Assembly: GCF_039555325.1 (NCBI RefSeq)
Contig: NZ_CP154608.1
Coordinates: forward strand, 2,232,001-2,296,000
Source: Sphingomicrobium sp. XHP0239
Lineage (GTDB): Bacteria > Pseudomonadota > Alphaproteobacteria > Sphingomonadales > Sphingomonadaceae
Direction of reading: 5' to 3'
DNA length: 64,000 nucleotides
Of this stretch, positions 1 to 64,000 are shown piece after piece (position 1 is the first letter of the stretch; each line of letters starts with the position of its first letter). Made by a program: the position numbers and the translations under genes. Under the pieces are notes generated by a model. It was not told where the DNA came from and made no database searches. It saw only the letters and a list, made by a program, of their open reading frames with translations.

Positions 1-331
1 TCAACCGCTGCGCCAGGATCGTCGGGGCGACGGCATTGATCTCGAGGACGTCCAGCCAACCGTCGCGTTCGACCTCGCGCGGGCCGTAGATGCCGGCATT
101 GTTGAGAAAGACGTCGATCGTCTGGTCGCCCAGTTCGTCGACGAACCGATCGACCTCGCCCGCGTCCTTCACGTCGAGGCGGTGAGCGCGGACATTGTCC
201 AGCTTGTTGAGGTCGGCGATGTCCAGTTGGTCGCGGGCGGTGGCGATGACGTCCCAGCCGTCGCGGCTATATTGTTCGGCAAGTTCGCGGCCGATGCCTC
301 GGCTGGCGCCGGTGATCAGGATGGTGGGCAT
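1..331 (-). CDS. SDR family NAD(P)-dependent oxidoreductase, 3' end outside window
   Basis: The first 110 codons of a short-chain dehydrogenase/reductase read from an ATG at 331 leftwards and run off the window edge without a stop. The cofactor motif TGASRGIG sits at residues 7-14, and the family NNAG motif is seen in VFLNNAGIYGP, both typical of classical SDRs with a Rossmann fold. The substrate cannot be inferred from this part. The catalytic Tyr-x3-Lys lies beyond the edge. It is transcribed in the same direction as, and 63 bp downstream of, the zntB-like gene, so the two may be cotranscribed. Confidence 0.85.
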   Translation of the reverse strand, partial: MPTILITGASRGIGRELAEQYSRDGWDVIATARDQLDIADLNKLDNVRAHRLDVKDAGEVDRFVDELGDQTIDVFLNNAGIYGPREVERDGWLDVLEINAVAPTILAQRL

Positions 332-394
332 GATTCTGTTCTCCCCGAATGGATGGTTCGTGGGGATAACGCGTGCGACCGGCTCGCCGATCCG

Positions 395-1408
395 TCAGCG
401 GCGCTGCGACCACCATCGCCACAGCATGAACAGAAGCACCTGCACGACGAGGAGCCCGCCGCAGGCATAGACGACGATCCAGAAGGCATCGGCATCGTCG
501 GTCCCCGGCATGCCGCCGACATTGATGCCGAGCAGACCGGTCAGGAAGCCCAGCGGGAGGAAGATCGAGGCGACGAGGGTGAGGAGATAATTGGTCTTGT
601 CGCTGCTGGCGAGCGCGCGGGCGCGCAGTTCGTCCTGCAGCACGACGGCGGATTCCATCGAGACGTCGATATCGTCGAGATAGCGGCGCAGGCGCTCGAT
701 CGTCTCGGCGATCTCGCGCCGGTCGTGCTCCTCGAACCAGGGGAGGCGCGCCTTGGCGATGGCTTCCAGTGCTCCGTGCTGCGGCCCCATATGGCGCTTG
801 AGGGCAAGGCAGTTGCGGCGAATGGCGCTGGTGCGTTCGAGGATCTCGTCGCGCTCGTCGTCGATGTCGGCGTCTTCCAGATCGTCGATCACCATGTTCA
901 TGTCGACGATCGACTTGTTCATGCGCGCGATGATCTGTTCGACCAGTTCGGTGACGAGCGCACCCGCATCGGCGGGGCCGGTCCCCGAATCGATGGCGGC
1001 GAGCACGTCGCGCGGGGTCTGCAGCGGCTCGCGCCGCAGCGTGACGAGGCGGGTGCCGTCGGACCAGAGCTGCATCGAGATCATGTCCTCGGGCTCCGCG
1101 CCCGGATTGAAGTTGATGCCGCGCAGGACCGCGACGAGCTGGTCGCCGTCGCGATAGGCGCGGGGCCGATTGCCGTCGTCGGTCAGCATTTCGGCGACCG
1201 GTTCGGGAAGGCCCAGCGCGTTCTCGAGCCAGGGTTCGGCCTCGTCGTGGGTGCGGCAAAGGTGGAGCCAGAGGAGTTCGCCGGGGCCGGCGGGGTTCCA
1301 GGCCTTGGCCTCGTTCCACCCGATCGGTCGACCGCCGCCGCGTCCGTCGAGCACCCGGCCGAACAGCAGCGGGCCGTCTTCCTCGTTGCGATGGTCGGTC
1401 AATTCCAT
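395..1408 (-). CDS. zntB: CorA/ZntB family divalent metal transporter
   Basis: A 337-residue protein of the 2-TM-GxN (CorA) superfamily. A long soluble, acidic, helical N-terminal domain is followed by two C-terminal membrane helices. The first helix ends in the signature GINVGG at about residue 294, which is the ZntB form (GxNVGG) rather than the classical CorA GMN; zinc transport is therefore more likely than magnesium, but this is family inference. The start at 1408 ([11 protein letters not shown]) is chosen over 1444 because the upstream stretch is basic, unlike the family, and lies within the leader of the divergent ispG. The gene is divergent from ispG with 77 bp between the starts. Confidence 0.85.
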
Positions 1409-1485
1409 GCGCGATGATTGGCGCGGCGACGGGCGAAAAGGCAAGCGTCATTGGATTGCCACGCCAGGACGTCTATATCGGTGGC

Positions 1486-2613
1486 ATGTCCTCACTTCGT
1501 CCGTGGCGCCAGATCGAGCGCCGACAGTCCCGCAAGATCATGGTCGGCAAGGTCCCCGTCGGGGGCGATGCGCCGATTTCGGTGCAGACCATGACCAACA
1601 CGCTTACCTCCGATGCGAAGGCGACGATCGACCAGATTCGCCGCTGCGAGGAAGCGGGCGCGGATATCATCCGCGTTTCCTGTCCCGACACCGACTCCAC
1701 CGCCGCGATGCCCGAGATCGTCAGGGCCGCCGAAGTGCCGATCGTCGCGGACATCCATTTTCATTACAAGCGCGCGCTGGAAGCGGCGGACGCGGGCGCG
1801 GCGTGTCTGCGCATCAATCCCGGCAACATCGGGTCGGACGAGCGGGTCAAGGAAGTCATTCGCGCGGCCAAGGCCAACGGCTGCGCGATCCGCATCGGGG
1901 TGAATGCAGGGAGCCTCGAGAAGCATCTGCTGGAAAAGTACGGCGAACCCTGTCCCGAGGCACTGGTCGAAAGCGCGATGGATCACATCAGGATCCTGCA
2001 GGACCACGACTTTCACGAATTCAAGGTCGCGGTGAAGGCGTCGGACCTGATGCTGGCGGTGGCGGCCTATTCCGAACTCGCCGCGCAGGTCGATTGTCCG
2101 CTGCACCTCGGCATTACCGAGGCGGGCGGGCTGATCGGCGGGACGGTGAAGTCGGCACTCGGCATCGGTTCGCTTCTCTGGGCGGGGGTCGGCGACACGA
2201 TCCGCGTGAGCCTGAGCGCCGAGCCCGAGGAAGAGGTGCGCGTCGGCTTCGAGATCCTGAAGTCCTTGGGGCTCCGCTCGCGCGGCGTGCGGGTGGTGAG
2301 CTGCCCGAGCTGTGCGCGGCAGGGGTTCGACGTCATCCGCACGGTCCAGACGCTCGAAGACCGGTTGCAGCATATCAAGACGCCGATGAGCCTCAGCGTT
2401 CTCGGCTGCGTCGTGAACGGCCCGGGCGAAGCGCGCGAGACCGACATCGGCGTGACCGGTGGCGGCAACGGCAGCCACATGGTGTATCTGTCGGGCGTCA
2501 AGGACCATCACATCGAGAACGAGAGCATGGTCGATCACATCGTAAGGCTGGTCGAGGAAAAGGCGGCGAAGATCGAGGCCGGCGAGGCCGAGGCCTTCGT
2601 CCCGGCGCATTAG
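1486..2613 (+). CDS. ispG: 4-hydroxy-3-methylbut-2-enyl diphosphate synthase (flavodoxin)
   Basis: 375 residues, penultimate enzyme of the MEP isoprenoid pathway; it converts methylerythritol cyclodiphosphate to HMBPP with electrons from flavodoxin. The three [4Fe-4S] ligands are Cys273 and Cys276 (SCPSCARQ) and Cys308 ([11 protein letters not shown]), and the conserved Glu315 follows in GPGEA. The N-terminal TIM barrel shows [13 protein letters not shown] and RINPGNIG. The start at 1486 ([15 protein letters not shown]) matches sphingomonad homologues; an in-frame ATG at 1414 would overlap the promoter region of the divergent transporter gene. Short bacterial type without the plant-type insert. 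Confidence 0.97.
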
Positions 2614-2616
2614 GCA

Positions 2617-3132
2617 ATGGGGTATCGGGTCAGCTGGGTTGCAGCCATGGCGCCCCTCGAATCCTTACTCCACCTCCTTCGGGCTGAAACAACCGGCACG
2701 ACGATCGACATTCCTGAGGGCGAGTGCGCGTGCGATCTCGGCAATGGATGGGCGCTGGTGTGGTCGGAAGACGATGAGAAATTCGATGCGGATTTCGGTG
2801 TGCTACTTAGCCGTGCGTTTCCAATCGTCACCGTGCAGATCGATGAAACCGCAATGATCTCGGTTGCGTCTTTCGCGCAGGGCGGCGTGATGGAGTGGGG
2901 TCTAGTTCATGCTGCCCCACGGGGCCATGATCATCTCGACGTCTTTGCTGGCGGTCCACAGGGGTTGGACGATGCAATTGCCGACGCGAAGGCCGCGCAG
3001 GCCGATGATCCTTCGGCCGACTATTTTTTCGATGTGCCGCTGCGTTTCGCCAAAGAGATTTGTGGATTCAAGCACGACGAATTGCAGAACCCTGGGCCGA
3101 AGTATCGTCTCATTAGGTATCGGGGCCGATAA
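2617..3132 (+). CDS. hypothetical protein, unrecognised family
   Basis: A 171-residue soluble, acidic protein that I do not recognise. No signal peptide, membrane segment or catalytic motif is evident. It contains an acidic N-terminal half ([11 protein letters not shown]) and a Tyr/Phe-rich C-terminal half ([15 protein letters not shown]) ending in basic residues. It begins 3 bp after the ispG stop; an alternative ATG lies at 2647. Its base composition is visibly less GC-rich than that of both neighbours, with runs such as TATTTTTTC, and codon use is less biased, which suggests recent acquisition. It reads into the 5' end of the deacetylase gene. The reading frame is real by its length and by the lack of a better frame, but the function is unknown. 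Confidence 0.65.
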
Positions 3133-3166
3133 TCCTCTGCTCCACGTCGTCCATCACGTCGATTAC

Positions 3167-4048
3167 ATGCAGCCGAAGCCGGAGCGGGGGACGTTCCGGT
3201 TCGACAAGTATCAGCTCGTGATGGTGGCGTTGCGCGAGGCGGGGATCGCGATGACCGAGCATGCGCCGCCGGCGATGCCGCGCGAATGGCTCGAGGCGGT
3301 GCATGACCCTGCCTATGTCGCGGAGGTGTTCGACGTGGCGGTTCCGAGGGACAAAGAACGGCGGATCGGTTTCCCGGTGACCGCGCGGATCCGCGACCGG
3401 GTGCGACACACCAATGGCGGCACGTGGCTCGCGGCGAAGCTGGCGATCGAGCATGGCTATGCCGCGAACAGCGCGGCGGGGTCGCACCATGCGCTCTACG
3501 ATACAGGCGCGGGCTATTGCGTGTTCAACGACCTCGCCGTGGCGTCGAACCGGTTGATCGCGGAGGACGACGCCGAACGCATTTTGATCGTCGATCTCGA
3601 CGTGCACCAGGGCGACGGCACCGCGAGCCTGACGGCGGGACGGAGCGACGTCTTCACTTTCTCGATGCACGCGCAAAAGAACTTTCCGGTGCGCAAGGCG
3701 GCGAGCGACCGCGATGTCGGGCTGCCCGACGGGACGGGGGACGCGGACTATCTGGCGACGTTGAAGCGCGAACTGGTCCCGATCGTCGGGGACGTCGCGC
3801 CGGACCTGATTCTCTATCAGGCAGGGGTCGATCCGCACGAGGACGACAAATTGGGTCGATTGGGGCTGACCAGCGCGGGGCTGGAGGCACGCGACCGGTT
3901 CGTGGTGCACACGGCGCGGCATCGCGGCATTCCGGTCGCGAGCGCGCTCGGCGGCGGCTACGGCAACGATCCGCGCGCGGTCGCGGATCGCCACGCCGCG
4001 AGCATGATCGCGATGGCGGACGAAAATCGGCGCTGCGCCCGCGCATAG
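3167..4048 (+). CDS. histone deacetylase superfamily protein (class IV-like)
   Basis: 293 residues from the first ATG. The arginase/deacetylase fold motifs are present: His107-His108 (SHHALYDTG), zinc ligands Asp145 and His147 ([10 protein letters not shown]), Asp222 (AGVDPHEDD) and the transition-state Tyr265 (LGGGYG). In bacteria such proteins deacetylate small amines, acetoin-type substrates or lysines; the substrate is not known here. Family members normally begin about ten residues earlier with a beta strand (LxVVHHxDY). That stretch is in frame at 3137-3166 ([10 protein letters not shown]) but has only a CTG as a possible start and no ATG, so translation may begin at CTG 3137 or the protein may be shortened. 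Confidence 0.85.
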
Positions 4049-4083
4049 GCTTTTCTTTACCGGCATCGCATAGGGCGGAAGGC

Positions 4084-4626
4084 ATGAAATATTTCGCCCT
4101 CATGGTGGTCGTCTTCGCTGCGCTGGTCGCCGTCATGGCCGATCCCGCCGCGATGGAGGTGGCGGCCGCGGACGACAGATCCGCCGAAACGCTGATGGTC
4201 GATGCCGCGACCGCTCCGATTGTCGCGGCATCCGCGGCGCCTATGCCCCCTGTTCCGACCTACTCGAGCGCGGTCGAATTCGAACGCGGCCCAGGCGGGC
4301 ATTTCTATACCGATGCCGTGATCGGCGGGACGAGCGTGCGCTTTCTGGTCGACACCGGCGCGACGGGCATCGCGCTGACCGAGGCCGATGCGCGGCGGCT
4401 GGGGCTGCCGTTCGACCCCCACGAATTCCATGTCGTGGGACGGCAGGTTTCGGGCGAGGTACGCGGCAAGCCGGTCACGCTGACCGAGGTCCGCGTCGGC
4501 GGCAAGGTCGTCCGCGACATCGAGGCGACGATCATCGAGGGCGGAACGATGAACCTGCTCGGCCAGAGCTTCCTCACCCGGGCGGGAAGGATCGAGATGG
4601 ACGGCGATACGATGGTGCTGCGCTAG
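4084..4626 (+). CDS. retropepsin-like aspartic protease, secreted or membrane-anchored
   Basis: 180 residues. An N-terminal hydrophobic segment (residues 1-19) serves as signal peptide or anchor, followed by an Ala/Pro-rich linker and a single retropepsin-like domain. The catalytic motif is VDTGATGIALT with Asp90; a single Asp-Thr-Gly implies an active homodimer, as in the clan AA TIGR02281 proteases of alphaproteobacteria. The second family block (MNLLGQSFLTR) is also present near the C-terminus. It probably acts in the periplasm; substrates are unknown. It starts 35 bp after the deacetylase gene and may share its transcript. Confidence 0.85.
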   Translation: MKYFALMVVVFAALVAVMADPAAMEVAAADDRSAETLMVDAATAPIVAASAAPMPPVPTYSSAVEFERGPGGHFYTDAVIGGTSVRFLVDTGATGIALTEADARRLGLPFDPHEFHVVGRQVSGEVRGKPVTLTEVRVGGKVVRDIEATIIEGGTMNLLGQSFLTRAGRIEMDGDTMVLR

Positions 4627-4666
4627 TCGCTGGCGCAACCCGCGAATTTGGGGCAGATCGCGCGCC

Positions 4667-5563
4667 ATGTCGCGCGCCGCCAATCCCCTGAGTGCCTTTC
4701 TCGTCGCCGTTCTCGGCGTCGGTTGCCTGTCGGCGATGGATGGCGCGGTCAAGGCGATGAGCCTCGACGTCGGGGCGCTCGATGCGCTGTGCTGGCGACT
4801 GGCGGCGTCGGTGCCGCTGGTGGTGCTGGCCTACGTCCTTCTCCGCAAGACGCGCCCGACGCGCACGGCGGTGCGATTGCATGTCATGCGCGGCGTGCTG
4901 GGCGTGCCGATGGCGTTGCTGTTCTTCTCGGGGCTGGAACGGGTCCCGATGGCGCAGGCGATCGCGCTCGCATTCATGGCGCCGCTGTTCGCCCTGTTCT
5001 GGGCGCGTCTCCTGCTCGGCGAAAAGGTCGAGGGCGCGAGTGTTCTGGGCAGCATCGTGGCCTTTTCCGGAACCCTCCTGATCTTCTTCGGGCAGGCGCA
5101 GGCCGACATGGGCGAAGCCGCTTTCGTGGGGGCGCTCATGATCCTCGGTTCGGCGGTGCTCTACAGCTTTAACATCATCCTGATGCGGCAGCAGTCGCAG
5201 GTCGCCGATCCAATCGAGATCGCGCTGTTTCTCTATCTCATCCCCGCCAGCCTCTTCTGGATCATCGGCGTCGGCGTGGGCGGCGGTGTGCAATATCCGG
5301 AGGGTCAGGAGATCGCGATCGTCGCGGCGGCGGTCACCGGGGTGGCGGGGACGATCCTGCTGGCCTGGGCCTATCGCCGCGCCACCGCCAGCTATCTGAG
5401 CGCCAGCGAATATGCGGGTTTCCTGTGGGCCGCGGCGTTCGGGTTTCTCCTGTTCGGCGAAGTGCCGCTGCCGTGGACCGTCGCGGGCGGCGCGGCCATC
5501 ATCGCGGGCGTGTGGATCGCCTCGCGTCCGGCCGCTCCGGGCCACGAGATGATCGAGGCCTAG
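4667..5563 (+). CDS. EamA/DMT family transporter
   Basis: 298 residues with about ten predicted membrane helices in two EamA repeats, the typical size for drug/metabolite transporters of the inner membrane. The second repeat ends with SASEYAGFLWAAAFG followed by FGEVPLPWT, a common EamA signature. Substrate unknown; the family exports amino acids, riboflavin-like compounds or metabolites. Its TAG stop (5561-5563) is interleaved with the TAG of the convergent amidase gene in one CTAG. Confidence 0.88.
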   Translation: MSRAANPLSAFLVAVLGVGCLSAMDGAVKAMSLDVGALDALCWRLAASVPLVVLAYVLLRKTRPTRTAVRLHVMRGVLGVPMALLFFSGLERVPMAQAIALAFMAPLFALFWARLLLGEKVEGASVLGSIVAFSGTLLIFFGQAQADMGEAAFVGALMILGSAVLYSFNIILMRQQSQVADPIEIALFLYLIPASLFWIIGVGVGGGVQYPEGQEIAIVAAAVTGVAGTILLAWAYRRATASYLSASEYAGFLWAAAFGFLLFGEVPLPWTVAGGAAIIAGVWIASRPAAPGHEMIEA

Positions 5564-7104
5564 TTCGCGGGCTCGACGTAGGGCGCGAACGGCGCGAGGT
5601 CGCTGGTCGACCGGGCGAAGGTCGGGCGGGGGAAATCGCCCCGCGCCTGCTCGTAGGCGTGGCCGAGCGCGAGGATCGCCGGATCGTCCCACTTGGTGCC
5701 GACGAAGCTCAACCCCACCGGCAGTCCTTTCGACAGCCCCATCGGTACGGTGAGGTGCGGATAGCCCGCCCACGCCGCCAGATAGCCTGCCCCGCCACCG
5801 TTCCAGCTGTCGCCATGCACATGGTCGATCAGCATCGCAGGCGCGGTTGTCGGGAAGATGAGCGCATCCAGATCGTTTTCCGACAGCAACCGGTCGATGC
5901 CGTTCCGGCCCGACCATTCGAGGTTCTGCTTCACCTTGTCGCGATAATCGTCGTCGATCCGCGTCTCCTCCGCTTTCTCGAAGATCGACTGATCGAAGAT
6001 GGCGAGCTCGCGCGCGTTCGACGCGTTGAAGACGATGAGGTCGGCGAGCGTGCGCGTGGGGACCTGCGCGGGGTCGGTGGTCGCGAGGTATCGGTTCACC
6101 CCGTCGCGAAACTCGGTGAGCAGGATGTCGTAGGACAACTGCCCGTCGAGGCGGTCGGCCCCGATTTCCTCGATTTCGACTAGGATGGCGCCCTGCGCCT
6201 CGAGCAGCGCCCTGGCGCGCGCGAACGCCGCGTCGGTCTCGAACCCGGTCGCGAACTGAAGGACGCCCAGTCGCTTGCCTCGGAGGGTGGCGCCGGAAAG
6301 GGCGGGGACGAAGCGGCCCTTGTAGCGGTCGGCATCGGCAGTGGCGGGATCGGCGGGGTCGCTGCCCGCCATTGCGTCCATCATCTGCGCCGCTTGCGCC
6401 ACGGTGCGCGTCATCGGGCCCGCGGTGTCCTGCGTGACGCTGATGGGAACGATATGGGTGCGGCTGACCATGCCGACCGAGGGCTTGAATCCGACGACGC
6501 CGTTCATTGCCGCGGGGCAGGTGATCGACCCGTTGGTTTCGGTGCCGACGGCATAGTCGGTATATCCTGCGGCGACCGCCGCGCCGGACCCTGCCGATGA
6601 ACCGCACGGGGAACGGTCCATCGCCCACGGATTGACCGTCTGCCCACCCACGGCGCTCCAGCCCGAATTGCTATTCTCGCTGCGGAAATTCGCCCATTCG
6701 GACAGGTTGGTCTTGCCGAGGATGACCGCTCCGGCAGCGCGGAGGCCCGCGACCAGCGGCGCGTCGCGCCCGGTGACGTTGTCGGCGAGCGCGAGGCTGC
6801 CTGCGGTGGTCGCCAGCGGGCCGGCGGTCTCGATATTGTCCTTGAGGAGGACAGGCATGCCGTGAAGCGGAGAGCTCGTCGGGCCTTCCTCGAGACGGCG
6901 CGCCTGTTCCATTGCCGTCGGGTCGAGCGCGATGACCGCGCGGATCTCGTCGTCGCGCGCTTCGATCCGTTCGATCGCGGCGGCAGTCGTTTGTGCGGCT
7001 CCGGTAGGCGCGGACAGGGGAGCGAGCGGTGCGGGCCGTTCGTCCGACGTGCAGGCCGTTAGTAGAAAAGCGCCTGCAATCCAGACCTTGGAACGATGGT
7101 GCAC
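5560..7104 (-). CDS. amidase signature family lipoprotein
   Basis: 514 residues. The N-terminus is a lipoprotein signal with lipobox LLTAC, lipidated Cys18. The amidase Ser-cisSer-Lys triad is visible: Lys88 (LLKDN), cis-Ser169 (CGSSAGSGAA) and nucleophile Ser193 (TETNGSITCPA). The enzyme hydrolyses amide bonds; substrate unknown, but an envelope location suggests peptides or peptide-like amides. Length and domain order agree with complete secreted amidases of proteobacteria. It is divergent from the TonB receptor gene at 7208, with 103 bp between the starts for both promoters, and convergent with the EamA gene. Confidence 0.9.
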   Translation of the reverse strand: MHHRSKVWIAGAFLLTACTSDERPAPLAPLSAPTGAAQTTAAAIERIEARDDEIRAVIALDPTAMEQARRLEEGPTSSPLHGMPVLLKDNIETAGPLATTAGSLALADNVTGRDAPLVAGLRAAGAVILGKTNLSEWANFRSENSNSGWSAVGGQTVNPWAMDRSPCGSSAGSGAAVAAGYTDYAVGTETNGSITCPAAMNGVVGFKPSVGMVSRTHIVPISVTQDTAGPMTRTVAQAAQMMDAMAGSDPADPATADADRYKGRFVPALSGATLRGKRLGVLQFATGFETDAAFARARALLEAQGAILVEIEEIGADRLDGQLSYDILLTEFRDGVNRYLATTDPAQVPTRTLADLIVFNASNARELAIFDQSIFEKAEETRIDDDYRDKVKQNLEWSGRNGIDRLLSENDLDALIFPTTAPAMLIDHVHGDSWNGGGAGYLAAWAGYPHLTVPMGLSKGLPVGLSFVGTKWDDPAILALGHAYEQARGDFPRPTFARSTSDLAPFAPYVEPAN

Positions 7105-7207
7105 TGCAACCTCCCTCGCGACATCACGTTACAAGGGGACGATTGCAGGCGCGCTCCCGGAAGGCCAGTCGGGAAATGCGCTGCCCGCTGTAGGAACCAG
7201 GAATTTC

Positions 7208-10009
7208 ATGCACATCACCGGAACCGCCCTTGGCGCCATCGCTGCGATGCTCGCGCAGGAAGCACCCCAGGACCCCACGCCCATTCCCGCGCCGCAGGAT
7301 GCGCCGGCAGAGGCGCAGGATGTCGACGATGCGGTCGACGAGGAGACCGTTCAACCCGATCCGGTGCCGGTGGTCGATGAGCCAATCGCCGACGACGACG
7401 GAATCGTGATCACCGCCGGGCGGCCGCGCGGATCGGTGGTCGGCGATGCCGAGCCGATCGTGACGCTCGATGCGCGCGACATCGCTGCGACCGGCGCGCG
7501 CAGCGTCGAGGAACTGCTGGAGGCTCTCCAGCCGGAAATCGGCTCCAACCGCGGGCGCGGCGGCGGACGGCCCGTCCTGCTGATCGACGGGCGGCGGATT
7601 TCGGGATTCCGCGAGCTGCGCGGGCTTCCGCCCGAGGCGATCGAGCGGATGGACATCCTCGCCGAGGAAGTCGCGTTGACCTATGGCTACAGCGCCGACC
7701 AGCGGGTGGTGAATTTCGTGCTGCGCGAGAATTTCTTCTCGACGACGCTGGAAACCGAAATGCGGGCCCCGACCGATGGCGGGCGCGCGGGCTTCGAGTT
7801 CGAGGCCGATCGCCTGATGCTGTCGCCCGGCAAGCGGACGACCTTCGAGTTCGAATATGAAACCCAGGGCAAGCTCACCGAGAACGAGCGCGATATCGCC
7901 CTCGAACCTATCGAGACGCTGGAAGGCGCGATCGACCCCCGCCCCTTCCGCACGCTGGAAGGCAGTAGCGAGGATTTGTCGCTGTCGACGGTCATCAAGC
8001 GGCCGCTCGGGGAGATCGACCTGACGGTCAACGGCGAGCTGTCCGAAGGTATCGGTCAGAGTCTCCTGGGACCGGACGTCGCGCGGCTCAACGTGCCGGC
8101 AGATAGCCCGTTCGCGATCGATGGTGTCGATACCGAAGTGTTGCGCGCCACGAACTTTGGCGCCTTGGCGCGCGACCGGCGTTCGCGCACGGGAGCGTTG
8201 GCCTTCATCCTGAATTCGCCTCCGGGCGACTGGCTCTGGTCGTCGAACGGCACGCTCGACGTCACGGAAACGCGCACCCGCACCGATCGCGGGGTGAACG
8301 TCGAGGCGATCCAGGCGGATCTCGACGCGCTCGATCCGCGCGTGAGTCCGTTCAACAATCTTGCGTTCGGTGCGCCGGTGCGCAACGAGGCGCTGTCGAC
8401 CAGTGTGCAGGCGGTCCTCGACGGGCAATTGTCGGGCGTCATCGCCGACCTGCCGGCGGGCGAATTGCGGCCGACCTTCCGCGCCGGCGTGAACTATCTG
8501 TCGATCGACAGCAGCGACACGATTTCGGGGATCGAGGAGGATGTCTCCCTCGACCGCACGCGGCTGTTCGCTTCGGCCAACCTCGATGCGCCGCTTCTCG
8601 AGGACAGTCCGGTCGGCGAGATCGGGATCGGGTTCAACGGACTCGTCGAGGAACTGTCGGACTTCGGCACGCTGACCGCGCTCGGCGGCGGCGTGAACTG
8701 GCGCCCGACGGACCGGCTGCGGCTGCGCGTCAATTATCAGCGCGAGGAGGGCGCACCCTCGCTTTCCCAGCTCGGCGATCCCGTAACCATCGAGCCGCTG
8801 GCACGGGTGTTCGATTTCACCACTGGGGAAACGGTGTTCATTCCGGTGATTACCGGCGGCAACCCCGACCTCGTCGCCGATACGCGCGAGGTGTGGAGCC
8901 TCGGCGCGAACTGGGAAGTGCCGATCGACAACGACGACATCGACATCGATCTTCGTGCCGATTTCGTCTCGACCCGGATCGACAATCCGCAGGGCGGTTT
9001 TCCCTCCGTGTCTCCCGAGATCGAGGCGGCGTTCCCTGGCCGGTTCGTGCGCGATGCGATGGGCGATCTCGTCAGTGTCGACTTCACGCCCGTGAATTAC
9101 GCCCAATCGCGGCGCGACAGCCTCCGCTACGGCTTCTCGCTGCGCCACACGCTCGAAGCCGATCCGCCGAGCCCCGAGACGATCCAGCGCTTCCGGGAGC
9201 GCTTCGCGCGTCTCGGATTGGAAGGACAGCGCGGGCAGCGTCAGCAGGCCGCCAACGCGCAGTCCGAAGGTCGGCAGGGACCACCGACGCCCGAAGGCCG
9301 CCAGCGGCCGTCGAGTGAACAGCAAAACCAGAGCGAGACCCGGCAACAGGGCGAGAACCAGCAGGGTCAGGCCCAGGAAGGCCAGACCCAGGAAGGTCAG
9401 CAGTCCCAGCAGGGACAGCAGCAGGCACGCGGACGTCGCGGCGGCGGCGGTCCGGGCGGATTCGGCGGCGGACGCGGCAATCGCGGCGGCCGGTTGTGGG
9501 CCAGCGTCACGCACGAGATCAATTTCACCGACGAACTGCTGATTGCCGAAGACGGGCCGCTGCTCGATTATCTCGACGGCGACGCGCTCGGCGGGACGGG
9601 CGGACGGTCGCGTCACACGCTGGAGGGGCGGTTCGGCCTGTTCAACAACGGCTGGGGCGCGCGGGTCGATGTCGACTGGTATTCGACCACGCGGGTGGAC
9701 AGCGGGATCGGACAGCTACGCTTTGCCGATTACGGCACCTTCGACATCAACCTCTACGCCAATCTTGGCGAGAATCTCGATCTCCTGTCGCGCGAACCAT
9801 GGCTTCGGGGCACCTCGATCCAGCTGGGCATCGACAATGTGCTCAACGATCGGCCCAAGGTGACCGACGAGTTCGGCAACGTGCCGCCAAGGTATCAGGC
9901 CGATCTTCTGCGTCCCGAGGGGCGGGTGATCAGCCTGGAAATCCGCAAGCTGTTCGTGCCGACGCGGTTCATCCGCGAGCAGTTTCAGCGGATGCGTGGC
10001 GGAAGCTAG
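7208..10009 (+). CDS. TonB-dependent receptor with Gln/Arg/Gly-rich insert
   Basis: 933 residues. A short hydrophobic N-terminus is followed by an acidic, Pro/Ala-rich segment, a TonB-box-like DGIVITA, a plug domain (SVEELLEALQPEIG, PVLLIDGRRISG, PPEAIERMDILAEEVALTYGY) and an outer-membrane beta barrel ending in an aromatic-rich strand region. The start at 7208 has an AGGAA ribosome-binding sequence 8 bp upstream; any longer reading would run into the amidase gene. Residues about 669-762 are a low-complexity insert rich in Gln, then Arg and Gly (see repeat entry), placed between barrel strands and so probably in a surface loop. The cognate ligand is unknown. The TAG stop overlaps that of ppa in a CTAG. 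Confidence 0.88.
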   Translation: MHITGTALGAIAAMLAQEAPQDPTPIPAPQDAPAEAQDVDDAVDEETVQPDPVPVVDEPIADDDGIVITAGRPRGSVVGDAEPIVTLDARDIAATGARSVEELLEALQPEIGSNRGRGGGRPVLLIDGRRISGFRELRGLPPEAIERMDILAEEVALTYGYSADQRVVNFVLRENFFSTTLETEMRAPTDGGRAGFEFEADRLMLSPGKRTTFEFEYETQGKLTENERDIALEPIETLEGAIDPRPFRTLEGSSEDLSLSTVIKRPLGEIDLTVNGELSEGIGQSLLGPDVARLNVPADSPFAIDGVDTEVLRATNFGALARDRRSRTGALAFILNSPPGDWLWSSNGTLDVTETRTRTDRGVNVEAIQADLDALDPRVSPFNNLAFGAPVRNEALSTSVQAVLDGQLSGVIADLPAGELRPTFRAGVNYLSIDSSDTISGIEEDVSLDRTRLFASANLDAPLLEDSPVGEIGIGFNGLVEELSDFGTLTALGGGVNWRPTDRLRLRVNYQREEGAPSLSQLGDPVTIEPLARVFDFTTGETVFIPVITGGNPDLVADTREVWSLGANWEVPIDNDDIDIDLRADFVSTRIDNPQGGFPSVSPEIEAAFPGRFVRDAMGDLVSVDFTPVNYAQSRRDSLRYGFSLRHTLEADPPSPETIQRFRERFARLGLEGQRGQRQQAANAQSEGRQGPPTPEGRQRPSSEQQNQSETRQQGENQQGQAQEGQTQEGQQSQQGQQQARGRRGGGGPGGFGGGRGNRGGRLWASVTHEINFTDELLIAEDGPLLDYLDGDALGGTGGRSRHTLEGRFGLFNNGWGARVDVDWYSTTRVDSGIGQLRFADYGTFDINLYANLGENLDLLSREPWLRGTSIQLGIDNVLNDRPKVTDEFGNVPPRYQADLLRPEGRVISLEIRKLFVPTRFIREQFQRMRGGS
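9213..9495 (+). repeat. low-complexity Gln-rich and Arg/Gly-rich coding insert
   Basis: About 94 codons inside the TonB receptor gene. The first two thirds encode Gln, Glu, Gly and Ser with an imperfect 15-bp repeat around CCAGGAAGGCCAGA at about 9362-9405; the last third encodes RGRRGGGGPGGFGGGRGNRG, resembling an RGG box. Reading frame is kept. Barrel-type sequence resumes with WASVTHEINF. Confidence 0.85.
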
Positions 10010-10536
10010 GCCTTCCCCACGCGATCAACCGCGTCGCGCACGACCTTCAACGCATCATCGCGGTCGCCCCAGCGACCGATGCGCACCCATTTCTCCTTCT
10101 CCAGATCCTTGTAGTGGGTGAAGAAGTGTTCGATCTGCTGGGTCACGATATGGGGCAGGTCGGTGTGGTTCTCGACACTCTCGTAATAAGGTGAAACGCG
10201 GGTCACGGGCACCGCCAGCAGTTTCTCGTCGCCTCCCGCTTCGTCTTCGAGATGAAGGACGCCGACGGGCCGCGCGGCGATCACCGTGCCCGGAAGCAGC
10301 GACCAGCGGGTCATCACCAGACAGTCGAGCGGATCGCCGTCGTCGCACAACGTCTGGGGAATGAAGCCGTAGTTGGTCGGATAGCGCATCGGCGTGTGCA
10401 GGATGCGATCGACCACCATGGCACCCGATTTCTTGTCGAACTCGTACTTGACCGGCTCGCCGCCGATCGGGACTTCGATGAAGACGTTGAGTTCGTGCGG
10501 CGGATCGTCGCCAACGGGAATGAGGTCGATGTTCAT
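10006..10536 (-). CDS. ppa: inorganic pyrophosphatase (family I)
   Basis: 176 residues, the usual length for bacterial family I soluble pyrophosphatases, which hydrolyse pyrophosphate to phosphate with Mg2+. The signature [10 protein letters not shown] with its three Asp ligands is present, together with VEIP-type [17 protein letters not shown] and YGFIPQT; the C-terminal [13 protein letters not shown] matches the family. Cytosolic housekeeping enzyme. It is convergent with the TonB receptor gene, the two TAG stops sharing CTAG at 10006-10009, and divergent from hisS. Confidence 0.97.
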
Positions 10537-10619
10537 GCCGGGCCTGTAGCGCTGCGGGGGCGGAGGGCCAAGGCGAAAAGGGTGGATTGCGTTGGCCCGA
10601 GCGACTAACCGCTCGCTGC

Positions 10620-11903
10620 ATGAATAAATTCAGGCCGATCAAGGGCACGCAGAGCCTCTATGGCGAGGAAGCGGAGCGGTTCCAGCACGTGGTGGAGACG
10701 TTCGACCGGGTGCGGCGGCTTTACAATTTCGCGCGTGTCGAAGTGCCGGTGTTCGAGGTGACCGGTGTATTCGCCCGCACGATGGGCGAAACGAGCGACG
10801 TCGTGTCCAAGGAGATGTGGTCGTTCGAATCGCGCTCCGAGGGATCGGTGACCTTGCGGCCCGAGTTCACCGCGGGGATTGCGCGCGCCTACCTGTCCGA
10901 GGGCTGGCAGCAGCACGCCCCGATGAAGGTTGCGACGCACGGGGCGGCGTTCCGGTACGAACGACCGCAGAAGGGTCGTTATCGCCAGTTTCACCAGCTC
11001 GACGCCGAGGTGATCGGAAGCGCCGAACCGCTGGCCGACGTCGAATTGCTGACGATGGGTGCACAACTGCTCGAAGAATTGGGGATCGGCGCGGTTCGGC
11101 TGAAGCTCAACACGCTGGGCGATGCGGAAAGTCGTGACCGGTGGCGCGCCGCGCTGGTCGAGCATTTTGCGAGCCACCGCGACGAGCTGAGCGAGGATTC
11201 GCAGGACCGGCTGGAGCGCAATCCGCTGCGCATTCTCGACAGCAAGGACCCCCGCGATCGACCGTTTGCCGAGAGCGCGCCGCAGATGGACTTGAGCGCC
11301 GAAGCGGAGGATTTCTTCGGAAAGGTGCGTGCGGGGCTCGATGCGGCGGGCGTCGCCTACGAACTCGATCCGCACCTGGTGCGCGGGCTCGATTACTATC
11401 GCCATACCGCGTTCGAATTCGTCACCGACCAGTTGGGCGCGCAGGGCACCGTTCTGGCGGGGGGGCGTTACGACGGGCTGATCGAACAGCTGGGCGGATC
11501 GCATACGCCGGCCGTCGGCTGGGCCGCGGGGATCGAGCGGCTGGCGATGCTGCTCGATGGCGGCGAGGTCGTGCGCAAGGTCGATGCGGCGGTGCTTCCG
11601 ATGGGCGACAAGGCCCAGGGGCTCGGCATCGCGGTCGTGACGGCGCTGCGCAAGGCCGGGCTGGCGGGTGAACTGTTCGCCAGCGGCAAGATGGGCAAGC
11701 GGATGAGCCGCGCCGACGAGGCGGGCGCGCTGGCGGCGATCATCATCGGCGACGACGAGATCGAAGCGGGCGAATTGCAGGTGAAGGTGCTGAGCACCGG
11801 CGAGCAGAAGGCGCTGGCGCCCGCGGCAGCGGTCGAGGCGATCACCGAACTGGCGGTCGAGCGGCAGATGCGTGCTGTGCTCGGCACCGACGAGGAGGAA
11901 TAA
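10620..11903 (+). CDS. hisS: histidyl-tRNA synthetase
   Basis: 427 residues, class II aminoacyl-tRNA synthetase charging tRNA-His. Motif 1 region [19 protein letters not shown], motif 2 region [16 protein letters not shown], the histidine-specific [14 protein letters not shown] and motif 3 region GWAAGIERL are all present, and an anticodon-binding domain covers the last 100 residues. The start [15 protein letters not shown] at 10620 is typical; an ATG at 10587 adds 11 atypical residues. prfA follows after only 2 bases, and prmC overlaps prfA, so hisS-prfA-prmC form a translation operon. Confidence 0.97.
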
Positions 11904-11905
11904 GT

Positions 11906-12978
<1,073 letters not shown>

Positions 12979-12982
<4 letters not shown>

Positions 12983-13812
12983 GCGATACCGCACGGCGGC
13001 TGACCGCCGCGGCGGCGCGCTTGGCGAACGTGAGCGACACGCCGCGGCTGGATGCGGAATTGCTGGCCGCATATGCTGGGGGATTGGAGCGCGACGCGCT
13101 GCTTCTCGACCCGGAGCGATCGCTGCCTGCATCCTTCGAAGCTTTCGTCGAACGGCGCGCAGCGGGAGAGCCGATAGCCTATATCGTCGGACGCCGCGCC
13201 TTCTGGACGATCGAGCTCATGGTCGGACCGGGAGCATTGATCCCCCGTGCGGACAGCGAGACCCTGCTCGACGAGGCGGTGGCCCATTTTGCGGGGACAC
13301 CGGGGCCGGCGCGCGTTCTGGACCTCGGCACGGGGCCGGGAACGCTGTTGCTGGCAGCCCTCGACGAGTGGCCCGATGCGAGCGGCCTCGGCATCGATCT
13401 ATCCTCCAGGGCGCTCGCCTTTGCACGGCGGAATGCGGATGACTTGCGCATGACGGAGCGGGCGAACTTCCAAGAGAAGGATTTCGCGGCGGTGGGCGGA
13501 GAGCGGTTCGATCTCGTTCTGGCGAACCCCCCCTACATCGCCGAGGGTGACCCCGAACTGGCGGCGGACGTGGCCGCACATGAACCGCGCGAGGCGTTGA
13601 TGGCGGGATCGGACGGTCTCGACGCGTACCGGGTCATCGTGCCGCGCCTGCGACGCATGATGACGCCAGAAGGGATTGCGCTACTCGAGATCGGGCACCG
13701 TCAGGCCGCGGTCGTCAGCGCCATGGTCGAGGCGGAAGGCCTGCGCGCCCGGGTCGCCCGCGATCTCGCGGGACGGGACCGTGTCGTGGCTGCAACGATC
13801 GGCGACGCGTAA
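12979..13812 (+). CDS. prmC: peptide chain release factor N5-glutamine methyltransferase
   Basis: 277 residues, SAM-dependent methyltransferase that modifies the GGQ glutamine of release factors. An N-terminal helical domain is followed by a Rossmann-like domain with the SAM loop [12 protein letters not shown] and the catalytic NPPY at residues 173-176 ([10 protein letters not shown]). It starts with GTG at 12979, overlapping the prfA stop by 4 bases, which couples translation of enzyme and substrate. Confidence 0.95.
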
Positions 13813-13817
13813 AAGGG

Positions 13818-13846
13818 TTGGAATCGTAGGACTTCGTTGCTACATC
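13818..13846 (+). promoter_or_regulatory. candidate promoter for the structured leader and DUF4167 gene
   Basis: A TTGGAA box (13818-13823) and a TACATC box (13841-13846) are 17 bp apart just after the prmC stop. Three and three positions match the sigma-70 consensus plus correct spacing; weak by itself, supported by the structured leader downstream. Confidence 0.3.
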
Positions 13847-13960
13847 ATTCGGTGAAACGGGGCCATCCATCGATCTCGATCGTCCGGAACGCCCCCGCTC
13901 ATCCATCCCGCCGCATGTCTGCCTTTCCACCGACCCCAGGTCGCGGTAGGCGCGGAAACG

Positions 13961-14023
13961 GCAGCGGGAACAGCTCTCACCGGGCCGCGGGCCCCCTTGC
14001 CCGACCCGGTCTTCCGGCGCTGC
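13961..14023 (+). ncRNA. nested hairpin in the leader of the DUF4167 gene
   Basis: Three nested stems can be drawn: GCAGCG (13961-13966) with CGCTGC (14018-14023), GGAA (13967-13970) with TTCC (14012-14015), and ACCGGG (13979-13984) with CCCGGT (14005-14010), with further GC pairing inside. It is not followed by a T-run, so it is not a terminator. A further structured stretch (ACCGAC...GTCGCGGT) lies just upstream at 13929-13947. It could be a cis-regulatory leader or a small RNA; I do not recognise a known family. Confidence 0.4.
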
Positions 14024-14061
14024 TCCATTGTGGGGGCGCCCAACGACAAGGGTAATATACG

Positions 14062-14550
14062 TTGATCAGTAATCGACAGAACCGCCGCCGCGGACGCGGT
14101 GGCCAGCGAGGCGGCCCCAATCCCTCGGGCAATCGCAATCGCGGTAACGCATCGCAGCTTCTCGAAAAGTACAAGGGCCTTGCGCGCGACGCGCAGATGC
14201 AGGGCGACCGCGTGCAAGCTGAATATTATCTCCAGTTCGCGGACCATTATCACCGCGTGCTCGAGGAAATGAACTCGTCCAAGGACGATCGTCAGCAGCA
14301 GAACCAGCAGCCTCAGAAGTCCAAGTCGTCCAAGCGCGATCGTGACGACGACGAGGATGACGATCAGCAGCAGCAGCAGCAGCAGCAGGACAAGCCCAAG
14401 CGGACGCGCAAGCCGAAGAGCGACGATAGCGGACCCAAATCCGAGGACAGTCCTCCCAAGAAACGTGGACGTCCCAAGAAGTCGGATGATGGCATCGCGG
14501 CTGACGCGCTGCCGCCCGCGATCAGCACCAACGAGGCCGACGCCGCCTAG
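14062..14550 (+). CDS. DUF4167 domain-containing protein
   Basis: 162 residues. The N-terminal basic segment (NRQNRRRGRGGQRGG) and the helical core (ASQLLEKYKGLARDAQMQGD, QAEYYLQFADHYHRVL) are the DUF4167 signature seen throughout alphaproteobacteria, where the gene follows prfA-prmC. The basic, RGG-like start suggests binding to nucleic acid, which is inference. The second half is a low-complexity tail: eight consecutive Gln codons, all CAG, at 14365-14388, then Lys/Arg/Asp/Ser-rich sequence with KKRGRPKKS resembling an AT-hook. The start is TTG at 14062 with AAGGG upstream; no ATG is available nearby. Its TAG stop shares CTAG with the stop of gspO. Confidence 0.88.
   Translation: MISNRQNRRRGRGGQRGGPNPSGNRNRGNASQLLEKYKGLARDAQMQGDRVQAEYYLQFADHYHRVLEEMNSSKDDRQQQNQQPQKSKSSKRDRDDDEDDDQQQQQQQQDKPKRTRKPKSDDSGPKSEDSPPKKRGRPKKSDDGIAADALPPAISTNEADAA
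14365..14388 (+). repeat. (CAG)8 trinucleotide tract
   Basis: Eight perfect CAG units encoding eight Gln in the DUF4167 protein. Length changes would keep the frame. Confidence 0.95.
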
Positions 14551-15299
14551 ATCCGGCCGTCGGCCAACAGGCAGGCGACGAGGAATGCGGCAGCGGCGAG
14601 CGCACTGCCGAGCGGATGCTCGTGGGTTCGTTCATGCACGCTGCCGCGTATCAGTGCGAGGGCGAGCAACGCGGCGCTGCCGATCAACAGGACGAGTGGG
14701 AGCATCGCCCAGCCCGTCCATAGGCCGATGGCCCCGAACAGTTTGGGGTCGCCTGCCCCCATTCCGTCGTGGCCGCGCAATCGTTGATAACCCCGCCGCA
14801 GCCCTTCGAGCAGCAGAAAAGCCGCGGCTCCGCCGATCAGTCTATCGGTCAGCGTGATTGCGGTGACCCATTGGGCTGCCGCCAGACCAATCCCCGCGAG
14901 CAGCAGCACGAGCGGATCGGGAAGCCAGAGGTGGCGCGCGTCGAGCCAGCCGAGCGCCAGCAGCAGCCACCCCATCGCCGCGAGCGCGAGGCCGGCCGCT
15001 TCGGGCAGAATGGCAAAGGCAGTAGCGCCGATCGCCGCGGCGCCGATTTCGATCCCGACGTGCGACCGCGCGATCGGCGCGTGGCAGGCTCGGCATCTCC
15101 CCCGCAGGACGACATAGCTGACGATCGGAACCAGTTCGATCGGCGAAAGCGTGCGCGCGCACCCATCGCAGGCGGAGCGCCCTGTCAGCGCGCCTTTCCC
15201 CTCGGGCCAACGCACGACCAGCGTTGCGAGAAAGCTGCCGACGATGGCGCCCAGCAAAATGCCTGACACGATCCAGCTGGCCGGCGACACGGCCTCCAC
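14547..15299 (-). CDS. gspO: prepilin peptidase / N-methyltransferase
   Basis: 250 residues, polytopic inner-membrane aspartic protease that cleaves and N-methylates the type II pseudopilins. The cytoplasmic loop carries the zinc-binding cysteines Cys44/Cys47 and Cys69/Cys72 (SACDGCA, GRCRACH). The catalytic aspartates are Asp120 (WLDARHLWLPDP) and Asp184 (GMGAGDPKLFG). Start GTG at 15299, 3 bp after gspN; last gene of the type II operon, so the processing enzyme is made with its substrates. Confidence 0.93.
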   Translation of the reverse strand: MEAVSPASWIVSGILLGAIVGSFLATLVVRWPEGKGALTGRSACDGCARTLSPIELVPIVSYVVLRGRCRACHAPIARSHVGIEIGAAAIGATAFAILPEAAGLALAAMGWLLLALGWLDARHLWLPDPLVLLLAGIGLAAAQWVTAITLTDRLIGGAAAFLLLEGLRRGYQRLRGHDGMGAGDPKLFGAIGLWTGWAMLPLVLLIGSAALLALALIRGSVHERTHEHPLGSALAAAAFLVACLLADGRI

Positions 15300-15302
15300 G
15301 TC

Positions 15303-16022
15303 CTATTGCAGTCGGCCGCGGCTCGACAGGGTCCAGCTGCCGCCGTCTAGTGTAAAGCCCGACGCACGCAGCGCCTCGCCGATCAAGGGCGAAGCGCCCT
15401 CAACGCTCAACATCGCTTCGGTCTCGCCCAGCGCGTCGATGTAGAGCGCGACGCTGGCCCCTCCACGGGGTCCCTGCAAGGTAGCGACGACCCGCCCGTC
15501 GTCGGCGCAGGCGACCGGGCCCGAAATCTCGCCCGCGAAATAGCGGACGGCGGCGGCGGGTATGGCCGTTACGGTTCCGGTGGCGGACTTGCAGGCGGTT
15601 CCGTCGAACAGCGCGTCGACCCCGTCGAAGAGCAGCGCGTCGATCGGCAAGGGCGCGACAAGGCCCGAGACATTGACGCGACCGTTGAGCGACGCGACGC
15701 CCTCGCTCGGCCCCGACAGGAAGAAACGGCCGGTCAGCGGGCCGTCGGGATCCTCGAGCCGCTCTACCGCCACTTCGGTACGCCCGATCAAAAGGGGCAG
15801 CGGGGCGAGATTGACGTCGAAGGTGCCGAGCCGCTCGCGGCCCAGCATCGCGTTGCCGATCCGCCCCGACCAAACGGTGCCGCCCACCTGTCGCGCCGAC
15901 AAAAGGCCATCGCGGCCGAGTGCCATGTCCATCGCCACGCGCAGCGGGAAAAAGGCGAGCAGCGCCAGCAGGAAGGCGACCAGCGTCCAGACGATCCAGC
16001 GGCGGCGTCCCCGAATGGTCAT
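15303..16022 (-). CDS. gspN: type II secretion system protein N
   Basis: 239 residues with one N-terminal membrane helix (residues 10-29, WIVWTLVAFLLALLAFFPLR) and a periplasmic beta-rich domain with repeated short strands, as in GspN. An accessory part of the inner-membrane platform. The sequence VGGTVWSGRIG resembles the conserved GspN region after the helix. The start overlaps the gspM stop in ATGA. Confidence 0.85.
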   Translation of the reverse strand: MTIRGRRRWIVWTLVAFLLALLAFFPLRVAMDMALGRDGLLSARQVGGTVWSGRIGNAMLGRERLGTFDVNLAPLPLLIGRTEVAVERLEDPDGPLTGRFFLSGPSEGVASLNGRVNVSGLVAPLPIDALLFDGVDALFDGTACKSATGTVTAIPAAAVRYFAGEISGPVACADDGRVVATLQGPRGGASVALYIDALGETEAMLSVEGASPLIGEALRASGFTLDGGSWTLSSRGRLQ

Positions 16023-16504
16023 GATGCGGCCTTTGCAAGGGTGAGGTCCAGCGCCACTCCGCCTTCGCCATTGTCGGTCATCGACATCGCCTCGACCACG
16101 ACGCCCGCGGCGCGCAACTGCTCGAGCCAGGCGAGCGCGGCGGCCGAGCGCGCCTGCGCGATCGAGACGTTCGTACGATCGGGGCCGGAAGCGCTGTTGC
16201 TGGTAAGCGCGAAGCCCGCCTGGTCGGCCGAGGTCGCGACGAACTGGTCCAGCGATGCATCGATGCGCATGGGTGCGGTCGCCGTCGTCGAGGGATCGCC
16301 GCCCATCGCTTCCGCGAGCGCCTTGACCCGGCCGTAGCGATCGCTCGACGCCACATAGGTTTCGCGCGCCTCGTCATGCCAGCTGACCGCGGGCGCGATG
16401 ATCAGGAACCAGGCAATGACCGGCACCGCGACGAGCGCGAGGATGCCGAACAGGATCTGTTCGCGGCGACTGCGTCCCCGCCACCAGTCCCGGATCGCGT
16501 TCAT
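16019..16504 (-). CDS. gspM: type II secretion system protein M
   Basis: 161 residues. A short cytoplasmic tail (MNAIRDWWRGRSRREQ) typical of GspM is followed by one membrane helix (about residues 17-37) and a periplasmic ferredoxin-like domain. It partners with GspL in the inner-membrane platform. It overlaps gspL by ATGA at 16501-16504 and gspN by ATGA at 16019-16022. Confidence 0.9.
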   Translation of the reverse strand: MNAIRDWWRGRSRREQILFGILALVAVPVIAWFLIIAPAVSWHDEARETYVASSDRYGRVKALAEAMGGDPSTTATAPMRIDASLDQFVATSADQAGFALTSNSASGPDRTNVSIAQARSAAALAWLEQLRAAGVVVEAMSMTDNGEGGVALDLTLAKAAS

Positions 16505-17610
16505 GCCGTTCCTCCACGGACGGTAAGGTCGATCATGGCGCGCCCCTGTCCGTCCGACAGGGGATTGGCCGCGACCGACCAGCCGCGCTGCTGAAGCCCC
16601 AGAAGCAGGCGGTTGAGCGTATCGACGTCGGGCGCCGTAAGGCGCGCGGTCAGCGAGCCGGTGGCGTCGAAGGACAGCATGCTGGCCTCGATGCTCGCCT
16701 CTCGTTCCATCTCGGCGAAAAGGCTGGTGAGCGCCTGGGTCCCCCGACCACCGAGACCCGTGCCTCCCTGGGCGGCCAGAAGTTCGGTTTCCGCACTCTC
16801 TGCCTCGACGGGTCGGCCCAGTGCAGCCGTCGCAATCGCTGCGGTTTCCCGGTCGAGGCTCTCGGTCGCGCTGTCCCAGCGGATCGCCTTGGCGATCGGA
16901 ATGACGAGCGCGAGCAACAGGATCAGCCCGATCAGCAGCGCGAATTCCTCCAGGCGGCGCGGATCGGGCGCCCAGCGCCGTGCCCGCGCGAACCGTCCGG
17001 TGCGAAGGTCGATCGGCGGGTTCGGGACGGCAGAAGCGAGGCGCGCGTCGAGATCTTCGGGATCGAGCGTGTCGACGAATTCGTCTCCGACCAGCGCATC
17101 GACCAGCGCAGGCTCGTCGGGGAGGGCGAGGCCGTCCCGCGCGACGATGACCCGTTCGCCGACTTTCGCCTCGATCCACTTGCCATTCACGGGAAGAAGC
17201 GCGGCGAGCGGCACGATCTGGTCGAGCTCCGCCTCTTGCGCCTGCGCCCAGTCGAGCCACCGGCGCATCGTCGCGCCGTCGGTCGTGGCGATCCAGCCGT
17301 TCGCGGCGTCGGCCGCCGCGACGACATGGGGGTCGGCGCCAAGAGCGGTGTCTTCGCCCTCCAGCCGTGCGACTCCGCGTACCTGCGGGCTGGCGAACCG
17401 GTCGGGGTCGGTCCGTTCGAGACGGACGCGTTCGGGCCCGACGAGGCCGATAAGGACGACCGGTTCGCGCCCGCTCTGCGCGCTCCGGGCAAGCCATCCC
17501 GAACCCATGCCGTGGCCAATCACCCTTCCCTCGGCGACTTCCCACCAAGGTGCGTCGGATAATGAGGCGTCGGGCGCATCGGGCAGGAGGATCAGGACGG
17601 CCTTGGTCAC
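16501..17610 (-). CDS. gspL: type II secretion system protein L
   Basis: 369 residues. A cytoplasmic actin-like domain at residues 1-220 (partner of the GspE ATPase), one membrane helix near residues 240-260 (FALLIGLILLLALVIPI) and a periplasmic ferredoxin-like domain. The start is taken as GTG at 17610: it forms GTGA with the gspK stop and has GGGG 9 bp upstream, while the ATG at 17625 has no visible ribosome-binding sequence and would give 374 residues. Confidence 0.88.
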   Translation of the reverse strand: MTKAVLILLPDAPDASLSDAPWWEVAEGRVIGHGMGSGWLARSAQSGREPVVLIGLVGPERVRLERTDPDRFASPQVRGVARLEGEDTALGADPHVVAAADAANGWIATTDGATMRRWLDWAQAQEAELDQIVPLAALLPVNGKWIEAKVGERVIVARDGLALPDEPALVDALVGDEFVDTLDPEDLDARLASAVPNPPIDLRTGRFARARRWAPDPRRLEEFALLIGLILLLALVIPIAKAIRWDSATESLDRETAAIATAALGRPVEAESAETELLAAQGGTGLGGRGTQALTSLFAEMEREASIEASMLSFDATGSLTARLTAPDVDTLNRLLLGLQQRGWSVAANPLSDGQGRAMIDLTVRGGTA

Positions 17611-18566
17611 GACGTGCTGCCCCATCGGCGCGCGTGCAGGATGGCGCGCCCGTCCTCGACCGAAAACAGCGCCTCCTGCCGCAATTCCGTATCCCCTTCG
17701 CCCACGCGGGTGACGAGCCGGAAGAAGCGCGTCTCCACCACGACCTGATTGTCGCGGCTGCCCTGGATGTCCCGCCCACGTAGCGGACCCGTTTCCCAGA
17801 AGTCCACAACCGAGCCGAACCCCGATGCGGGGCGCGCCTCCAGCTGGGCGGTGGCATCGGCGAGGCTGATCTGTTCCGGCGCCAGCATCGCGAGCAGCGC
17901 GGCGCGATCCGGCGACAGGGTTTCGACGTTGATGGGGGTGGGGTCCGTCGAAGGAAGTGCGCACAGATAGGGCCGGATTCGCGACCAGTATTCGGCATCC
18001 ATGCCTTCGATCCCGGCCAGTTCGTCGGCGCTCGTCAGAAGGCGATCGGGAACGGGTGCGCCATCGGCCAGCCGCTCGCTGCCGAGCGGTCGGGGGTTGC
18101 GATCGTCGTCGATGGCATCGCCCATCGCATCGGCGAGCTGTTGCGAGCGGCCTTCGGGAAGACCGAGGATGATGAAGAGGTCGCGTAGCTGGAAGACGCG
18201 GCGTGCCTGGCTTTGCAGCACGCCGGTCTGGCGACGGCGCACCATGCTGTTGACGTTGAAGCAATTGGTCGCATCTTCGAGCCGCGCGGTGACGATCTGC
18301 CCGTCGGGCAGGGTGATCGACCGTTCGACGCCCAACAGCGCAGCCTGATCGGCGCCCGAGAGTTCGGCGGCATCGGTGATGCGCGCCTGCGCCAGTTCCT
18401 CGGCCATCGTCAGCCAGTGGCGACCCTGTGTCGCGACGACGGCATTTCCCGCCAGCCGCGTCGACAGGCCGAGGCGATCGAGCGCGGTGGCGGCGATGGC
18501 GGCCATGACCGCGACGATCAACAAGACCGACAGCAAGGCGGTGCCGCGTTCCTTCGACGGGATCAT
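17607..18566 (-). CDS. gspK: type II secretion system minor pseudopilin K
   Basis: 319 residues. The N-terminus (MIPSKERGTALLSVLLIVAV) carries a prepilin cleavage site after Gly, with hydrophobic residues but without the Glu5 of other pseudopilins, as is usual for GspK. The long globular domain with the inserted helical region is characteristic. Forms the tip complex with GspI and GspJ. ATGA overlap with gspJ at 18563-18566. Confidence 0.9.
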   Translation of the reverse strand: MIPSKERGTALLSVLLIVAVMAAIAATALDRLGLSTRLAGNAVVATQGRHWLTMAEELAQARITDAAELSGADQAALLGVERSITLPDGQIVTARLEDATNCFNVNSMVRRRQTGVLQSQARRVFQLRDLFIILGLPEGRSQQLADAMGDAIDDDRNPRPLGSERLADGAPVPDRLLTSADELAGIEGMDAEYWSRIRPYLCALPSTDPTPINVETLSPDRAALLAMLAPEQISLADATAQLEARPASGFGSVVDFWETGPLRGRDIQGSRDNQVVVETRFFRLVTRVGEGDTELRQEALFSVEDGRAILHARRWGSTS

Positions 18567-19171
18567 GGCGTCACGCTCCGCTCCTCGAAGGCGACGCGCG
18601 GAAGAGCGACCACGAATTGCGTTTCGGGGAGCCGGTTTCCCGCCAGCGTCATCCGAACGGCGCGGGGCAGCGCCTCGCCACTGCCGTCGGGCCAGGCGCC
18701 GCTCCATCCGCCTCCGATGCCCCGGTATTCCAAGGCGAACGTGCTGACGTCATCGACGAGACGCGCATCCGGAAGGCGGTCGTCGTTGCCATCGACTTCC
18801 TCGAACGTGATGCGGGTCAGCGCGCCCCGGTCCAGGGTCCATCGCACGCGACGAAGGTCGGTCTGCGGCGCGGTATCGAGCGCGACCACGCCGCCGCGGA
18901 CGAAGGTCATGCCGTCCGCGCTGCCGACGAAGGCGGGTCGTTCGGCGCCGCCCGTGTCGCGCGTCGGACGGTCGGCGACCTGCGCGAGGTCGGCTTCGAG
19001 CAGGACGGAAATCCGCGTCAGATCGGCCTGTTCGCCGAGCGAGGCATCGACGGCCTGCTGGGTATCGGCGCTGGCCGACAGGAGGCCGACACCCGCGCTG
19101 GCGAGCAACGCGAAGATCGTCAGCCCGACGAGCATTTCGATCAGGGTGAAACCGTTGCGCTTGTCGATCAC
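18563..19171 (-). CDS. gspJ: type II secretion system minor pseudopilin J
   Basis: 202 residues. The type III signal is KRNG|FTLIEMLVGLTIFALL, with cleavage after Gly and Glu at mature position 5. The length of about 200 residues and a beta-rich C-terminal part agree with GspJ. Part of the tip complex I-J-K-H. ATGA overlaps at both ends. Confidence 0.9.
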   Translation of the reverse strand: MIDKRNGFTLIEMLVGLTIFALLASAGVGLLSASADTQQAVDASLGEQADLTRISVLLEADLAQVADRPTRDTGGAERPAFVGSADGMTFVRGGVVALDTAPQTDLRRVRWTLDRGALTRITFEEVDGNDDRLPDARLVDDVSTFALEYRGIGGGWSGAWPDGSGEALPRAVRMTLAGNRLPETQFVVALPRVAFEERSVTP

Positions 19172-19530
19172 GGTTCGATCCGCTTGACGGTCACGAGCCG
19201 TTGGGACGGGCCGGCGGGGAGCGGGCGCACGGTGATGACGACGGTCAGGAACCGCTCGTCGTCGGTGGGGCTGGTATTCGTGATGACCGCGAAGGTCTGG
19301 CCGCCGTTCACGACGTTCTTCGTCTCGGTGCCGCGCGTGGGGGCGCCGGGCATGGAAGCGATCAGCGCGGCCTCGTTGCTCGCGACAAGTCGCGCCATGT
19401 TGTTTTCGCGAAGATTGGACGCGGTGCCGACGGCGTAGGCGTCGATGCGCAGAAGGGCGAGCGCGGCGATCGAGAACACGCTGAGCGCGATCAGCATCTC
19501 GATGAGCGTGAAGCCGCGTTCGTGGCGCAT
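19168..19530 (-). CDS. gspI: type II secretion system minor pseudopilin I
   Basis: 120 residues. Prepilin signal RHERG|FTLIEMLIALSVFSIA, Glu at mature position 5. Small globular domain with ENNMARLVASNE, the region GspI proteins share (xNxxxAxxxAxN). Starts with ATG inside TGATG shared with the gspH stop; ends in ATGA with gspJ. Confidence 0.9.
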   Translation of the reverse strand: MRHERGFTLIEMLIALSVFSIAALALLRIDAYAVGTASNLRENNMARLVASNEAALIASMPGAPTRGTETKNVVNGGQTFAVITNTSPTDDERFLTVVITVRPLPAGPSQRLVTVKRIEP

Positions 19531-19997
19531 CAGTTGGCCTCGACCGCGCCGTTGGCGGCGACGGCGACCGTGGCGGTTCGTCCGTCCCCGTCCTCCAGAA
19601 CGATGACCGACGGAGCCGACGGGAGCCCCAGATTGTCGAAGCGAACCCCGGTGCGCGCGCCCTGCGCCGTCACGCCCGATCGAAAGGCGGTGCGTCCGTC
19701 GAAGCGCTGCCCGGACAGCGGCTGCCACTGGCGGTCGGCATATTGCTCGAAGGTGAAACCGGATGGGGTGACCCAGATGCCGGTCGGGCGCGAACGCATG
19801 ACGGCTTCGTCGCGCAGAGCGGCGATGCGACCCGCGAGCATGACCGCTTCGGTACGGGCGTGGTCCGAGGGGCGGAAGGTGAGGACGACTGCCGTCGCGG
19901 CAAGGCTCATCACCACCAACACGACCATCAGTTCGATAAGCGTGAAGCCGTTCGATCGGGATCGCGCCCTATTCGATGCCGGCGTAGATGTCCGCAT
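19530..19997 (-). CDS. gspH: type II secretion system pseudopilin H
   Basis: 155 residues from the ATG at 19997. Prepilin signal RSRSNG|FTLIELMVVLVVMSLA, Glu at mature position 5, then the GspH/FimT-like beta domain (RIAALRDEAVMRSRPTGIWV). Between the gspG stop and the signal sequence the frame offers no ATG, GTG or TTG, so the nearest start lies 29 bp inside gspG, giving an 18-residue leader. Forms the pseudopilus with GspG. Confidence 0.85.
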   Translation of the reverse strand: MRTSTPASNRARSRSNGFTLIELMVVLVVMSLAATAVVLTFRPSDHARTEAVMLAGRIAALRDEAVMRSRPTGIWVTPSGFTFEQYADRQWQPLSGQRFDGRTAFRSGVTAQGARTGVRFDNLGLPSAPSVIVLEDGDGRTATVAVAANGAVEAN

Positions 19998-20412
19998 TTT
20001 CGTCTTCGCCGCCCGGCTGGCCGTCGGCGCCGAGGCTGTAGATGTCGAAGGGGCGTCCGTCGCGACCGGGGGTCTGGACTTGGAACGGGCGGCCCCACGG
20101 ATCCTCGGGGATTTCGCGGACATAGCCGCCGGGGCGGTAGCGATCGGGCTGGGCGAGGCCGGCGGGGGGCGTGCGCAGGGCCTCGATCGTCGGGGGATAG
20201 CTGAAGTTGTCGATGCGATACTGCTCCATCGCATTTTCCAGCTGTGCGATATTGGCTTGCGCGGCGGTGCGCTGTGCTTGGTCCTGCGCGGGCAGGACGT
20301 TGAGCATCACGACCGTGCCGAGCAGCCCGATGATGACGATGACGACCATCAGCTCGATGAGAGTGAAGCCGTTCTTGCGCTTCTTTGAGGTCTTCTTGGC
20401 GGGCATGGGCAT
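19969..20412 (-). CDS. gspG: type II secretion system major pseudopilin G
   Basis: 147 residues. Very basic leader (KKTSKKRKNG) cleaved before FTLIELMVVIVIIGLL, Glu at mature position 5. The typical GspG elements follow: NIAQLENAMEQYRIDNFSYP, GYVREIPEDPWGRPF and a calcium-binding C-terminus (SLGADGQPGGEDENADI). Main subunit of the pseudopilus piston. ATG at 20412 within TGATG shared with the gspF stop; an in-frame ATG at 20406 is possible. Confidence 0.95.
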   Translation of the reverse strand: MPMPAKKTSKKRKNGFTLIELMVVIVIIGLLGTVVMLNVLPAQDQAQRTAAQANIAQLENAMEQYRIDNFSYPPTIEALRTPPAGLAQPDRYRPGGYVREIPEDPWGRPFQVQTPGRDGRPFDIYSLGADGQPGGEDENADIYAGIE

Positions 20413-21650
20413 CAGGTTCCGATCAGCGTTTGCAGTTGGAGAATGGGCATCAGGATCGCCAGGACGATGGCGGCGACGATCGCGCCCATGATGATGATGA
20501 TGAGCGGTTCGAGCAAGGCCAGCGCGCTGGTCGTGAAGGTGTCGAATTCGCGTTCGAGATAGTCCGCAGCCTGCCCGAGCATGGGCCCCAGCTGGCCCGC
20601 GCTCTCGCCCGAGGCGGTCAGGTGGACGAGCAAAGGGGGGAACATATTGGTCTTGCGCAGCGCCCCCGACAGGCTGCCCCCGCCGCGGACATCGACTTCC
20701 ATCTGGTGGGTGGCGACGGCGAGCTTGCGATTGGCGATGGTCCGCGCGGTGAGGCGCAGTCCCTCGACCAGGGGTAGGCGCGCGGCGACCATGGTGGCCA
20801 GCGTTCGCGCCATTCGAGCGGCGTTGAGATCGCGCAGAAGCCGCCCGAAGAAGGGCAGGCGCAGAATTGCGGCATCGAACCTGAGCCGGAACGCCTCGTT
20901 GCGGAGCGCAGCGATGGTCAGGAGGATGGCGGCGCCGAGAAACAAGAGGATGGCGATCCAGAAACTGGCGAGAAAATCGCTGATGGCGATCACGATCCGG
21001 GTGAGAAGCGGGAGTTGCTGCCCGACATCGTCGAACTGTTCGACGACCTTGGGCACGACCGCGATCATCAGCGCGGCGACGACACCGATGGCGACGACGG
21101 TCAGAACGGCGGGATAGGCAAGCGCACTGATGAGCTTGGAGCGCATTTCGGCCTGCCGCTCCTGCAGGGCGGCGAGGCGGTCCAACTGGTCGGACAGCGT
21201 ACCCGAGCTCTCGCCCGCGGCGATCATGGCGCGATAGAGGCCGTCGAAGCTTCGGGGTTCGCCCGAGAGTGCGTCGGCGAGGCGGCGGCCTTCGACGACC
21301 CGGTCGGCGATGCGGGTGACGATATCCTTGACCGCCTGCTTGTCCGTCTGGCGGGCGATGGTCCGCAACGCCTCCTCGATCGGCGACACCTTGATGAGGG
21401 TCGCGAGTTGGCGCGTGAAGAGGACCCGCTGCTTGGCGGAGAACTTGGGCTCCCCGCCGATGCGCATGTCGAGCGAGATGCCCGGTTTCGCAGGGGCGCT
21501 CGCCTTGCGGGTGGCGCAGCCGAGTTTGACGGGATGCAGATTTCTACGCTGAAGCTGCGTCCGGGCGGCGTCCTTGTCGGGCGCCCGAACGGTGCCACGT
21601 TTCTCGCGACCCCTGGCGTCGACCGCGACATAGGCGAAGTCGCTGGTCAT
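20412..21650 (-). CDS. gspF: type II secretion system inner membrane protein F
   Basis: 412 residues with two T2SSF domains (about 75-200 and 275-400) separated and followed by membrane helices. Conserved stretches include FTRQLATLIKVSPIEEALR, RPFDGLYRAMIAAGESSG-type sequence and LVHLTASGESAGQLGPML near the C-terminus. It forms the platform on which the pseudopilus is assembled. Start and stop both lie in TGATG overlaps. Confidence 0.95.
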   Translation of the reverse strand: MTSDFAYVAVDARGREKRGTVRAPDKDAARTQLQRRNLHPVKLGCATRKASAPAKPGISLDMRIGGEPKFSAKQRVLFTRQLATLIKVSPIEEALRTIARQTDKQAVKDIVTRIADRVVEGRRLADALSGEPRSFDGLYRAMIAAGESSGTLSDQLDRLAALQERQAEMRSKLISALAYPAVLTVVAIGVVAALMIAVVPKVVEQFDDVGQQLPLLTRIVIAISDFLASFWIAILLFLGAAILLTIAALRNEAFRLRFDAAILRLPFFGRLLRDLNAARMARTLATMVAARLPLVEGLRLTARTIANRKLAVATHQMEVDVRGGGSLSGALRKTNMFPPLLVHLTASGESAGQLGPMLGQAADYLEREFDTFTTSALALLEPLIIIIMGAIVAAIVLAILMPILQLQTLIGT

Positions 21651-23260
21651 CAGGCGGCCTCGCCCGCTCCTTCATCGTCCTGACTGCGCGCGATGCGGAT
21701 CGCTTCCTCCGGTGTGGTCTCGCCCGAACGAACGAGCTTTCGGGCGGCCGAGCCGAGGTTGGGATTGTTGAGGAAGGCGTGGCGGGCGATGACCGATTCG
21801 TCGCCCCCCTCGGCAATCAGGCGGCGGATGGTGCCATCGACCTTGATCGCCTCGAACACGCCGATGCGACCTTTGAAACCGGTGTTCGAGCATTCGGCGC
21901 AGCCATGCGCACGATAGACCGTTTCGCCTTCGTCGAAGCCGAGCAGCGCGGCGATCGAGCGGTCGGCCGGGACCGCCTCGCGGCAGTTCATGCAGAGGCG
22001 ACGAACGAGCCGCTGGGCGATGACGGCGCGCAACGTGCTGGCGATCAGGAAGGGTTCAATGCGCATGTCACGCAGGCGAGTGATCGCACCGACCGCATCG
22101 TTGGTGTGAACGGTCGAGAGGACGAGATGGCCGGTGAGCGAGGCTTGCACCGCAATGTCGGCGGTTTCCTTGTCGCGGATTTCGCCGACCATGACGATGT
22201 CGGGATCCTGTCGGAGGATCGCGCGGAGGCCGGCGGCAAAGCTCATGCCGACCTTCGCGTCGACCTGCGTCTGGCCAATGCCGTCGATCGAATATTCGAC
22301 CGGATCCTCGACCGTGAGCAGATTGCGCTGACCGTCGTTGAGATGCTGGAGGCAGGCGTAGAGAGTGGTCGTCTTCCCCGAGCCGGTGGGGCCGGTCACG
22401 AGAATGATCCCGTTGGGTTCGGACAAGGCTTCGCGCAGGACCTCGTCGGCAGCGCCGTGAATCCCGAGCAGGTCGATCGAGAGGCCGGCATTCTCCTTGT
22501 CGAGGATACGCATGACGACCCGTTCGCCCGCGCGACCGGGAAGCGTCGACACGCGGACGTCCAGCTGGCGGCCGCCGAGTTTGAGGGCGATGCGCCCGTC
22601 TTGCGGCACGCGCCGTTCCGCGATGTCGAGACGGGCCATGACCTTGATGCGGCTGACCACGACGGGTGCGGCATGCGCGGGCATGCGCAGATGCTCTTTC
22701 AGGACGCCGTCACGGCGAAGGCGGACGACGAGGCCGCTTTCGTAAGGTTCGATATGGATATCGGAGACGCCCAGGCGAACGGCTTCGGCGATGATGCCGT
22801 TGATGAGGCGGATGGCGGGGGCGTCGTCGCTGGTGTCGAGCAGATCCTCCGCACTGGGGATGCCGCTGGCGAGCGCGTCCAGTTCGTCACCGCCGCCGAT
22901 GTCGCCGATCCCTTCGGCCGCGCTGCCGGCATACCGACCGTGCAGCAGTCGGTTGAACTCGCCTTCCTCGACGAAGTCGATGGCGAAGGGGCGGGCAAGG
23001 TAACGTCGGACCTCGACGATCATCACCGGGTCGGCTCCCTGGCGCACCGCGACGGTCAGATCGTCGCCGCTGTCGGGGCGAATGACGATCCCGTGTTCGC
23101 GCGCGAAGGCATAGGGAATGTCGATGACGTCGGCCATCGGCACGGCGGCGCGCGGTTCGTCGAGGGCCATGGCGCCCGGCGCCGGGCCGTCGTTTTCATC
23201 GGGTATCAGGCGCTGTTCGTCCTCCACGGGAGCGCGATTGTCGCGGCGCACGATCATCAT
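21650..23260 (-). CDS. gspE: type II secretion system ATPase E
   Basis: 536 residues, cytoplasmic hexameric ATPase driving pseudopilus assembly. Walker A VTGPTGSGKTT (about 290-298), Asp box TVEDPVEYSIDG, Walker B VMVGEIRDKETADIA and His box TGHLVLSTVHTND are intact. The zinc-binding C-terminal tetracysteine module is Cys423/Cys426 and Cys454/Cys457, as in GspE. N1/N2 domains fill the first 250 residues. Two adjacent ATGs at 23260 and 23257; the first gives a 4-base overlap with gspD. Confidence 0.95.
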   Translation of the reverse strand: MMIVRRDNRAPVEDEQRLIPDENDGPAPGAMALDEPRAAVPMADVIDIPYAFAREHGIVIRPDSGDDLTVAVRQGADPVMIVEVRRYLARPFAIDFVEEGEFNRLLHGRYAGSAAEGIGDIGGGDELDALASGIPSAEDLLDTSDDAPAIRLINGIIAEAVRLGVSDIHIEPYESGLVVRLRRDGVLKEHLRMPAHAAPVVVSRIKVMARLDIAERRVPQDGRIALKLGGRQLDVRVSTLPGRAGERVVMRILDKENAGLSIDLLGIHGAADEVLREALSEPNGIILVTGPTGSGKTTTLYACLQHLNDGQRNLLTVEDPVEYSIDGIGQTQVDAKVGMSFAAGLRAILRQDPDIVMVGEIRDKETADIAVQASLTGHLVLSTVHTNDAVGAITRLRDMRIEPFLIASTLRAVIAQRLVRRLCMNCREAVPADRSIAALLGFDEGETVYRAHGCAECSNTGFKGRIGVFEAIKVDGTIRRLIAEGGDESVIARHAFLNNPNLGSAARKLVRSGETTPEEAIRIARSQDDEGAGEAA

Positions 23261-25416
23261 CGCTCGTCTCCAATCATCGGCTCGGCAGCGGGGGGAACGG
23301 CGACCGCGTCGACGACCGCGGGCGGCCGGACGTAGATGTCGCCGGGACCGATCGGTGCGGCGGTCGGCGGGACGGTGCCGAGATAGTCGCGCACGAGGCT
23401 GTCCAGCGAGGGTTCGACGTTGGGATTGTTGGCCCATTGCGAGGCCCGCATGAAGTTGTAGCGGCGCGCGGTCATGGCCGCGGCGTCGTCGCGATCGCGG
23501 ATGATCGTCGGGCGGATGAAGACCATGAGGTTGGTTTTGGACCGCGAGCGCGAGCGCGACTTGAACAGTTCGCCGAGGATCGGAATGTCGCCCAGCAACG
23601 GGATCTTCTCGATCGTGTTGCGCTCGCTGTCGTCGAGCAGGCCGCCGATGGCGACGATCTCGCCATTGTCGACGGTGACGACATTTTTGAATTCGCGCTT
23701 GTTGATGATGAGATCGGACGAGCCCGAGGCCACGGGGCCGGCGACCGAGCTGACTTCCTGACGGATGAACAGCTTGATCGAGCCAGAGCTGTTCACCTGC
23801 GGTTTGACGTCGAGCTGGATACCGACGTTCTGGCGCTGGACCGTCCGGAAGGCATTGTCGAAATTGCTCGAGAGCGCTTCGCCGGTGGTGATCGGGACTT
23901 CCTGACCGACCAGCAGGTTCGCTTCCTGGTTATCGAGCGTCATCGTCGAGGGAGTGGAGAGCAGGTTGCTCTCGGTATCGGCTTCGACCGCGTTGATGAT
24001 CGCGCCGAACAGCGCATTGCCCGCAAGATTGATGACCCCGCCCGCGATTCCGCCCCGCGTCGCCAGCGCGGACTGGACCGCGGCTTCGGTCACGCCGTTG
24101 CCGAGCGGACTGTCGATCGTGGTGGTGACGACGCCGTCGTCGGTGACCGCGGTCTCGCGGCCCAGCTCGTAGTTCGCCACCGCCCCGCCGATGGCCAGGA
24201 TGTTGGGCTGTGCGTTGGAATAGGTGGTGCCGAGGATCGGCGTGTTCTCGCCGGCGAGCAGGAACTGCGTGGACAGCTGGCGTGCGGCGGTGTCGCCGAT
24301 CTCGACGATGATCGCTTCGATCAGCACCTGTTCGCGGCGCGTGTCGAGCTGGCGGATGACTTCGCCGATCTGGCGCTGCACGCTGGCGTTGGCGGCGACG
24401 ATGATGGCGTTGGTGCCGGTGTAGCGGGTCACGACGGCGGGCCCGAAGCGGGCAATGCCGTTCGAGGCGTTGCCGGTGGAGGCGGGCGCAATGCCGCTCA
24501 AGGGCGGAACGGGCTGCGATGTCGGGCCCGCGCCCGTGCCTTCCTCGTCCTGCGTGGTGATGAAGGCAGGCGCGTCGGTCTGGATCGTGACCGGCTGGCC
24601 GAGCAGTTGCTGGATGACGGGCAGCATCGCTTCGGCGTCGGCATGTTCGAGGAAGTAGACGCGGATGTCGCTTCCGCCTGCGGCCTGGCTGTCCAGTTCG
24701 CGCGCAAGGCGGGCATATTCGGCGACCGCGGGGGCGGGGCCGCGGAGCGCGAGGCCGTTGGCGCTGTCGATCGGCGACACCGCGACCGGGGCGCCGATGA
24801 CACCTTCGCCGTTGAGACCGGACAGCGCCTCCGCCACTTCGCGTGCGCCCGCGTTCGAAAGATAGACGATGTCGGTCGAGGAATTATCGGCATCGATGCG
24901 ACCGATCAGGTTGCGGATGCGCACGACATTGTCGGCAAAGTCGGCGACGATGACGGTGTTGGCATTGCGGTTGGCCGTGATCTCGCCTTCCTGACTGATC
25001 AGCGGGCGGAGCGTCTCCAGGGCCCCCGCCGCATCGATGGTCCGCAGCCGGAAGATCTCGGTGACGAACTCGTTGCGTGCCGCGCCGCGCACGCCCAGCT
25101 GGCTCGGCTGGGTCGCAGCACCCTGCGCGGGCTGGATTCGATAGCCACCCGAAATGGGAATGGCGACGAGGCCATTGGAGCGCAGCGTCGACAAGAACAG
25201 CTCGAAATATTCCGATCGGCTGAGCGAACGTTGCGAGACGACGCTGACGGTCTGGTTGACGCGGCTGTCCACCACGAAGGTCAGTCCGGTCACGCGCGCG
25301 GCATCGTCGACGACCGCTCGAATATCGGCCTCCCGGAAGTTCAACGCATATTGCGCATAGGCGGGCTGGGCGGTCATCAGCATCGCGGCCGACAGGAGGA
25401 GGAGGGATTTCTTCAT
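23257..25416 (-). CDS. gspD: type II secretion system secretin D
   Basis: 719 residues, outer-membrane channel. Signal peptide MKKSLLLLSAAMLMTAQPAYA is followed by the N0 domain (ALNFREADIRAVVDDAARVTG), repeated KH-like N1-N3 domains (TVIVADFADNVVRIRNLI, NAIIVAANASVQRQIGEVI) and the secretin core (LLSTPSTMTLDNQEANLLVG; VPLLGDIPILGELFKS-type signature). An Asn/Thr/Pro-rich linker lies near residue 340. The Pro-rich C-terminus may bind a pilotin, though none is seen here. 25 bp after gspC. Confidence 0.95.
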   Translation of the reverse strand: MKKSLLLLSAAMLMTAQPAYAQYALNFREADIRAVVDDAARVTGLTFVVDSRVNQTVSVVSQRSLSRSEYFELFLSTLRSNGLVAIPISGGYRIQPAQGAATQPSQLGVRGAARNEFVTEIFRLRTIDAAGALETLRPLISQEGEITANRNANTVIVADFADNVVRIRNLIGRIDADNSSTDIVYLSNAGAREVAEALSGLNGEGVIGAPVAVSPIDSANGLALRGPAPAVAEYARLARELDSQAAGGSDIRVYFLEHADAEAMLPVIQQLLGQPVTIQTDAPAFITTQDEEGTGAGPTSQPVPPLSGIAPASTGNASNGIARFGPAVVTRYTGTNAIIVAANASVQRQIGEVIRQLDTRREQVLIEAIIVEIGDTAARQLSTQFLLAGENTPILGTTYSNAQPNILAIGGAVANYELGRETAVTDDGVVTTTIDSPLGNGVTEAAVQSALATRGGIAGGVINLAGNALFGAIINAVEADTESNLLSTPSTMTLDNQEANLLVGQEVPITTGEALSSNFDNAFRTVQRQNVGIQLDVKPQVNSSGSIKLFIRQEVSSVAGPVASGSSDLIINKREFKNVVTVDNGEIVAIGGLLDDSERNTIEKIPLLGDIPILGELFKSRSRSRSKTNLMVFIRPTIIRDRDDAAAMTARRYNFMRASQWANNPNVEPSLDSLVRDYLGTVPPTAAPIGPGDIYVRPPAVVDAVAVPPAAEPMIGDER

Positions 25417-25441
25417 GGCGTTGGCTGCCTGCTGAAAGGAT

Positions 25442-26251
25442 CTAGAGGGTGACCGCGACGGGGACGGTCGATCCCCCGCGTTCGACTTGGAGCGAAAGGC
25501 GCGCGCCGGGTTTGAGCGCGGCCTGGAACTGGGCGATGTCCGACTGGCTGTCGACGGGGACGCCATTGACGGAGACGATCACGTCGCCCTGGCGCAGGCC
25601 ATAGACCGCCATGAGAGCGGGTTCGGCACTGACGGGAAGGCGGATGCCGGTGATGCGACCGCCCGACTGGCGCGGCTGGAAATCCAGATCGGGGACCGAT
25701 GCGGAGGCGGCCGTCGTGTTGCCGCCCTCGCCGGCGGAAGCCGTATTTTCAGCGCCGGCTTCGGGTTCGGCTCCTTCGAAATACAGCCGCTCGCGGACGC
25801 CACCGCGATCGAGTGTCACATAGTCGAAGGCGACTGCGGCGAGCGTCACGCCGGGCGCGACTTCGTCGCCGACCTGATAGCTCGCCTGTTCGCCGTCGGC
25901 GCCGGCGATGATCGCGCTGCCCATGCCGGTACCGCGATTCTCGCGGGTTCCGAACAATTCCAGGTCGAGGTCGGTGACGGCTTCGCCGCCGACGCTGGTG
26001 GTGGCGGCCTGTTGTTGGGGGAACGGGTCGTAGCGGTTGAGCAATTCGCTTTGCGCCGCCGCCGGAAGCAGGCGGGGGCTGGCCGCCTGCCAGTCCCCGA
26101 TGGGTCCGACGGGGGTCGCAAAGACCCAGACGAGGCGCGCGGCGAAGGCGGCGAGAACGGCGAGAAGCAGGGCGCGCGCGACGACGTGCGCCTGCGCAAA
26201 GGTCAGTCGATCGCGGCGCCCGGGGCGCGTGCGGAGAATCGAACCGAACAT
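25442..26251 (-). CDS. gspC: type II secretion system protein C
   Basis: 269 residues. Short basic N-terminus, one membrane helix (about 25-46), the HR domain (AIIAGADGEQASYQVGDEVAPGV, then VTLDRGGVRERLYF) and a C-terminal PDZ domain (YGLRQGDVIVSVNGVPVDSQ). It links the inner-membrane platform to the secretin and helps choose substrates. First gene of the operon; GGGAAGGG lies 11 bp upstream of the ATG. No convincing promoter is visible in the 85 bp upstream to the terminator-like hairpin. Confidence 0.9.
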   Translation of the reverse strand: MFGSILRTRPGRRDRLTFAQAHVVARALLLAVLAAFAARLVWVFATPVGPIGDWQAASPRLLPAAAQSELLNRYDPFPQQQAATTSVGGEAVTDLDLELFGTRENRGTGMGSAIIAGADGEQASYQVGDEVAPGVTLAAVAFDYVTLDRGGVRERLYFEGAEPEAGAENTASAGEGGNTTAASASVPDLDFQPRQSGGRITGIRLPVSAEPALMAVYGLRQGDVIVSVNGVPVDSQSDIAQFQAALKPGARLSLQVERGGSTVPVAVTL

Positions 26252-26336
26252 GGATACGAAAACCCTTCCCTGCCATAGGGATGCGTGGCATCGATGACAG
26301 TTTCAAGACATGTTTTTGATAGTTTTGTGAAAGCAG

Positions 26337-26370
26337 ACGGGACCGCGATCCGGTTGGAAGGCGGTCCCGT
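26337..26370 (-). terminator. hairpin after the TonB receptor gene
   Basis: A perfect 10-bp inverted repeat, ACGGGACCGC (26337-26346) and GCGGTCCCGT (26361-26370), lies 38 bp past the receptor stop. On the minus strand only a short CTGCTTTC tract follows, so it is a weak intrinsic terminator or an mRNA 3' end stabiliser. Confidence 0.55.
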
Positions 26371-26407
26371 CGTTCGGTCAGAAGTTCGGCGGAGCGCAGT
26401 CGCGACC

Positions 26408-29191
26408 CTAGAACGTCAGGGTGCCCGACAGATTGAAGGTGCGGCCGCGATCATAGGTGAGGATATTGAGAACGCTGTCGTTGAGCGTCTGCGTTTCCTC
26501 GTAATCGGTGCCGAGCAGGTTTCGTGCTTCGGCCTTCAGTTCGAGGCCGGGCCCGTTGCTGCCGAGTTCGATGCCTTCGCGGATGACCACGTCGAGCTGG
26601 ACGCCGGGCCGTTCGATGAAGTCCGGGGTGCGGTTGGGGCCGCGGTTGGTCACGCGATCGGACGCGTAGGTCAGGAGGAGCGTCTGCTGCGACAGCCGAT
26701 CCTCGTGTTCCAGCCCCAGCTGGACGTTAACGAGGTGCTCCGACTGTCCGGTCAGCGGCACGCCGTCGGCGAACACCGTGCTGGCGAGGACGCTGTCGGG
26801 CTGGCTAGTGAAGCTGATGGTCGTATCGTCGGGACCGACGACGATCTCGGAATTGGTGTAGGTATAGTTGGTGATTAGCGCGATCCGGCGGGGGCCGAAG
26901 AAGCCCTCTGTCGTCCCCAGGTCGTCGAAGGGGAGATATTTCCGGAATTCGACTTCGGCGCCGTAGAGTTGGGCCCGGGGCGCGTTCGCGAAGCTGGTGA
27001 GCGAGGTCGACCCGATATTCGTGGCGATCGCTTCGATCGGATCGGAGATGTCCTTGTAGAAGCCTGCGAGGCTGAAGATCTGGTCGCGGCCGAAATAATA
27101 TTCGTAGCGCGCGTCGAGGTTGAAGATCTCGCTGTCGGTGAGGAACTGGTTGCCGAAGAAGGTCCGCTGCGATTCGAAATCGACATAGGGCTGCGGCGCG
27201 AGTTCGCGGAACTGCGGGCGAGCGATCGTCTTCGAAGCGCCTAGGCGCAGCTGCATGTCGTCGGCGAAATTCCAGGTAACCGTCCCAGCGGGAAGCCAAT
27301 AGTCGCGCTCCAGCGTGGTGGCCTGCGCGGCGGGTTGCCCGAAGAGGATCAGCGGCGTGACCGTCTGGGTGCCCTGTTCGTAGCGCACGCCCGCATTGAT
27401 CAGAACGTCGCTCGCGGGTTCGACCTCGACCATTCCGTAGCCGGCGATCGTTTCCAGTCCCGCATCATAGGCCGCCGAACCAAGACCACCGGTCGTTTCG
27501 CGGATCGCGATGTCGTAGGTGAAGACGTTGTAGTCCGAGAGCAGATAGTCGATGCGGGTCTGCGCCACGACCGGGCTGAGTGCCCGGTTGGGGAAGAACT
27601 CGAAGTCGCGCCGGATCGCCGAACGGCTGTTGTCGGAATAGGCAAATCCTGCCGACAGGGTGACCGGCATGGCGGTGGGCAGGTAATAGGCGACGTCCGC
27701 AGCGCCGAACCAGAGCTCGTCGTCCAGTTCGGAGAAGCTCACGTCCGCTTCGTTGCCAGGCGAGCGCAGGTCGTTGACGTAGTCGTTGACGCTGGCGTCG
27801 TAGACGTAGCTGTAGCTGCGCTCGTACGGGCTGTCGCGCCGCGTCTTGGCGTAGGAGCCGCGCAGATCGAGGCTGAGGTCGCCAAATTCGAGTTCGGCGA
27901 CGGCTTGCGCATTGTAGAGTTCGCGCTCGAAGTAGCTGGTCCCGCCGGTCTGCAGCGTCGGGATGGCGGGATCGACGGGCGATACCGATTCCAGATCCTC
28001 GCCGAGGCTGATCTGCGCTTCCTTCAACGCATCGCGGATGTAGAGGCCGGTGAGGCGGAGCTGCTGGTCGCCGAGATTGAAGACCAGGCTGCCGAGGCCG
28101 TTCACGATGACGCGGTTCTGCGTCGAGGTGTAGAGGAAGCTCTGCTCGGCGAGCAGCTCGGCATCGGGCAGGGTCGGGTCGCCGAGCGAGTTGCCGAATT
28201 CGCGAAAGCCCTGCCGGGTGCGCCAGCTGTTCGAGATGCCGCCGACCGCGATCACGCCCAGATCGAGCGCCCCCAGTTCGAACGTCTCGCCCGCTCCGAT
28301 GTCGGCCGACCAGTTCACGGGAACGTCGTAGGTCGTCTGGATCAGCGAGGTCGAGGCATTGTCGAGACTGGCGGTCAGGTTCTGGAGATCGGTGAAGCTG
28401 AAGGCCTCCGATTCGACGAGGCGGTTGCCGCTATCGAGCGCGGCCCGGAAGGTATTGGAAAGCGTGCGGTTGCCGTCGTCGTAGCCGAGAAAGTCGGTCG
28501 CGCTGCCGTAGTAGGTATAGCCGAGGTTGAGGCTGGTCTCGGTGTCGAAACCGATGCCGCCGCCCACGGAAAGGAAACCTTCTTCCGGCGCCGAACGGGT
28601 GGTCAGGTTGATGACCCCGCCGCCGAACTCGCCCGGATAATTGGCCGAATAGCTTTTCTGAACGACCGTCGAGGCGATGACCGACGTCGGAAACAGATCG
28701 AGCGGAACGACGCGGCGCAGCGGCTCGGGGCTGGGCAACGGAGCGCCGTTGAGCAGCGCCGAGCTATAGCGCTCCCCCAGGCCGCGCACGTAGACGAAGC
28801 GCCCTCCCACGACCGAAAGACCCGTCACCCGTTCGAGTGCAGAGGCGATATCGCCGTCGCCGCTGCGGGCGATGTCCTCGGCGGACAGCACAGATACGAC
28901 TTCGGGCGTCGCGCGAACTGGGCTGGGGATATAGGTGCCGCGGATGATGATTTCCTCGCCGCGATCCGCACCGGGGCTCGAGATTTCGACCGTGCTCTCC
29001 GGCGGTGTGTCGTCGGCTCCCGGCTGGACGGCGTCGAGCGTGTCCTGCTGCGCGGCTTCATCGTCGGGGTCGCCGACCTGGCTGGCCGAGGGCGAGGAGG
29101 GGGGCGTGCCCGCATCCTGCGCGAAGGCCGTCGCGGGAACGAGCAGCGCAGTGGTCGCGAGCAGGGCGCAGAGCGTCTGAGGCTTGGTCAT
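26408..29191 (-). CDS. TonB-dependent receptor paired with beta-helix lipoprotein
   Basis: 927 residues. Signal peptide (MTKPQTLCALLATTALLVPA), a long acidic Pro/Ser-rich stretch, then a plug domain (SAEDIARSGDGDIASALERV, RFVYVRGLGERYSSALLNGA, YPGEFGGGVINLTTRS) and a beta barrel ending in ILTYDRGRTFNLSGTLTF with a terminal aromatic residue, as outer-membrane insertion requires. No clear FecA-type signalling domain. The start at 29191 has GGAAG at good spacing; an ATG at 29206 also fits. It is downstream of the lipoprotein gene, same strand, after a hairpin. Ligand unknown; the upstream Pho-box-like site hints at a phosphorus source. Confidence 0.9.
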   Translation of the reverse strand: MTKPQTLCALLATTALLVPATAFAQDAGTPPSSPSASQVGDPDDEAAQQDTLDAVQPGADDTPPESTVEISSPGADRGEEIIIRGTYIPSPVRATPEVVSVLSAEDIARSGDGDIASALERVTGLSVVGGRFVYVRGLGERYSSALLNGAPLPSPEPLRRVVPLDLFPTSVIASTVVQKSYSANYPGEFGGGVINLTTRSAPEEGFLSVGGGIGFDTETSLNLGYTYYGSATDFLGYDDGNRTLSNTFRAALDSGNRLVESEAFSFTDLQNLTASLDNASTSLIQTTYDVPVNWSADIGAGETFELGALDLGVIAVGGISNSWRTRQGFREFGNSLGDPTLPDAELLAEQSFLYTSTQNRVIVNGLGSLVFNLGDQQLRLTGLYIRDALKEAQISLGEDLESVSPVDPAIPTLQTGGTSYFERELYNAQAVAELEFGDLSLDLRGSYAKTRRDSPYERSYSYVYDASVNDYVNDLRSPGNEADVSFSELDDELWFGAADVAYYLPTAMPVTLSAGFAYSDNSRSAIRRDFEFFPNRALSPVVAQTRIDYLLSDYNVFTYDIAIRETTGGLGSAAYDAGLETIAGYGMVEVEPASDVLINAGVRYEQGTQTVTPLILFGQPAAQATTLERDYWLPAGTVTWNFADDMQLRLGASKTIARPQFRELAPQPYVDFESQRTFFGNQFLTDSEIFNLDARYEYYFGRDQIFSLAGFYKDISDPIEAIATNIGSTSLTSFANAPRAQLYGAEVEFRKYLPFDDLGTTEGFFGPRRIALITNYTYTNSEIVVGPDDTTISFTSQPDSVLASTVFADGVPLTGQSEHLVNVQLGLEHEDRLSQQTLLLTYASDRVTNRGPNRTPDFIERPGVQLDVVIREGIELGSNGPGLELKAEARNLLGTDYEETQTLNDSVLNILTYDRGRTFNLSGTLTF

Positions 29192-29226
29192 CGGGAAATC
29201 TTCCATCGGCTTTTCTGGATACGATG

Positions 29227-29256
29227 GGGGAGCGGCCACCGGTGGCGCCGCTCCCC
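29227..29256 (-). promoter_or_regulatory. intercistronic hairpin between lipoprotein and TonB receptor genes
   Basis: GGGGAGCGGC (29227-29236) pairs with GCCGCTCCCC (29247-29256), and the loop itself contains the palindrome CACCGGTG. No T-run follows on the minus strand. It may attenuate or stabilise, giving more lipoprotein than receptor. Confidence 0.5.
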
Positions 29257-29278
29257 GATACGAAAGAGGGCTGGAGCC

Positions 29279-30814
29279 CTAGTCGTCGGAACCGGCGCCG
29301 GGCACGGTCAGGCAGCTTTCCTGACCCGCAAGACCGCAGGTCCAGCCCCGCCACCAGTCGTCGTTGGCGTCGCGGACCGCGCCGATGTAATCGACGGCCT
29401 CGAAGAAATCGCCGTTCTCGAGCTCGGTCGGATCGGCCGCCTCGACGGCATTCTCGTTGGCGCCGTTGATGAAGGTGTCGGTCAGCGAGTTCGTGAACGA
29501 CGTGTCGTTATTGTCATCGGCATCGAAGAGCGCCTGGATCTGCGCCACGGTCACCGGAGCGTTGGTTACGAACGGGTTGGCACCGCAGTCGAGCACGACC
29601 GACTTGATGCGCGGTGCGCCCAGTTCGTCGGAGCGGTTGGTTCCAGATTCCGTGACGGTGGCTTCTTCGTCGAACCCGATGCACGGCCCTTCGGCAACGA
29701 TCACGCCATTGTAGAGCGCGAAGTCGGCAGCGCCGCGAATGTTGAGATACTCGTCGCTCTGCGGAGTGACGAACGTGAAGTTCGCAATCTCCCAGTTGGT
29801 GCCGGGTTCGTTGTCCTGGTTGCCGGGGCTGTCGATCTCGGCCAGCTTGTCGCCGCCGTCGGCGCGCTGGATCACGATCGCGAACTGCGTGCCGCCCTGA
29901 TAGCCGACGTCGGCGTCGAGCGAGTCGTCGTCGTTGCCGGTCAGGACCAGCCACTTGTTGTTCACCGTGCCGCCGAACCATTCGATGCCGTCGTCCGAAC
30001 CGTTGTGGACCTGGACATGTTCGAAGATCGTGCCCGCGCCGACGCCGCCGAGCGTGATCCCGTTCAGCTCGTTGTTGGCGTCGACTTCGAAGCCCGCGTA
30101 GCGAACCTGCAGATATTCGATCCGGCCCGAGGAATCGTTGGCATCGCCGCCGCCGTAGAGCGAACCGGATGTGCCTTCGACGGGCAGGCCGCAAGGCGCA
30201 GCGGCGCAACCTTCGCCGGGCGCCTGGCCGAGGAGGACGAGCCCGCCCCACTGGCCGATCGAGCTTTCGTTGGCGGTGCCGAGGACGTTCTGGCGGCTGG
30301 TCATCACGACGGGGCTGTCCGCCTCGCCGTCGACGATGAGCTGCGAACCGCGGTTGACCGCGAGGAAGTCCGCGCCCGCCGAGCCGAAGATGGTCACGCC
30401 GTCTTCGATGGTCAGGATGGCGGTATCGCCTGCGCCACCGGCGGCACCGTCGTCGATGCCGACCTCGACCTTGCCCGACAGCGAATAGATCGTGCCGTCG
30501 TTGTTGGGGAGGAAGAGGTCCTGCGTAATGCGACCCGAAAGCTGGCACACGCGCCGCTCGTCATCGGCATTGCCGCCGACGTCGATGGTGCCGACGTTCG
30601 CGGTACCCATCGGGCAGTTGGCCGCGGGGCCACCGGTCGGGGTGGGGGTCGGCGTAGGCGTGGGCGTCGGGGTCGGCGTGGGGGTCGGTGTCGGCGTCGG
30701 AACGACGATCACCCCTTCGCCGGGCGAGGCGACGTCGTCGGCGCCGCAGGCACCGAGGGCGCCGGCAGCGGCACTGAGAAGCAGGACGTTGCGAATGGTC
30801 TTCAGGTTGGTCAT
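29279..30814 (-). CDS. outer-membrane lipoprotein with Pro-Thr repeat tether and beta-helix-like domain
   Basis: 511 residues from the ATG at 30814 (GGAG 7 bp upstream; ATG 30817 is adjacent). Lipobox LGAC with Gly at +2, which favours the outer membrane. Right after the lipidation site comes a Pro-Thr repeat of about 11 units (PTPTPTPT), a typical surface spacer. The rest has motifs QWGGLVLLGQAPG, RIEYLQVRYAGFEVDANNELN, TLGGVGAGTIFEHVQVHNGSDD and EWFGGTVNNKWLVLTGNDDDS, a parallel-beta-helix-like pattern also known from Bacteroidetes surface proteins. Paired Cys suggest disulphides. Function not known; its partner is probably the TonB receptor downstream. Confidence 0.8.
   Translation of the reverse strand: MTNLKTIRNVLLLSAAAGALGACGADDVASPGEGVIVVPTPTPTPTPTPTPTPTPTPTPTGGPAANCPMGTANVGTIDVGGNADDERRVCQLSGRITQDLFLPNNDGTIYSLSGKVEVGIDDGAAGGAGDTAILTIEDGVTIFGSAGADFLAVNRGSQLIVDGEADSPVVMTSRQNVLGTANESSIGQWGGLVLLGQAPGEGCAAAPCGLPVEGTSGSLYGGGDANDSSGRIEYLQVRYAGFEVDANNELNGITLGGVGAGTIFEHVQVHNGSDDGIEWFGGTVNNKWLVLTGNDDDSLDADVGYQGGTQFAIVIQRADGGDKLAEIDSPGNQDNEPGTNWEIANFTFVTPQSDEYLNIRGAADFALYNGVIVAEGPCIGFDEEATVTESGTNRSDELGAPRIKSVVLDCGANPFVTNAPVTVAQIQALFDADDNNDTSFTNSLTDTFINGANENAVEAADPTELENGDFFEAVDYIGAVRDANDDWWRGWTCGLAGQESCLTVPGAGSDD
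30638..30702 (-). repeat. tandem repeat encoding (Pro-Thr)n
   Basis: About eleven imperfect 6-bp units, alternating GTCGGG, GTGGGC and similar on the plus strand, encoding Pro-Thr dipeptides in the lipoprotein. Units differ at third positions, so the protein repeat is more regular than the DNA repeat, which suggests selection on the peptide. Confidence 0.9.
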
Positions 30815-30960
30815 CATTTTTCTCCGCTTGCGGCGGTGGACAGGAACGATGATCGACAAAACGGAAAGGCAGCCCCCGCTTGCGCCGAACTCGACTTCGG
30901 CCGCTACGGGGTCAGTTTGACGCGATCATGCCGGTCCGATGACGCGAAGGTATCGGCTGC

Positions 30961-30978
30961 GTGACGGTGGGATGACGG
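30961..30978 (-). promoter_or_regulatory. Pho-box-like direct repeat
   Basis: Read on the minus strand: CCGTCAT, 4 bases, CCGTCAC. Two 7-mers with an 11-bp period match the enterobacterial Pho box (CTGTCAT-N4-CTGTCAC) at 12 of 14 conserved positions. A partial third unit, CCGATAC, follows with the same period at 30956-30950. It lies 147 bp upstream of the lipoprotein start and beyond the end of the thioesterase gene, so it would control the lipoprotein-receptor pair. Confidence 0.5.
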
Positions 30979-31074
30979 TTGGCGCCTAAGTCGCTGTTCT
31001 GGCGGGACGCGCGGGTCGAGCGAGCAAAAAGGCAACGCCGACGCTTAATCGTGAAAGGGGACCGATCGGGTCGG

Positions 31075-31452
31075 TCAGGCCGATTCGATGGCGCGCGGTT
31101 TGGCGTCTTCATCGATCGCGACGAACGTGAAGATCGCTTCGGTGACCTTCTGCTCGACCTTCCCGCCTTCGCGCGTAGCGACGACTTCGATGCGGATCGC
31201 CATCGAGCTGCGCCCCACCCGTTCGATCTCGGCGTAGACGCTGATGAGGTCGTGAAGAAGGATGGGGGCGATGAACTCCATCGAATCGATCGCCACCGTC
31301 GCGACCTGGCCGCCGGCGCGGCGCGCGGCGACGATGCCGCCCGCGATGTCCATCTGGCTCAGCACCCACCCACCGAAGATATGGCCGTTGGCGTTGATGT
31401 CGCTGGGGCGCGGCACGATGCGCAGAATGGGATCGGTACGGTCGGTCGTCAT
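31075..31452 (-). CDS. yciA: acyl-CoA thioesterase, YciA-like hotdog protein
   Basis: 125 residues, single hotdog fold. The family signature is seen in SDINANGHIFGGWVLSQMD, with the Asp that helps hydrolysis in QMDIAGGIVAAR, and in VATVAIDSMEFIAPI. Such enzymes form hexamers and hydrolyse short and medium acyl-CoAs in the cytosol. ATGA overlap with the preceding small membrane protein gene. Confidence 0.9.
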   Translation of the reverse strand: MTTDRTDPILRIVPRPSDINANGHIFGGWVLSQMDIAGGIVAARRAGGQVATVAIDSMEFIAPILLHDLISVYAEIERVGRSSMAIRIEVVATREGGKVEQKVTEAIFTFVAIDEDAKPRAIESA

Positions 31453-31760
31453 CGGGGGTCGGAATCCTTGGGATCGAGAGAAGGGTCGTCGTGCATCGGA
31501 TTACTGTCGTGCGCGTCGGCATCGTACCCGGCGCTGGCGCTGAAGTAGATCAGCGTCATGAGAAAGGTGGCTACCAGCATGCTGCCCGCGCCGAGCACGA
31601 ACGTCGCGACGACGAGGTGGATGGTGGGATCGGGATCGCCGATCACGACGAAGGCAACGCCGAGCAAACCCACGATCACGCTCAGAAGCGCCATACGCTT
31701 GAGAGTCCGCCGGAGGCGCGCGAAACGGAGTTCGGTCAGTTCGGGCTCGGGCGAAGGCAT
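31449..31760 (-). CDS. small membrane protein, two predicted helices
   Basis: 103 residues from the ATG at 31760. A basic N-terminus (RFARLRRTLKRMA) precedes two hydrophobic helices (LLSVIVGLLGVAFVVIG and LVVATFVLGAGSMLVATFLMTLIYF), and the tail is rich in Asp, Pro and Ser. Family not recognised. Its stop overlaps the yciA start by 4 bases, so the two are cotranslated. A TATAAT box on the minus strand at 31842-31847 may be its promoter. Confidence 0.7.
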   Translation of the reverse strand: MPSPEPELTELRFARLRRTLKRMALLSVIVGLLGVAFVVIGDPDPTIHLVVATFVLGAGSMLVATFLMTLIYFSASAGYDADAHDSNPMHDDPSLDPKDSDPR

Positions 31761-32143
31761 GCCGCGCAAATGGCGGGGAGCCGCCTGCATTGCAAGCCGC
31801 GGGGCCGTCTCTTCCCGCGCGAATCCGCCTCCTGTTCCGACATTATATATAGGGATGCGTGAGGCGGCGTAGTCGATGCGATGCGGAAAGGAGCCCGTCG
31901 GCGAGCACTGGCTTCACCCGATTCATGCCGTCGAACGAAGCTTCTTTACCGCGATTCTCGACGGCGAATCCGGATACGCGGGGTCGATTCCCCGATCTGC
32001 GCCTGATCGCCGGCCCTGAAACCCGCTCGACAGTTCCGGCGGCGCCAAATTCGTTCAGACCCCGTAAATGGCTGAATTGCTACATAAAAGGCCGTCGATG
32101 GGGGCGCTTTCCAACAAAGTGTCATCTTTTTTCCAAAAAGCCG

Positions 32144-32172
32144 TTGACGGATTTGGGAGGCCCACATATATG
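32144..32172 (+). promoter_or_regulatory. rrn promoter
   Basis: TTGACG (32144-32149) and TATATG (32167-32172) are 17 bp apart, upstream of the boxA. An A/T-rich stretch (CATCTTTTTTCCAAAAAG, 32123-32140) directly upstream can act as an UP element. Confidence 0.7.
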
Positions 32173-32281
32173 CCTTCTCACAGCAGCGGCGGCGCCCACT
32201 CGGGACCGCCACCGCGGCGCTTCTTTTTCAGTCGGTAACACGACGCCCGGTACCACAAGCACCGGGACAGAAGATGCGTTT

Positions 32282-32293
32282 TGCTCTTTGACA
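32282..32293 (+). promoter_or_regulatory. boxA antitermination element of the rrn leader
   Basis: TGCTCTTTGACA matches the boxA consensus bound by NusB-S10. A second copy of the CTTTGACATTG core is in the 16S-23S spacer. Confidence 0.75.
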
Positions 32294-32304
32294 TTGTCGG
32301 TTAG

Positions 32305-32328
32305 AATGAAGGGACATGCGGGCGGCGG
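32305..32328 (+). other. 16S rRNA processing stem, 5' arm
   Basis: AATGAAGGGACATG followed by GGGCGGCGG pairs with the 3' arm at 34083-34106 with about two mismatches, forming the long stem cut by RNase III that brings the 16S ends together. Confidence 0.85.
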
Positions 32329-32538
32329 CCCGGCATCCGGAACACTAGGTTCGGGTCTGTCGGTAAATAACAAGCCGTTCCAATTGGGTGCCACCTTCGG
32401 GGTTCTTCGACCTCGTTGGATTCATGGTACGCATGTCCAAAAACGCAAACACACCAGATTGTGATTTTTGTGCAGGAACGGCTCCTAGTCAGCCGGTCGC
32501 ACTGGTCGGGTTATTCCCCCGGCCTTGTCGATCGGTCA

Positions 32539-34031
<1,493 letters not shown>

Positions 34032-34082
34032 CATGGCGGTAGATTTAGCTCACGCTAATCTCCTCCTGTCCAAAGAACATTG

Positions 34083-34106
34083 CCGCCGTCCTCATGTCCC
34101 TTCATT
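34083..34106 (+). other. 16S rRNA processing stem, 3' arm
   Basis: CCGCCGTCCTCATGTCCCTT and the following CATT are complementary to 32305-32328. Confidence 0.85.
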
Positions 34107-34191
34107 TCGGAACGCTTCCTCGAGCAATCGGGGGAGTTAGCCTGAGCTGGCTTATGCCGCCTGCGGCCTCGTTGCCGGTCAGGATTGGTAT

Positions 34192-34268
<77 letters not shown>

Positions 34269-34282
34269 GCACTTTCTGGTCA

Positions 34283-34358
34283 GGGGCCTTAGCTCAGCTG
34301 GGAGAGCACCTGCTTTGCAAGCAGGGGGTCATCGGTTCGATCCCGATAGGCTCCACCA
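34283..34358 (+). tRNA. tRNA-Ala (TGC)
   Basis: 76 nt. The acceptor stem GGGGCCT pairs with AGGCTCC and contains the G3:U70 wobble that marks tRNA-Ala; anticodon TGC in TTTGCAA; CCA encoded. 14 bp after tRNA-Ile. Confidence 0.97.
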
Positions 34359-34635
34359 GGTACCGCTGCCGCGGCGATGCTGCCGGCGCGACCATCATGT
34401 TCCGTTATGAAGATACCGAGATCCGGCTTTGCCGGTAGGTGCGGTTTGCGCACCGTCTTTGACATTGTGAATGGGTTCTAGAAATCGATGCCGTGAACGG
34501 CACGCAGGCTTCATGCCTGTGTGACGAACACTAATTTTAAATTGATTATCTAGCTGAGCCGATCATCCCCGCCGAGTTTGAGGGATGGTCGGAGTAAGTA
34601 CCGCACCGCCTCTTCAATCGACGCCTCGTTATGCA
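34359..34635 (+). other. 16S-23S spacer, second half
   Basis: No gene is seen. It has a boxA-like GTCTTTGACATTG (34455-34467), a hairpin CACGCAGGC-TTCAT-GCCTGTGTG (34500-34522), and runs into the 23S processing stem. Confidence 0.7.
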
Positions 34636-34662
34636 AGAGGACTGTCGATGGTGGTGTGGATT

Positions 34663-34670
<8 letters not shown>
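34636..34670 (+). other. 23S rRNA processing stem, 5' arm
   Basis: AGAGGACTGTCGATGGTGG and the following bases to CTCAAGCG pair with 37451-37484 over almost the whole length. Confidence 0.85.
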
Positions 34671-37450
<2,780 letters not shown>

Positions 37451-37459
<9 letters not shown>

Positions 37460-37484
37460 GTCCCACCATCATCGACAGTCCTCT
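37451..37484 (+). other. 23S rRNA processing stem, 3' arm
   Basis: CGCTTGAGAGTCCCACCATC and onwards to CTCT is complementary to 34636-34670. Confidence 0.85.
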
Positions 37485-37553
37485 GACTGACGAAGATACG
37501 GTACTTTCCCAGCAGATTTTCAAGATTTCTAGATCCTCGAACGACGATCCCAT

Positions 37554-37671
37554 AGCTTGGTGACCATAGCGTCCGTGCCCCACCCGATCCCATTCCGAAC
37601 TCGGCCGTGAAACCGGACAGCGCCGATGGTACTTCAGCTTAAGCTGCGGAAGAGTAGGTCGTCGCCAGGCT
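37554..37671 (+). rRNA. rrf: 5S ribosomal RNA
   Basis: 118 nt. The 5' end AGCTTGGTGAC pairs with the 3' end GTCGCCAGGCT; conserved CCCACCCGATCCCATTCCGA and GGAAGAGTAGGTCG are present. Confidence 0.96.
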
Positions 37672-37710
37672 TTGCGATCGCCGTTCGAGGGATACCCATT
37701 CACATGTTTC

Positions 37711-37747
37711 AAAAGCCGCTGCCGGGGCAACCTGAGCGGCGGCTTTT
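37711..37747 (+). terminator. intrinsic terminator or processing hairpin after 5S
   Basis: AAAAGCCGCTGC (37711-37722) pairs with GCGGCGGCTTTT (37736-37747) with one G-U; followed by GTCTTTC. tRNA-fMet lies 37 bp further, so termination may be partial. Confidence 0.7.
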
Positions 37748-37784
37748 GTCTTTCGGATCGCGAGCATTCGGGATCCGTCGGTGA

Positions 37785-37861
<77 letters not shown>

Positions 37862-37883
37862 TCGGTTCGAGATGAACTCACGC

Positions 37884-37910
37884 AAGGCGTCCTTCGGGGC
37901 GCCTTTTTTT
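37884..37910 (+). terminator. intrinsic terminator of the rrn operon
   Basis: AAGGCGTCC-TTCG-GGGCGCCTT (37884-37905) with a stable UUCG tetraloop, then TTTTT to 37910. Confidence 0.92.
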
Positions 37911-38127
37911 ATGGCCGAATGCGCTCGACAGCGTGGTCTTTCCGGGTCCGGGTGAAAGCGAGGTCGCGGTTGCGAGTGCCTCGCGAAGTTCATGTTCCGA
38001 TCACCCGGCCGCCCCCCGAACATGCCCGCAAGGCCGTCTTTACTTTTGCACCGCGCTTCTCTCCATTGCCTCTCCGAGCGTCTGGCGGAGTGCGCCGTGC
38101 GTCATCGGCTGATTGGAGATCTCCTAC

Positions 38128-39192
38128 GTGCGCCTCGCCTTGTCGTTTCTGTTGATGATCATGCTCGCGGGCTGCGCGCAGGCGGAAGAGGAGCGTGAGG
38201 AGCGTCCGGTCGACGTCATCGCGCAGCGGATCGAAATGCTTCCCGACGAACAAATCGTGGAGGCGATCGGATCGGCTCGCGCCGTGCGCTCGGCGGCGGT
38301 CTTTGCCGAAACGGCCGGCCGCGTCACCGCGGTTCGTTTCTCGCCCGGCGACTTCGTCCAGCGGGGCGCGCCGCTGGTCCAGCTCGACGCGCGCCAGGAG
38401 CGTCTGGCTCTCGATCTCGCCAACGTTCGGGTCGAGGAAGCGGCGCAGCTCCTCGCGCGCTATCGCAGGATCGAAGATACGGGGGCGATCTCCGACAGCC
38501 AGATCGAAGCCGGCGAAACCGCGCTCGCGGCGGCGCGCGTGGAGCGCGACCAGGCGCGCGAGGCCCTTGCGGACCGGACGGTACGCGCGCCCTTTTCCGG
38601 CCATATCGGCTTTACCGAGATCGATACGGGGGACCGTGTCACACCCGATGTCGAGATCGCGCAGCTCGATCAGCGCGGCACCCTCTATGTCGACTTTCCC
38701 GCGCCGGAAACGGTGTTTCAGCGCTTGCGCCCGGGACAGGAAGTCGACGTCGTTCCCTTCTCGGCTCCGGATACCCGCATCAGTGCGCGTATTCGCGCCG
38801 TCGACAGTGCGGTTTCGACGGACGGCCGCACCTATCAGGTACGCACCTCCATCGACAATGAGGGCGACGATTATCGACCGGGCATGAGCTTTCGCGTCCG
38901 CTATCGCGATTTCGGGGTTACGCGTCCGGCGGTACCCGAAGCGGCGGTCATCTGGGGCGGCGAAGGCTCCTACGTCTGGTCCGTGCGCGAGGGCGAGGCG
39001 GTGCGCGTTCCGGTGACGATCACCTCGCGGAGCGATGGCGTCGTTTTGCTCGACGCGCCGCTCGAGCGAGGTGACCTCGTGATCGTCGAGGGCGTTCAGA
39101 AGGTTCGCGACGGCCAGGCGGTCAATCTGGTCCAGCCGACGCGGATCGAGGCGCCCGACGTCACGGTCGAACCGTCGGCCAACGCGTCCTGA
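38128..39192 (+). CDS. RND efflux periplasmic adaptor subunit (lipoprotein)
   Basis: 354 residues, membrane fusion protein linking the RND pump to the outer-membrane channel. N-terminal lipoprotein signal with lipobox LAGC (Cys near residue 16). Lipoyl/barrel-sandwich halves FAETAGRVTAVRFSPGDFV and DRTVRAPFSGHIGFTEIDTGD flank a short coiled-coil hairpin, then beta-barrel and membrane-proximal domains. The GTG at 38128 is chosen because GGAG lies 9 bp upstream and the signal peptide then has the usual length; a TTG at 38113 adds five residues. First gene of a three-gene efflux operon, 3' overlap TGATG with the pump gene. Confidence 0.92.
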   Translation: MRLALSFLLMIMLAGCAQAEEEREERPVDVIAQRIEMLPDEQIVEAIGSARAVRSAAVFAETAGRVTAVRFSPGDFVQRGAPLVQLDARQERLALDLANVRVEEAAQLLARYRRIEDTGAISDSQIEAGETALAAARVERDQAREALADRTVRAPFSGHIGFTEIDTGDRVTPDVEIAQLDQRGTLYVDFPAPETVFQRLRPGQEVDVVPFSAPDTRISARIRAVDSAVSTDGRTYQVRTSIDNEGDDYRPGMSFRVRYRDFGVTRPAVPEAAVIWGGEGSYVWSVREGEAVRVPVTITSRSDGVVLLDAPLERGDLVIVEGVQKVRDGQAVNLVQPTRIEAPDVTVEPSANAS

Positions 39193-42100
39193 TGGCCGAA
39201 AAGACCGATCTTCCTCTTCTTGCGGTCAAGCGACCGCTGCTCGTCATCGTTCTCAACCTGCTGATTGTGCTGGCGGGTCTGGCCGCCGTGCTGGGGGTCG
39301 AGGTCCGCGAACTCCCCAACGTCGATCGACCGATCGTCTCGGTCAATGCCAGCCTCCCGGGGGCGGCACCCGAAACGATGGACGCCGAGGTGACCAGCGT
39401 GCTGGAAAGTGCCGCCGCGCGGGTCAGCGGGGTCCGGCAAATCCAGTCTTCCAGCGAAGAGAACAACACGCGTATCCGCGTCGAATTCAATCCCGGCACC
39501 GATCTGGACATCGCCGCCTCGGACGTGCGTGAGGCGGTTAGCCGCGTGACACGCGAACTGCCGGATCGGGTCGAACAGGTTCGGGTCGTCAAGGCCGACG
39601 AGGACGCGCAGTCGGTCGTCACCTTGGCGGTCTCGAGCCGCGCCTATGATACGATGGCGCTCACGCAGATCGTCGAGAACGACATCATTCCCGAACTCCT
39701 CATCGCCGAGGGCGTGGCGTCCGTCAACAGCTTCGGCACGCGCCAGCAGCAGATGCGCGTCGCGGTGGACCCCGTCCGCCTCGGCCGGTTCGGACTGACC
39801 ATCGGCGACGTGGCAAGCGCGCTCGAACAGGCGCCGTTCGACGTGCCCGTCGGTAGCTTCCGTTCGGATGCGCAGGAGCTCGTCGTGCGTGCCGAAGCCA
39901 ACGCGGCCACCCCCGAACTGATCGCCGATGTCGTGGTGTCGGGAACGACGCGGATCCGCGATGTCGCCGAAACCACGTTCGCGCCCGCCGATGCCAGCAG
40001 CTACGTCCGGCTGAACGGAGAGGAGGTCATCGGTCTCGGCGTCGTGCGACAGGCCAACTCCAACACCATCGAGATCAGCGAGAACATCCGTGCCGCGGCG
40101 GACCGTATCAATGCCCGCTTCGACGACATCGATATTCGCGTGATTTCCGACGATGCGACCTTCATCAAGGTTTCGGTACGCGAAGTCCTCACGACGCTCG
40201 CCATCACGGTGGCGGTGGTCGTCGCGACCATCTTCCTCTTCTTCGGCGCGCTCAAGCCGACGTTCATTCCATCGACTACGATTCCGGTCGCTCTCATCGG
40301 GGTGGTCGCGGGCATCTGGCTCCTGGGCTTTTCCGTGAATCTCCTCACGCTTCTCGCGCTCGTGCTCGCCACCGGATTGATCGTCGACGACGCGATCGTC
40401 GTGCTGGAAAATGCGCAGCGGCTGCAGAAGGAGGAGGGGCTGGGCCCCAAGGCGGCCGCGGTGATCGGAACACGGCAGGTCTTCTTCGCGGTCGTCGCCA
40501 CCAGTGCGGTCCTGGTCGCGGTCTTCGTGCCGATCAGTTTTCTGCCGAGCGAGACCGGCCGGCTGTTCCGCGAGTTCGGGTTCGTGCTCGCCTTCGCCGT
40601 TGTGCTGTCGACCTTCGTCGCTTTGTCGCTGGTGCCCGCTTTGGCTGCCAAGGTCGACCTGACGGGCGAGAACAAGACGCCGGGGTTTCTGTCGAAATGG
40701 GGTGCGCGCTCGACAAAACGGTACGAAGGGCTGGTGGGCAAGGTCGCGTCGGCGCCCAAGCGCGTCCTGTTCGGAAGTGTGCTGATCGCGGGTCTGGCGG
40801 CCTTTCTCTATACCCAACTCGACGAGGAACTGGTTCCGGACGAGGACCGGGCGACCGTCGTCGTCAGCGCGACCGGCCCCGACGGGGTCGGGCTCTCCTT
40901 CATGGACCGTGAGATGGACGAGATCGAACAGGTGCTCGACCCCTACCTCGAAAGTGGGGAGATCGAATCCACCCTGTCGATCGTCGGCCGATACGATCCC
41001 AACCGGATCCAGGTGACCGGAACACTCGCCGACTGGGGCGAGCGCGACCGCAGCCAGACCGAAATCGTGGAATCTCTGGAAGAACCGCTGCGCGCCATTC
41101 CGGGTTCGCGGGCCAATGCGCGCGGCCGCGGCACTTTGGGAGGCGGCGGTGGCGGCGGGGGCGGCATCGAAGTCGCGCTGACGGGGTCGGAATATGACGG
41201 CATCTACGCCTCGGCGCAGGCACTGGCCGAAGCCATCGACACCCAGTCGGACATTCTGTCCGATCCCGAAATCTCCTATCAGCCGACCCAGCCCCAGCTC
41301 TCGATCCAGATCGATCGGCAACGGGCTGCCGACGTCGGGGTGGACCTCGAGGAGCTGGCGCTGACCCTGCGCTCGATGGTGGACGGCAACGAGGTCGTCG
41401 ATCTCAATGTCGGCGATCAGTCGATCCCCGTTTTCCTTACCTCGGCTGGCCGCGCCATTTCGCGCCCGTCCGATCTTCAGAACCTCTACGTCCGCAGCAC
41501 GAACGGGGCGCTGATCCCGATCTCCACCATCACCCGACTGGAGGAAGAGGGAATCGCTGCCGAACTGGATCGCACCGAACAGCGCCGCGCGATCGAGGTC
41601 GAGGCGACGATCGCTCCCGGCACCCCGTTGCGGACCGCGGTGGACGAGATCGAACGGCTCGCCGCCGACGCGGTCGCCGACGACGTCGATCTCCTGCTGC
41701 AAGGCGAAGCGGAAACGCTGGAGGAAACATCCAATGCCCTCCTCCTTACCTATCTCTTCGCGCTGGTGATCGTCTTTCTCGTTCTGGTGGCGCAATTCGA
41801 GAGCCTGACCAGCCCCCTGGTCATCATCGCGACCGTACCCTTCGCGCTGGCGGCAGCGGTATGCGCGCTGTTCCTGTCGGGCGTGTCGCTCAACATCTAC
41901 TCGCAGATCGGGCTGGTCATGCTGATCGGACTGATGGCGAAAAACGGCATTCTGCTCGTCGAATTCGCCGATCAGCGCCGCGCCGACGGGGCCAGCGTGA
42001 CGGAGGCGATCGTCGAAGCGGCCCGTATCCGTCTGCGTCCCATCGCGATGACCCTTATCTCGACCATTCTCGGTGCAGTGCCGCTGATCCTGGCCTCCGG

Positions 42101-42299
42101 GGCGGGTGCCGAGGCGCGACAGTCGATCGGCTGGGTCATCTTCGGCGGTCTCGGCTTCGCTGCCGCCTTCACCCTGTTTCTCACCCCCGCGCTCTACGCG
42201 ATCATCGCGCCGCTCGGCCAGTCGCGGCAGGTCGATCTCGCGCGAATGCGACGCGAGCTGGACGAGAATGACGACAAGGTCGCGGCGGCGTCGGCATGA
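39192..42299 (+). CDS. RND efflux transporter permease (HAE1-like)
   Basis: 1035 residues with 12 membrane helices in two repeats and two large periplasmic domains. The TM4 proton-relay motif GLIVDDAIVVLEN is intact, with RLQKEEGLGPKAAAVIG after it; the second repeat has VMLIGLMAKNGILLVEFADQ, the HAE1 signature. A run of nine glycines after ANARGRGTLG (41142-41166) lies in the second periplasmic domain and is unusual. Exports hydrophobic or amphiphilic compounds by proton antiport; substrate unknown. ATGA overlap with the downstream outer-membrane factor gene. Confidence 0.95.
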   Translation: MAEKTDLPLLAVKRPLLVIVLNLLIVLAGLAAVLGVEVRELPNVDRPIVSVNASLPGAAPETMDAEVTSVLESAAARVSGVRQIQSSSEENNTRIRVEFNPGTDLDIAASDVREAVSRVTRELPDRVEQVRVVKADEDAQSVVTLAVSSRAYDTMALTQIVENDIIPELLIAEGVASVNSFGTRQQQMRVAVDPVRLGRFGLTIGDVASALEQAPFDVPVGSFRSDAQELVVRAEANAATPELIADVVVSGTTRIRDVAETTFAPADASSYVRLNGEEVIGLGVVRQANSNTIEISENIRAAADRINARFDDIDIRVISDDATFIKVSVREVLTTLAITVAVVVATIFLFFGALKPTFIPSTTIPVALIGVVAGIWLLGFSVNLLTLLALVLATGLIVDDAIVVLENAQRLQKEEGLGPKAAAVIGTRQVFFAVVATSAVLVAVFVPISFLPSETGRLFREFGFVLAFAVVLSTFVALSLVPALAAKVDLTGENKTPGFLSKWGARSTKRYEGLVGKVASAPKRVLFGSVLIAGLAAFLYTQLDEELVPDEDRATVVVSATGPDGVGLSFMDREMDEIEQVLDPYLESGEIESTLSIVGRYDPNRIQVTGTLADWGERDRSQTEIVESLEEPLRAIPGSRANARGRGTLGGGGGGGGGIEVALTGSEYDGIYASAQALAEAIDTQSDILSDPEISYQPTQPQLSIQIDRQRAADVGVDLEELALTLRSMVDGNEVVDLNVGDQSIPVFLTSAGRAISRPSDLQNLYVRSTNGALIPISTITRLEEEGIAAELDRTEQRRAIEVEATIAPGTPLRTAVDEIERLAADAVADDVDLLLQGEAETLEETSNALLLTYLFALVIVFLVLVAQFESLTSPLVIIATVPFALAAAVCALFLSGVSLNIYSQIGLVMLIGLMAKNGILLVEFADQRRADGASVTEAIVEAARIRLRPIAMTLISTILGAVPLILASGAGAEARQSIGWVIFGGLGFAAAFTLFLTPALYAIIAPLGQSRQVDLARMRRELDENDDKVAAASA

Positions 42300-43699
42300 C
42301 AAGGTACCGCATCCTGATGTGCGCGGGCATGACGGTCGCGCTGGCCGGTTGCACCACGGCCACCCTGCCGCCGTCCGATCCGACGACGCGCGTTCCCATC
42401 CCCGCTGATTTCATCGCCGATGCGCGCCCCGATGCCGGGACGGGAGAACGATGGTGGCGGGGCTTCGAGGATCCCGAATTGAACGCGCTCGTCGATACCG
42501 CGCTCGACCGCAATCGCGAGATCGCCGCCGCCCGCTCGCGGCTCGGCGCGGCCGCCGCGCTGGTACGGGCGGAGCGATCCGACCTGCTGCCGAGCCTGGA
42601 CGCCAGCGTCGGGGCGGACGTGGCTATCGATCAGGGACCGGGCATCGGCGAGGACGTTGGCGCCTCGCTCGGCGGTGCCCTTCCGATCGACCTCAATGGC
42701 AGGCTGTCTGCCGAGATTGCCGCGGCGCTCGCGGATCTCGACGCGGCGACCTACTTCGTCGCGGACCAGCGGCGCGTGATCGCCGCGGCGGTGGCCACGC
42801 AATATCTGGAACGCCGCCGGACAGGCGCACGGCTCGCCTTGCTTGAAACCTCCACCGAGTTGCAGGAACAGACCCTGGAGATCGTGACGTTGCGATACGA
42901 TGCGGGCCTGTCCTCCAACCTCGACGTTCGGCGCGCGGCGGCCGACCTGGCGCGAACCCGCGCGCAGCTCGGTCAGCTCCAGCTCGCGCGTGCCCGGGCT
43001 AGCAATGCGCTCTCGGTCCTCACCGGCGATCCGCCCGCCCCGATCCCGCCCTCCCGCGAGGAAGCCACTATTCCGACCTACGAGGGCGGCCCCTCGGTCG
43101 GTCTTCCCTTGGATTTGCTCCGCCGTCGCCCCGACCTCCTGATCGCGGAGGCAGAGCTGGCGAACGCGGCCGCCGTCGTCGGGGTGGAGCGTGCCGATCT
43201 CCTTCCCACGCTTACGCTGCCGGGCTCGATCCTGCTGGGAGACGGGAGCATCGGCGGTCTCGTCACGAACGTCGTGGCGCAGGTCGGGGCATTGCTGGGT
43301 GTCCCCCTGTTCGACGGCGGGCGTCGTCGCGCCGAGACCGCGGCCGCCGAATTCGAACTGGAAGCACGGTTCGCCGATTATTCGCAGCGGCTGCTGTCGG
43401 TCTATTCCGAGGTCGAAACCGCGCTCGTCGCCATCGAGGCGTTCGACCAGCGGACGCGGCAATTGCGGCTCGCGGTCGAGGAGAGCGAGGCGGCTTTCTC
43501 GCAATCCAACGCGCTCTACCGCGAAGGGCTGGCGAGCCTGTTCGAGGTCCTCGATGTTCAACGACAGCTGATTTCCAGCCGCGAGGCGCTGATCGACAGC
43601 GAAGCGGATCTCGCGCAATCCCATGTCGACCTTTATCGTGTCGTGGGGGCGCCGACCTGCCCGGCATCGCCGGGCGAGGATCCGGGCGTCGTCTGCTGA
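42296..43699 (+). CDS. RND efflux outer-membrane factor (NodT/OprM family lipoprotein)
   Basis: 467 residues with lipobox LAGC (Cys near residue 19). WWRGFEDPELNALVDTALDRN is the usual N-terminal OEP block; two OEP repeats follow, with LRRRPDLLIAEAELANAAAVVGVERA and VPLFDGGRRRAETAAA in the second. A trimeric TolC-like channel. Completes the tripartite pump with the two genes upstream. Confidence 0.93.
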   Translation: MTRYRILMCAGMTVALAGCTTATLPPSDPTTRVPIPADFIADARPDAGTGERWWRGFEDPELNALVDTALDRNREIAAARSRLGAAAALVRAERSDLLPSLDASVGADVAIDQGPGIGEDVGASLGGALPIDLNGRLSAEIAAALADLDAATYFVADQRRVIAAAVATQYLERRRTGARLALLETSTELQEQTLEIVTLRYDAGLSSNLDVRRAAADLARTRAQLGQLQLARARASNALSVLTGDPPAPIPPSREEATIPTYEGGPSVGLPLDLLRRRPDLLIAEAELANAAAVVGVERADLLPTLTLPGSILLGDGSIGGLVTNVVAQVGALLGVPLFDGGRRRAETAAAEFELEARFADYSQRLLSVYSEVETALVAIEAFDQRTRQLRLAVEESEAAFSQSNALYREGLASLFEVLDVQRQLISSREALIDSEADLAQSHVDLYRVVGAPTCPASPGEDPGVVC

Positions 43700-43848
43700 A
43701 ATGCCGGAGCCATTTCCTTCGCCAATTCGGCTGTTGCCGCTTGCCCGGGGGGCGGACCAAGTGCACGTTCGTTCCGACGTGCGGAACGACCTCGCCCGCG
43801 ACGACGCGACGGCCGGATGACCGCAGAGAGAAGACAAGGACGATTGCC

Positions 43849-45057
43849 ATGAACCTCGACCACACCCCCGAAGAAGAGGCTTTCCGCGAGGAGGTTCGCG
43901 CGTTTCTGAACGACAAGCTCCCCGAGCGGCTTTCGAACAAGGTGAAGAACGGCATGCGGCTGACCAAGGCCGACATGGAAGAATGGCACGCGATTCTCAA
44001 CGAGCGCGGCTGGCTCGCGCCCCACTGGCCCGAGAAGTATGGCGGCACCGACTGGTCGACGATGGAGAAATTCATCTTCGAGACCGAACTGGCGCGTGCC
44101 CACGCCCCGCGCGTCGTGCCGTTCGGCGTGTCGATGCTCGCTCCCGTCCTCATTAAGTACGGGTCCGAGGAACAGTGCGCCCACTATCTGCCGCGTATTT
44201 TGGACGGCACGGACTGGTGGTGCCAGGGCTATTCGGAACCCGGCGCGGGGTCCGACCTCGCCAGTCTCAAGACCAAGGCCGAGCGGATCGAGGATCCCGA
44301 CGGCGACTATTATCTCGTCAACGGCCAGAAGACCTGGACCACGCTCGGTCAGCATGCCGACTGGATCTTCTGCCTCGTTCGCACCGACGGCTCGGGCAAG
44401 AAGCAGGAAGGCATCTCCTTCCTCCTCATCGACATGGACACGCCCGGTGTCGAGGTGAAGCCGATCAAGCTGATCGACGGGGATGAGGAGGTGAACGAGG
44501 TCTTCTTCACCGACGTGAAGGTGCCGGTCGAGAATCTCGTCGGCGAGGAGAATATGGGCTGGACCTACGCCAAATATCTTCTGACCTACGAACGCACGAA
44601 CATTGCGGGCATCGGGGCGGCCATGGCGTCGCTCGAACGGCTGAAGGAAATCGCGCGCACGACCCGCCGGAACGGCAAGCCACTGGCCGCCGACCCGCTG
44701 TTCGCGCAGCGGCTCGCCAAGGTGGAGATCGACCTCGAGAACATGAAGACGACCAACCTGCGCGTGCTGGCGGCGGCGGGCGAGGGCAAGGCGCCGGTCG
44801 CCGAAAGCTCGATGCTCAAGATCCGCGGAACCGAAATCCACCAGGCGATCGGCGATCTGATGCGCCGCGCCGCGGGCCGCTACGCCCAGCCCTTCGTCGA
44901 TGAAAGTTTCGACGAGGGCTATAACGGTGCGCCCATCGGGCCCGAATGGACGGGCGCGGTATCGGCCAGCTACTTCAACAACCGCAAGCTGTCGATCTTC
45001 GGCGGATCCAACGAGATCCAGCGCGAGATCATCACCAAGGCGATCCTGGAGCTTTAA
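43849..45057 (+). CDS. acyl-CoA dehydrogenase, large-subunit type
   Basis: 402 residues, FAD-dependent. The order is an N-terminal helical domain, the beta domain (QGYSEPGAGSDLASLKTKAE, with the FAD-binding Ser/Gly region and GQKTWTT) and a C-terminal helical domain ending IFGGSNEIQREIITKAIL. At the place of the MCAD catalytic Glu (YEGT) this protein has FGGS, so it may depend on a partner for the base, as in PimC- or FadE-type heteromers. The next gene, 4 bases on, encodes a second shorter acyl-CoA dehydrogenase, which fits a heterotetramer. Probably acts on bulky or dicarboxylic acyl-CoA; this is inference. Confidence 0.9.
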   Translation: MNLDHTPEEEAFREEVRAFLNDKLPERLSNKVKNGMRLTKADMEEWHAILNERGWLAPHWPEKYGGTDWSTMEKFIFETELARAHAPRVVPFGVSMLAPVLIKYGSEEQCAHYLPRILDGTDWWCQGYSEPGAGSDLASLKTKAERIEDPDGDYYLVNGQKTWTTLGQHADWIFCLVRTDGSGKKQEGISFLLIDMDTPGVEVKPIKLIDGDEEVNEVFFTDVKVPVENLVGEENMGWTYAKYLLTYERTNIAGIGAAMASLERLKEIARTTRRNGKPLAADPLFAQRLAKVEIDLENMKTTNLRVLAAAGEGKAPVAESSMLKIRGTEIHQAIGDLMRRAAGRYAQPFVDESFDEGYNGAPIGPEWTGAVSASYFNNRKLSIFGGSNEIQREIITKAILEL

Positions 45058-45061
45058 TCAG

Positions 45062-46150
45062 ATGGACCTTTCGATCGGACAGGACCGTGAAATGCTGCGC
45101 GACACGCTGTCGCGTTTCTTCGGCAAGAAATTCGACTGGGAACGGCGGCTCGAGGTTATCGAGACCGACGAGGGTTTCGACCGCGATCTGTGGAACGAGG
45201 TCGCGGAACTGGGCATGATCGGCGCTCTCTTCGGCGAGGACGCGGGCGGCTTTGGCGGCAGCGCGGTCGATGTCGGCGTGGTCTTCGCCGAGGTCGGTCG
45301 TGCGATCGTCACCGGTCCCTTTCTCGGTACCCTGCTCGCTGGCAAGCTGCTCGAACAGGCGGGCGAACAGGAGCTGCTCGCCGACGTCATCGGGGGCGAA
45401 CGGATCGTGGCCTTCGCGCACGAACCCATGATCGAGGCCGGGGGCGGCGAACCGCTCGACGTCACCGCGCAGCGCGATGGCGACGATTGGCGGCTGGACG
45501 GGGCGAAGGGCGTGGTCGATTACCTCGGTTCCGCGGACCGGATTGTCGTCACCGCCGATACCGGGAAAGGTCGCGCAGCGTTCCTTTTGTCGGCCGACGC
45601 CGAGGGCGTGTCGGTTTCCGGCTACGATCTGGTCGATGGCGGTTCGGGCGGCGAGCTGCGGCTTGACGGGGCCAAGGCGCAGCGGCTCGACGGCATCGAC
45701 GATGCCGCGATCGAGACCGCGCTCGCCTACGGCCTCGTGGCCCTGTGCTGGGAAGGCGTGGCGGTTATGGAAAAGCTGCGCGACCAGACGCTCGACTATC
45801 TACGGCAGCGCAAGCAGTTCGGCGTTCCCATCGGCAAGTTCCAGGCACTGCAGCACCGCATGGCAACGCTCGCACTCGAGATCGAGCAGGCCCGCTCGGC
45901 TGCGATCAACGCGGCGGCGAACTTCGACAAAGGCGCCGATCAACGCGATCGGTTCGTGGCGGCGGGGAAATATACCGTGTCGCGTGTCGGCACGCTGGCG
46001 GCGGAGGAGGCGATCCAGATGCATGGCGGTATCGGCATGACGTGGGAATTGCCACTGTCCCATTTCGCCAAGCGAATGACGCTGATCGGACACATCCTCG
46101 GCGACGAGGACGAGCATCTGTCCCGCTACATCGAGCTCACGGCGGCCTGA
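45062..46150 (+). CDS. acyl-CoA dehydrogenase, small-subunit type
   Basis: 362 residues. N-terminal helices with MIGALFGEDAGGFGGSAVDV, a shortened and divergent beta domain lacking the SxxGxGSD FAD-binding segment, and C-terminal helices with LRQRKQFGVPIGKFQALQHRMA and AIQMHGGIGMTWELPLSHF. The loss of the FAD segment here, while it is intact in the upstream gene, supports a two-subunit enzyme. Start ATG 45062, directly after the first gene. Confidence 0.88.
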   Translation: MDLSIGQDREMLRDTLSRFFGKKFDWERRLEVIETDEGFDRDLWNEVAELGMIGALFGEDAGGFGGSAVDVGVVFAEVGRAIVTGPFLGTLLAGKLLEQAGEQELLADVIGGERIVAFAHEPMIEAGGGEPLDVTAQRDGDDWRLDGAKGVVDYLGSADRIVVTADTGKGRAAFLLSADAEGVSVSGYDLVDGGSGGELRLDGAKAQRLDGIDDAAIETALAYGLVALCWEGVAVMEKLRDQTLDYLRQRKQFGVPIGKFQALQHRMATLALEIEQARSAAINAAANFDKGADQRDRFVAAGKYTVSRVGTLAAEEAIQMHGGIGMTWELPLSHFAKRMTLIGHILGDEDEHLSRYIELTAA

Positions 46151-46208
46151 TGGAAGGACCGCTGCGAAGGTCCTCGAGCATCGTTCGATTGCGAGACGAT
46201 CGGTGACG

Positions 46209-47024
46209 ATGACGGAAACAGCGAAGCCGGAAGACGCCGATCGTTTCCTGCTACTGGAAGGCGCACGCAATTGCCGGGACTTCGGCGGCTATCGCACGCG
46301 CGGTGGCGAGACCGTCGCGAGGGGGAAACTGTTCCGCTCGAATCGTCTGTCGCAGCTGACGGCGGCGGACTGCGAACGGCTGGACGCGACCGGGATCGAC
46401 ACGATCTTCGACCTGCGCGTGTCCCGCGAGCGCGAGGCCGATCCGACCGTCTGGGACGCACCGCACCTGACGGTCCATACCTATCCGCCGGGGCACAAAC
46501 GGCGACTGGTCGACATGGCACTCGACTATCCGCCGACCGAGGCGGGGGCGCTCGACCTGATGCAGGATTTCTACGCTCAATTGCCGCTGACCCTCGCCCA
46601 TGCGTTCGCCGATATTCTCCGTCGCATCGCCGACGGCGCGCTCCCCTGTCTCATTCATTGTTCGGCGGGCAAGGATCGTACGGGCATGGCGGCCGCGCTA
46701 ATCCTCGAAGCGCTCGACGTACCGCGCGCCACGATCCTTGCCGACTACGCGCTGACCGACCTCGACCGCGTGGACGAGGAGGGAATGGCACGCTCGGTCG
46801 TAAGCGCGAAGAACGTCAGCGGATCCTCGGCACGCGAACGACTGCGCCAGCGTTTCGGCGACGAAGCGATCGCGGTCATGCGGTCGGCCCGACAGTCCTT
46901 TCTGGAGGCCGCCTTCGCAGGGGCCGAACGGGCGCACGGATCCATGACCGGATGGTTCGACGCGAACGGCGTGGACGCCCCCACGCGCGACCGGTTGGCA
47001 GCCCGACTGCTGGAACGACGATAA
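46209..47024 (+). CDS. protein-tyrosine/dual-specificity phosphatase, MptpB-like
   Basis: 271 residues from ATG 46209 (a GTG at 46203 would add two). Domain pattern of Tyr_phosphatase_3: LEGARNCRDFGGYRTRGG near the N-terminus, LFRSNRLSQLT, FDLRVSREREA, and the active-site P-loop HCSAGKDRTG with Cys151 and Arg157. The Lys and Asp in the P-loop place it with lipid- or phosphotyrosine-specific MptpB-like enzymes. The general acid is not assigned. Substrate unknown. Confidence 0.88.
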   Translation: MTETAKPEDADRFLLLEGARNCRDFGGYRTRGGETVARGKLFRSNRLSQLTAADCERLDATGIDTIFDLRVSREREADPTVWDAPHLTVHTYPPGHKRRLVDMALDYPPTEAGALDLMQDFYAQLPLTLAHAFADILRRIADGALPCLIHCSAGKDRTGMAAALILEALDVPRATILADYALTDLDRVDEEGMARSVVSAKNVSGSSARERLRQRFGDEAIAVMRSARQSFLEAAFAGAERAHGSMTGWFDANGVDAPTRDRLAARLLERR

Positions 47025-47148
47025 GGGCGCGTAGGTCGCGCTTGGTTGCCACCGAATTTTCAAGGCTGAACCCGAACCGGGCGGCTCTTGTCGCATCCGT
47101 GATGCAGCCTTTGGGCGGTAGGACGGTTGAGGCATCAAGAGATCGCTG

Positions 47149-48033
47149 ATGCAAAAGCCCCCATGCCGTTCCTCCTCGACCAAGCCGCCCCGACGCCTGT
47201 GGTTCGTCTTCAACCCGGGATCGCATTCCGTCGAGGCGGACGTGCTCGACCGGGTCCGCACGCGCCTGTCGGAAATGGGCGGCACGATCGTCGGCGAGAC
47301 CCGCTTTCCCGATCAATCGATTCCGGATGGTGCCGCGCTCGACGACCATGAAGTCGATACGCTCGTGACGCTCGGCGGCGACGGGACGATCACCTGTGCC
47401 GCGACCGAACTGGCCGGGTGGAAGGGGCGGCTGCTGGTTCTGGCCGGCGGGACCATGAACCTCATTCCCAAGATGCTGCACGCCGACCTGGACCCCGACG
47501 CGATCGTGACGGCGGCCTTCGCCCGGCCGCGCCTCACCGCGCTGCCTTACATCGCGGTCGGTGAACACCGGAGCTTCGCACGGATCATCGCCGGCCCCGC
47601 CGCCAGTTTCGTCCACGTCCGCGAGGAACTTCGCGCGGGCCGCGTGTCCCAGATGTGGCGGGCGCTGCGGTTCGCCTGGCGGATGCTCTGGTCGCGAACC
47701 ATCGCGCTCGACGGCGAGGTCGGCCGGTTCCGCGCGATCTTCGTGCGCGCGGGTGACGATGAAGAATTGATGTTCGAGACGATCGAGGCGGGCGGACCGC
47801 TGAGTGCGCTCAAGCTCGCTTGGACCTGGACCGTCGACCTGATGGGCGACACCGCCGCGCTCGACCAGCGGCACCGGGGGACTGCGCTGCTCCGCTCCTC
47901 GCGGCCCGTTCGCATGCTGCTCGACGGGGAAGAGATGTTCTTCGATGCGCCGGTCGCACTCGAACCGCGAACGAGCGGCCTGTGCTTCTTCACCACCCGC
48001 GACGACCAGAACGAAGAAGAGGAGGGGGCATGA
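47149..48033 (+). CDS. diacylglycerol kinase-family lipid kinase
   Basis: 294 residues. The catalytic domain shows FNPGSHSV at 21-28 and the nucleotide-binding GGDGT at 76-80 (VTLGGDGTI), then LAGGTMNLIPKML, equal to the GTxNxxA block. The C-terminal beta-sandwich half is partly degenerate. Family members phosphorylate diacylglycerol or sphingoid-type lipids; sphingomonads have glycosphingolipids, so both are possible. ATGA overlap with the phosphoesterase gene. The first residues (KPPCRSSSTKPP) are poorly conserved, and the true start may be a little downstream. Confidence 0.85.
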   Translation: MQKPPCRSSSTKPPRRLWFVFNPGSHSVEADVLDRVRTRLSEMGGTIVGETRFPDQSIPDGAALDDHEVDTLVTLGGDGTITCAATELAGWKGRLLVLAGGTMNLIPKMLHADLDPDAIVTAAFARPRLTALPYIAVGEHRSFARIIAGPAASFVHVREELRAGRVSQMWRALRFAWRMLWSRTIALDGEVGRFRAIFVRAGDDEELMFETIEAGGPLSALKLAWTWTVDLMGDTAALDQRHRGTALLRSSRPVRMLLDGEEMFFDAPVALEPRTSGLCFFTTRDDQNEEEEGA

Positions 48034-48752
48034 GCCGACTGCTGCACATTTCGGACCTGCATTTCGGTGCCGAGGATCGCGACGCGCTCTCCTGGTTCGC
48101 TGCCGAGGCCGATCGGATGCAGCCCGACGCCATCGTCGTGACGGGCGACCTGACGCAACGCGCCAAGCATCGCGAATTCGACGCGGCGCGCGATTATCTC
48201 GCCCGCCTGCCCGCACCCATCATCGTGGAGGAGGGCAATCACGACCTGCCCTATTTCAACCTGATCGAGCGGTTCACGCGACCCTACGCGCGGATCGACC
48301 GAGTGAAGCGGGCGGTCGAAACCCGCGTCGAGCTGGACGATTGCGTGTTCGTCTCGCTCAAGACGACCGCGCGGGCGCAATGGCGTCTGAACTGGAGCCA
48401 TGGTCACGTTGATGAAAAGAGCATTTCGCGGGCGGAAGCCGCGCTGCGCGAGGTGCCCAAGGAAAAACTCGCCATCGTCGCTGCGCACCACCCGCTGGTC
48501 GAGCGCGCAGGGTTCGAGAGCAAGGGAAAGACCCGCGGCGGCAAGGATGCGATGCAACGGATTGCGGTCGCGGGGTGCGACGTCATCCTCACGGGGCACG
48601 TCCATACGCCCTTCGACCTCGAGCAACTGGGGGTTCGGATGATCGGCGCGGGAACGCTGTCCGAACGGCTCCGCGAACATCCACCCAGCTACAACGAGAT
48701 CCTGATCAGGGGCCGCGACGTCTCCGTCGAGCATCACGTCCAGAAGGATTGA
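48030..48752 (+). CDS. calcineurin-like metallophosphoesterase
   Basis: 240 residues. The five metallophosphoesterase blocks are seen in order: DLHFG (HISDLHFGAED), GDLTQ, GNHD (EEGNHDLPY), AAHHPL and GHVHTPF, giving a complete dinuclear metal site. Resembles CpdA-type class III phosphodiesterases. It starts inside the stop of the lipid kinase gene, implying a shared role in lipid or nucleotide turnover. Confidence 0.9.
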   Translation: MSRLLHISDLHFGAEDRDALSWFAAEADRMQPDAIVVTGDLTQRAKHREFDAARDYLARLPAPIIVEEGNHDLPYFNLIERFTRPYARIDRVKRAVETRVELDDCVFVSLKTTARAQWRLNWSHGHVDEKSISRAEAALREVPKEKLAIVAAHHPLVERAGFESKGKTRGGKDAMQRIAVAGCDVILTGHVHTPFDLEQLGVRMIGAGTLSERLREHPPSYNEILIRGRDVSVEHHVQKD

Positions 48753-48835
48753 TGCAGGGAGACTTTGGACCCGCTTGTCCGTTCGGTGGAAAAGCGCGAC
48801 ACTGCGCTTCGAACCATTTGCAAAGGGGACCAGCA

Positions 48836-49468
48836 ATGAAGACCGCCGCTTTCGCCATCGCCGCCGCCATCGCCGTCACGGGTATCGCCACCGCACAGCC
48901 GCAGGGCCAGCCGGGCACCGCCGATCCGTCCGCAGTCGCCGCGGGCACCTATTCCACCGACCCCGCCCACACGCTGGTGCAGTGGTCGGTCAGCCACTTC
49001 GGTTTCAACCCCTATTGGGGAAGCTTCGGCGACGTCGAAGGGACGCTGACCATCGACCCCGCCAATCTCGCCGATGCGGAGCTGGACGTGTCCATTCCGA
49101 TCGGTTCGGTCGCCGTGGTGAGCGAGGGGCTGCGCGACCATCTGCTGCGCCCCGGCGCCGACGGCGGCGATCCCGACTTCTTCGGTCCGGAACCGGGAAT
49201 GGCCCGCTTCGTCTCCTATGACGTCCGTCCGACGGGCCCGACCAGCGCGACGATCCACGGTCGGCTGACCATGTTGGGCGAAACGCAGAACGTCGCCATC
49301 GCCGCCCAGTTCACGGGCGCCGGTGCCAACCCGATGAACCAGGCGCAGACGATCGGCTTCACCGGGCGTGCGCGCATCATGCGGTCCGATTTTGGCGTGA
49401 ATTACGCGCTGCCCGCCATTTCTGACGAAGTCGATCTCACGATCAGCGCCGCCTTCGAACGGCAGTAA
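48836..49468 (+). CDS. YceI family periplasmic protein
   Basis: 210 residues. Signal peptide MKTAAFAIAAAIAVTGIATA, then the lipocalin-like YceI barrel: TYSTDPAHTLVQWSVSHFGF, GSFGDVEGTLTIDPANLADAELDV, IHGRLTMLGETQNVAI and ALPAISDEVDLTI. YceI proteins bind isoprenoid or lipid molecules in the periplasm. RBS AAGGGGA upstream of the ATG. Confidence 0.93.
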   Translation: MKTAAFAIAAAIAVTGIATAQPQGQPGTADPSAVAAGTYSTDPAHTLVQWSVSHFGFNPYWGSFGDVEGTLTIDPANLADAELDVSIPIGSVAVVSEGLRDHLLRPGADGGDPDFFGPEPGMARFVSYDVRPTGPTSATIHGRLTMLGETQNVAIAAQFTGAGANPMNQAQTIGFTGRARIMRSDFGVNYALPAISDEVDLTISAAFERQ

Positions 49469-49472
49469 GGCG

Positions 49473-50171
49473 TTGCGGATCACGCTCTTCGGCGCGACCG
49501 GCGATACCGGCAGGCTGGTGCTCGAACAGGCACTGGCCGCCGGACACGAGGTCGTCGGCGCCGAGCGCGATTTCCCCGAGGGCTTCTGTCGTCACCCGTC
49601 GTTCGAGGAGCGGCAGGCCAATCTCCTGAAGGATGATCTGTCCGACGTGATCGCGGGCAGCGATGCGGTCATCAGCGCCGTCGGCCTGCCACGCGATCCC
49701 CGGACCCTCGCGGACCCGCCCCCCCTGTTCACCGAGGGCGCGGTGCGGATCGTCGAAGGCATGCGCAAGGCGAACGTCAAGCGACTGGCGGTCATCAGCG
49801 CCGCTTTCGTCAAACGCGACGTGACCATCCCCGACTGGTTCAAGGCGTCGATCATGCCGCTTCGGCGTCAGTTTGCGCAGATGGGCGACATGGAGCGCGT
49901 GCTGCGCGTGGCCGACGATCTCAAATGGACCGCGGTACGGCCCGGCTGGCTGCTCGATCAGCCGCATACGGGCGATTATGCCGTGGCGCAGGACGATCTT
50001 CCCGCGATGACGCTGCGGACCCGCAAGGCGGATCTTGCCGACTTCCTCCTGCGCTGCGTCAGCGACGACCTCCACGTCCGCGAAACCCCATTCATCGCCC
50101 GTCCCGAAGCGCGCGAGCACGAGGCCCCGACCGCGCTTGGCGAGGAGATCAAGCGCGGCTTCCGGCTCTGA
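49473..50171 (+). CDS. NAD(P)-binding protein, atypical SDR / NmrA-like
   Basis: 232 residues, TTG start at 49473 with TAAGG just upstream and the dinucleotide motif GATGDTG at residues 7-13. SAVGLPRDPRTL and GMRKANVKRLAVISAA follow the extended-SDR pattern, but there is no YxxxK active site, so it may be a redox sensor or a reductase of atypical type. Four bases after yceI. The convergent thiolase stop lies 6 bp beyond its stop. Confidence 0.85.
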   Translation: MRITLFGATGDTGRLVLEQALAAGHEVVGAERDFPEGFCRHPSFEERQANLLKDDLSDVIAGSDAVISAVGLPRDPRTLADPPPLFTEGAVRIVEGMRKANVKRLAVISAAFVKRDVTIPDWFKASIMPLRRQFAQMGDMERVLRVADDLKWTAVRPGWLLDQPHTGDYAVAQDDLPAMTLRTRKADLADFLLRCVSDDLHVRETPFIARPEAREHEAPTALGEEIKRGFRL

Positions 50172-50177
50172 CCGCGG

Positions 50178-51353
50178 CTACAGCGCTTCGATGATGGTGG
50201 CGTTGGCGATACCGCCGCCCTCGCACATCGTCTGCAGGCCATACCGCTCGCCGCGCTGGCGCAGTGCGTAGATCAACGTCGTCGCCAGCTTGGTCCCGCT
50301 CGCGCCCAACGGATGACCGAGCGCGATGGCACCGCCGCGTACATTCAGCCTGTCGGGGTCGGCATCCGTCTCCTTCAGCCACGCGAGCGGGACGGGAGCG
50401 AATGCCTCGTTGACCTCGTAAAGGCCGATGTCGGCGTGGGTCCGTCCCGCGCGCTCCAGCACCTTGGCGGTCGCGGGGATCGGCTCCATCAGCATGACGA
50501 CGGGATCGCCCGCGGTCACCGCCATCGCATCGACGCGCGCGAGCGGGGTGAGGCCGTGTTCCTTCAGCGCACGTTCCGACACGACCAACACGCCCGATGC
50601 GCCGTCGCAGATCTGGCTGGCATTGCCCGCGGTGATCACGCCGCCATCCGCGATGGGGTCGAGGCCCGCGAGACCTTCCATGCTGGCGTTCGCCCGGATC
50701 CCCTGGTCGCGGTCGTGGCGGAAGGTCTCCCCTTCCTTGTCGAGCCCCTCGAGGACGAGAATCTCCTCGTCGAACGCCTCTGCTTCGCTCGCGATGGCGG
50801 CCTTGCGGTGGCTGTCGAGCGCGAAGGTGTCGAGTTCCTCGCGGCTCATGTCGTAGCGGTCGGCGATCATCTGCGCCCCGGTGAATTGGGAGAATTGCTG
50901 CACCCCGAACCGCTCCTTGATCGCGGGACTGAACGGATCGGACGACAGGCCCGCCTTTGCAGGCGCCATGAAGGGCGTGCCCATCGGCACCCGGGTCATG
51001 CTTTCCACTCCCGCCGCGATGACCACGTCCTGGACGCCACTCATCACCGCCTGCGCCGCGAAGTGCAGCGACTGCTGCGACGAGCCGCACTGGCGATCGA
51101 TGGTCACGGCGGGAACCGACTGGGGCAGCGAAGAGGCGAGGACCGCGTTGCGCCCGACGTGGAAGCTCTGTTCGCCCGCCTGGCTGACGCAGCCCATGAT
51201 GACGTCCTCGATCGCAGCTGGGTCGATGCCGCTATCGGAGACGAGCGCATCGAGGATGGCCGCACCGAGATCGGCGGGATGCCATTCGCGCAGCGCGCCG
51301 CCTCGCTTGGCACCGGCGGTCCGGCGGGCGGCGACGATATAGGCTTCGGGCAT
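50178..51353 (-). CDS. acetyl-CoA C-acyltransferase (thiolase)
   Basis: 391 residues. The catalytic residues are all present at canonical spacing: Cys89 (IDRQCGSSQQ), Asn315 (NEAFAPVP), His347 (IALGHPLGASG) and Cys377 (MCEGGG). Cleaves or forms 3-ketoacyl-CoA; degradative or biosynthetic use cannot be told. It is divergent from hppD, sharing a 91-bp promoter region. A role in breakdown of aromatic amino acids or fatty acids is plausible because of the acyl-CoA dehydrogenases and hppD nearby. Confidence 0.95.
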   Translation of the reverse strand: MPEAYIVAARRTAGAKRGGALREWHPADLGAAILDALVSDSGIDPAAIEDVIMGCVSQAGEQSFHVGRNAVLASSLPQSVPAVTIDRQCGSSQQSLHFAAQAVMSGVQDVVIAAGVESMTRVPMGTPFMAPAKAGLSSDPFSPAIKERFGVQQFSQFTGAQMIADRYDMSREELDTFALDSHRKAAIASEAEAFDEEILVLEGLDKEGETFRHDRDQGIRANASMEGLAGLDPIADGGVITAGNASQICDGASGVLVVSERALKEHGLTPLARVDAMAVTAGDPVVMLMEPIPATAKVLERAGRTHADIGLYEVNEAFAPVPLAWLKETDADPDRLNVRGGAIALGHPLGASGTKLATTLIYALRQRGERYGLQTMCEGGGIANATIIEAL

Positions 51354-51444
51354 GGCGGTTTCTCTCCTTCGGCGGTCACAGAAATTGTCCGCGACCCGCT
51401 GCTCATGCTACTCGCGCGGCAAGAGACGATAAAGGACCCGAATC

Positions 51445-52554
51445 ATGCCCGATCTGTTCGACAACCCCGCCGGCCTCGACGGCTTCGAATTCGTCGAATT
51501 CACCGCGCCCGAAAAGGGCATGCTCGAACCGGTTTTCGAAGCGATGGGGTTCACCCACGTCGCCGATCATCGCTCCAAGGACGTGCAGCTGTGGCGGCAG
51601 GGCGGAATCAACCTCATCACCAATTACGAACCCGAAAGCCCTGCCTGGTACTTCGCACAGGAACATGGGCCGGGTGCCTGCGGCATGGGCTTTCGCGTCC
51701 GCGACGCCCAGGCGGCATGGGACCATCTGATGGAAGCAGGCGCGCAGCCCGTTCCGACCGACGCGGGGCCGATGGAACTGGTCATTCCCGCGATCAAGGG
51801 GATCGGGGGCAGCTATATCTACCTTATCGACCGCTACGCCGACGATCATGGCATGGGGATGACGATCTACGACATCGACTTCGACTATCTCGACGATGTC
51901 GAGCCCTATCCCGACGGCGCGGGGTTCAAGCTCATCGATCACCTCACGCACAACGTCTACAACGGGCGGATGGCCTATTGGGCGGACTATTACGAGAAGC
52001 TGTTCAACTTCCAGGAAATCCGCTTTTTCGACATCAAGGGCGAATATACCGGGCTGACCAGCAAGGCGCTGACCGCCCCCGACGGCAAGATCCGCATTCC
52101 CCTCAACGAGGAAGGTGACGGCGGCAAGGGGCAGATCGAGGAATATCTCAAGCAATTCAACGGCGAGGGCATCCAGCATATCGCGCTGATCTGCGACGAT
52201 CTCTACAAGGCGTGGGACAATCTCAAGGAACTGGGCGTCCCGTTCATGACCGCCCCGCCGGAGACCTACTACGAGATGCTCGACGAACGGCTGCCGGGGC
52301 ATGGTGAACCGGTGGACGAACTGCGCGCCCGCGGCATCCTCATGGACGGAACGACCGAAGGCGGATCGCCGCGTTTGCTGCTCCAGATCTTCGCCGAGGC
52401 GAACATCGGCCCGGTGTTCTTCGAATTCATCCAGCGCAAGGGCGACGACGGTTTCGGCGAGGGCAACTTCAAGGCGCTGTTCGAAAGCATGGAACGCGAC
52501 CAGATCAAGCGCGGTGCATTGAAGGTCGACGCAGACGAAACCCAGCCCGCATGA
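51445..52554 (+). CDS. hppD: 4-hydroxyphenylpyruvate dioxygenase
   Basis: 369 residues, non-haem Fe(II) enzyme that makes homogentisate from 4-hydroxyphenylpyruvate in tyrosine catabolism. Two vicinal-oxygen-chelate halves; iron ligands His166 (IDHLTHNV), His245 (IQHIALIC) and Glu327 ([10 protein letters not shown]). Also the C-terminal helix region ([17 protein letters not shown]) that gates the site. ATGA overlap with the VOC gene. Confidence 0.96.
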
Positions 52555-52982
52555 GCGCGCAACGACGCCCGCCGTTCCACCTCGCTTTCCCGGTCGACGA
52601 TCTCGAAGCGGCGCGGGGTTTCTATGGAGGCGTACTGGGCTGCGCCGAGGGACGGTCGAGCGAAAGCTGGGTCGACTTCGATCTGTTCGGTCATCAGATC
52701 GTCGCCCATCTCGACCCCTCGCTCAAGAAGCAGGCGCGCACCAACGCGGTCGACGGTGACGCGGTGCCGATCTTCCATTTCGGTCTGGTGCTGGACGTCG
52801 AGACATTCGAAGGACTGGCGCGCGATCTGCGGGAGCGGGACTGCGACTTCCTGATCGAACCGCGGGTGCGGTTCGCGGGGCAGCCTGGCGAACAGCATAC
52901 GATGTTCGTGCGCGACCCCGCCGGCAATGCACTGGAGTTCAAGGCGTTCGCGGACCCCGCGCGCATGTTCGCGCGGGACTAG
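52551..52982 (+). CDS. VOC family protein (COG3565-like)
   Basis: 143 residues, one glyoxalase/dioxygenase fold domain. [39 protein letters not shown] and [15 protein letters not shown] are the family blocks. His in FHLAF and Glu in ALEFK may be metal ligands. The reaction is unknown; translational coupling to hppD suggests a role in tyrosine or aromatic catabolism. Its TAG stop shares CTAG with the next gene on the other strand. Confidence 0.88.
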
Positions 52983-53854
52983 TTGGCCGCTTCCTTGGGG
53001 ACGCGGTGGAATTGCTCGCTCGCCTTCTTGCGCGTGCTGGCTGGAATGTTACGGGGCAGGAATTCGACGCCGAGCACGACGTCGCGACCATAGACCCGGG
53101 TGCCCGAGCCGTCGCGAACCTCGACCCGATATTCGGGCGCCGCTTCCAGCGCGGCGGCGCCGAACCCCCAGCCGCGCGGATATTCGGCCATCAATTGGCA
53201 GTCGCGGACCCGATCGTCTTCCAGTGCCTCGCAAACGAGTTTGGCCGCTCCCGCCGTTCGGGTGGCGCGCGCGCGATCGGGATAGTGGCGCAGAAAGATC
53301 GCCTCGTGGTTCATTCCGGGAGCCCAGCGGACCGATAGAGCCGATGTGCCAAGCCCATCGCCGCTGCCGCCCGTTCCGGCACCGCTGCCCGATCCGGTTC
53401 CCGTTCCCGTGCCGGTGCCACCGCGACCCCCCGATAGCGCCAAGCCGATATCGTCGAGCGAAGAGGTCAGGCGGGTGGAGGGCGCCGACGGACGCTGGAG
53501 AACCGGCAATCGCACGATCGGACGCGGCAACTCGATCCGGGGCGCAGGCGCGGCGCGGGGCGATCCGCCCGACGGCAGTTCGATCGCGCCGGTGGGCGGT
53601 CCGACCGCGGAATCGCTCGACGGAACGGGTTCGACGAACGTCTCGATCGGTGGCGGGGGCGGTGGATCGGGGATCGGCAGCACCGGCGTGAACAGCCGCA
53701 CTGCCGTCGATACGGCCGGTTCGTCGTCAGACCGGGGAAGGAGCAGGAACAGCAGAAGCGCGAATTGCGCCCCCGTCACTCCGAGCGCGATGGCCAGCCC
53801 GCCCGGATCGAGGCGGCGCCGCGCCGTGAGGCGATTCGGCGAGACCATGCTCAT
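52979..53854 (-). CDS. TonB-like protein with Gly-Thr/Ser linker
   Basis: 291 residues from ATG 53854 (ATG 53848 also possible). N-terminal membrane helix (LAIALGVTGAQFALLLFLLL, about 20-39), then a Pro-rich periplasmic spacer (PIPDPPPPPPIETFVEPVP), a GTGTGTGTGSGSGAGTG repeat, and a C-terminal domain (HYPDRARATRTAGAAKLVCE, RDCQLMAEYPRGWGFGAAAL) with the TonB_C pattern of sphingomonads. It probably passes inner-membrane energy to outer-membrane receptors. No exbB or exbD is close, so it would share ones elsewhere. It is divergent from katG. Confidence 0.75.
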   Translation of the reverse strand: MSMVSPNRLTARRRLDPGGLAIALGVTGAQFALLLFLLLPRSDDEPAVSTAVRLFTPVLPIPDPPPPPPIETFVEPVPSSDSAVGPPTGAIELPSGGSPRAAPAPRIELPRPIVRLPVLQRPSAPSTRLTSSLDDIGLALSGGRGGTGTGTGTGSGSGAGTGGSGDGLGTSALSVRWAPGMNHEAIFLRHYPDRARATRTAGAAKLVCEALEDDRVRDCQLMAEYPRGWGFGAAALEAAPEYRVEVRDGSGTRVYGRDVVLGVEFLPRNIPASTRKKASEQFHRVPKEAAN

Positions 53855-54043
53855 GCATCCCTGCATAGCAGCCGGAAACGCAACCGTCAGCATCCCATGA
53901 TTGATCGATTCCCTGACCGGTAGCCAAAAGCCACGATTGAGCCAGTCGATTGAACTGATGAACGCAAAGCGTTGGACGGAACGGGTGCCGATCCCGCATC
54001 ATTGGCACGATAGACGAATTTCCAACACGCGAAGGGATCCCAC

Positions 54044-56260
54044 ATGGACATCGAAAAAGGCAAGATCGGGGGCGGCTGCCCCATGCACGGCGACAGCGAA
54101 ATGCGCTCGCTGCTCGGCCGCACCAACCGCGACTGGTGGCCTGACCAGCTGAACCTCGAAATCCTGACCGAAGACGGCAAGGCGGCCAACCCGATGGGCG
54201 AGGATTACGATTATCCCGCCGCCTTCCTGAAGCTCGACTACAAGGCGCTGAAGGCCGACATCAAGGCGCTGATGACCGACAGCCAGGAATGGTGGCCGGC
54301 CGACTATGGACACTACGGTCCCTTCTTCATCCGCATGGCGTGGCACGCCGCCGGAACCTACCGCACCGGCGACGGGCGTGGCGGCGCCTCGAGCGGACAG
54401 CAGCGCTTCGCGCCGCTCAACTCGTGGCCCGACAACGGCAACCTCGACAAGGCACGGCGCCTCCTGTGGCCGATCAAGCAGAAGTACGGGAAGCATATCA
54501 GCTGGGCCGACCTCTTCATCCTGACCGGCAACGTCGCGATCGAGGACATGGGCGGACCCGTGTTCGGCTTCGGCGGCGGCCGCGCCGACGTGTTCGAACC
54601 CGAACTGGTCTACTGGGGTACCGAGGAACAGTGGGTCGACACCGGCGCCAAGACGCGCATCGATCCCGACGAGGGCAAGGCGCTCGATAACCCGCTGGCC
54701 GCGATCCAGATGGGCCTTATCTACGTCAATCCCGAAGGGCCGGGCGGCAACCCGCACGATCCCGAAGGCATGGCGCGCGACATGCGCGAGACCTTCAGCC
54801 GCATGGCGATGAACGACGAGGAAACCGTCGCGCTGACCGCCGGCGGTCACGCGTTCGGCAAGTGCCACGGTGCCGCTCCCGCCGACACGTTCGGCAAGGC
54901 GCCCGAAGGCGAGAACCTGCATTCGATGGGCTTCGGCTGGCTGACCGACCCCGAAGAGATCGGCAAGGGCCACATCACCACCTCGGGCATCGAGGGTGCA
55001 TGGACTCCCAACCCGACCGAATGGGGCAACGACTATTTCCGCCTGCTCTTCAAGTACGAATACGAGCTGACGAAGTCGCCCGCCGGCGCCAACCAGTGGA
55101 CCCCGATCGACCCCGAGGAAGCCGACATGGCGCCCGACGCGCGCGATCCGTCCAAGAAGGTGCCGACGATCATGACGACCGCCGACATGGCGCTGAAGCG
55201 TGACCCCGACTATCGCAAGATTTCGGAGCGTTTCCGCGACGACCAGGCCGCGCTCGACGATGCGTTCGCCCGCGCCTGGTTCAAGCTGTGCCACCGCGAC
55301 ATGGGTCCCAAAGTCCGGTACCTCGGCCCGGAAGTGCCCTCGGAAACGCTGATCTGGCAGGACCCGGTCCCCGAGGGCAAGGAAGCGTCGGCCTCCACGG
55401 TCAAGGCGTTCAAGGACAAGGTGAAGGCGAGCGGCATGACCGTTCCCGAGGTTGTCAAGGCGGCCTGGGCCTCGGCCAGCACCTATCGCAAGTCCGACCA
55501 TCGCGGCGGCGCCAATGGCGCGCGCGTCCGGCTCGCTCCGCAGAAGGACTGGGCGGTCAACGACCCCGAGGAACTGTCGGGCGTGCTGGCGAAGCTCGAC
55601 GAGATGCGCGGCAGCCTGTCGATGGCCGATGCCATCGTGCTGGCGGGCGCGGCGGCGATCGAGAAGGCGGCCGCCGACGGTGGCTTCAAGGTCGATGTCG
55701 ACGTCACGACCGGCCGCGGGGACGCGACCGACGCGGACACCGATGCCGAGAGCTTCGAGCCGCTGGAACCGTTCGCCGACGGTTTCCGCAACTATCTGAA
55801 GACCAAGGCCAACGTGAAGACCGAAGACATGCTGATCGACCGGGCGCATCTGCTCGATCTGTCGCTGCCCGAAATGACGGTCCTGCTGGGCGGCATGCGT
55901 GCACTGGGCGCGGTCAGCGAACATGCCAAGCACGGCAACCGCATCGGCGTCCTCACCGACCGTCCGGGCGTGCTGACCAACGATTTCTTCGTCAATCTGC
56001 TCGAAATGGGCACGATCTGGGAAGTGGTCGACGAAAGCGGCGACGAGGAATTCGTCGGCAAGTGTCGCAAGCAGGGCACCGAGAAGTGGCGCGCCACGCG
56101 CACCGATCTCGTTTTCGGCTCCAATTCGCAGCTTCGCGCGATCGCCGAAGTCTATGCCGAGAAGGGTAACGAGGAAAAGTTCGTGAAGGACTTCGTCGCG
56201 GCCTGGACCAAGGTCATGGACGCCGACCGCTTCGACCTCCGCTACAAGAAATATGGTTGA
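54044..56260 (+). CDS. katG: catalase-peroxidase
   Basis: 738 residues, haem enzyme with catalase and peroxidase activity. Distal triad Arg97, Trp100 and His101 ([14 protein letters not shown]); proximal His269 ([12 protein letters not shown]). The Met-Tyr-Trp adduct can form from Trp100, Tyr227 and Met254. Both homologous halves are complete. The divergent upstream region (150 bp to the TonB-like gene) holds a direct repeat CGATTGA at 53934 and 53947 that may bind a regulator. Followed by a terminator, then a second catalase gene. Confidence 0.97.
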
Positions 56261-56302
56261 GGCTTCGACCCTCTAGAGGCTGCCCCTCCGGCCTCGAAAG
56301 AA

Positions 56303-56335
56303 GGGCCCTCGGCAGAAATGCCGGGGGCCCTTTTT
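56303..56335 (+). terminator. intrinsic terminator after katG
   Basis: GGGCCCTCGGC (56303-56313), loop AGAAAT, GCCGGGGGCCC (56320-56330), then TTTTT. Strong stem-loop. Confidence 0.93.
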
Positions 56336-56433
56336 CGTCGTCGCATGGATTTCGGGGTCGCATCGATGCGGAACAGGAACCGGACTCGGCGCCGCTTCGT
56401 CTCTTCTCATGCCCCCCCACGAAGGACCGAGAC

Positions 56434-57990
56434 ATGAGCGACAAGCGTAAAGTGCCCCCCACCACCACCGATGCCGGTATCCCCGTCGCCAGCGATGAAC
56501 ATTCGCTCACCGTCGGGCGCGACGGTCCGATCGTCCTGCACGACGATCATCTGCTCGAGGAAATGGCGCAGTTCAATCGCACCAACATCCCCGAGCGCCG
56601 CCCGCACGCCAAGGGATCGGGCGCCTTCGGCCGGTTCGAGACGACCGAGGACGTGACGAAATATACCCGTGCGAAACTGTTCCAGCCCGGCGCCAAGACC
56701 GACGTCGCGATGCGCTTCTCGACCGTCGCGGGCGAGCGGGGCAGCCCCGACACGTGGCGCGACCCGCGCGGCTTCTCGATCAAATTCTATACCGAGGACG
56801 GCAATTTCGACATGGTGGGCAACAACACCCCCATCTTCTTCGTCCGCGACCCCATGAAATTCCAGCATTTCATCCGCTCGCAGAAGCGCCGCGCCGACAA
56901 CGGCCTGCGCGATCACGACATGATGTGGGACTTCTGGACGCTGTCGCCCGAAAGCGCGCACCAGGTCACCTACCTGATGGGCGATCGCGGCGTGCCGAAG
57001 AACTGGCGCGAGATGAACGGCTACGGCAGCCACACCTACATGCTCGTCAACGAGGAAGGCGAGAAGTTCTGGGTGAAGTTCCACTTCCACACCAATGTGG
57101 GCGACAAGAGCGGCAATGCACATTTCACGCAGGACGAGGCCGTCAAGAAGGCGGGCGAGGACAGCGACTATCACCGCCGCGACCTGTTCGAGGCAATCGC
57201 GAAAGGCGACCACCCGAGCTGGGCACTGAAGTGGCAGATCATGCCGTACGACGATGCCAAGACCTACCGGATCAATCCGTTCGACCTCACCAAGACCTGG
57301 CCGCACGAGGACTACCCGCTGATCGACGTCGGCACGCTGACGCTCGATCGCAATCCGACCGACTGGCACATGGAGATCGAACAATTGGCGTTCGAACCCA
57401 ACAATATGGTGCCCGGCATCGGCCTCTCGCCCGACAAGATGCTTCTGGCGCGCGGCTTTTCCTATGCCGACGCGCACCGCGCACGGCTGGGGACGAACTA
57501 CAAGCACATCCCCGTCAACGCGCCGATCGCGCCGGTGAACAGCTACACGCGCGGCGGGGCGATGCAGATCAAGAAGAACGAAGATCCCGTCTACGCTCCC
57601 AACAGCTACGGCGGCCCCGCGGCACAGCCCTCGCGCACCGATCATGCGGGCGAATGGCATGCCGACGGCGACATGGTGCGTCAGGCCTACACGCTTCGCG
57701 AGGATGACGACGACTGGAGTCAGGCCGGGGCGCTGGTGCGCGACGTCATGGACGATGCCCAGCGCGACCGCTTCGTCTCGAACGTCGCGGGCCATCTGGC
57801 CGATGGCGTGTCCGAAAAGGTCCTGCTCCGCGCGTTCGACTATTGGAAGAACGTCGATGGAAAGATCGGCGAGCGAATCGAGAAGAAGGTCCGTGACATG
57901 ATCGGCGGGAAATCGACCGCGCCGGGGATGGCCTCGGCCGAATCGATCAAGGCGGACGCCGCCCAGCCCGAGCGTGAGCCCGCCGAATGA
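56434..57990 (+). CDS. katA: catalase, small-subunit (clade 3) type
   Basis: 518 residues, monofunctional haem catalase. Distal His58 ([13 protein letters not shown]), the Asn at 130/131 ([10 protein letters not shown]) and proximal Tyr344 ([12 protein letters not shown]) are present. The length, without a flavodoxin-like C-terminal domain, is that of small-subunit catalases. It follows katG but has its own transcript, as a terminator lies between. Its TGA overlaps the start of the aldehyde dehydrogenase gene. Confidence 0.96.
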
Positions 57991-59471
57991 GCGAGCGGTA
58001 CGAAAAGCTCGATCGCATTTACGTCGCAGGCGAATGGCGCGACGGCTCGGGCGAAGAGATGACCAACATCTGCCCGTGGGACGAAAGCACCATCTTCACC
58101 ACGAAGGCAGCGACCACTGCGGACGTGGACGAGGCGATGGAGGCCGCCGCCGAGGCGCAGCAGGAGTGGGGCGCGCTGCCGCCCTCCGCCCGCTCAGCCA
58201 GGATGCACGCAATCGCCGATGTCCTCGAGGCGCGCAATGGCGAGATCGCGGACTGGATCGAACGCGAGGTCGGTGCCACCAAGTTGAAGGCCGCGCTCGA
58301 ACTCAAGCTTGCGACGCAGGTCGCGCGGTCGGAGGCCGCCGCACTGCCCTTCATGGTCGAAGGCGCCATCCTTCCTGAGGACATTCCGGGCAAGGAAAGT
58401 CGTGTCTATCGCCGCCCGGTCGGGGTGATCGCGCTCATCAGTCCGTGGAATTTCCCGCTCCAGTTGACCGCCCGCACGCTGTTCCCGGCGCTCGCGCTCG
58501 GCAACGGCGTGGTGGTCAAACCTGCCAGCGACACGCCGGTGACCGGCGGCACAATCTTTGCCGCGATCTGCGAAGAGGCCGGCCTGCCGCCGGGGCTCGT
58601 TTCGGTCCTGCCGGGATCGGGAAGCGAGATCGGCGATGCGCTGTGCCGCCATCCCATCCCTTCGGTCGTCAGTTTCACCGGCTCCACCCCGGTCGGCCGG
58701 GGCGTCGGGAAAGCGGCGCTCGACGGGGACCGGATCAAGTCGGTCGAGCTCGAACTGGGCGGCAACAGTCCGATCGTGGTCCTCGACGATGCCGACATCG
58801 ACCAGGCCGTGGAAGCCAGCGTCTGGGGCAAGTTCATGCATCAGGGCCAGATCTGCATGATCGCCAACCGCATCGTCGTCGAGGACGCGATCTACGACGA
58901 ATTCGTCGATAAGTTCGTGGCCCGGGTGAAGAAACTCCCCGTCGGGAAACGCGACGACCCCGCCTGCTTCATCGGGCCGATCATCAATCGCGACCAGTAT
59001 GACGGTATCGTCGAGATGATCGAAAAGGCGAAGAGCGAGGGCGCGACCTGCGCGCTCGGCGGCGATCCCGACGGGCTGGTCATCCCGCCGCACGTCTTCA
59101 CCGACGTCGGCGAGGACAATTGCCTCGTCGCCAACGAAATCTTCGGACCCGTCGCGCCGATCCAGCGCGCGAAGGACGAGGACGAGGCCCTGCGCCTTGC
59201 CAACAATACCGAGATGGGACTGTCGAGCGCGGTCTTCTCGCGCGACGAAGGACGTGCGTTCGCCTTCGCCAAGCGGATCGAGGCCGGAATGACCCACGTC
59301 AACGATCAGCCCGTCAACGACAGCCCGTTCGCGGCGTTCGGGGGTGCCAAGAACAGCGGCATCGGCCGGTTCAATGGCCGCTGGGCGATCGAGGCGTTCA
59401 CCGCGGCGCACTGGATCAGTGTCCAGCACGAGCCGCGGCAATATCCGTTCAGCGCCACGGATCTCGATTAA
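57987..59471 (+). CDS. NAD(P)-dependent aldehyde dehydrogenase
   Basis: 494 residues. Cofactor motif [12 protein letters not shown], catalytic Glu256 (ELELGGNSP) and catalytic Cys290 ([11 protein letters not shown]), with [18 protein letters not shown] and [10 protein letters not shown]. Resembles vanillin/benzaldehyde-type or general ALDH. ATGA overlap with katA, so it is translated together with a catalase, suggesting removal of aldehydes formed under oxidative stress; that is inference. Confidence 0.94.
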
Positions 59472-59553
59472 ACCAGACTTGGCTTGCGCCCCCCGCGCGC
59501 GTCGTTATCGTGACCCGCCAATATCACGATAGAGCGCTGGGGGCGCGATCCAC

Positions 59554-61083
59554 ATGAATTTCGAAACCATCGACAATATCTCCGGCTTCATCTGGGGCGG
59601 GGTCTGGAGCGGCGAACAGGTCATTCCCCTTCCGCCGATGGTCCTGGTCCTGTTCGGGATCGGCATGTGGATCATGGTGGGGCTGAAATTCTATCCGATC
59701 CGCCAGCTGGGCAGCGCCTTCGCCGGCCTCTTCGCCAGCCGCAAGAGCTCGGGCGCGGGCGAGATCTCGCCCTTCGCGGCCCTGTCGACGGCGCTGTCTG
59801 GGCAGGTCGGCACGGGCAATCTCGCCGGTGTCGCGACCGCGATCACGCTGGGCGGTCCCGGCGCGATCTTCTGGATGTGGATCACCGCGCTCATCGGCAT
59901 GGCCCTGGCTTTCGCCGAAGGCTCGCTCGCCATCCGCTATCGCGAAAAGGCCGCTTCGGGCGGCTATCGCGGCGGCCCGATGACCTACATCATGATGGGC
60001 CTCGGCCCGAAATGGACCTGGCTGGCGATCCTCTTCTGCATCGGCGCGCTGTTCAGTGCGGTCGTCACCGGCAACTCGATCCAGTCCAACTCGATCGCCG
60101 ACAGCTTCGGGGAGCTCTTCGGGTTCGAGGAATGGGTGTCGGGCATTATCGTCGCGGTCGCGGTGTTCGCCGTGATCATCGGCGGCATCAAGTCGATCGG
60201 TTCGGTCGCCGAAAAGGTCGTGCCCGTCATGGCTATCGCCTACATCGTCCTGGCGGTCATCGCGCTCATCCTGAACTTCGCCGACCTGCCCGAAACCTTC
60301 TCGCTGATCTTCACCGGCGCTTTCAATCCGCAGGCGGCCAGCGGCGGCTTCCTCGGCGCGATGATCATCATCGCGATCCGGGCGGGTGCGGCACGCGGCC
60401 TGTTCTCGAACGAAGCGGGGCAGGGTTCGACCCCGATCGCACATGCGGTTGCGCAGACGGACGATCCCGAACAGCAGGGCCGCATGGCGATGCTCGGCAC
60501 GTTCATCGACACGATCGTCATCTGCACCATGACCGCGCTCGTCATCCTGACCGTCCGCGGGGACTTCACCTACGAAGGCGCCTCGGTCGCGCATGCGTGG
60601 CAATCGGGCCTCAACGGGTTCGAAATGACGTCGGCGGCCTACGGGGCGGCCTTCCCGCTGCCCGTGCTTGGTGTGCCGCTCGGTACCTTCATCGTCAGCC
60701 TGGCGCTGATCCTATTCGTGTTCACCACGCTGCTTACCTGGAGCTACTACGGCGAACGCGCGATCACCTTCATCTACGACCGCACGCCGGGCGCGAGCGT
60801 GTCGGGCGAAAAGGCGCTGCACTTCGTCTGGCGGCTGCTGTGGTGCGTGGTGATCTTCGTCGGTGCCAGCGTGGACCTCGAACTGGTCTGGCGCATGGGC
60901 GACATTTCCAACGCCGCGATGGCGCTGCCCAACCTTCTCGCATTGGCGCTTCTGTCGGGCGTGGTCTTCAAACTGGCGCGGGGCGAGCGCGATGCCGGCC
61001 CCACCCATGCGCTCAAGAAGATCGAGAAGGCGGGCGATGCGGATACGGTGTCCGATGCCCCGCCGCCGGGTGTCGGCCACTAG
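59554..61083 (+). CDS. alanine/glycine:cation symporter (AGCS family)
   Basis: 509 residues with about 11 membrane helices. Family motifs: SPFAALSTALSGQVGTGNLAGVATAI, GPGAIFWMWITALIGMALAF and AARGLFSNEAGQGSTPIAHA. Sodium-coupled uptake of alanine or glycine is expected. 82 bp after the aldehyde dehydrogenase gene; ends before a bidirectional terminator. Confidence 0.94.
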   Translation: MNFETIDNISGFIWGGVWSGEQVIPLPPMVLVLFGIGMWIMVGLKFYPIRQLGSAFAGLFASRKSSGAGEISPFAALSTALSGQVGTGNLAGVATAITLGGPGAIFWMWITALIGMALAFAEGSLAIRYREKAASGGYRGGPMTYIMMGLGPKWTWLAILFCIGALFSAVVTGNSIQSNSIADSFGELFGFEEWVSGIIVAVAVFAVIIGGIKSIGSVAEKVVPVMAIAYIVLAVIALILNFADLPETFSLIFTGAFNPQAASGGFLGAMIIIAIRAGAARGLFSNEAGQGSTPIAHAVAQTDDPEQQGRMAMLGTFIDTIVICTMTALVILTVRGDFTYEGASVAHAWQSGLNGFEMTSAAYGAAFPLPVLGVPLGTFIVSLALILFVFTTLLTWSYYGERAITFIYDRTPGASVSGEKALHFVWRLLWCVVIFVGASVDLELVWRMGDISNAAMALPNLLALALLSGVVFKLARGERDAGPTHALKKIEKAGDADTVSDAPPPGVGH

Positions 61084-61110
61084 GCCCGCATCCGCGATAC
61101 ACGAAGGAAA

Positions 61111-61135
61111 AGGCCGGGTTCGTCCCGGCCTTTTT
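61111..61135. terminator. bidirectional terminator between symporter and Flp pilin genes
   Basis: AGGCCGGG (61111-61118), loop TTCGT, CCCGGCCT (61124-61131), T-run to 61135, and an A-run on the left that serves the minus strand. Confidence 0.9.
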
Positions 61136-61299
61136 CATTGCACCAGACTGTTCTCGACGGTGTTCATCTGAGCCTCGCTAGCGTTGCCGAGGTTCACGAA
61201 GGCCAACACGGCGGCCACCGCGATCAGCGAGGCGATCAGCGCATATTCGATCGCGCTCGCCCCCCGCTCGTCGCGGAGCAGTTTCTTCCACTTCGACAT
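61135..61299 (-). CDS. Flp family type IVb pilin
   Basis: 54 residues. Leader KKLLRDERG is cleaved before ASAIEYALIASLIAVAAVLAF; Glu at mature position 5 and Tyr at 6 are the Flp signature. The rest is a short amphipathic tail. Tight adherence pili need tad genes, none of which are in the window, so this is an isolated pilin or part of a cluster elsewhere. The start at 61299 is chosen over 61389 because Flp pilins have a short basic leader. Confidence 0.9.
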   Translation of the reverse strand: MSKWKKLLRDERGASAIEYALIASLIAVAAVLAFVNLGNASEAQMNTVENSLVQ

Positions 61300-61419
61300 G
61301 ATCCATGCCTCCTGGTCTTCTGCGGGCCGCACGGCGTCCACTCCGCAACGCCCCCGCACATTGATTTGCCGAGCGATAACGGAAATCAATTAACGGATGA
61401 TAACCGCGGTGACGATGCC

Positions 61420-62621
61420 CTAATTGTAGGCGCGCTGTCCATGCTCGGCGAGGTCGAGGCCGTCTCGCTCTTGGCTGGGGGCGGCGCGCAGCGGCAGCGC
61501 GAGGCGGACGATCGCAAAGCACAGCGCGCTCCCGAGCCCCGCCCAGACGATCGCGATCAGCACCCCCAGCAGCTGGACCCCCAGTTGGGGAAGGAGCTCG
61601 TAGCCACCCTGTCCACCGATCGCGGGCAGCCCGGCGATGACGAGAGCGACCGACCCGACGATCCCGCCAAGACCATGGATTCCGAAAACGTCGAGGCTGT
61701 CGTCGATGCGCAGCCGCGACTTGGCCGCCCCGACGAAACCGTAGCACGCGAGCGAGGAGGCCGCGCCGAGCAGCATCGCCCCCAGCGGTCCGCTGACCCC
61801 TGCCGCCGGCGTGATGGCGACGAGCCCCGCGATCGCGCCCGATGCGCCGCCGACGAGGCTGACCTTGCCGGTCCGTGCGCGCTCGATCCCCTCCACGCGA
61901 GGATCGCGGCGGCGGGCGCGACGAAAGTGTTGATCATGGCAAGCGCCGCGGTTCCGTCGGCGGCTAGTGCCGAGCCCGCGTTGAACCCGAACCAGCCGAC
62001 CCATAGAAGCCCCGCCCCGATGAACAGGAAGGCCAGGTTGTGTGGCGGCATCTCTTCCTTGAGGAAGCCTGCGCGCCGGCCCGTGAAGGCGACCGCGACG
62101 AGGCCCGAGATGCCCGCCGTGATGTGTACGACCGTGCCGCCCGCAAAATCGATCGCGCCGAGATCGTAGATCAGCCCGCCCTCGGCCCAGACCATGTGCG
62201 CGATGGGTGCGTAGACGAGGGTCAGGAAAAGGAGACCGAACAGCATCATCGCGGGGAAGCGCAGTCGCTCGACGGTCGCACCGACGACCAGAGCAGCGGT
62301 GATGGCGGCAAAGGTCATCTGGAAGGCGACGAAGGCGAGCGTCGGGACGCTGCCGCTGACTGCGTCGGGACCAATGCCGACGAGCCCGACCAGGTCGAGG
62401 TTCCCGACGACCGGTCCGCTTCCGGAGAAGGCAAGGCTGTACCCCCAGCCGACCCAGCCCAGCATGACCACTGCAGTGACGCCCAGCACCTGTCCAAGGG
62501 TGGACAGAATGTTTTTGGCGCGCACCAGTCCGCCATAGAACAAACCCAATCCCGGCACGGTCATCATCAGCACGAGAAGCGTCGATGTAAGAAGCCAGGC
62601 GGTGTTACCGGAATCGATCAT
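61420..62621 (-). pseudogene. amt: ammonium transporter amt, frameshifted
   Basis: The N-terminal part reads from ATG 62621 (MIDSGNTAWLLTSTLLVLMM) through AIDFAGGTVVHITAG to NTFVAPAAAILAW, then the frame is lost near 61893. The C-terminal part continues in another frame from EGIERARTGKVSLVGGASGA through FGIHGLGGIVGS to the stop at 61420. Both pore histidines (VVHITAG and FGIHGLGG) exist but in different frames. Adding one G to the TGGAGGGG tract joins them into one Amt of about 400 residues, so a single-base deletion or a sequencing error is likely. No glnK is adjacent. Confidence 0.85.
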
Positions 62622-62718
62622 GGATGGTCCCGCGTTTGCTGCACCTGCGAAGGTGCCGCGCGGGGGATCGCCGCGCAATCGGGATCGAGCGCCCGGTTAA
62701 CTTTTCACTCGGTCGCAA

Positions 62719-64000
62719 CTAACGGAAATTGCGGCCCTTGGGGATGCAGTCGACGTCGCGCGGGTGGACGCCGGTGGTGCGGCCAGGGTGGAGTTCGGGC
62801 AGGGTGCCGCTGCCGCCGCCCGCCACTTCGTCCCCGCGCCCGCCGTGCGGCGCCCACGCGCCGCCGCCGTCGCCGCGTCCGGCCGCCGGGGCGAGCAGGC
62901 GATCGGACAGGCTCGACAGCAACCCCGTATCGTCCTCCAGCTTGGCGGCGATCACGTGCACCACCGCATCGTCGTGCTGGACGATCCCGGTAACGTTGAG
63001 CAGCCGCGCGCCCATGACGATCGGGCGATAGGCTTCGAACGCGTCGGGCCAGATGACGAGGTTGGCGACCCCCGTCTCGTCCTCGATCGTGGTGAAGCAT
63101 ACGCCCTTGGCACTGCCCGGTCGCTGGCGGATCAGCACCAGCCCCGCCAGCCGCACCCGCCGCCCATAGCGCATCGAGCGCAATTCGCCCGCCGTGACGC
63201 ACCCCATGCTGGCGTAGTGCTGACGCAGGAAACTCATCGGATGCGCTTTCAATGACAGGCGCGTGGTCTGGTAATCGGTCACCACCTGTTCGGACAGCGG
63301 CATGGCGGGCAGGCGCACCTGCTCCACCTCCCACCCTTCGTCGCGCGCATCGGCCGCTTCGAACAACGGCAGCGCGGGCGCGCCTTTCAGCGCCTTGGCG
63401 TCCCACAGCGCCGCGCGCCGGTCGAGCTTGATCGACCGGAACGCATCGGCCTCCGCCAGCCGCTCGACCGCCCCGACCCCGACGCCCGCGCGGCGCTTCA
63501 CGTCCTCGACGCTTTCGTAGGGCGTGCTCGCCCGTGCCGCGACAATCCGCGTCGCGTCGTCCAACCGCATCCCGTCGATCTGTCGCAGCCCGAGACGCAG
63601 CGCCATGCGGGGGCGGGGCGGGGGCAGGCTGTCGGGGGTCCATGCCTCGGCGGGCAGCGCGGTCGAACCCCAGCTGCGCCGCTGCGCGACCGGTTCTCGG
63701 TCGGTCGGCTCCAGCGTGCAGTCCCAATCGGAATGATTGGCGTCCACGGGACGGATCTCGACCCCATGTTCCTTGGCATCGCGCACGATCTGCGCGGGGG
63801 CATAGAAGCCCATCGGCTGCGAATTGAGCAGCGCGGCGGCGAAGGCGGCGGGATATCGCCACTTGAGCCAGCTACTCACATAGACGAGCAGCGCGAAGCT
63901 CGCCGCGTGGCTCTCCGGAAACCCGTATTCGCCGAAGCCGCGGATCTGGTGGAAACAGCGTTCGGCAAAATCCTGGTCGTAGCCGCGCTCCACCATTCGC
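62719..64000 (-). CDS. dnaE2: error-prone DNA polymerase DnaE2, C-terminal part
   Basis: 427 codons up to the window edge; the 5' part is outside. It starts inside the finger domain (FAERCFHQIRGFGEYGFPESHAASFALLVY, a highly conserved DnaE-type stretch), continues through the helix-hairpin-helix region (GVGVGAVERLAEADAF) and the OB fold (RVRLAGLVLIRQRPGSAKGV, TIEDETGVANLVIWP) and ends with the DnaE2-specific HPRDVDCIPKGRNFR. A Gly/Arg-rich insertion lies before that end. The enzyme acts with ImuA/ImuB in SOS mutagenesis; those would be expected upstream, off the right edge. Confidence 0.95.
   Translation of the reverse strand, partial: RMVERGYDQDFAERCFHQIRGFGEYGFPESHAASFALLVYVSSWLKWRYPAAFAAALLNSQPMGFYAPAQIVRDAKEHGVEIRPVDANHSDWDCTLEPTDREPVAQRRSWGSTALPAEAWTPDSLPPPRPRMALRLGLRQIDGMRLDDATRIVAARASTPYESVEDVKRRAGVGVGAVERLAEADAFRSIKLDRRAALWDAKALKGAPALPLFEAADARDEGWEVEQVRLPAMPLSEQVVTDYQTTRLSLKAHPMSFLRQHYASMGCVTAGELRSMRYGRRVRLAGLVLIRQRPGSAKGVCFTTIEDETGVANLVIWPDAFEAYRPIVMGARLLNVTGIVQHDDAVVHVIAAKLEDDTGLLSSLSDRLLAPAAGRGDGGGAWAPHGGRGDEVAGGGSGTLPELHPGRTTGVHPRDVDCIPKGRNFR

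Follow-up and report, generated by a model that had tools for sequence, protein, structure and literature searches.

On the reverse strand of the window, by which we mean the whole 64-kb stretch of DNA that was analysed, an ElpS-type lipoprotein (LIP; 511 aa, 29279–30814, with an alternative in-frame ATG possible at 30817) is followed by a TonB-dependent receptor (TBDR; 927 aa, 26408–29191) and then, as the next genes on the same strand, by a type II secretion operon running from gspC to gspO (14547–26251), all at the positions given in an initial annotation of this DNA. LIP has the lipobox LGAC with Cys23, after which comes a Pro-Thr tether (residues 38–60, 30635–30703), and TBDR has a plug and a barrel domain, both above the Pfam cut-offs. 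The operon comprises gspC (25442–26251; T2SSC over its cut-off), the secretin gene gspD (23257–25416; TIGR02517, 531.9 bits), the ATPase gene gspE (21650–23257; TIGR02533, 622.1 bits, slightly below the cut-off of 630.25), gspF (20412–21650), gspG (19969–20412), gspH (19530–19964), gspI (19168–19530), gspJ (18563–19171), gspK (17607–18581), gspL (16501–17630), gspM (16019–16504), gspN (15303–16022) and the prepilin peptidase gene gspO (14547–15299). All of these were recognised except gspL, which has no Pfam match and was assigned from position alone; the starts of gspH, gspI, gspL and gspM are approximate. Immediately 3′ of LIP lies a terminator-like stem (29280–29267), one of 3 in the region against a shuffle mean of 3.7.

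This cluster is probably the sphingomonad counterpart of an arrangement already known from Caulobacter crescentus, for which the gene order elpS (cc0170)–cc0171–gspC-N has been published and similar orders have been named for Sphingomonas alaskensis, Hyphomonas and Xanthomonas (PMC2996285). In both, a lipobox lipoprotein precedes a TonB receptor (TBDR occupies the place of cc0171) and then gspC onward, with a link to phosphate; the two differ in gspO, which here shares the strand of gspC-N and in Caulobacter has the opposite orientation (PMC2996285), and in the Pro-Thr tether, a feature of the window LIP. LIP would be an orthologue of ElpS. Two relatives from Phenylobacterium share 45% identity with LIP, and the Phenylobacterium and Brevundimonas relatives share the gene order. 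The initial annotation had cited ElpS as a precedent for secretion by a type II system; the precedent turns out to be the same gene arrangement and not a mere analogy, whereas the system is reported to be needed for the release of ElpS only (PMC2996285). The same paper describes cc0171 as constitutive, unlike elpS, and ElpS production as continuing after deletion of cc0171, in both cases as data not shown. This 2010 paper proposed the capture of a phosphorus compound and left the roles of ElpS and cc0171 open, and a later answer was not found in the literature searched.

What stays together across genomes is the LIP–receptor pair, which the initial annotation had described as a module and which behaves as a real unit. 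TBDR lies directly downstream of LIP in 79/79 judgeable loci of the genome sample (3/82 run off the contig) and in 78/80 named loci, the other two, L186 and L218, running off the contig (78/78 judgeable); the two samples overlap in three genomes (G065 = L172, G068 = L242 and G144 = L232). Pairing at this level rules out chance adjacency, and we infer joint transcription of the two genes as well as contact between LIP and the receptor. Across the class, LIP is patchily distributed (a profile search at E up to 1e-20 found it in 9/385 genomes, one of them the genome that carries the window), and the search shows nothing beyond that patchiness. Comparable pairs have been described in Flavobacterium, where the ElpS-related lipoproteins FI and FII are encoded together with TonB transporters in phosphate-induced clusters (phosphate utilisation systems III and IV); the gene for a third relative, FIII, stands alone as an orphan (PMC8115612). 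Compared by description, the passages of that paper on the FI and FII clusters do not mention gsp genes, unlike the window. With SusC–SusD of Bacteroidota the pair shares only the idea of a surface lipoprotein combined with a TonB transporter; membership was considered and rejected, LIP having no SusD-type Pfam domain and TBDR only the plug and the barrel.

Phosphate control was assessed with a Pho-box matrix whose training sites were chosen by resemblance to a Pho-box consensus: 30 pstS loci, minus L165 and L169 (no anchor motif) and L156 (weak), left 27 sites. One of these, the genome's own, was excluded from window, TAG and named-locus scoring, so that the window was scored from pstS promoters of other genera. 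The two top sites in the 64 kb precede LIP and gspC, both on the reverse strand. The first, at 30961–30978 (CCGTCATCCCACCGTCAC, 14.9 bits), is the Pho-box-like repeat of the initial annotation; it precedes the possible LIP start (30817) by 144–161 bp and is followed by weaker half-site repeats. The second and stronger, missed at that stage, belongs to an array (26294–26333) in the 156-bp gap between TBDR and gspC, with its best box at 26294–26311 (ATGTCTTGAAACTGTCAT, 19.3 bits) and another at 26316–26333 (12.3 bits). Sites of at least 19 bits occurred in 0/100 dinucleotide shuffles of the window. Neither the LIP box alone nor the number of sites in the window is significant against the same 100 shuffles (two sites of at least 13 bits versus a shuffle mean of 1.57; shuffle mean of 0.46 at 15 bits or more), and the weight of the LIP box therefore comes from its placement and conservation, not from score alone.

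That conservation is extensive. At a threshold of at least 11 bits, a box lies upstream of LIP in 44/48 family genomes compared with 21/960 control windows, upstream of TBDR in 0/48, and upstream of gspC in 14/16, the two misses being GspC-like matches of 27–28% upstream of LIP in G135 and G122. Promoter scoring covered 81/82 LIP loci of the genome sample (the contig of G014 does not include the start), and G097, whose contig begins inside LIP, was entered as a miss. Among the named loci, excluding L215, L216, L226 and L236, whose contigs start near or inside LIP, and the gspF of L180, the counts are 62/76 for LIP, 0/78 for TBDR, 21/29 for gspC, 0/39 for gspE and 0/29 for gspF. The LIP box is weaker outside the family (19/33), and the 14/76 misses among the named loci include 3/3 Brevundimonas, 2/2 Asticcacaulis, 1/2 Phenylobacterium and Luteimonas. 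Where gsp genes lie elsewhere in the genome, their box is often weak or missing (below 8 bits in G116, G125 and G064, 8.7 in G110 and 10.0 in G094). Counted downstream from the last half-site, a TAG occupies +11 to +13 in 20/31 distinct gspC promoters, and any other offset as far as +29 has it in 0 to 2; in both window promoters a clear TAG is missing from the usual position. The genome possesses phoB (over its cut-off) and a pst operon, read from its frames. Phosphate control, as initially proposed, is supported by the retention of the boxes in orthologues; the promoter sequences support membership of both units in the Pho regulon, and PhoB may bind at both window promoters. Hxc of Pseudomonas, a type II system from a different lineage and with a different cargo, is controlled by phosphate. 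The PhoB regulon of Caulobacter takes in the type II system and TonB receptors (PMC11208175). Genome-wide, the gspC box is one of 16 matches to a generic pattern (at most one mismatch), among which the pstS and gspC sites alone are clear; some of the others precede frames interpreted as encoding TonB receptors or a transporter, and the rest fall within or away from genes. A covariance model of the Pho box built on sequence alone was too weak for a genome-wide search, its single match being the pstS promoter (E 3.44).

How the pair relates to the secretion system bears on whether LIP is genuinely exported as a type II cargo, crossing the outer membrane through the adjacent gsp machine as pullulanase does and then acting with the receptor. 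Linkage is frequent, as the initial annotation had it: gspD lies within 15 kb and on the same strand as LIP in 45/82 genomes, and downstream in 25/67 judgeable named loci. Across 147 genomes, gspD is present in 58/82 with LIP and 15/65 without (odds ratio 8, uncorrected for relatedness), and some link between LIP and the type II system is therefore likely. Toxicity of ElpS overexpression without the system, and Asp at position +2, termed an inner-membrane retention signal (PMC2996285) and found after the lipobox cysteine in 9/70 LIP members, further favour a cargo role. However, the residue at +2 is Gly in 54/70 members, including the window LIP (C23-G24), which has its lipobox and no Asp there, and in 23/48 LIP-bearing family genomes the type II system was undetected in searches for both gspD (E up to 1e-60) and gspF (E up to 1e-20); GspF is missing from all 23 that lack gspD. 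All 23 keep LIP, TBDR and a LIP box of at least 12 bits, making such lineages natural tests of the cargo idea. On the receptor tree (built with FastTree, which warned of a long branch; G099, a fragment, and three receptor-less loci left out) the absence corresponds to only two changes, and thus to few independent events. ElpS, moreover, is reported as phosphate-induced, lipidated and surface-exposed without the type II system, being accessible to proteinase K in a gspC-N deletion (PMC2996285). We consider a cargo role unlikely, and the initial annotation's inference to that effect is not supported. Measured against the annotation's own expectations of linkage and of Pho boxes in orthologues, the pair lies away from gspD in 37/82 genomes of the order and 32/48 of the family, but the Pho boxes are conserved. 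Conversely, gspC-O occupies the same place in the congener G094, where LIP–TBDR is absent. The neighbouring type II system can be lost without loss of the pair.

The body of LIP offers further clues. Cys23 is kept in 70/70 aligned members, the tether varies in length and make-up among relatives, and nine positions (274, 275, 278, 295, 296, 297, 300, 302 and 326) within an acidic strip (residues 274–326, 29837–29995) are Asp or Glu in all 70 rows. This invariance suggests a metal site, and LIP may bind metal there. The beta-helix-like body ascribed to it initially is weakly supported: Pfam Beta_helix matches 1/70 members, at E 0.005, and searches of PDB and Pfam gave no convincing match, the best PDB match falling on the low-complexity tether. 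Alternatively, LIP could be a glycan-binding or -cleaving surface protein with a pectin-lyase-type beta helix (the fold of IPR011050), its receptor importing glycans or phosphorylated glycans and phosphate control reflecting the use of phosphorus-bearing polymers. Flavobacterium ElpS relatives have indeed been modelled on polygalacturonase, with FII listed under IPR011050 (PMC8115612), and the best NCBIfam match of TBDR, below its cut-off, is TIGR01782, the Xanthomonas–Caulobacter TonB group. Such a glycan role seems improbable against the 70 LIP members, in which carbohydrate-enzyme Pfam domains were not found at E 0.01.

From the gene order, the pairing, the two Pho boxes, the separability of the type II system, the conserved cysteines and the acidic strip we read two units: a surface LIP–receptor pair under PhoB control and, next to it, a type II operon that PhoB controls separately, an explanation to which, jointly with the Caulobacter correspondence, we assign a probability of roughly 0.6. 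On phosphate starvation LIP would be made, lipidated at Cys23, delivered to the outer membrane and brought to the surface independently of the type II system, where, flexibly tethered, it would cooperate with the receptor in binding and importing a phosphorus-containing or metal-bound ligand. LIP and the receptor may thus take up a phosphorus compound. The second unit, driven from its own Pho box, would export other proteins, including, by the Caulobacter precedent, whatever sheds LIP. A third possibility, that LIP serves as activator or carrier of a secreted phosphatase (a role proposed for ElpS) and that the receptor merely imports the products, draws on the higher supernatant phosphatase activity upon elpS overexpression; elpS deletion, however, leaves activity unchanged, purified or immunoprecipitated ElpS is reported to have none (PMC2996285), and no PhoX match was found in this genome, for which reason PhoX was dropped as the local secreted phosphatase. 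We regard this role as very unlikely.

Several observations count against the two-unit explanation: the moderate LIP box of the window without a clear TAG, the stem after LIP, the weaker boxes outside the family, the often weak or missing box of gsp genes that lie elsewhere, the few independent events behind the absence of the type II system, the constitutive cc0171 and the continued ElpS production after its deletion, the unaltered phosphatase activity upon elpS deletion, and the co-occurrence of LIP with gspD. The acidic strip, too, would be expected to repel free phosphate unless metal-bridged. Going further, LIP and its receptor might make up a proteobacterial machine for capture at the cell surface, comparable with SusCD yet unrelated to it, in which the acidic strip of a tethered beta helix would bind metal-bridged phosphorus compounds (calcium phosphate, phytate or polyphosphate are envisaged) and pass them to the receptor, while the PhoB-driven type II system would supply enzymes and a shedding protease; we hold this to be possible, with the odds somewhat against it. 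The always-acidic strip and the Pho boxes are directly testable features.

The best reading of the locus, drawn from its sequence and from analogy with Caulobacter, is that two neighboring units would be under PhoB control, a surface lipoprotein–receptor pair and a type II secretion (gsp) operon, with the presence of the pair independent of the operon and, going by the Caulobacter data, its arrival at the surface probably so as well. The genes are as the initial annotation had described and placed them: the lipoprotein (29279–30814, minus strand; 511 aa, lipobox LGAC, Cys23, Pro-Thr tether), for which Pfam gave no match and a PDB comparison nothing convincing; the TonB receptor (26408–29191), with TonB plug and barrel domains; and gspC to gspO, of which every gene except gspL was recognized by Pfam or NCBIfam, the gspE score falling just below the cut-off. 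Upstream of a thioesterase gene and the lipoprotein gene lies an rRNA operon (32540–37858, plus strand; 16S, two tRNAs, 23S, 5S, one tRNA).

This kind of system is already known, and the present cluster adds a member to it. The authors of the Caulobacter study give the order elpS (cc0170)–cc0171–gspC-N, the same succession of lipoprotein, receptor and gsp genes as here, and name similar orders in Sphingomonas alaskensis, Hyphomonas neptunium, and Xanthomonas campestris; they report that phosphate starvation leads to ElpS production, that ElpS is lipidated, that it stays on the outer-membrane surface in a gspC-N deletion, and that its release is type II-dependent and protease-inhibitor-sensitive, and they already suggest joint action of lipoprotein and receptor in phosphate uptake (PMC2996285). 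A 2024 study assigns the type II system, along with several TonB receptors, to the Caulobacter PhoB regulon (PMC11208175), and a Flavobacterium study describes three phosphate-induced lipoproteins related to ElpS, of which two sit in clusters with TonB transporters (PMC8115612). Apparently new relative to the openly licensed PMC literature are the constant lipoprotein–receptor pairing, the separate conserved boxes before the lipoprotein gene and gspC in sphingomonads, with TAG behind the gspC boxes, a type II-free lineage retaining the pair, and an acidic strip in the lipoprotein.

First, the pairing is conserved. The lipoprotein (E up to 1e-10) occurs in 82 of 147 genomes of the order, and the receptor lies directly downstream in 79/79 loci with enough contig; in the named sample (the 80 best loci out of 547; three genomes are common to both samples) it does so in 78, the other two running off the contig. 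Relatives among the named loci include Sphingopyxis, Sphingobium, Novosphingobium, Brevundimonas, Phenylobacterium, Asticcacaulis, Hyphomonas, Luteimonas, and Xanthomonas. At three loci (L082, L089, L099) and most order loci outside the window's family, the single-bodied G002 being an exception, the lipoprotein consists of a tandemly duplicated body, with a length of mostly 880–1000 aa or so and two matches per genome, and the receptor still comes next, then mostly gsp. In a Xanthomonas arboricola record (L209) the lipoprotein frame ends early, at 219 aa as read, and homology extends beyond.

Second, the extension of this order to gsp is conserved only in part. gspD (E up to 1e-60) is present in 73 of the 147 genomes; among the 82 with the lipoprotein it lies at most 15 kb away on the same strand in 45 (upstream in two), is placed elsewhere, other contigs included, in 13, and was not found at that threshold in 24. 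One of these 24, G092 of another family, has GspF; the absence of gspD may therefore come from the assembly. The 48 lipoprotein genomes of the window's family divide into 16 with gspD near, 9 elsewhere and 23 in which neither gspD nor GspF was found. Among the best 80 of 547 named loci, gspD is downstream in 25, gsp genes are upstream in 7, no gsp was seen in 35 and the contig is too short in 13. At four loci of some Sphingobium and Sphingomonas (L187, L196, L204, L208) gsp lies upstream on the opposite strand, with gspC boxes of 9.7 to 20.2 bits. In a receptor tree with 78 rows, at least nine changes are needed to account for gsp adjacency, and two for absence of the type II system. Within the window's genus the lipoprotein was found in 0 of 5 sampled congeners and gspD in one, G094, where gspC to gspO occupy the same place, beside matches to the window's prfA, prmC, and DUF4167 genes, and lipoprotein and receptor are absent. 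Since each occurs without the other, while their co-occurrence has an odds ratio of 8 (147 genomes; a statistic that ignores relatedness), pair and machine are associated yet separable in both directions.

Third, both units carry candidate Pho boxes. The matrix was built from 27 sites in pstS promoters of the window's family (28 of 30 loci anchored, all 28 with their top site on the strand of the gene). With the genome's own site left out, the boxes before gspC (26294–26311, 19.3 bits) and the lipoprotein gene (30961–30978, 14.9 bits) are the two best-scoring sites of the entire 64 kb; sites of at least 13 bits number 2 against 1.57 in shuffles, hardly an excess, and the weight thus rests on the place and conservation of the boxes. 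A generic Pho pattern with up to one mismatch has 16 matches genome-wide, among which are the box before gspC and a pair of overlapping pstS sites, against 2 for a reversed control. This genome, one contig of 2.42 Mb, has a phoB scoring above its cut-off, surrounded by phoR, pstS, pstC, pstA, pstB, and phoU as read from frames. Pho-like repeats also occur at or close to the start of two further frames of this genome (L265, L267) that were read as TonB receptors.

Scanning orthologues bore out the expected box: within the family, sites of at least 11 bits precede the lipoprotein gene in 44/48 genomes, gspC in 14/16 and the receptor in 0/48, against 21/960 control windows. Both gspC misses (G135, G122) are 27–28% GspC-like matches upstream of the lipoprotein gene, and all 14 gspC genes adjoining it reach 12 bits. 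In other families of the order the counts are 19/33, 6/28 and 3/30 (controls 18/620), and among the best 80 of 547 named loci 62/76, 21/29 and 0/78, with gspE at 0/39 and gspF at 0/29. The 14 lipoprotein misses among named loci include all three Brevundimonas, both Asticcacaulis, one Phenylobacterium, and Luteimonas; given this concentration, the sphingomonad-trained matrix transfers poorly to those groups, though ElpS itself is phosphate-induced. Where gsp is not next to a lipoprotein gene, the gspC box is kept in G135 (20.4 bits) and G122 (13.7), weak in G110 (8.7) and G094 (10.0), and without any site of 8 bits or more in G116, G125, and G064; the lipoprotein box reaches at least 12 bits in 23/23 family genomes without gspD. 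Behind the gspC boxes, 20 of 31 distinct promoters have TAG at +11 to +13 past the last half-site, a position at which a −10 element would fit, against 0 to 2 for any other offset as far as +29; the window's own promoters have no clear copy.

Finally, the lipoprotein alignment (70 members) shows conserved cysteines and acidic positions. Nine cysteines (23, 67, 90, 203, 208, 378, 410, 493, 501) are each conserved in 68 to 70 of the 70 rows; one of them is lipidated, and the other eight are probably in disulfides. At 13 positions at least 95% of rows carry an acidic residue; nine of these positions lie within residues 274–326 and are acidic in 70/70. This strip argues for a metal site and against bare phosphate binding. 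The conserved acidic groups are spaced some 20 to 30 residues apart, which could be compatible with beta-helix coils, and a Pfam beta helix was detected in only one of the 70 members.
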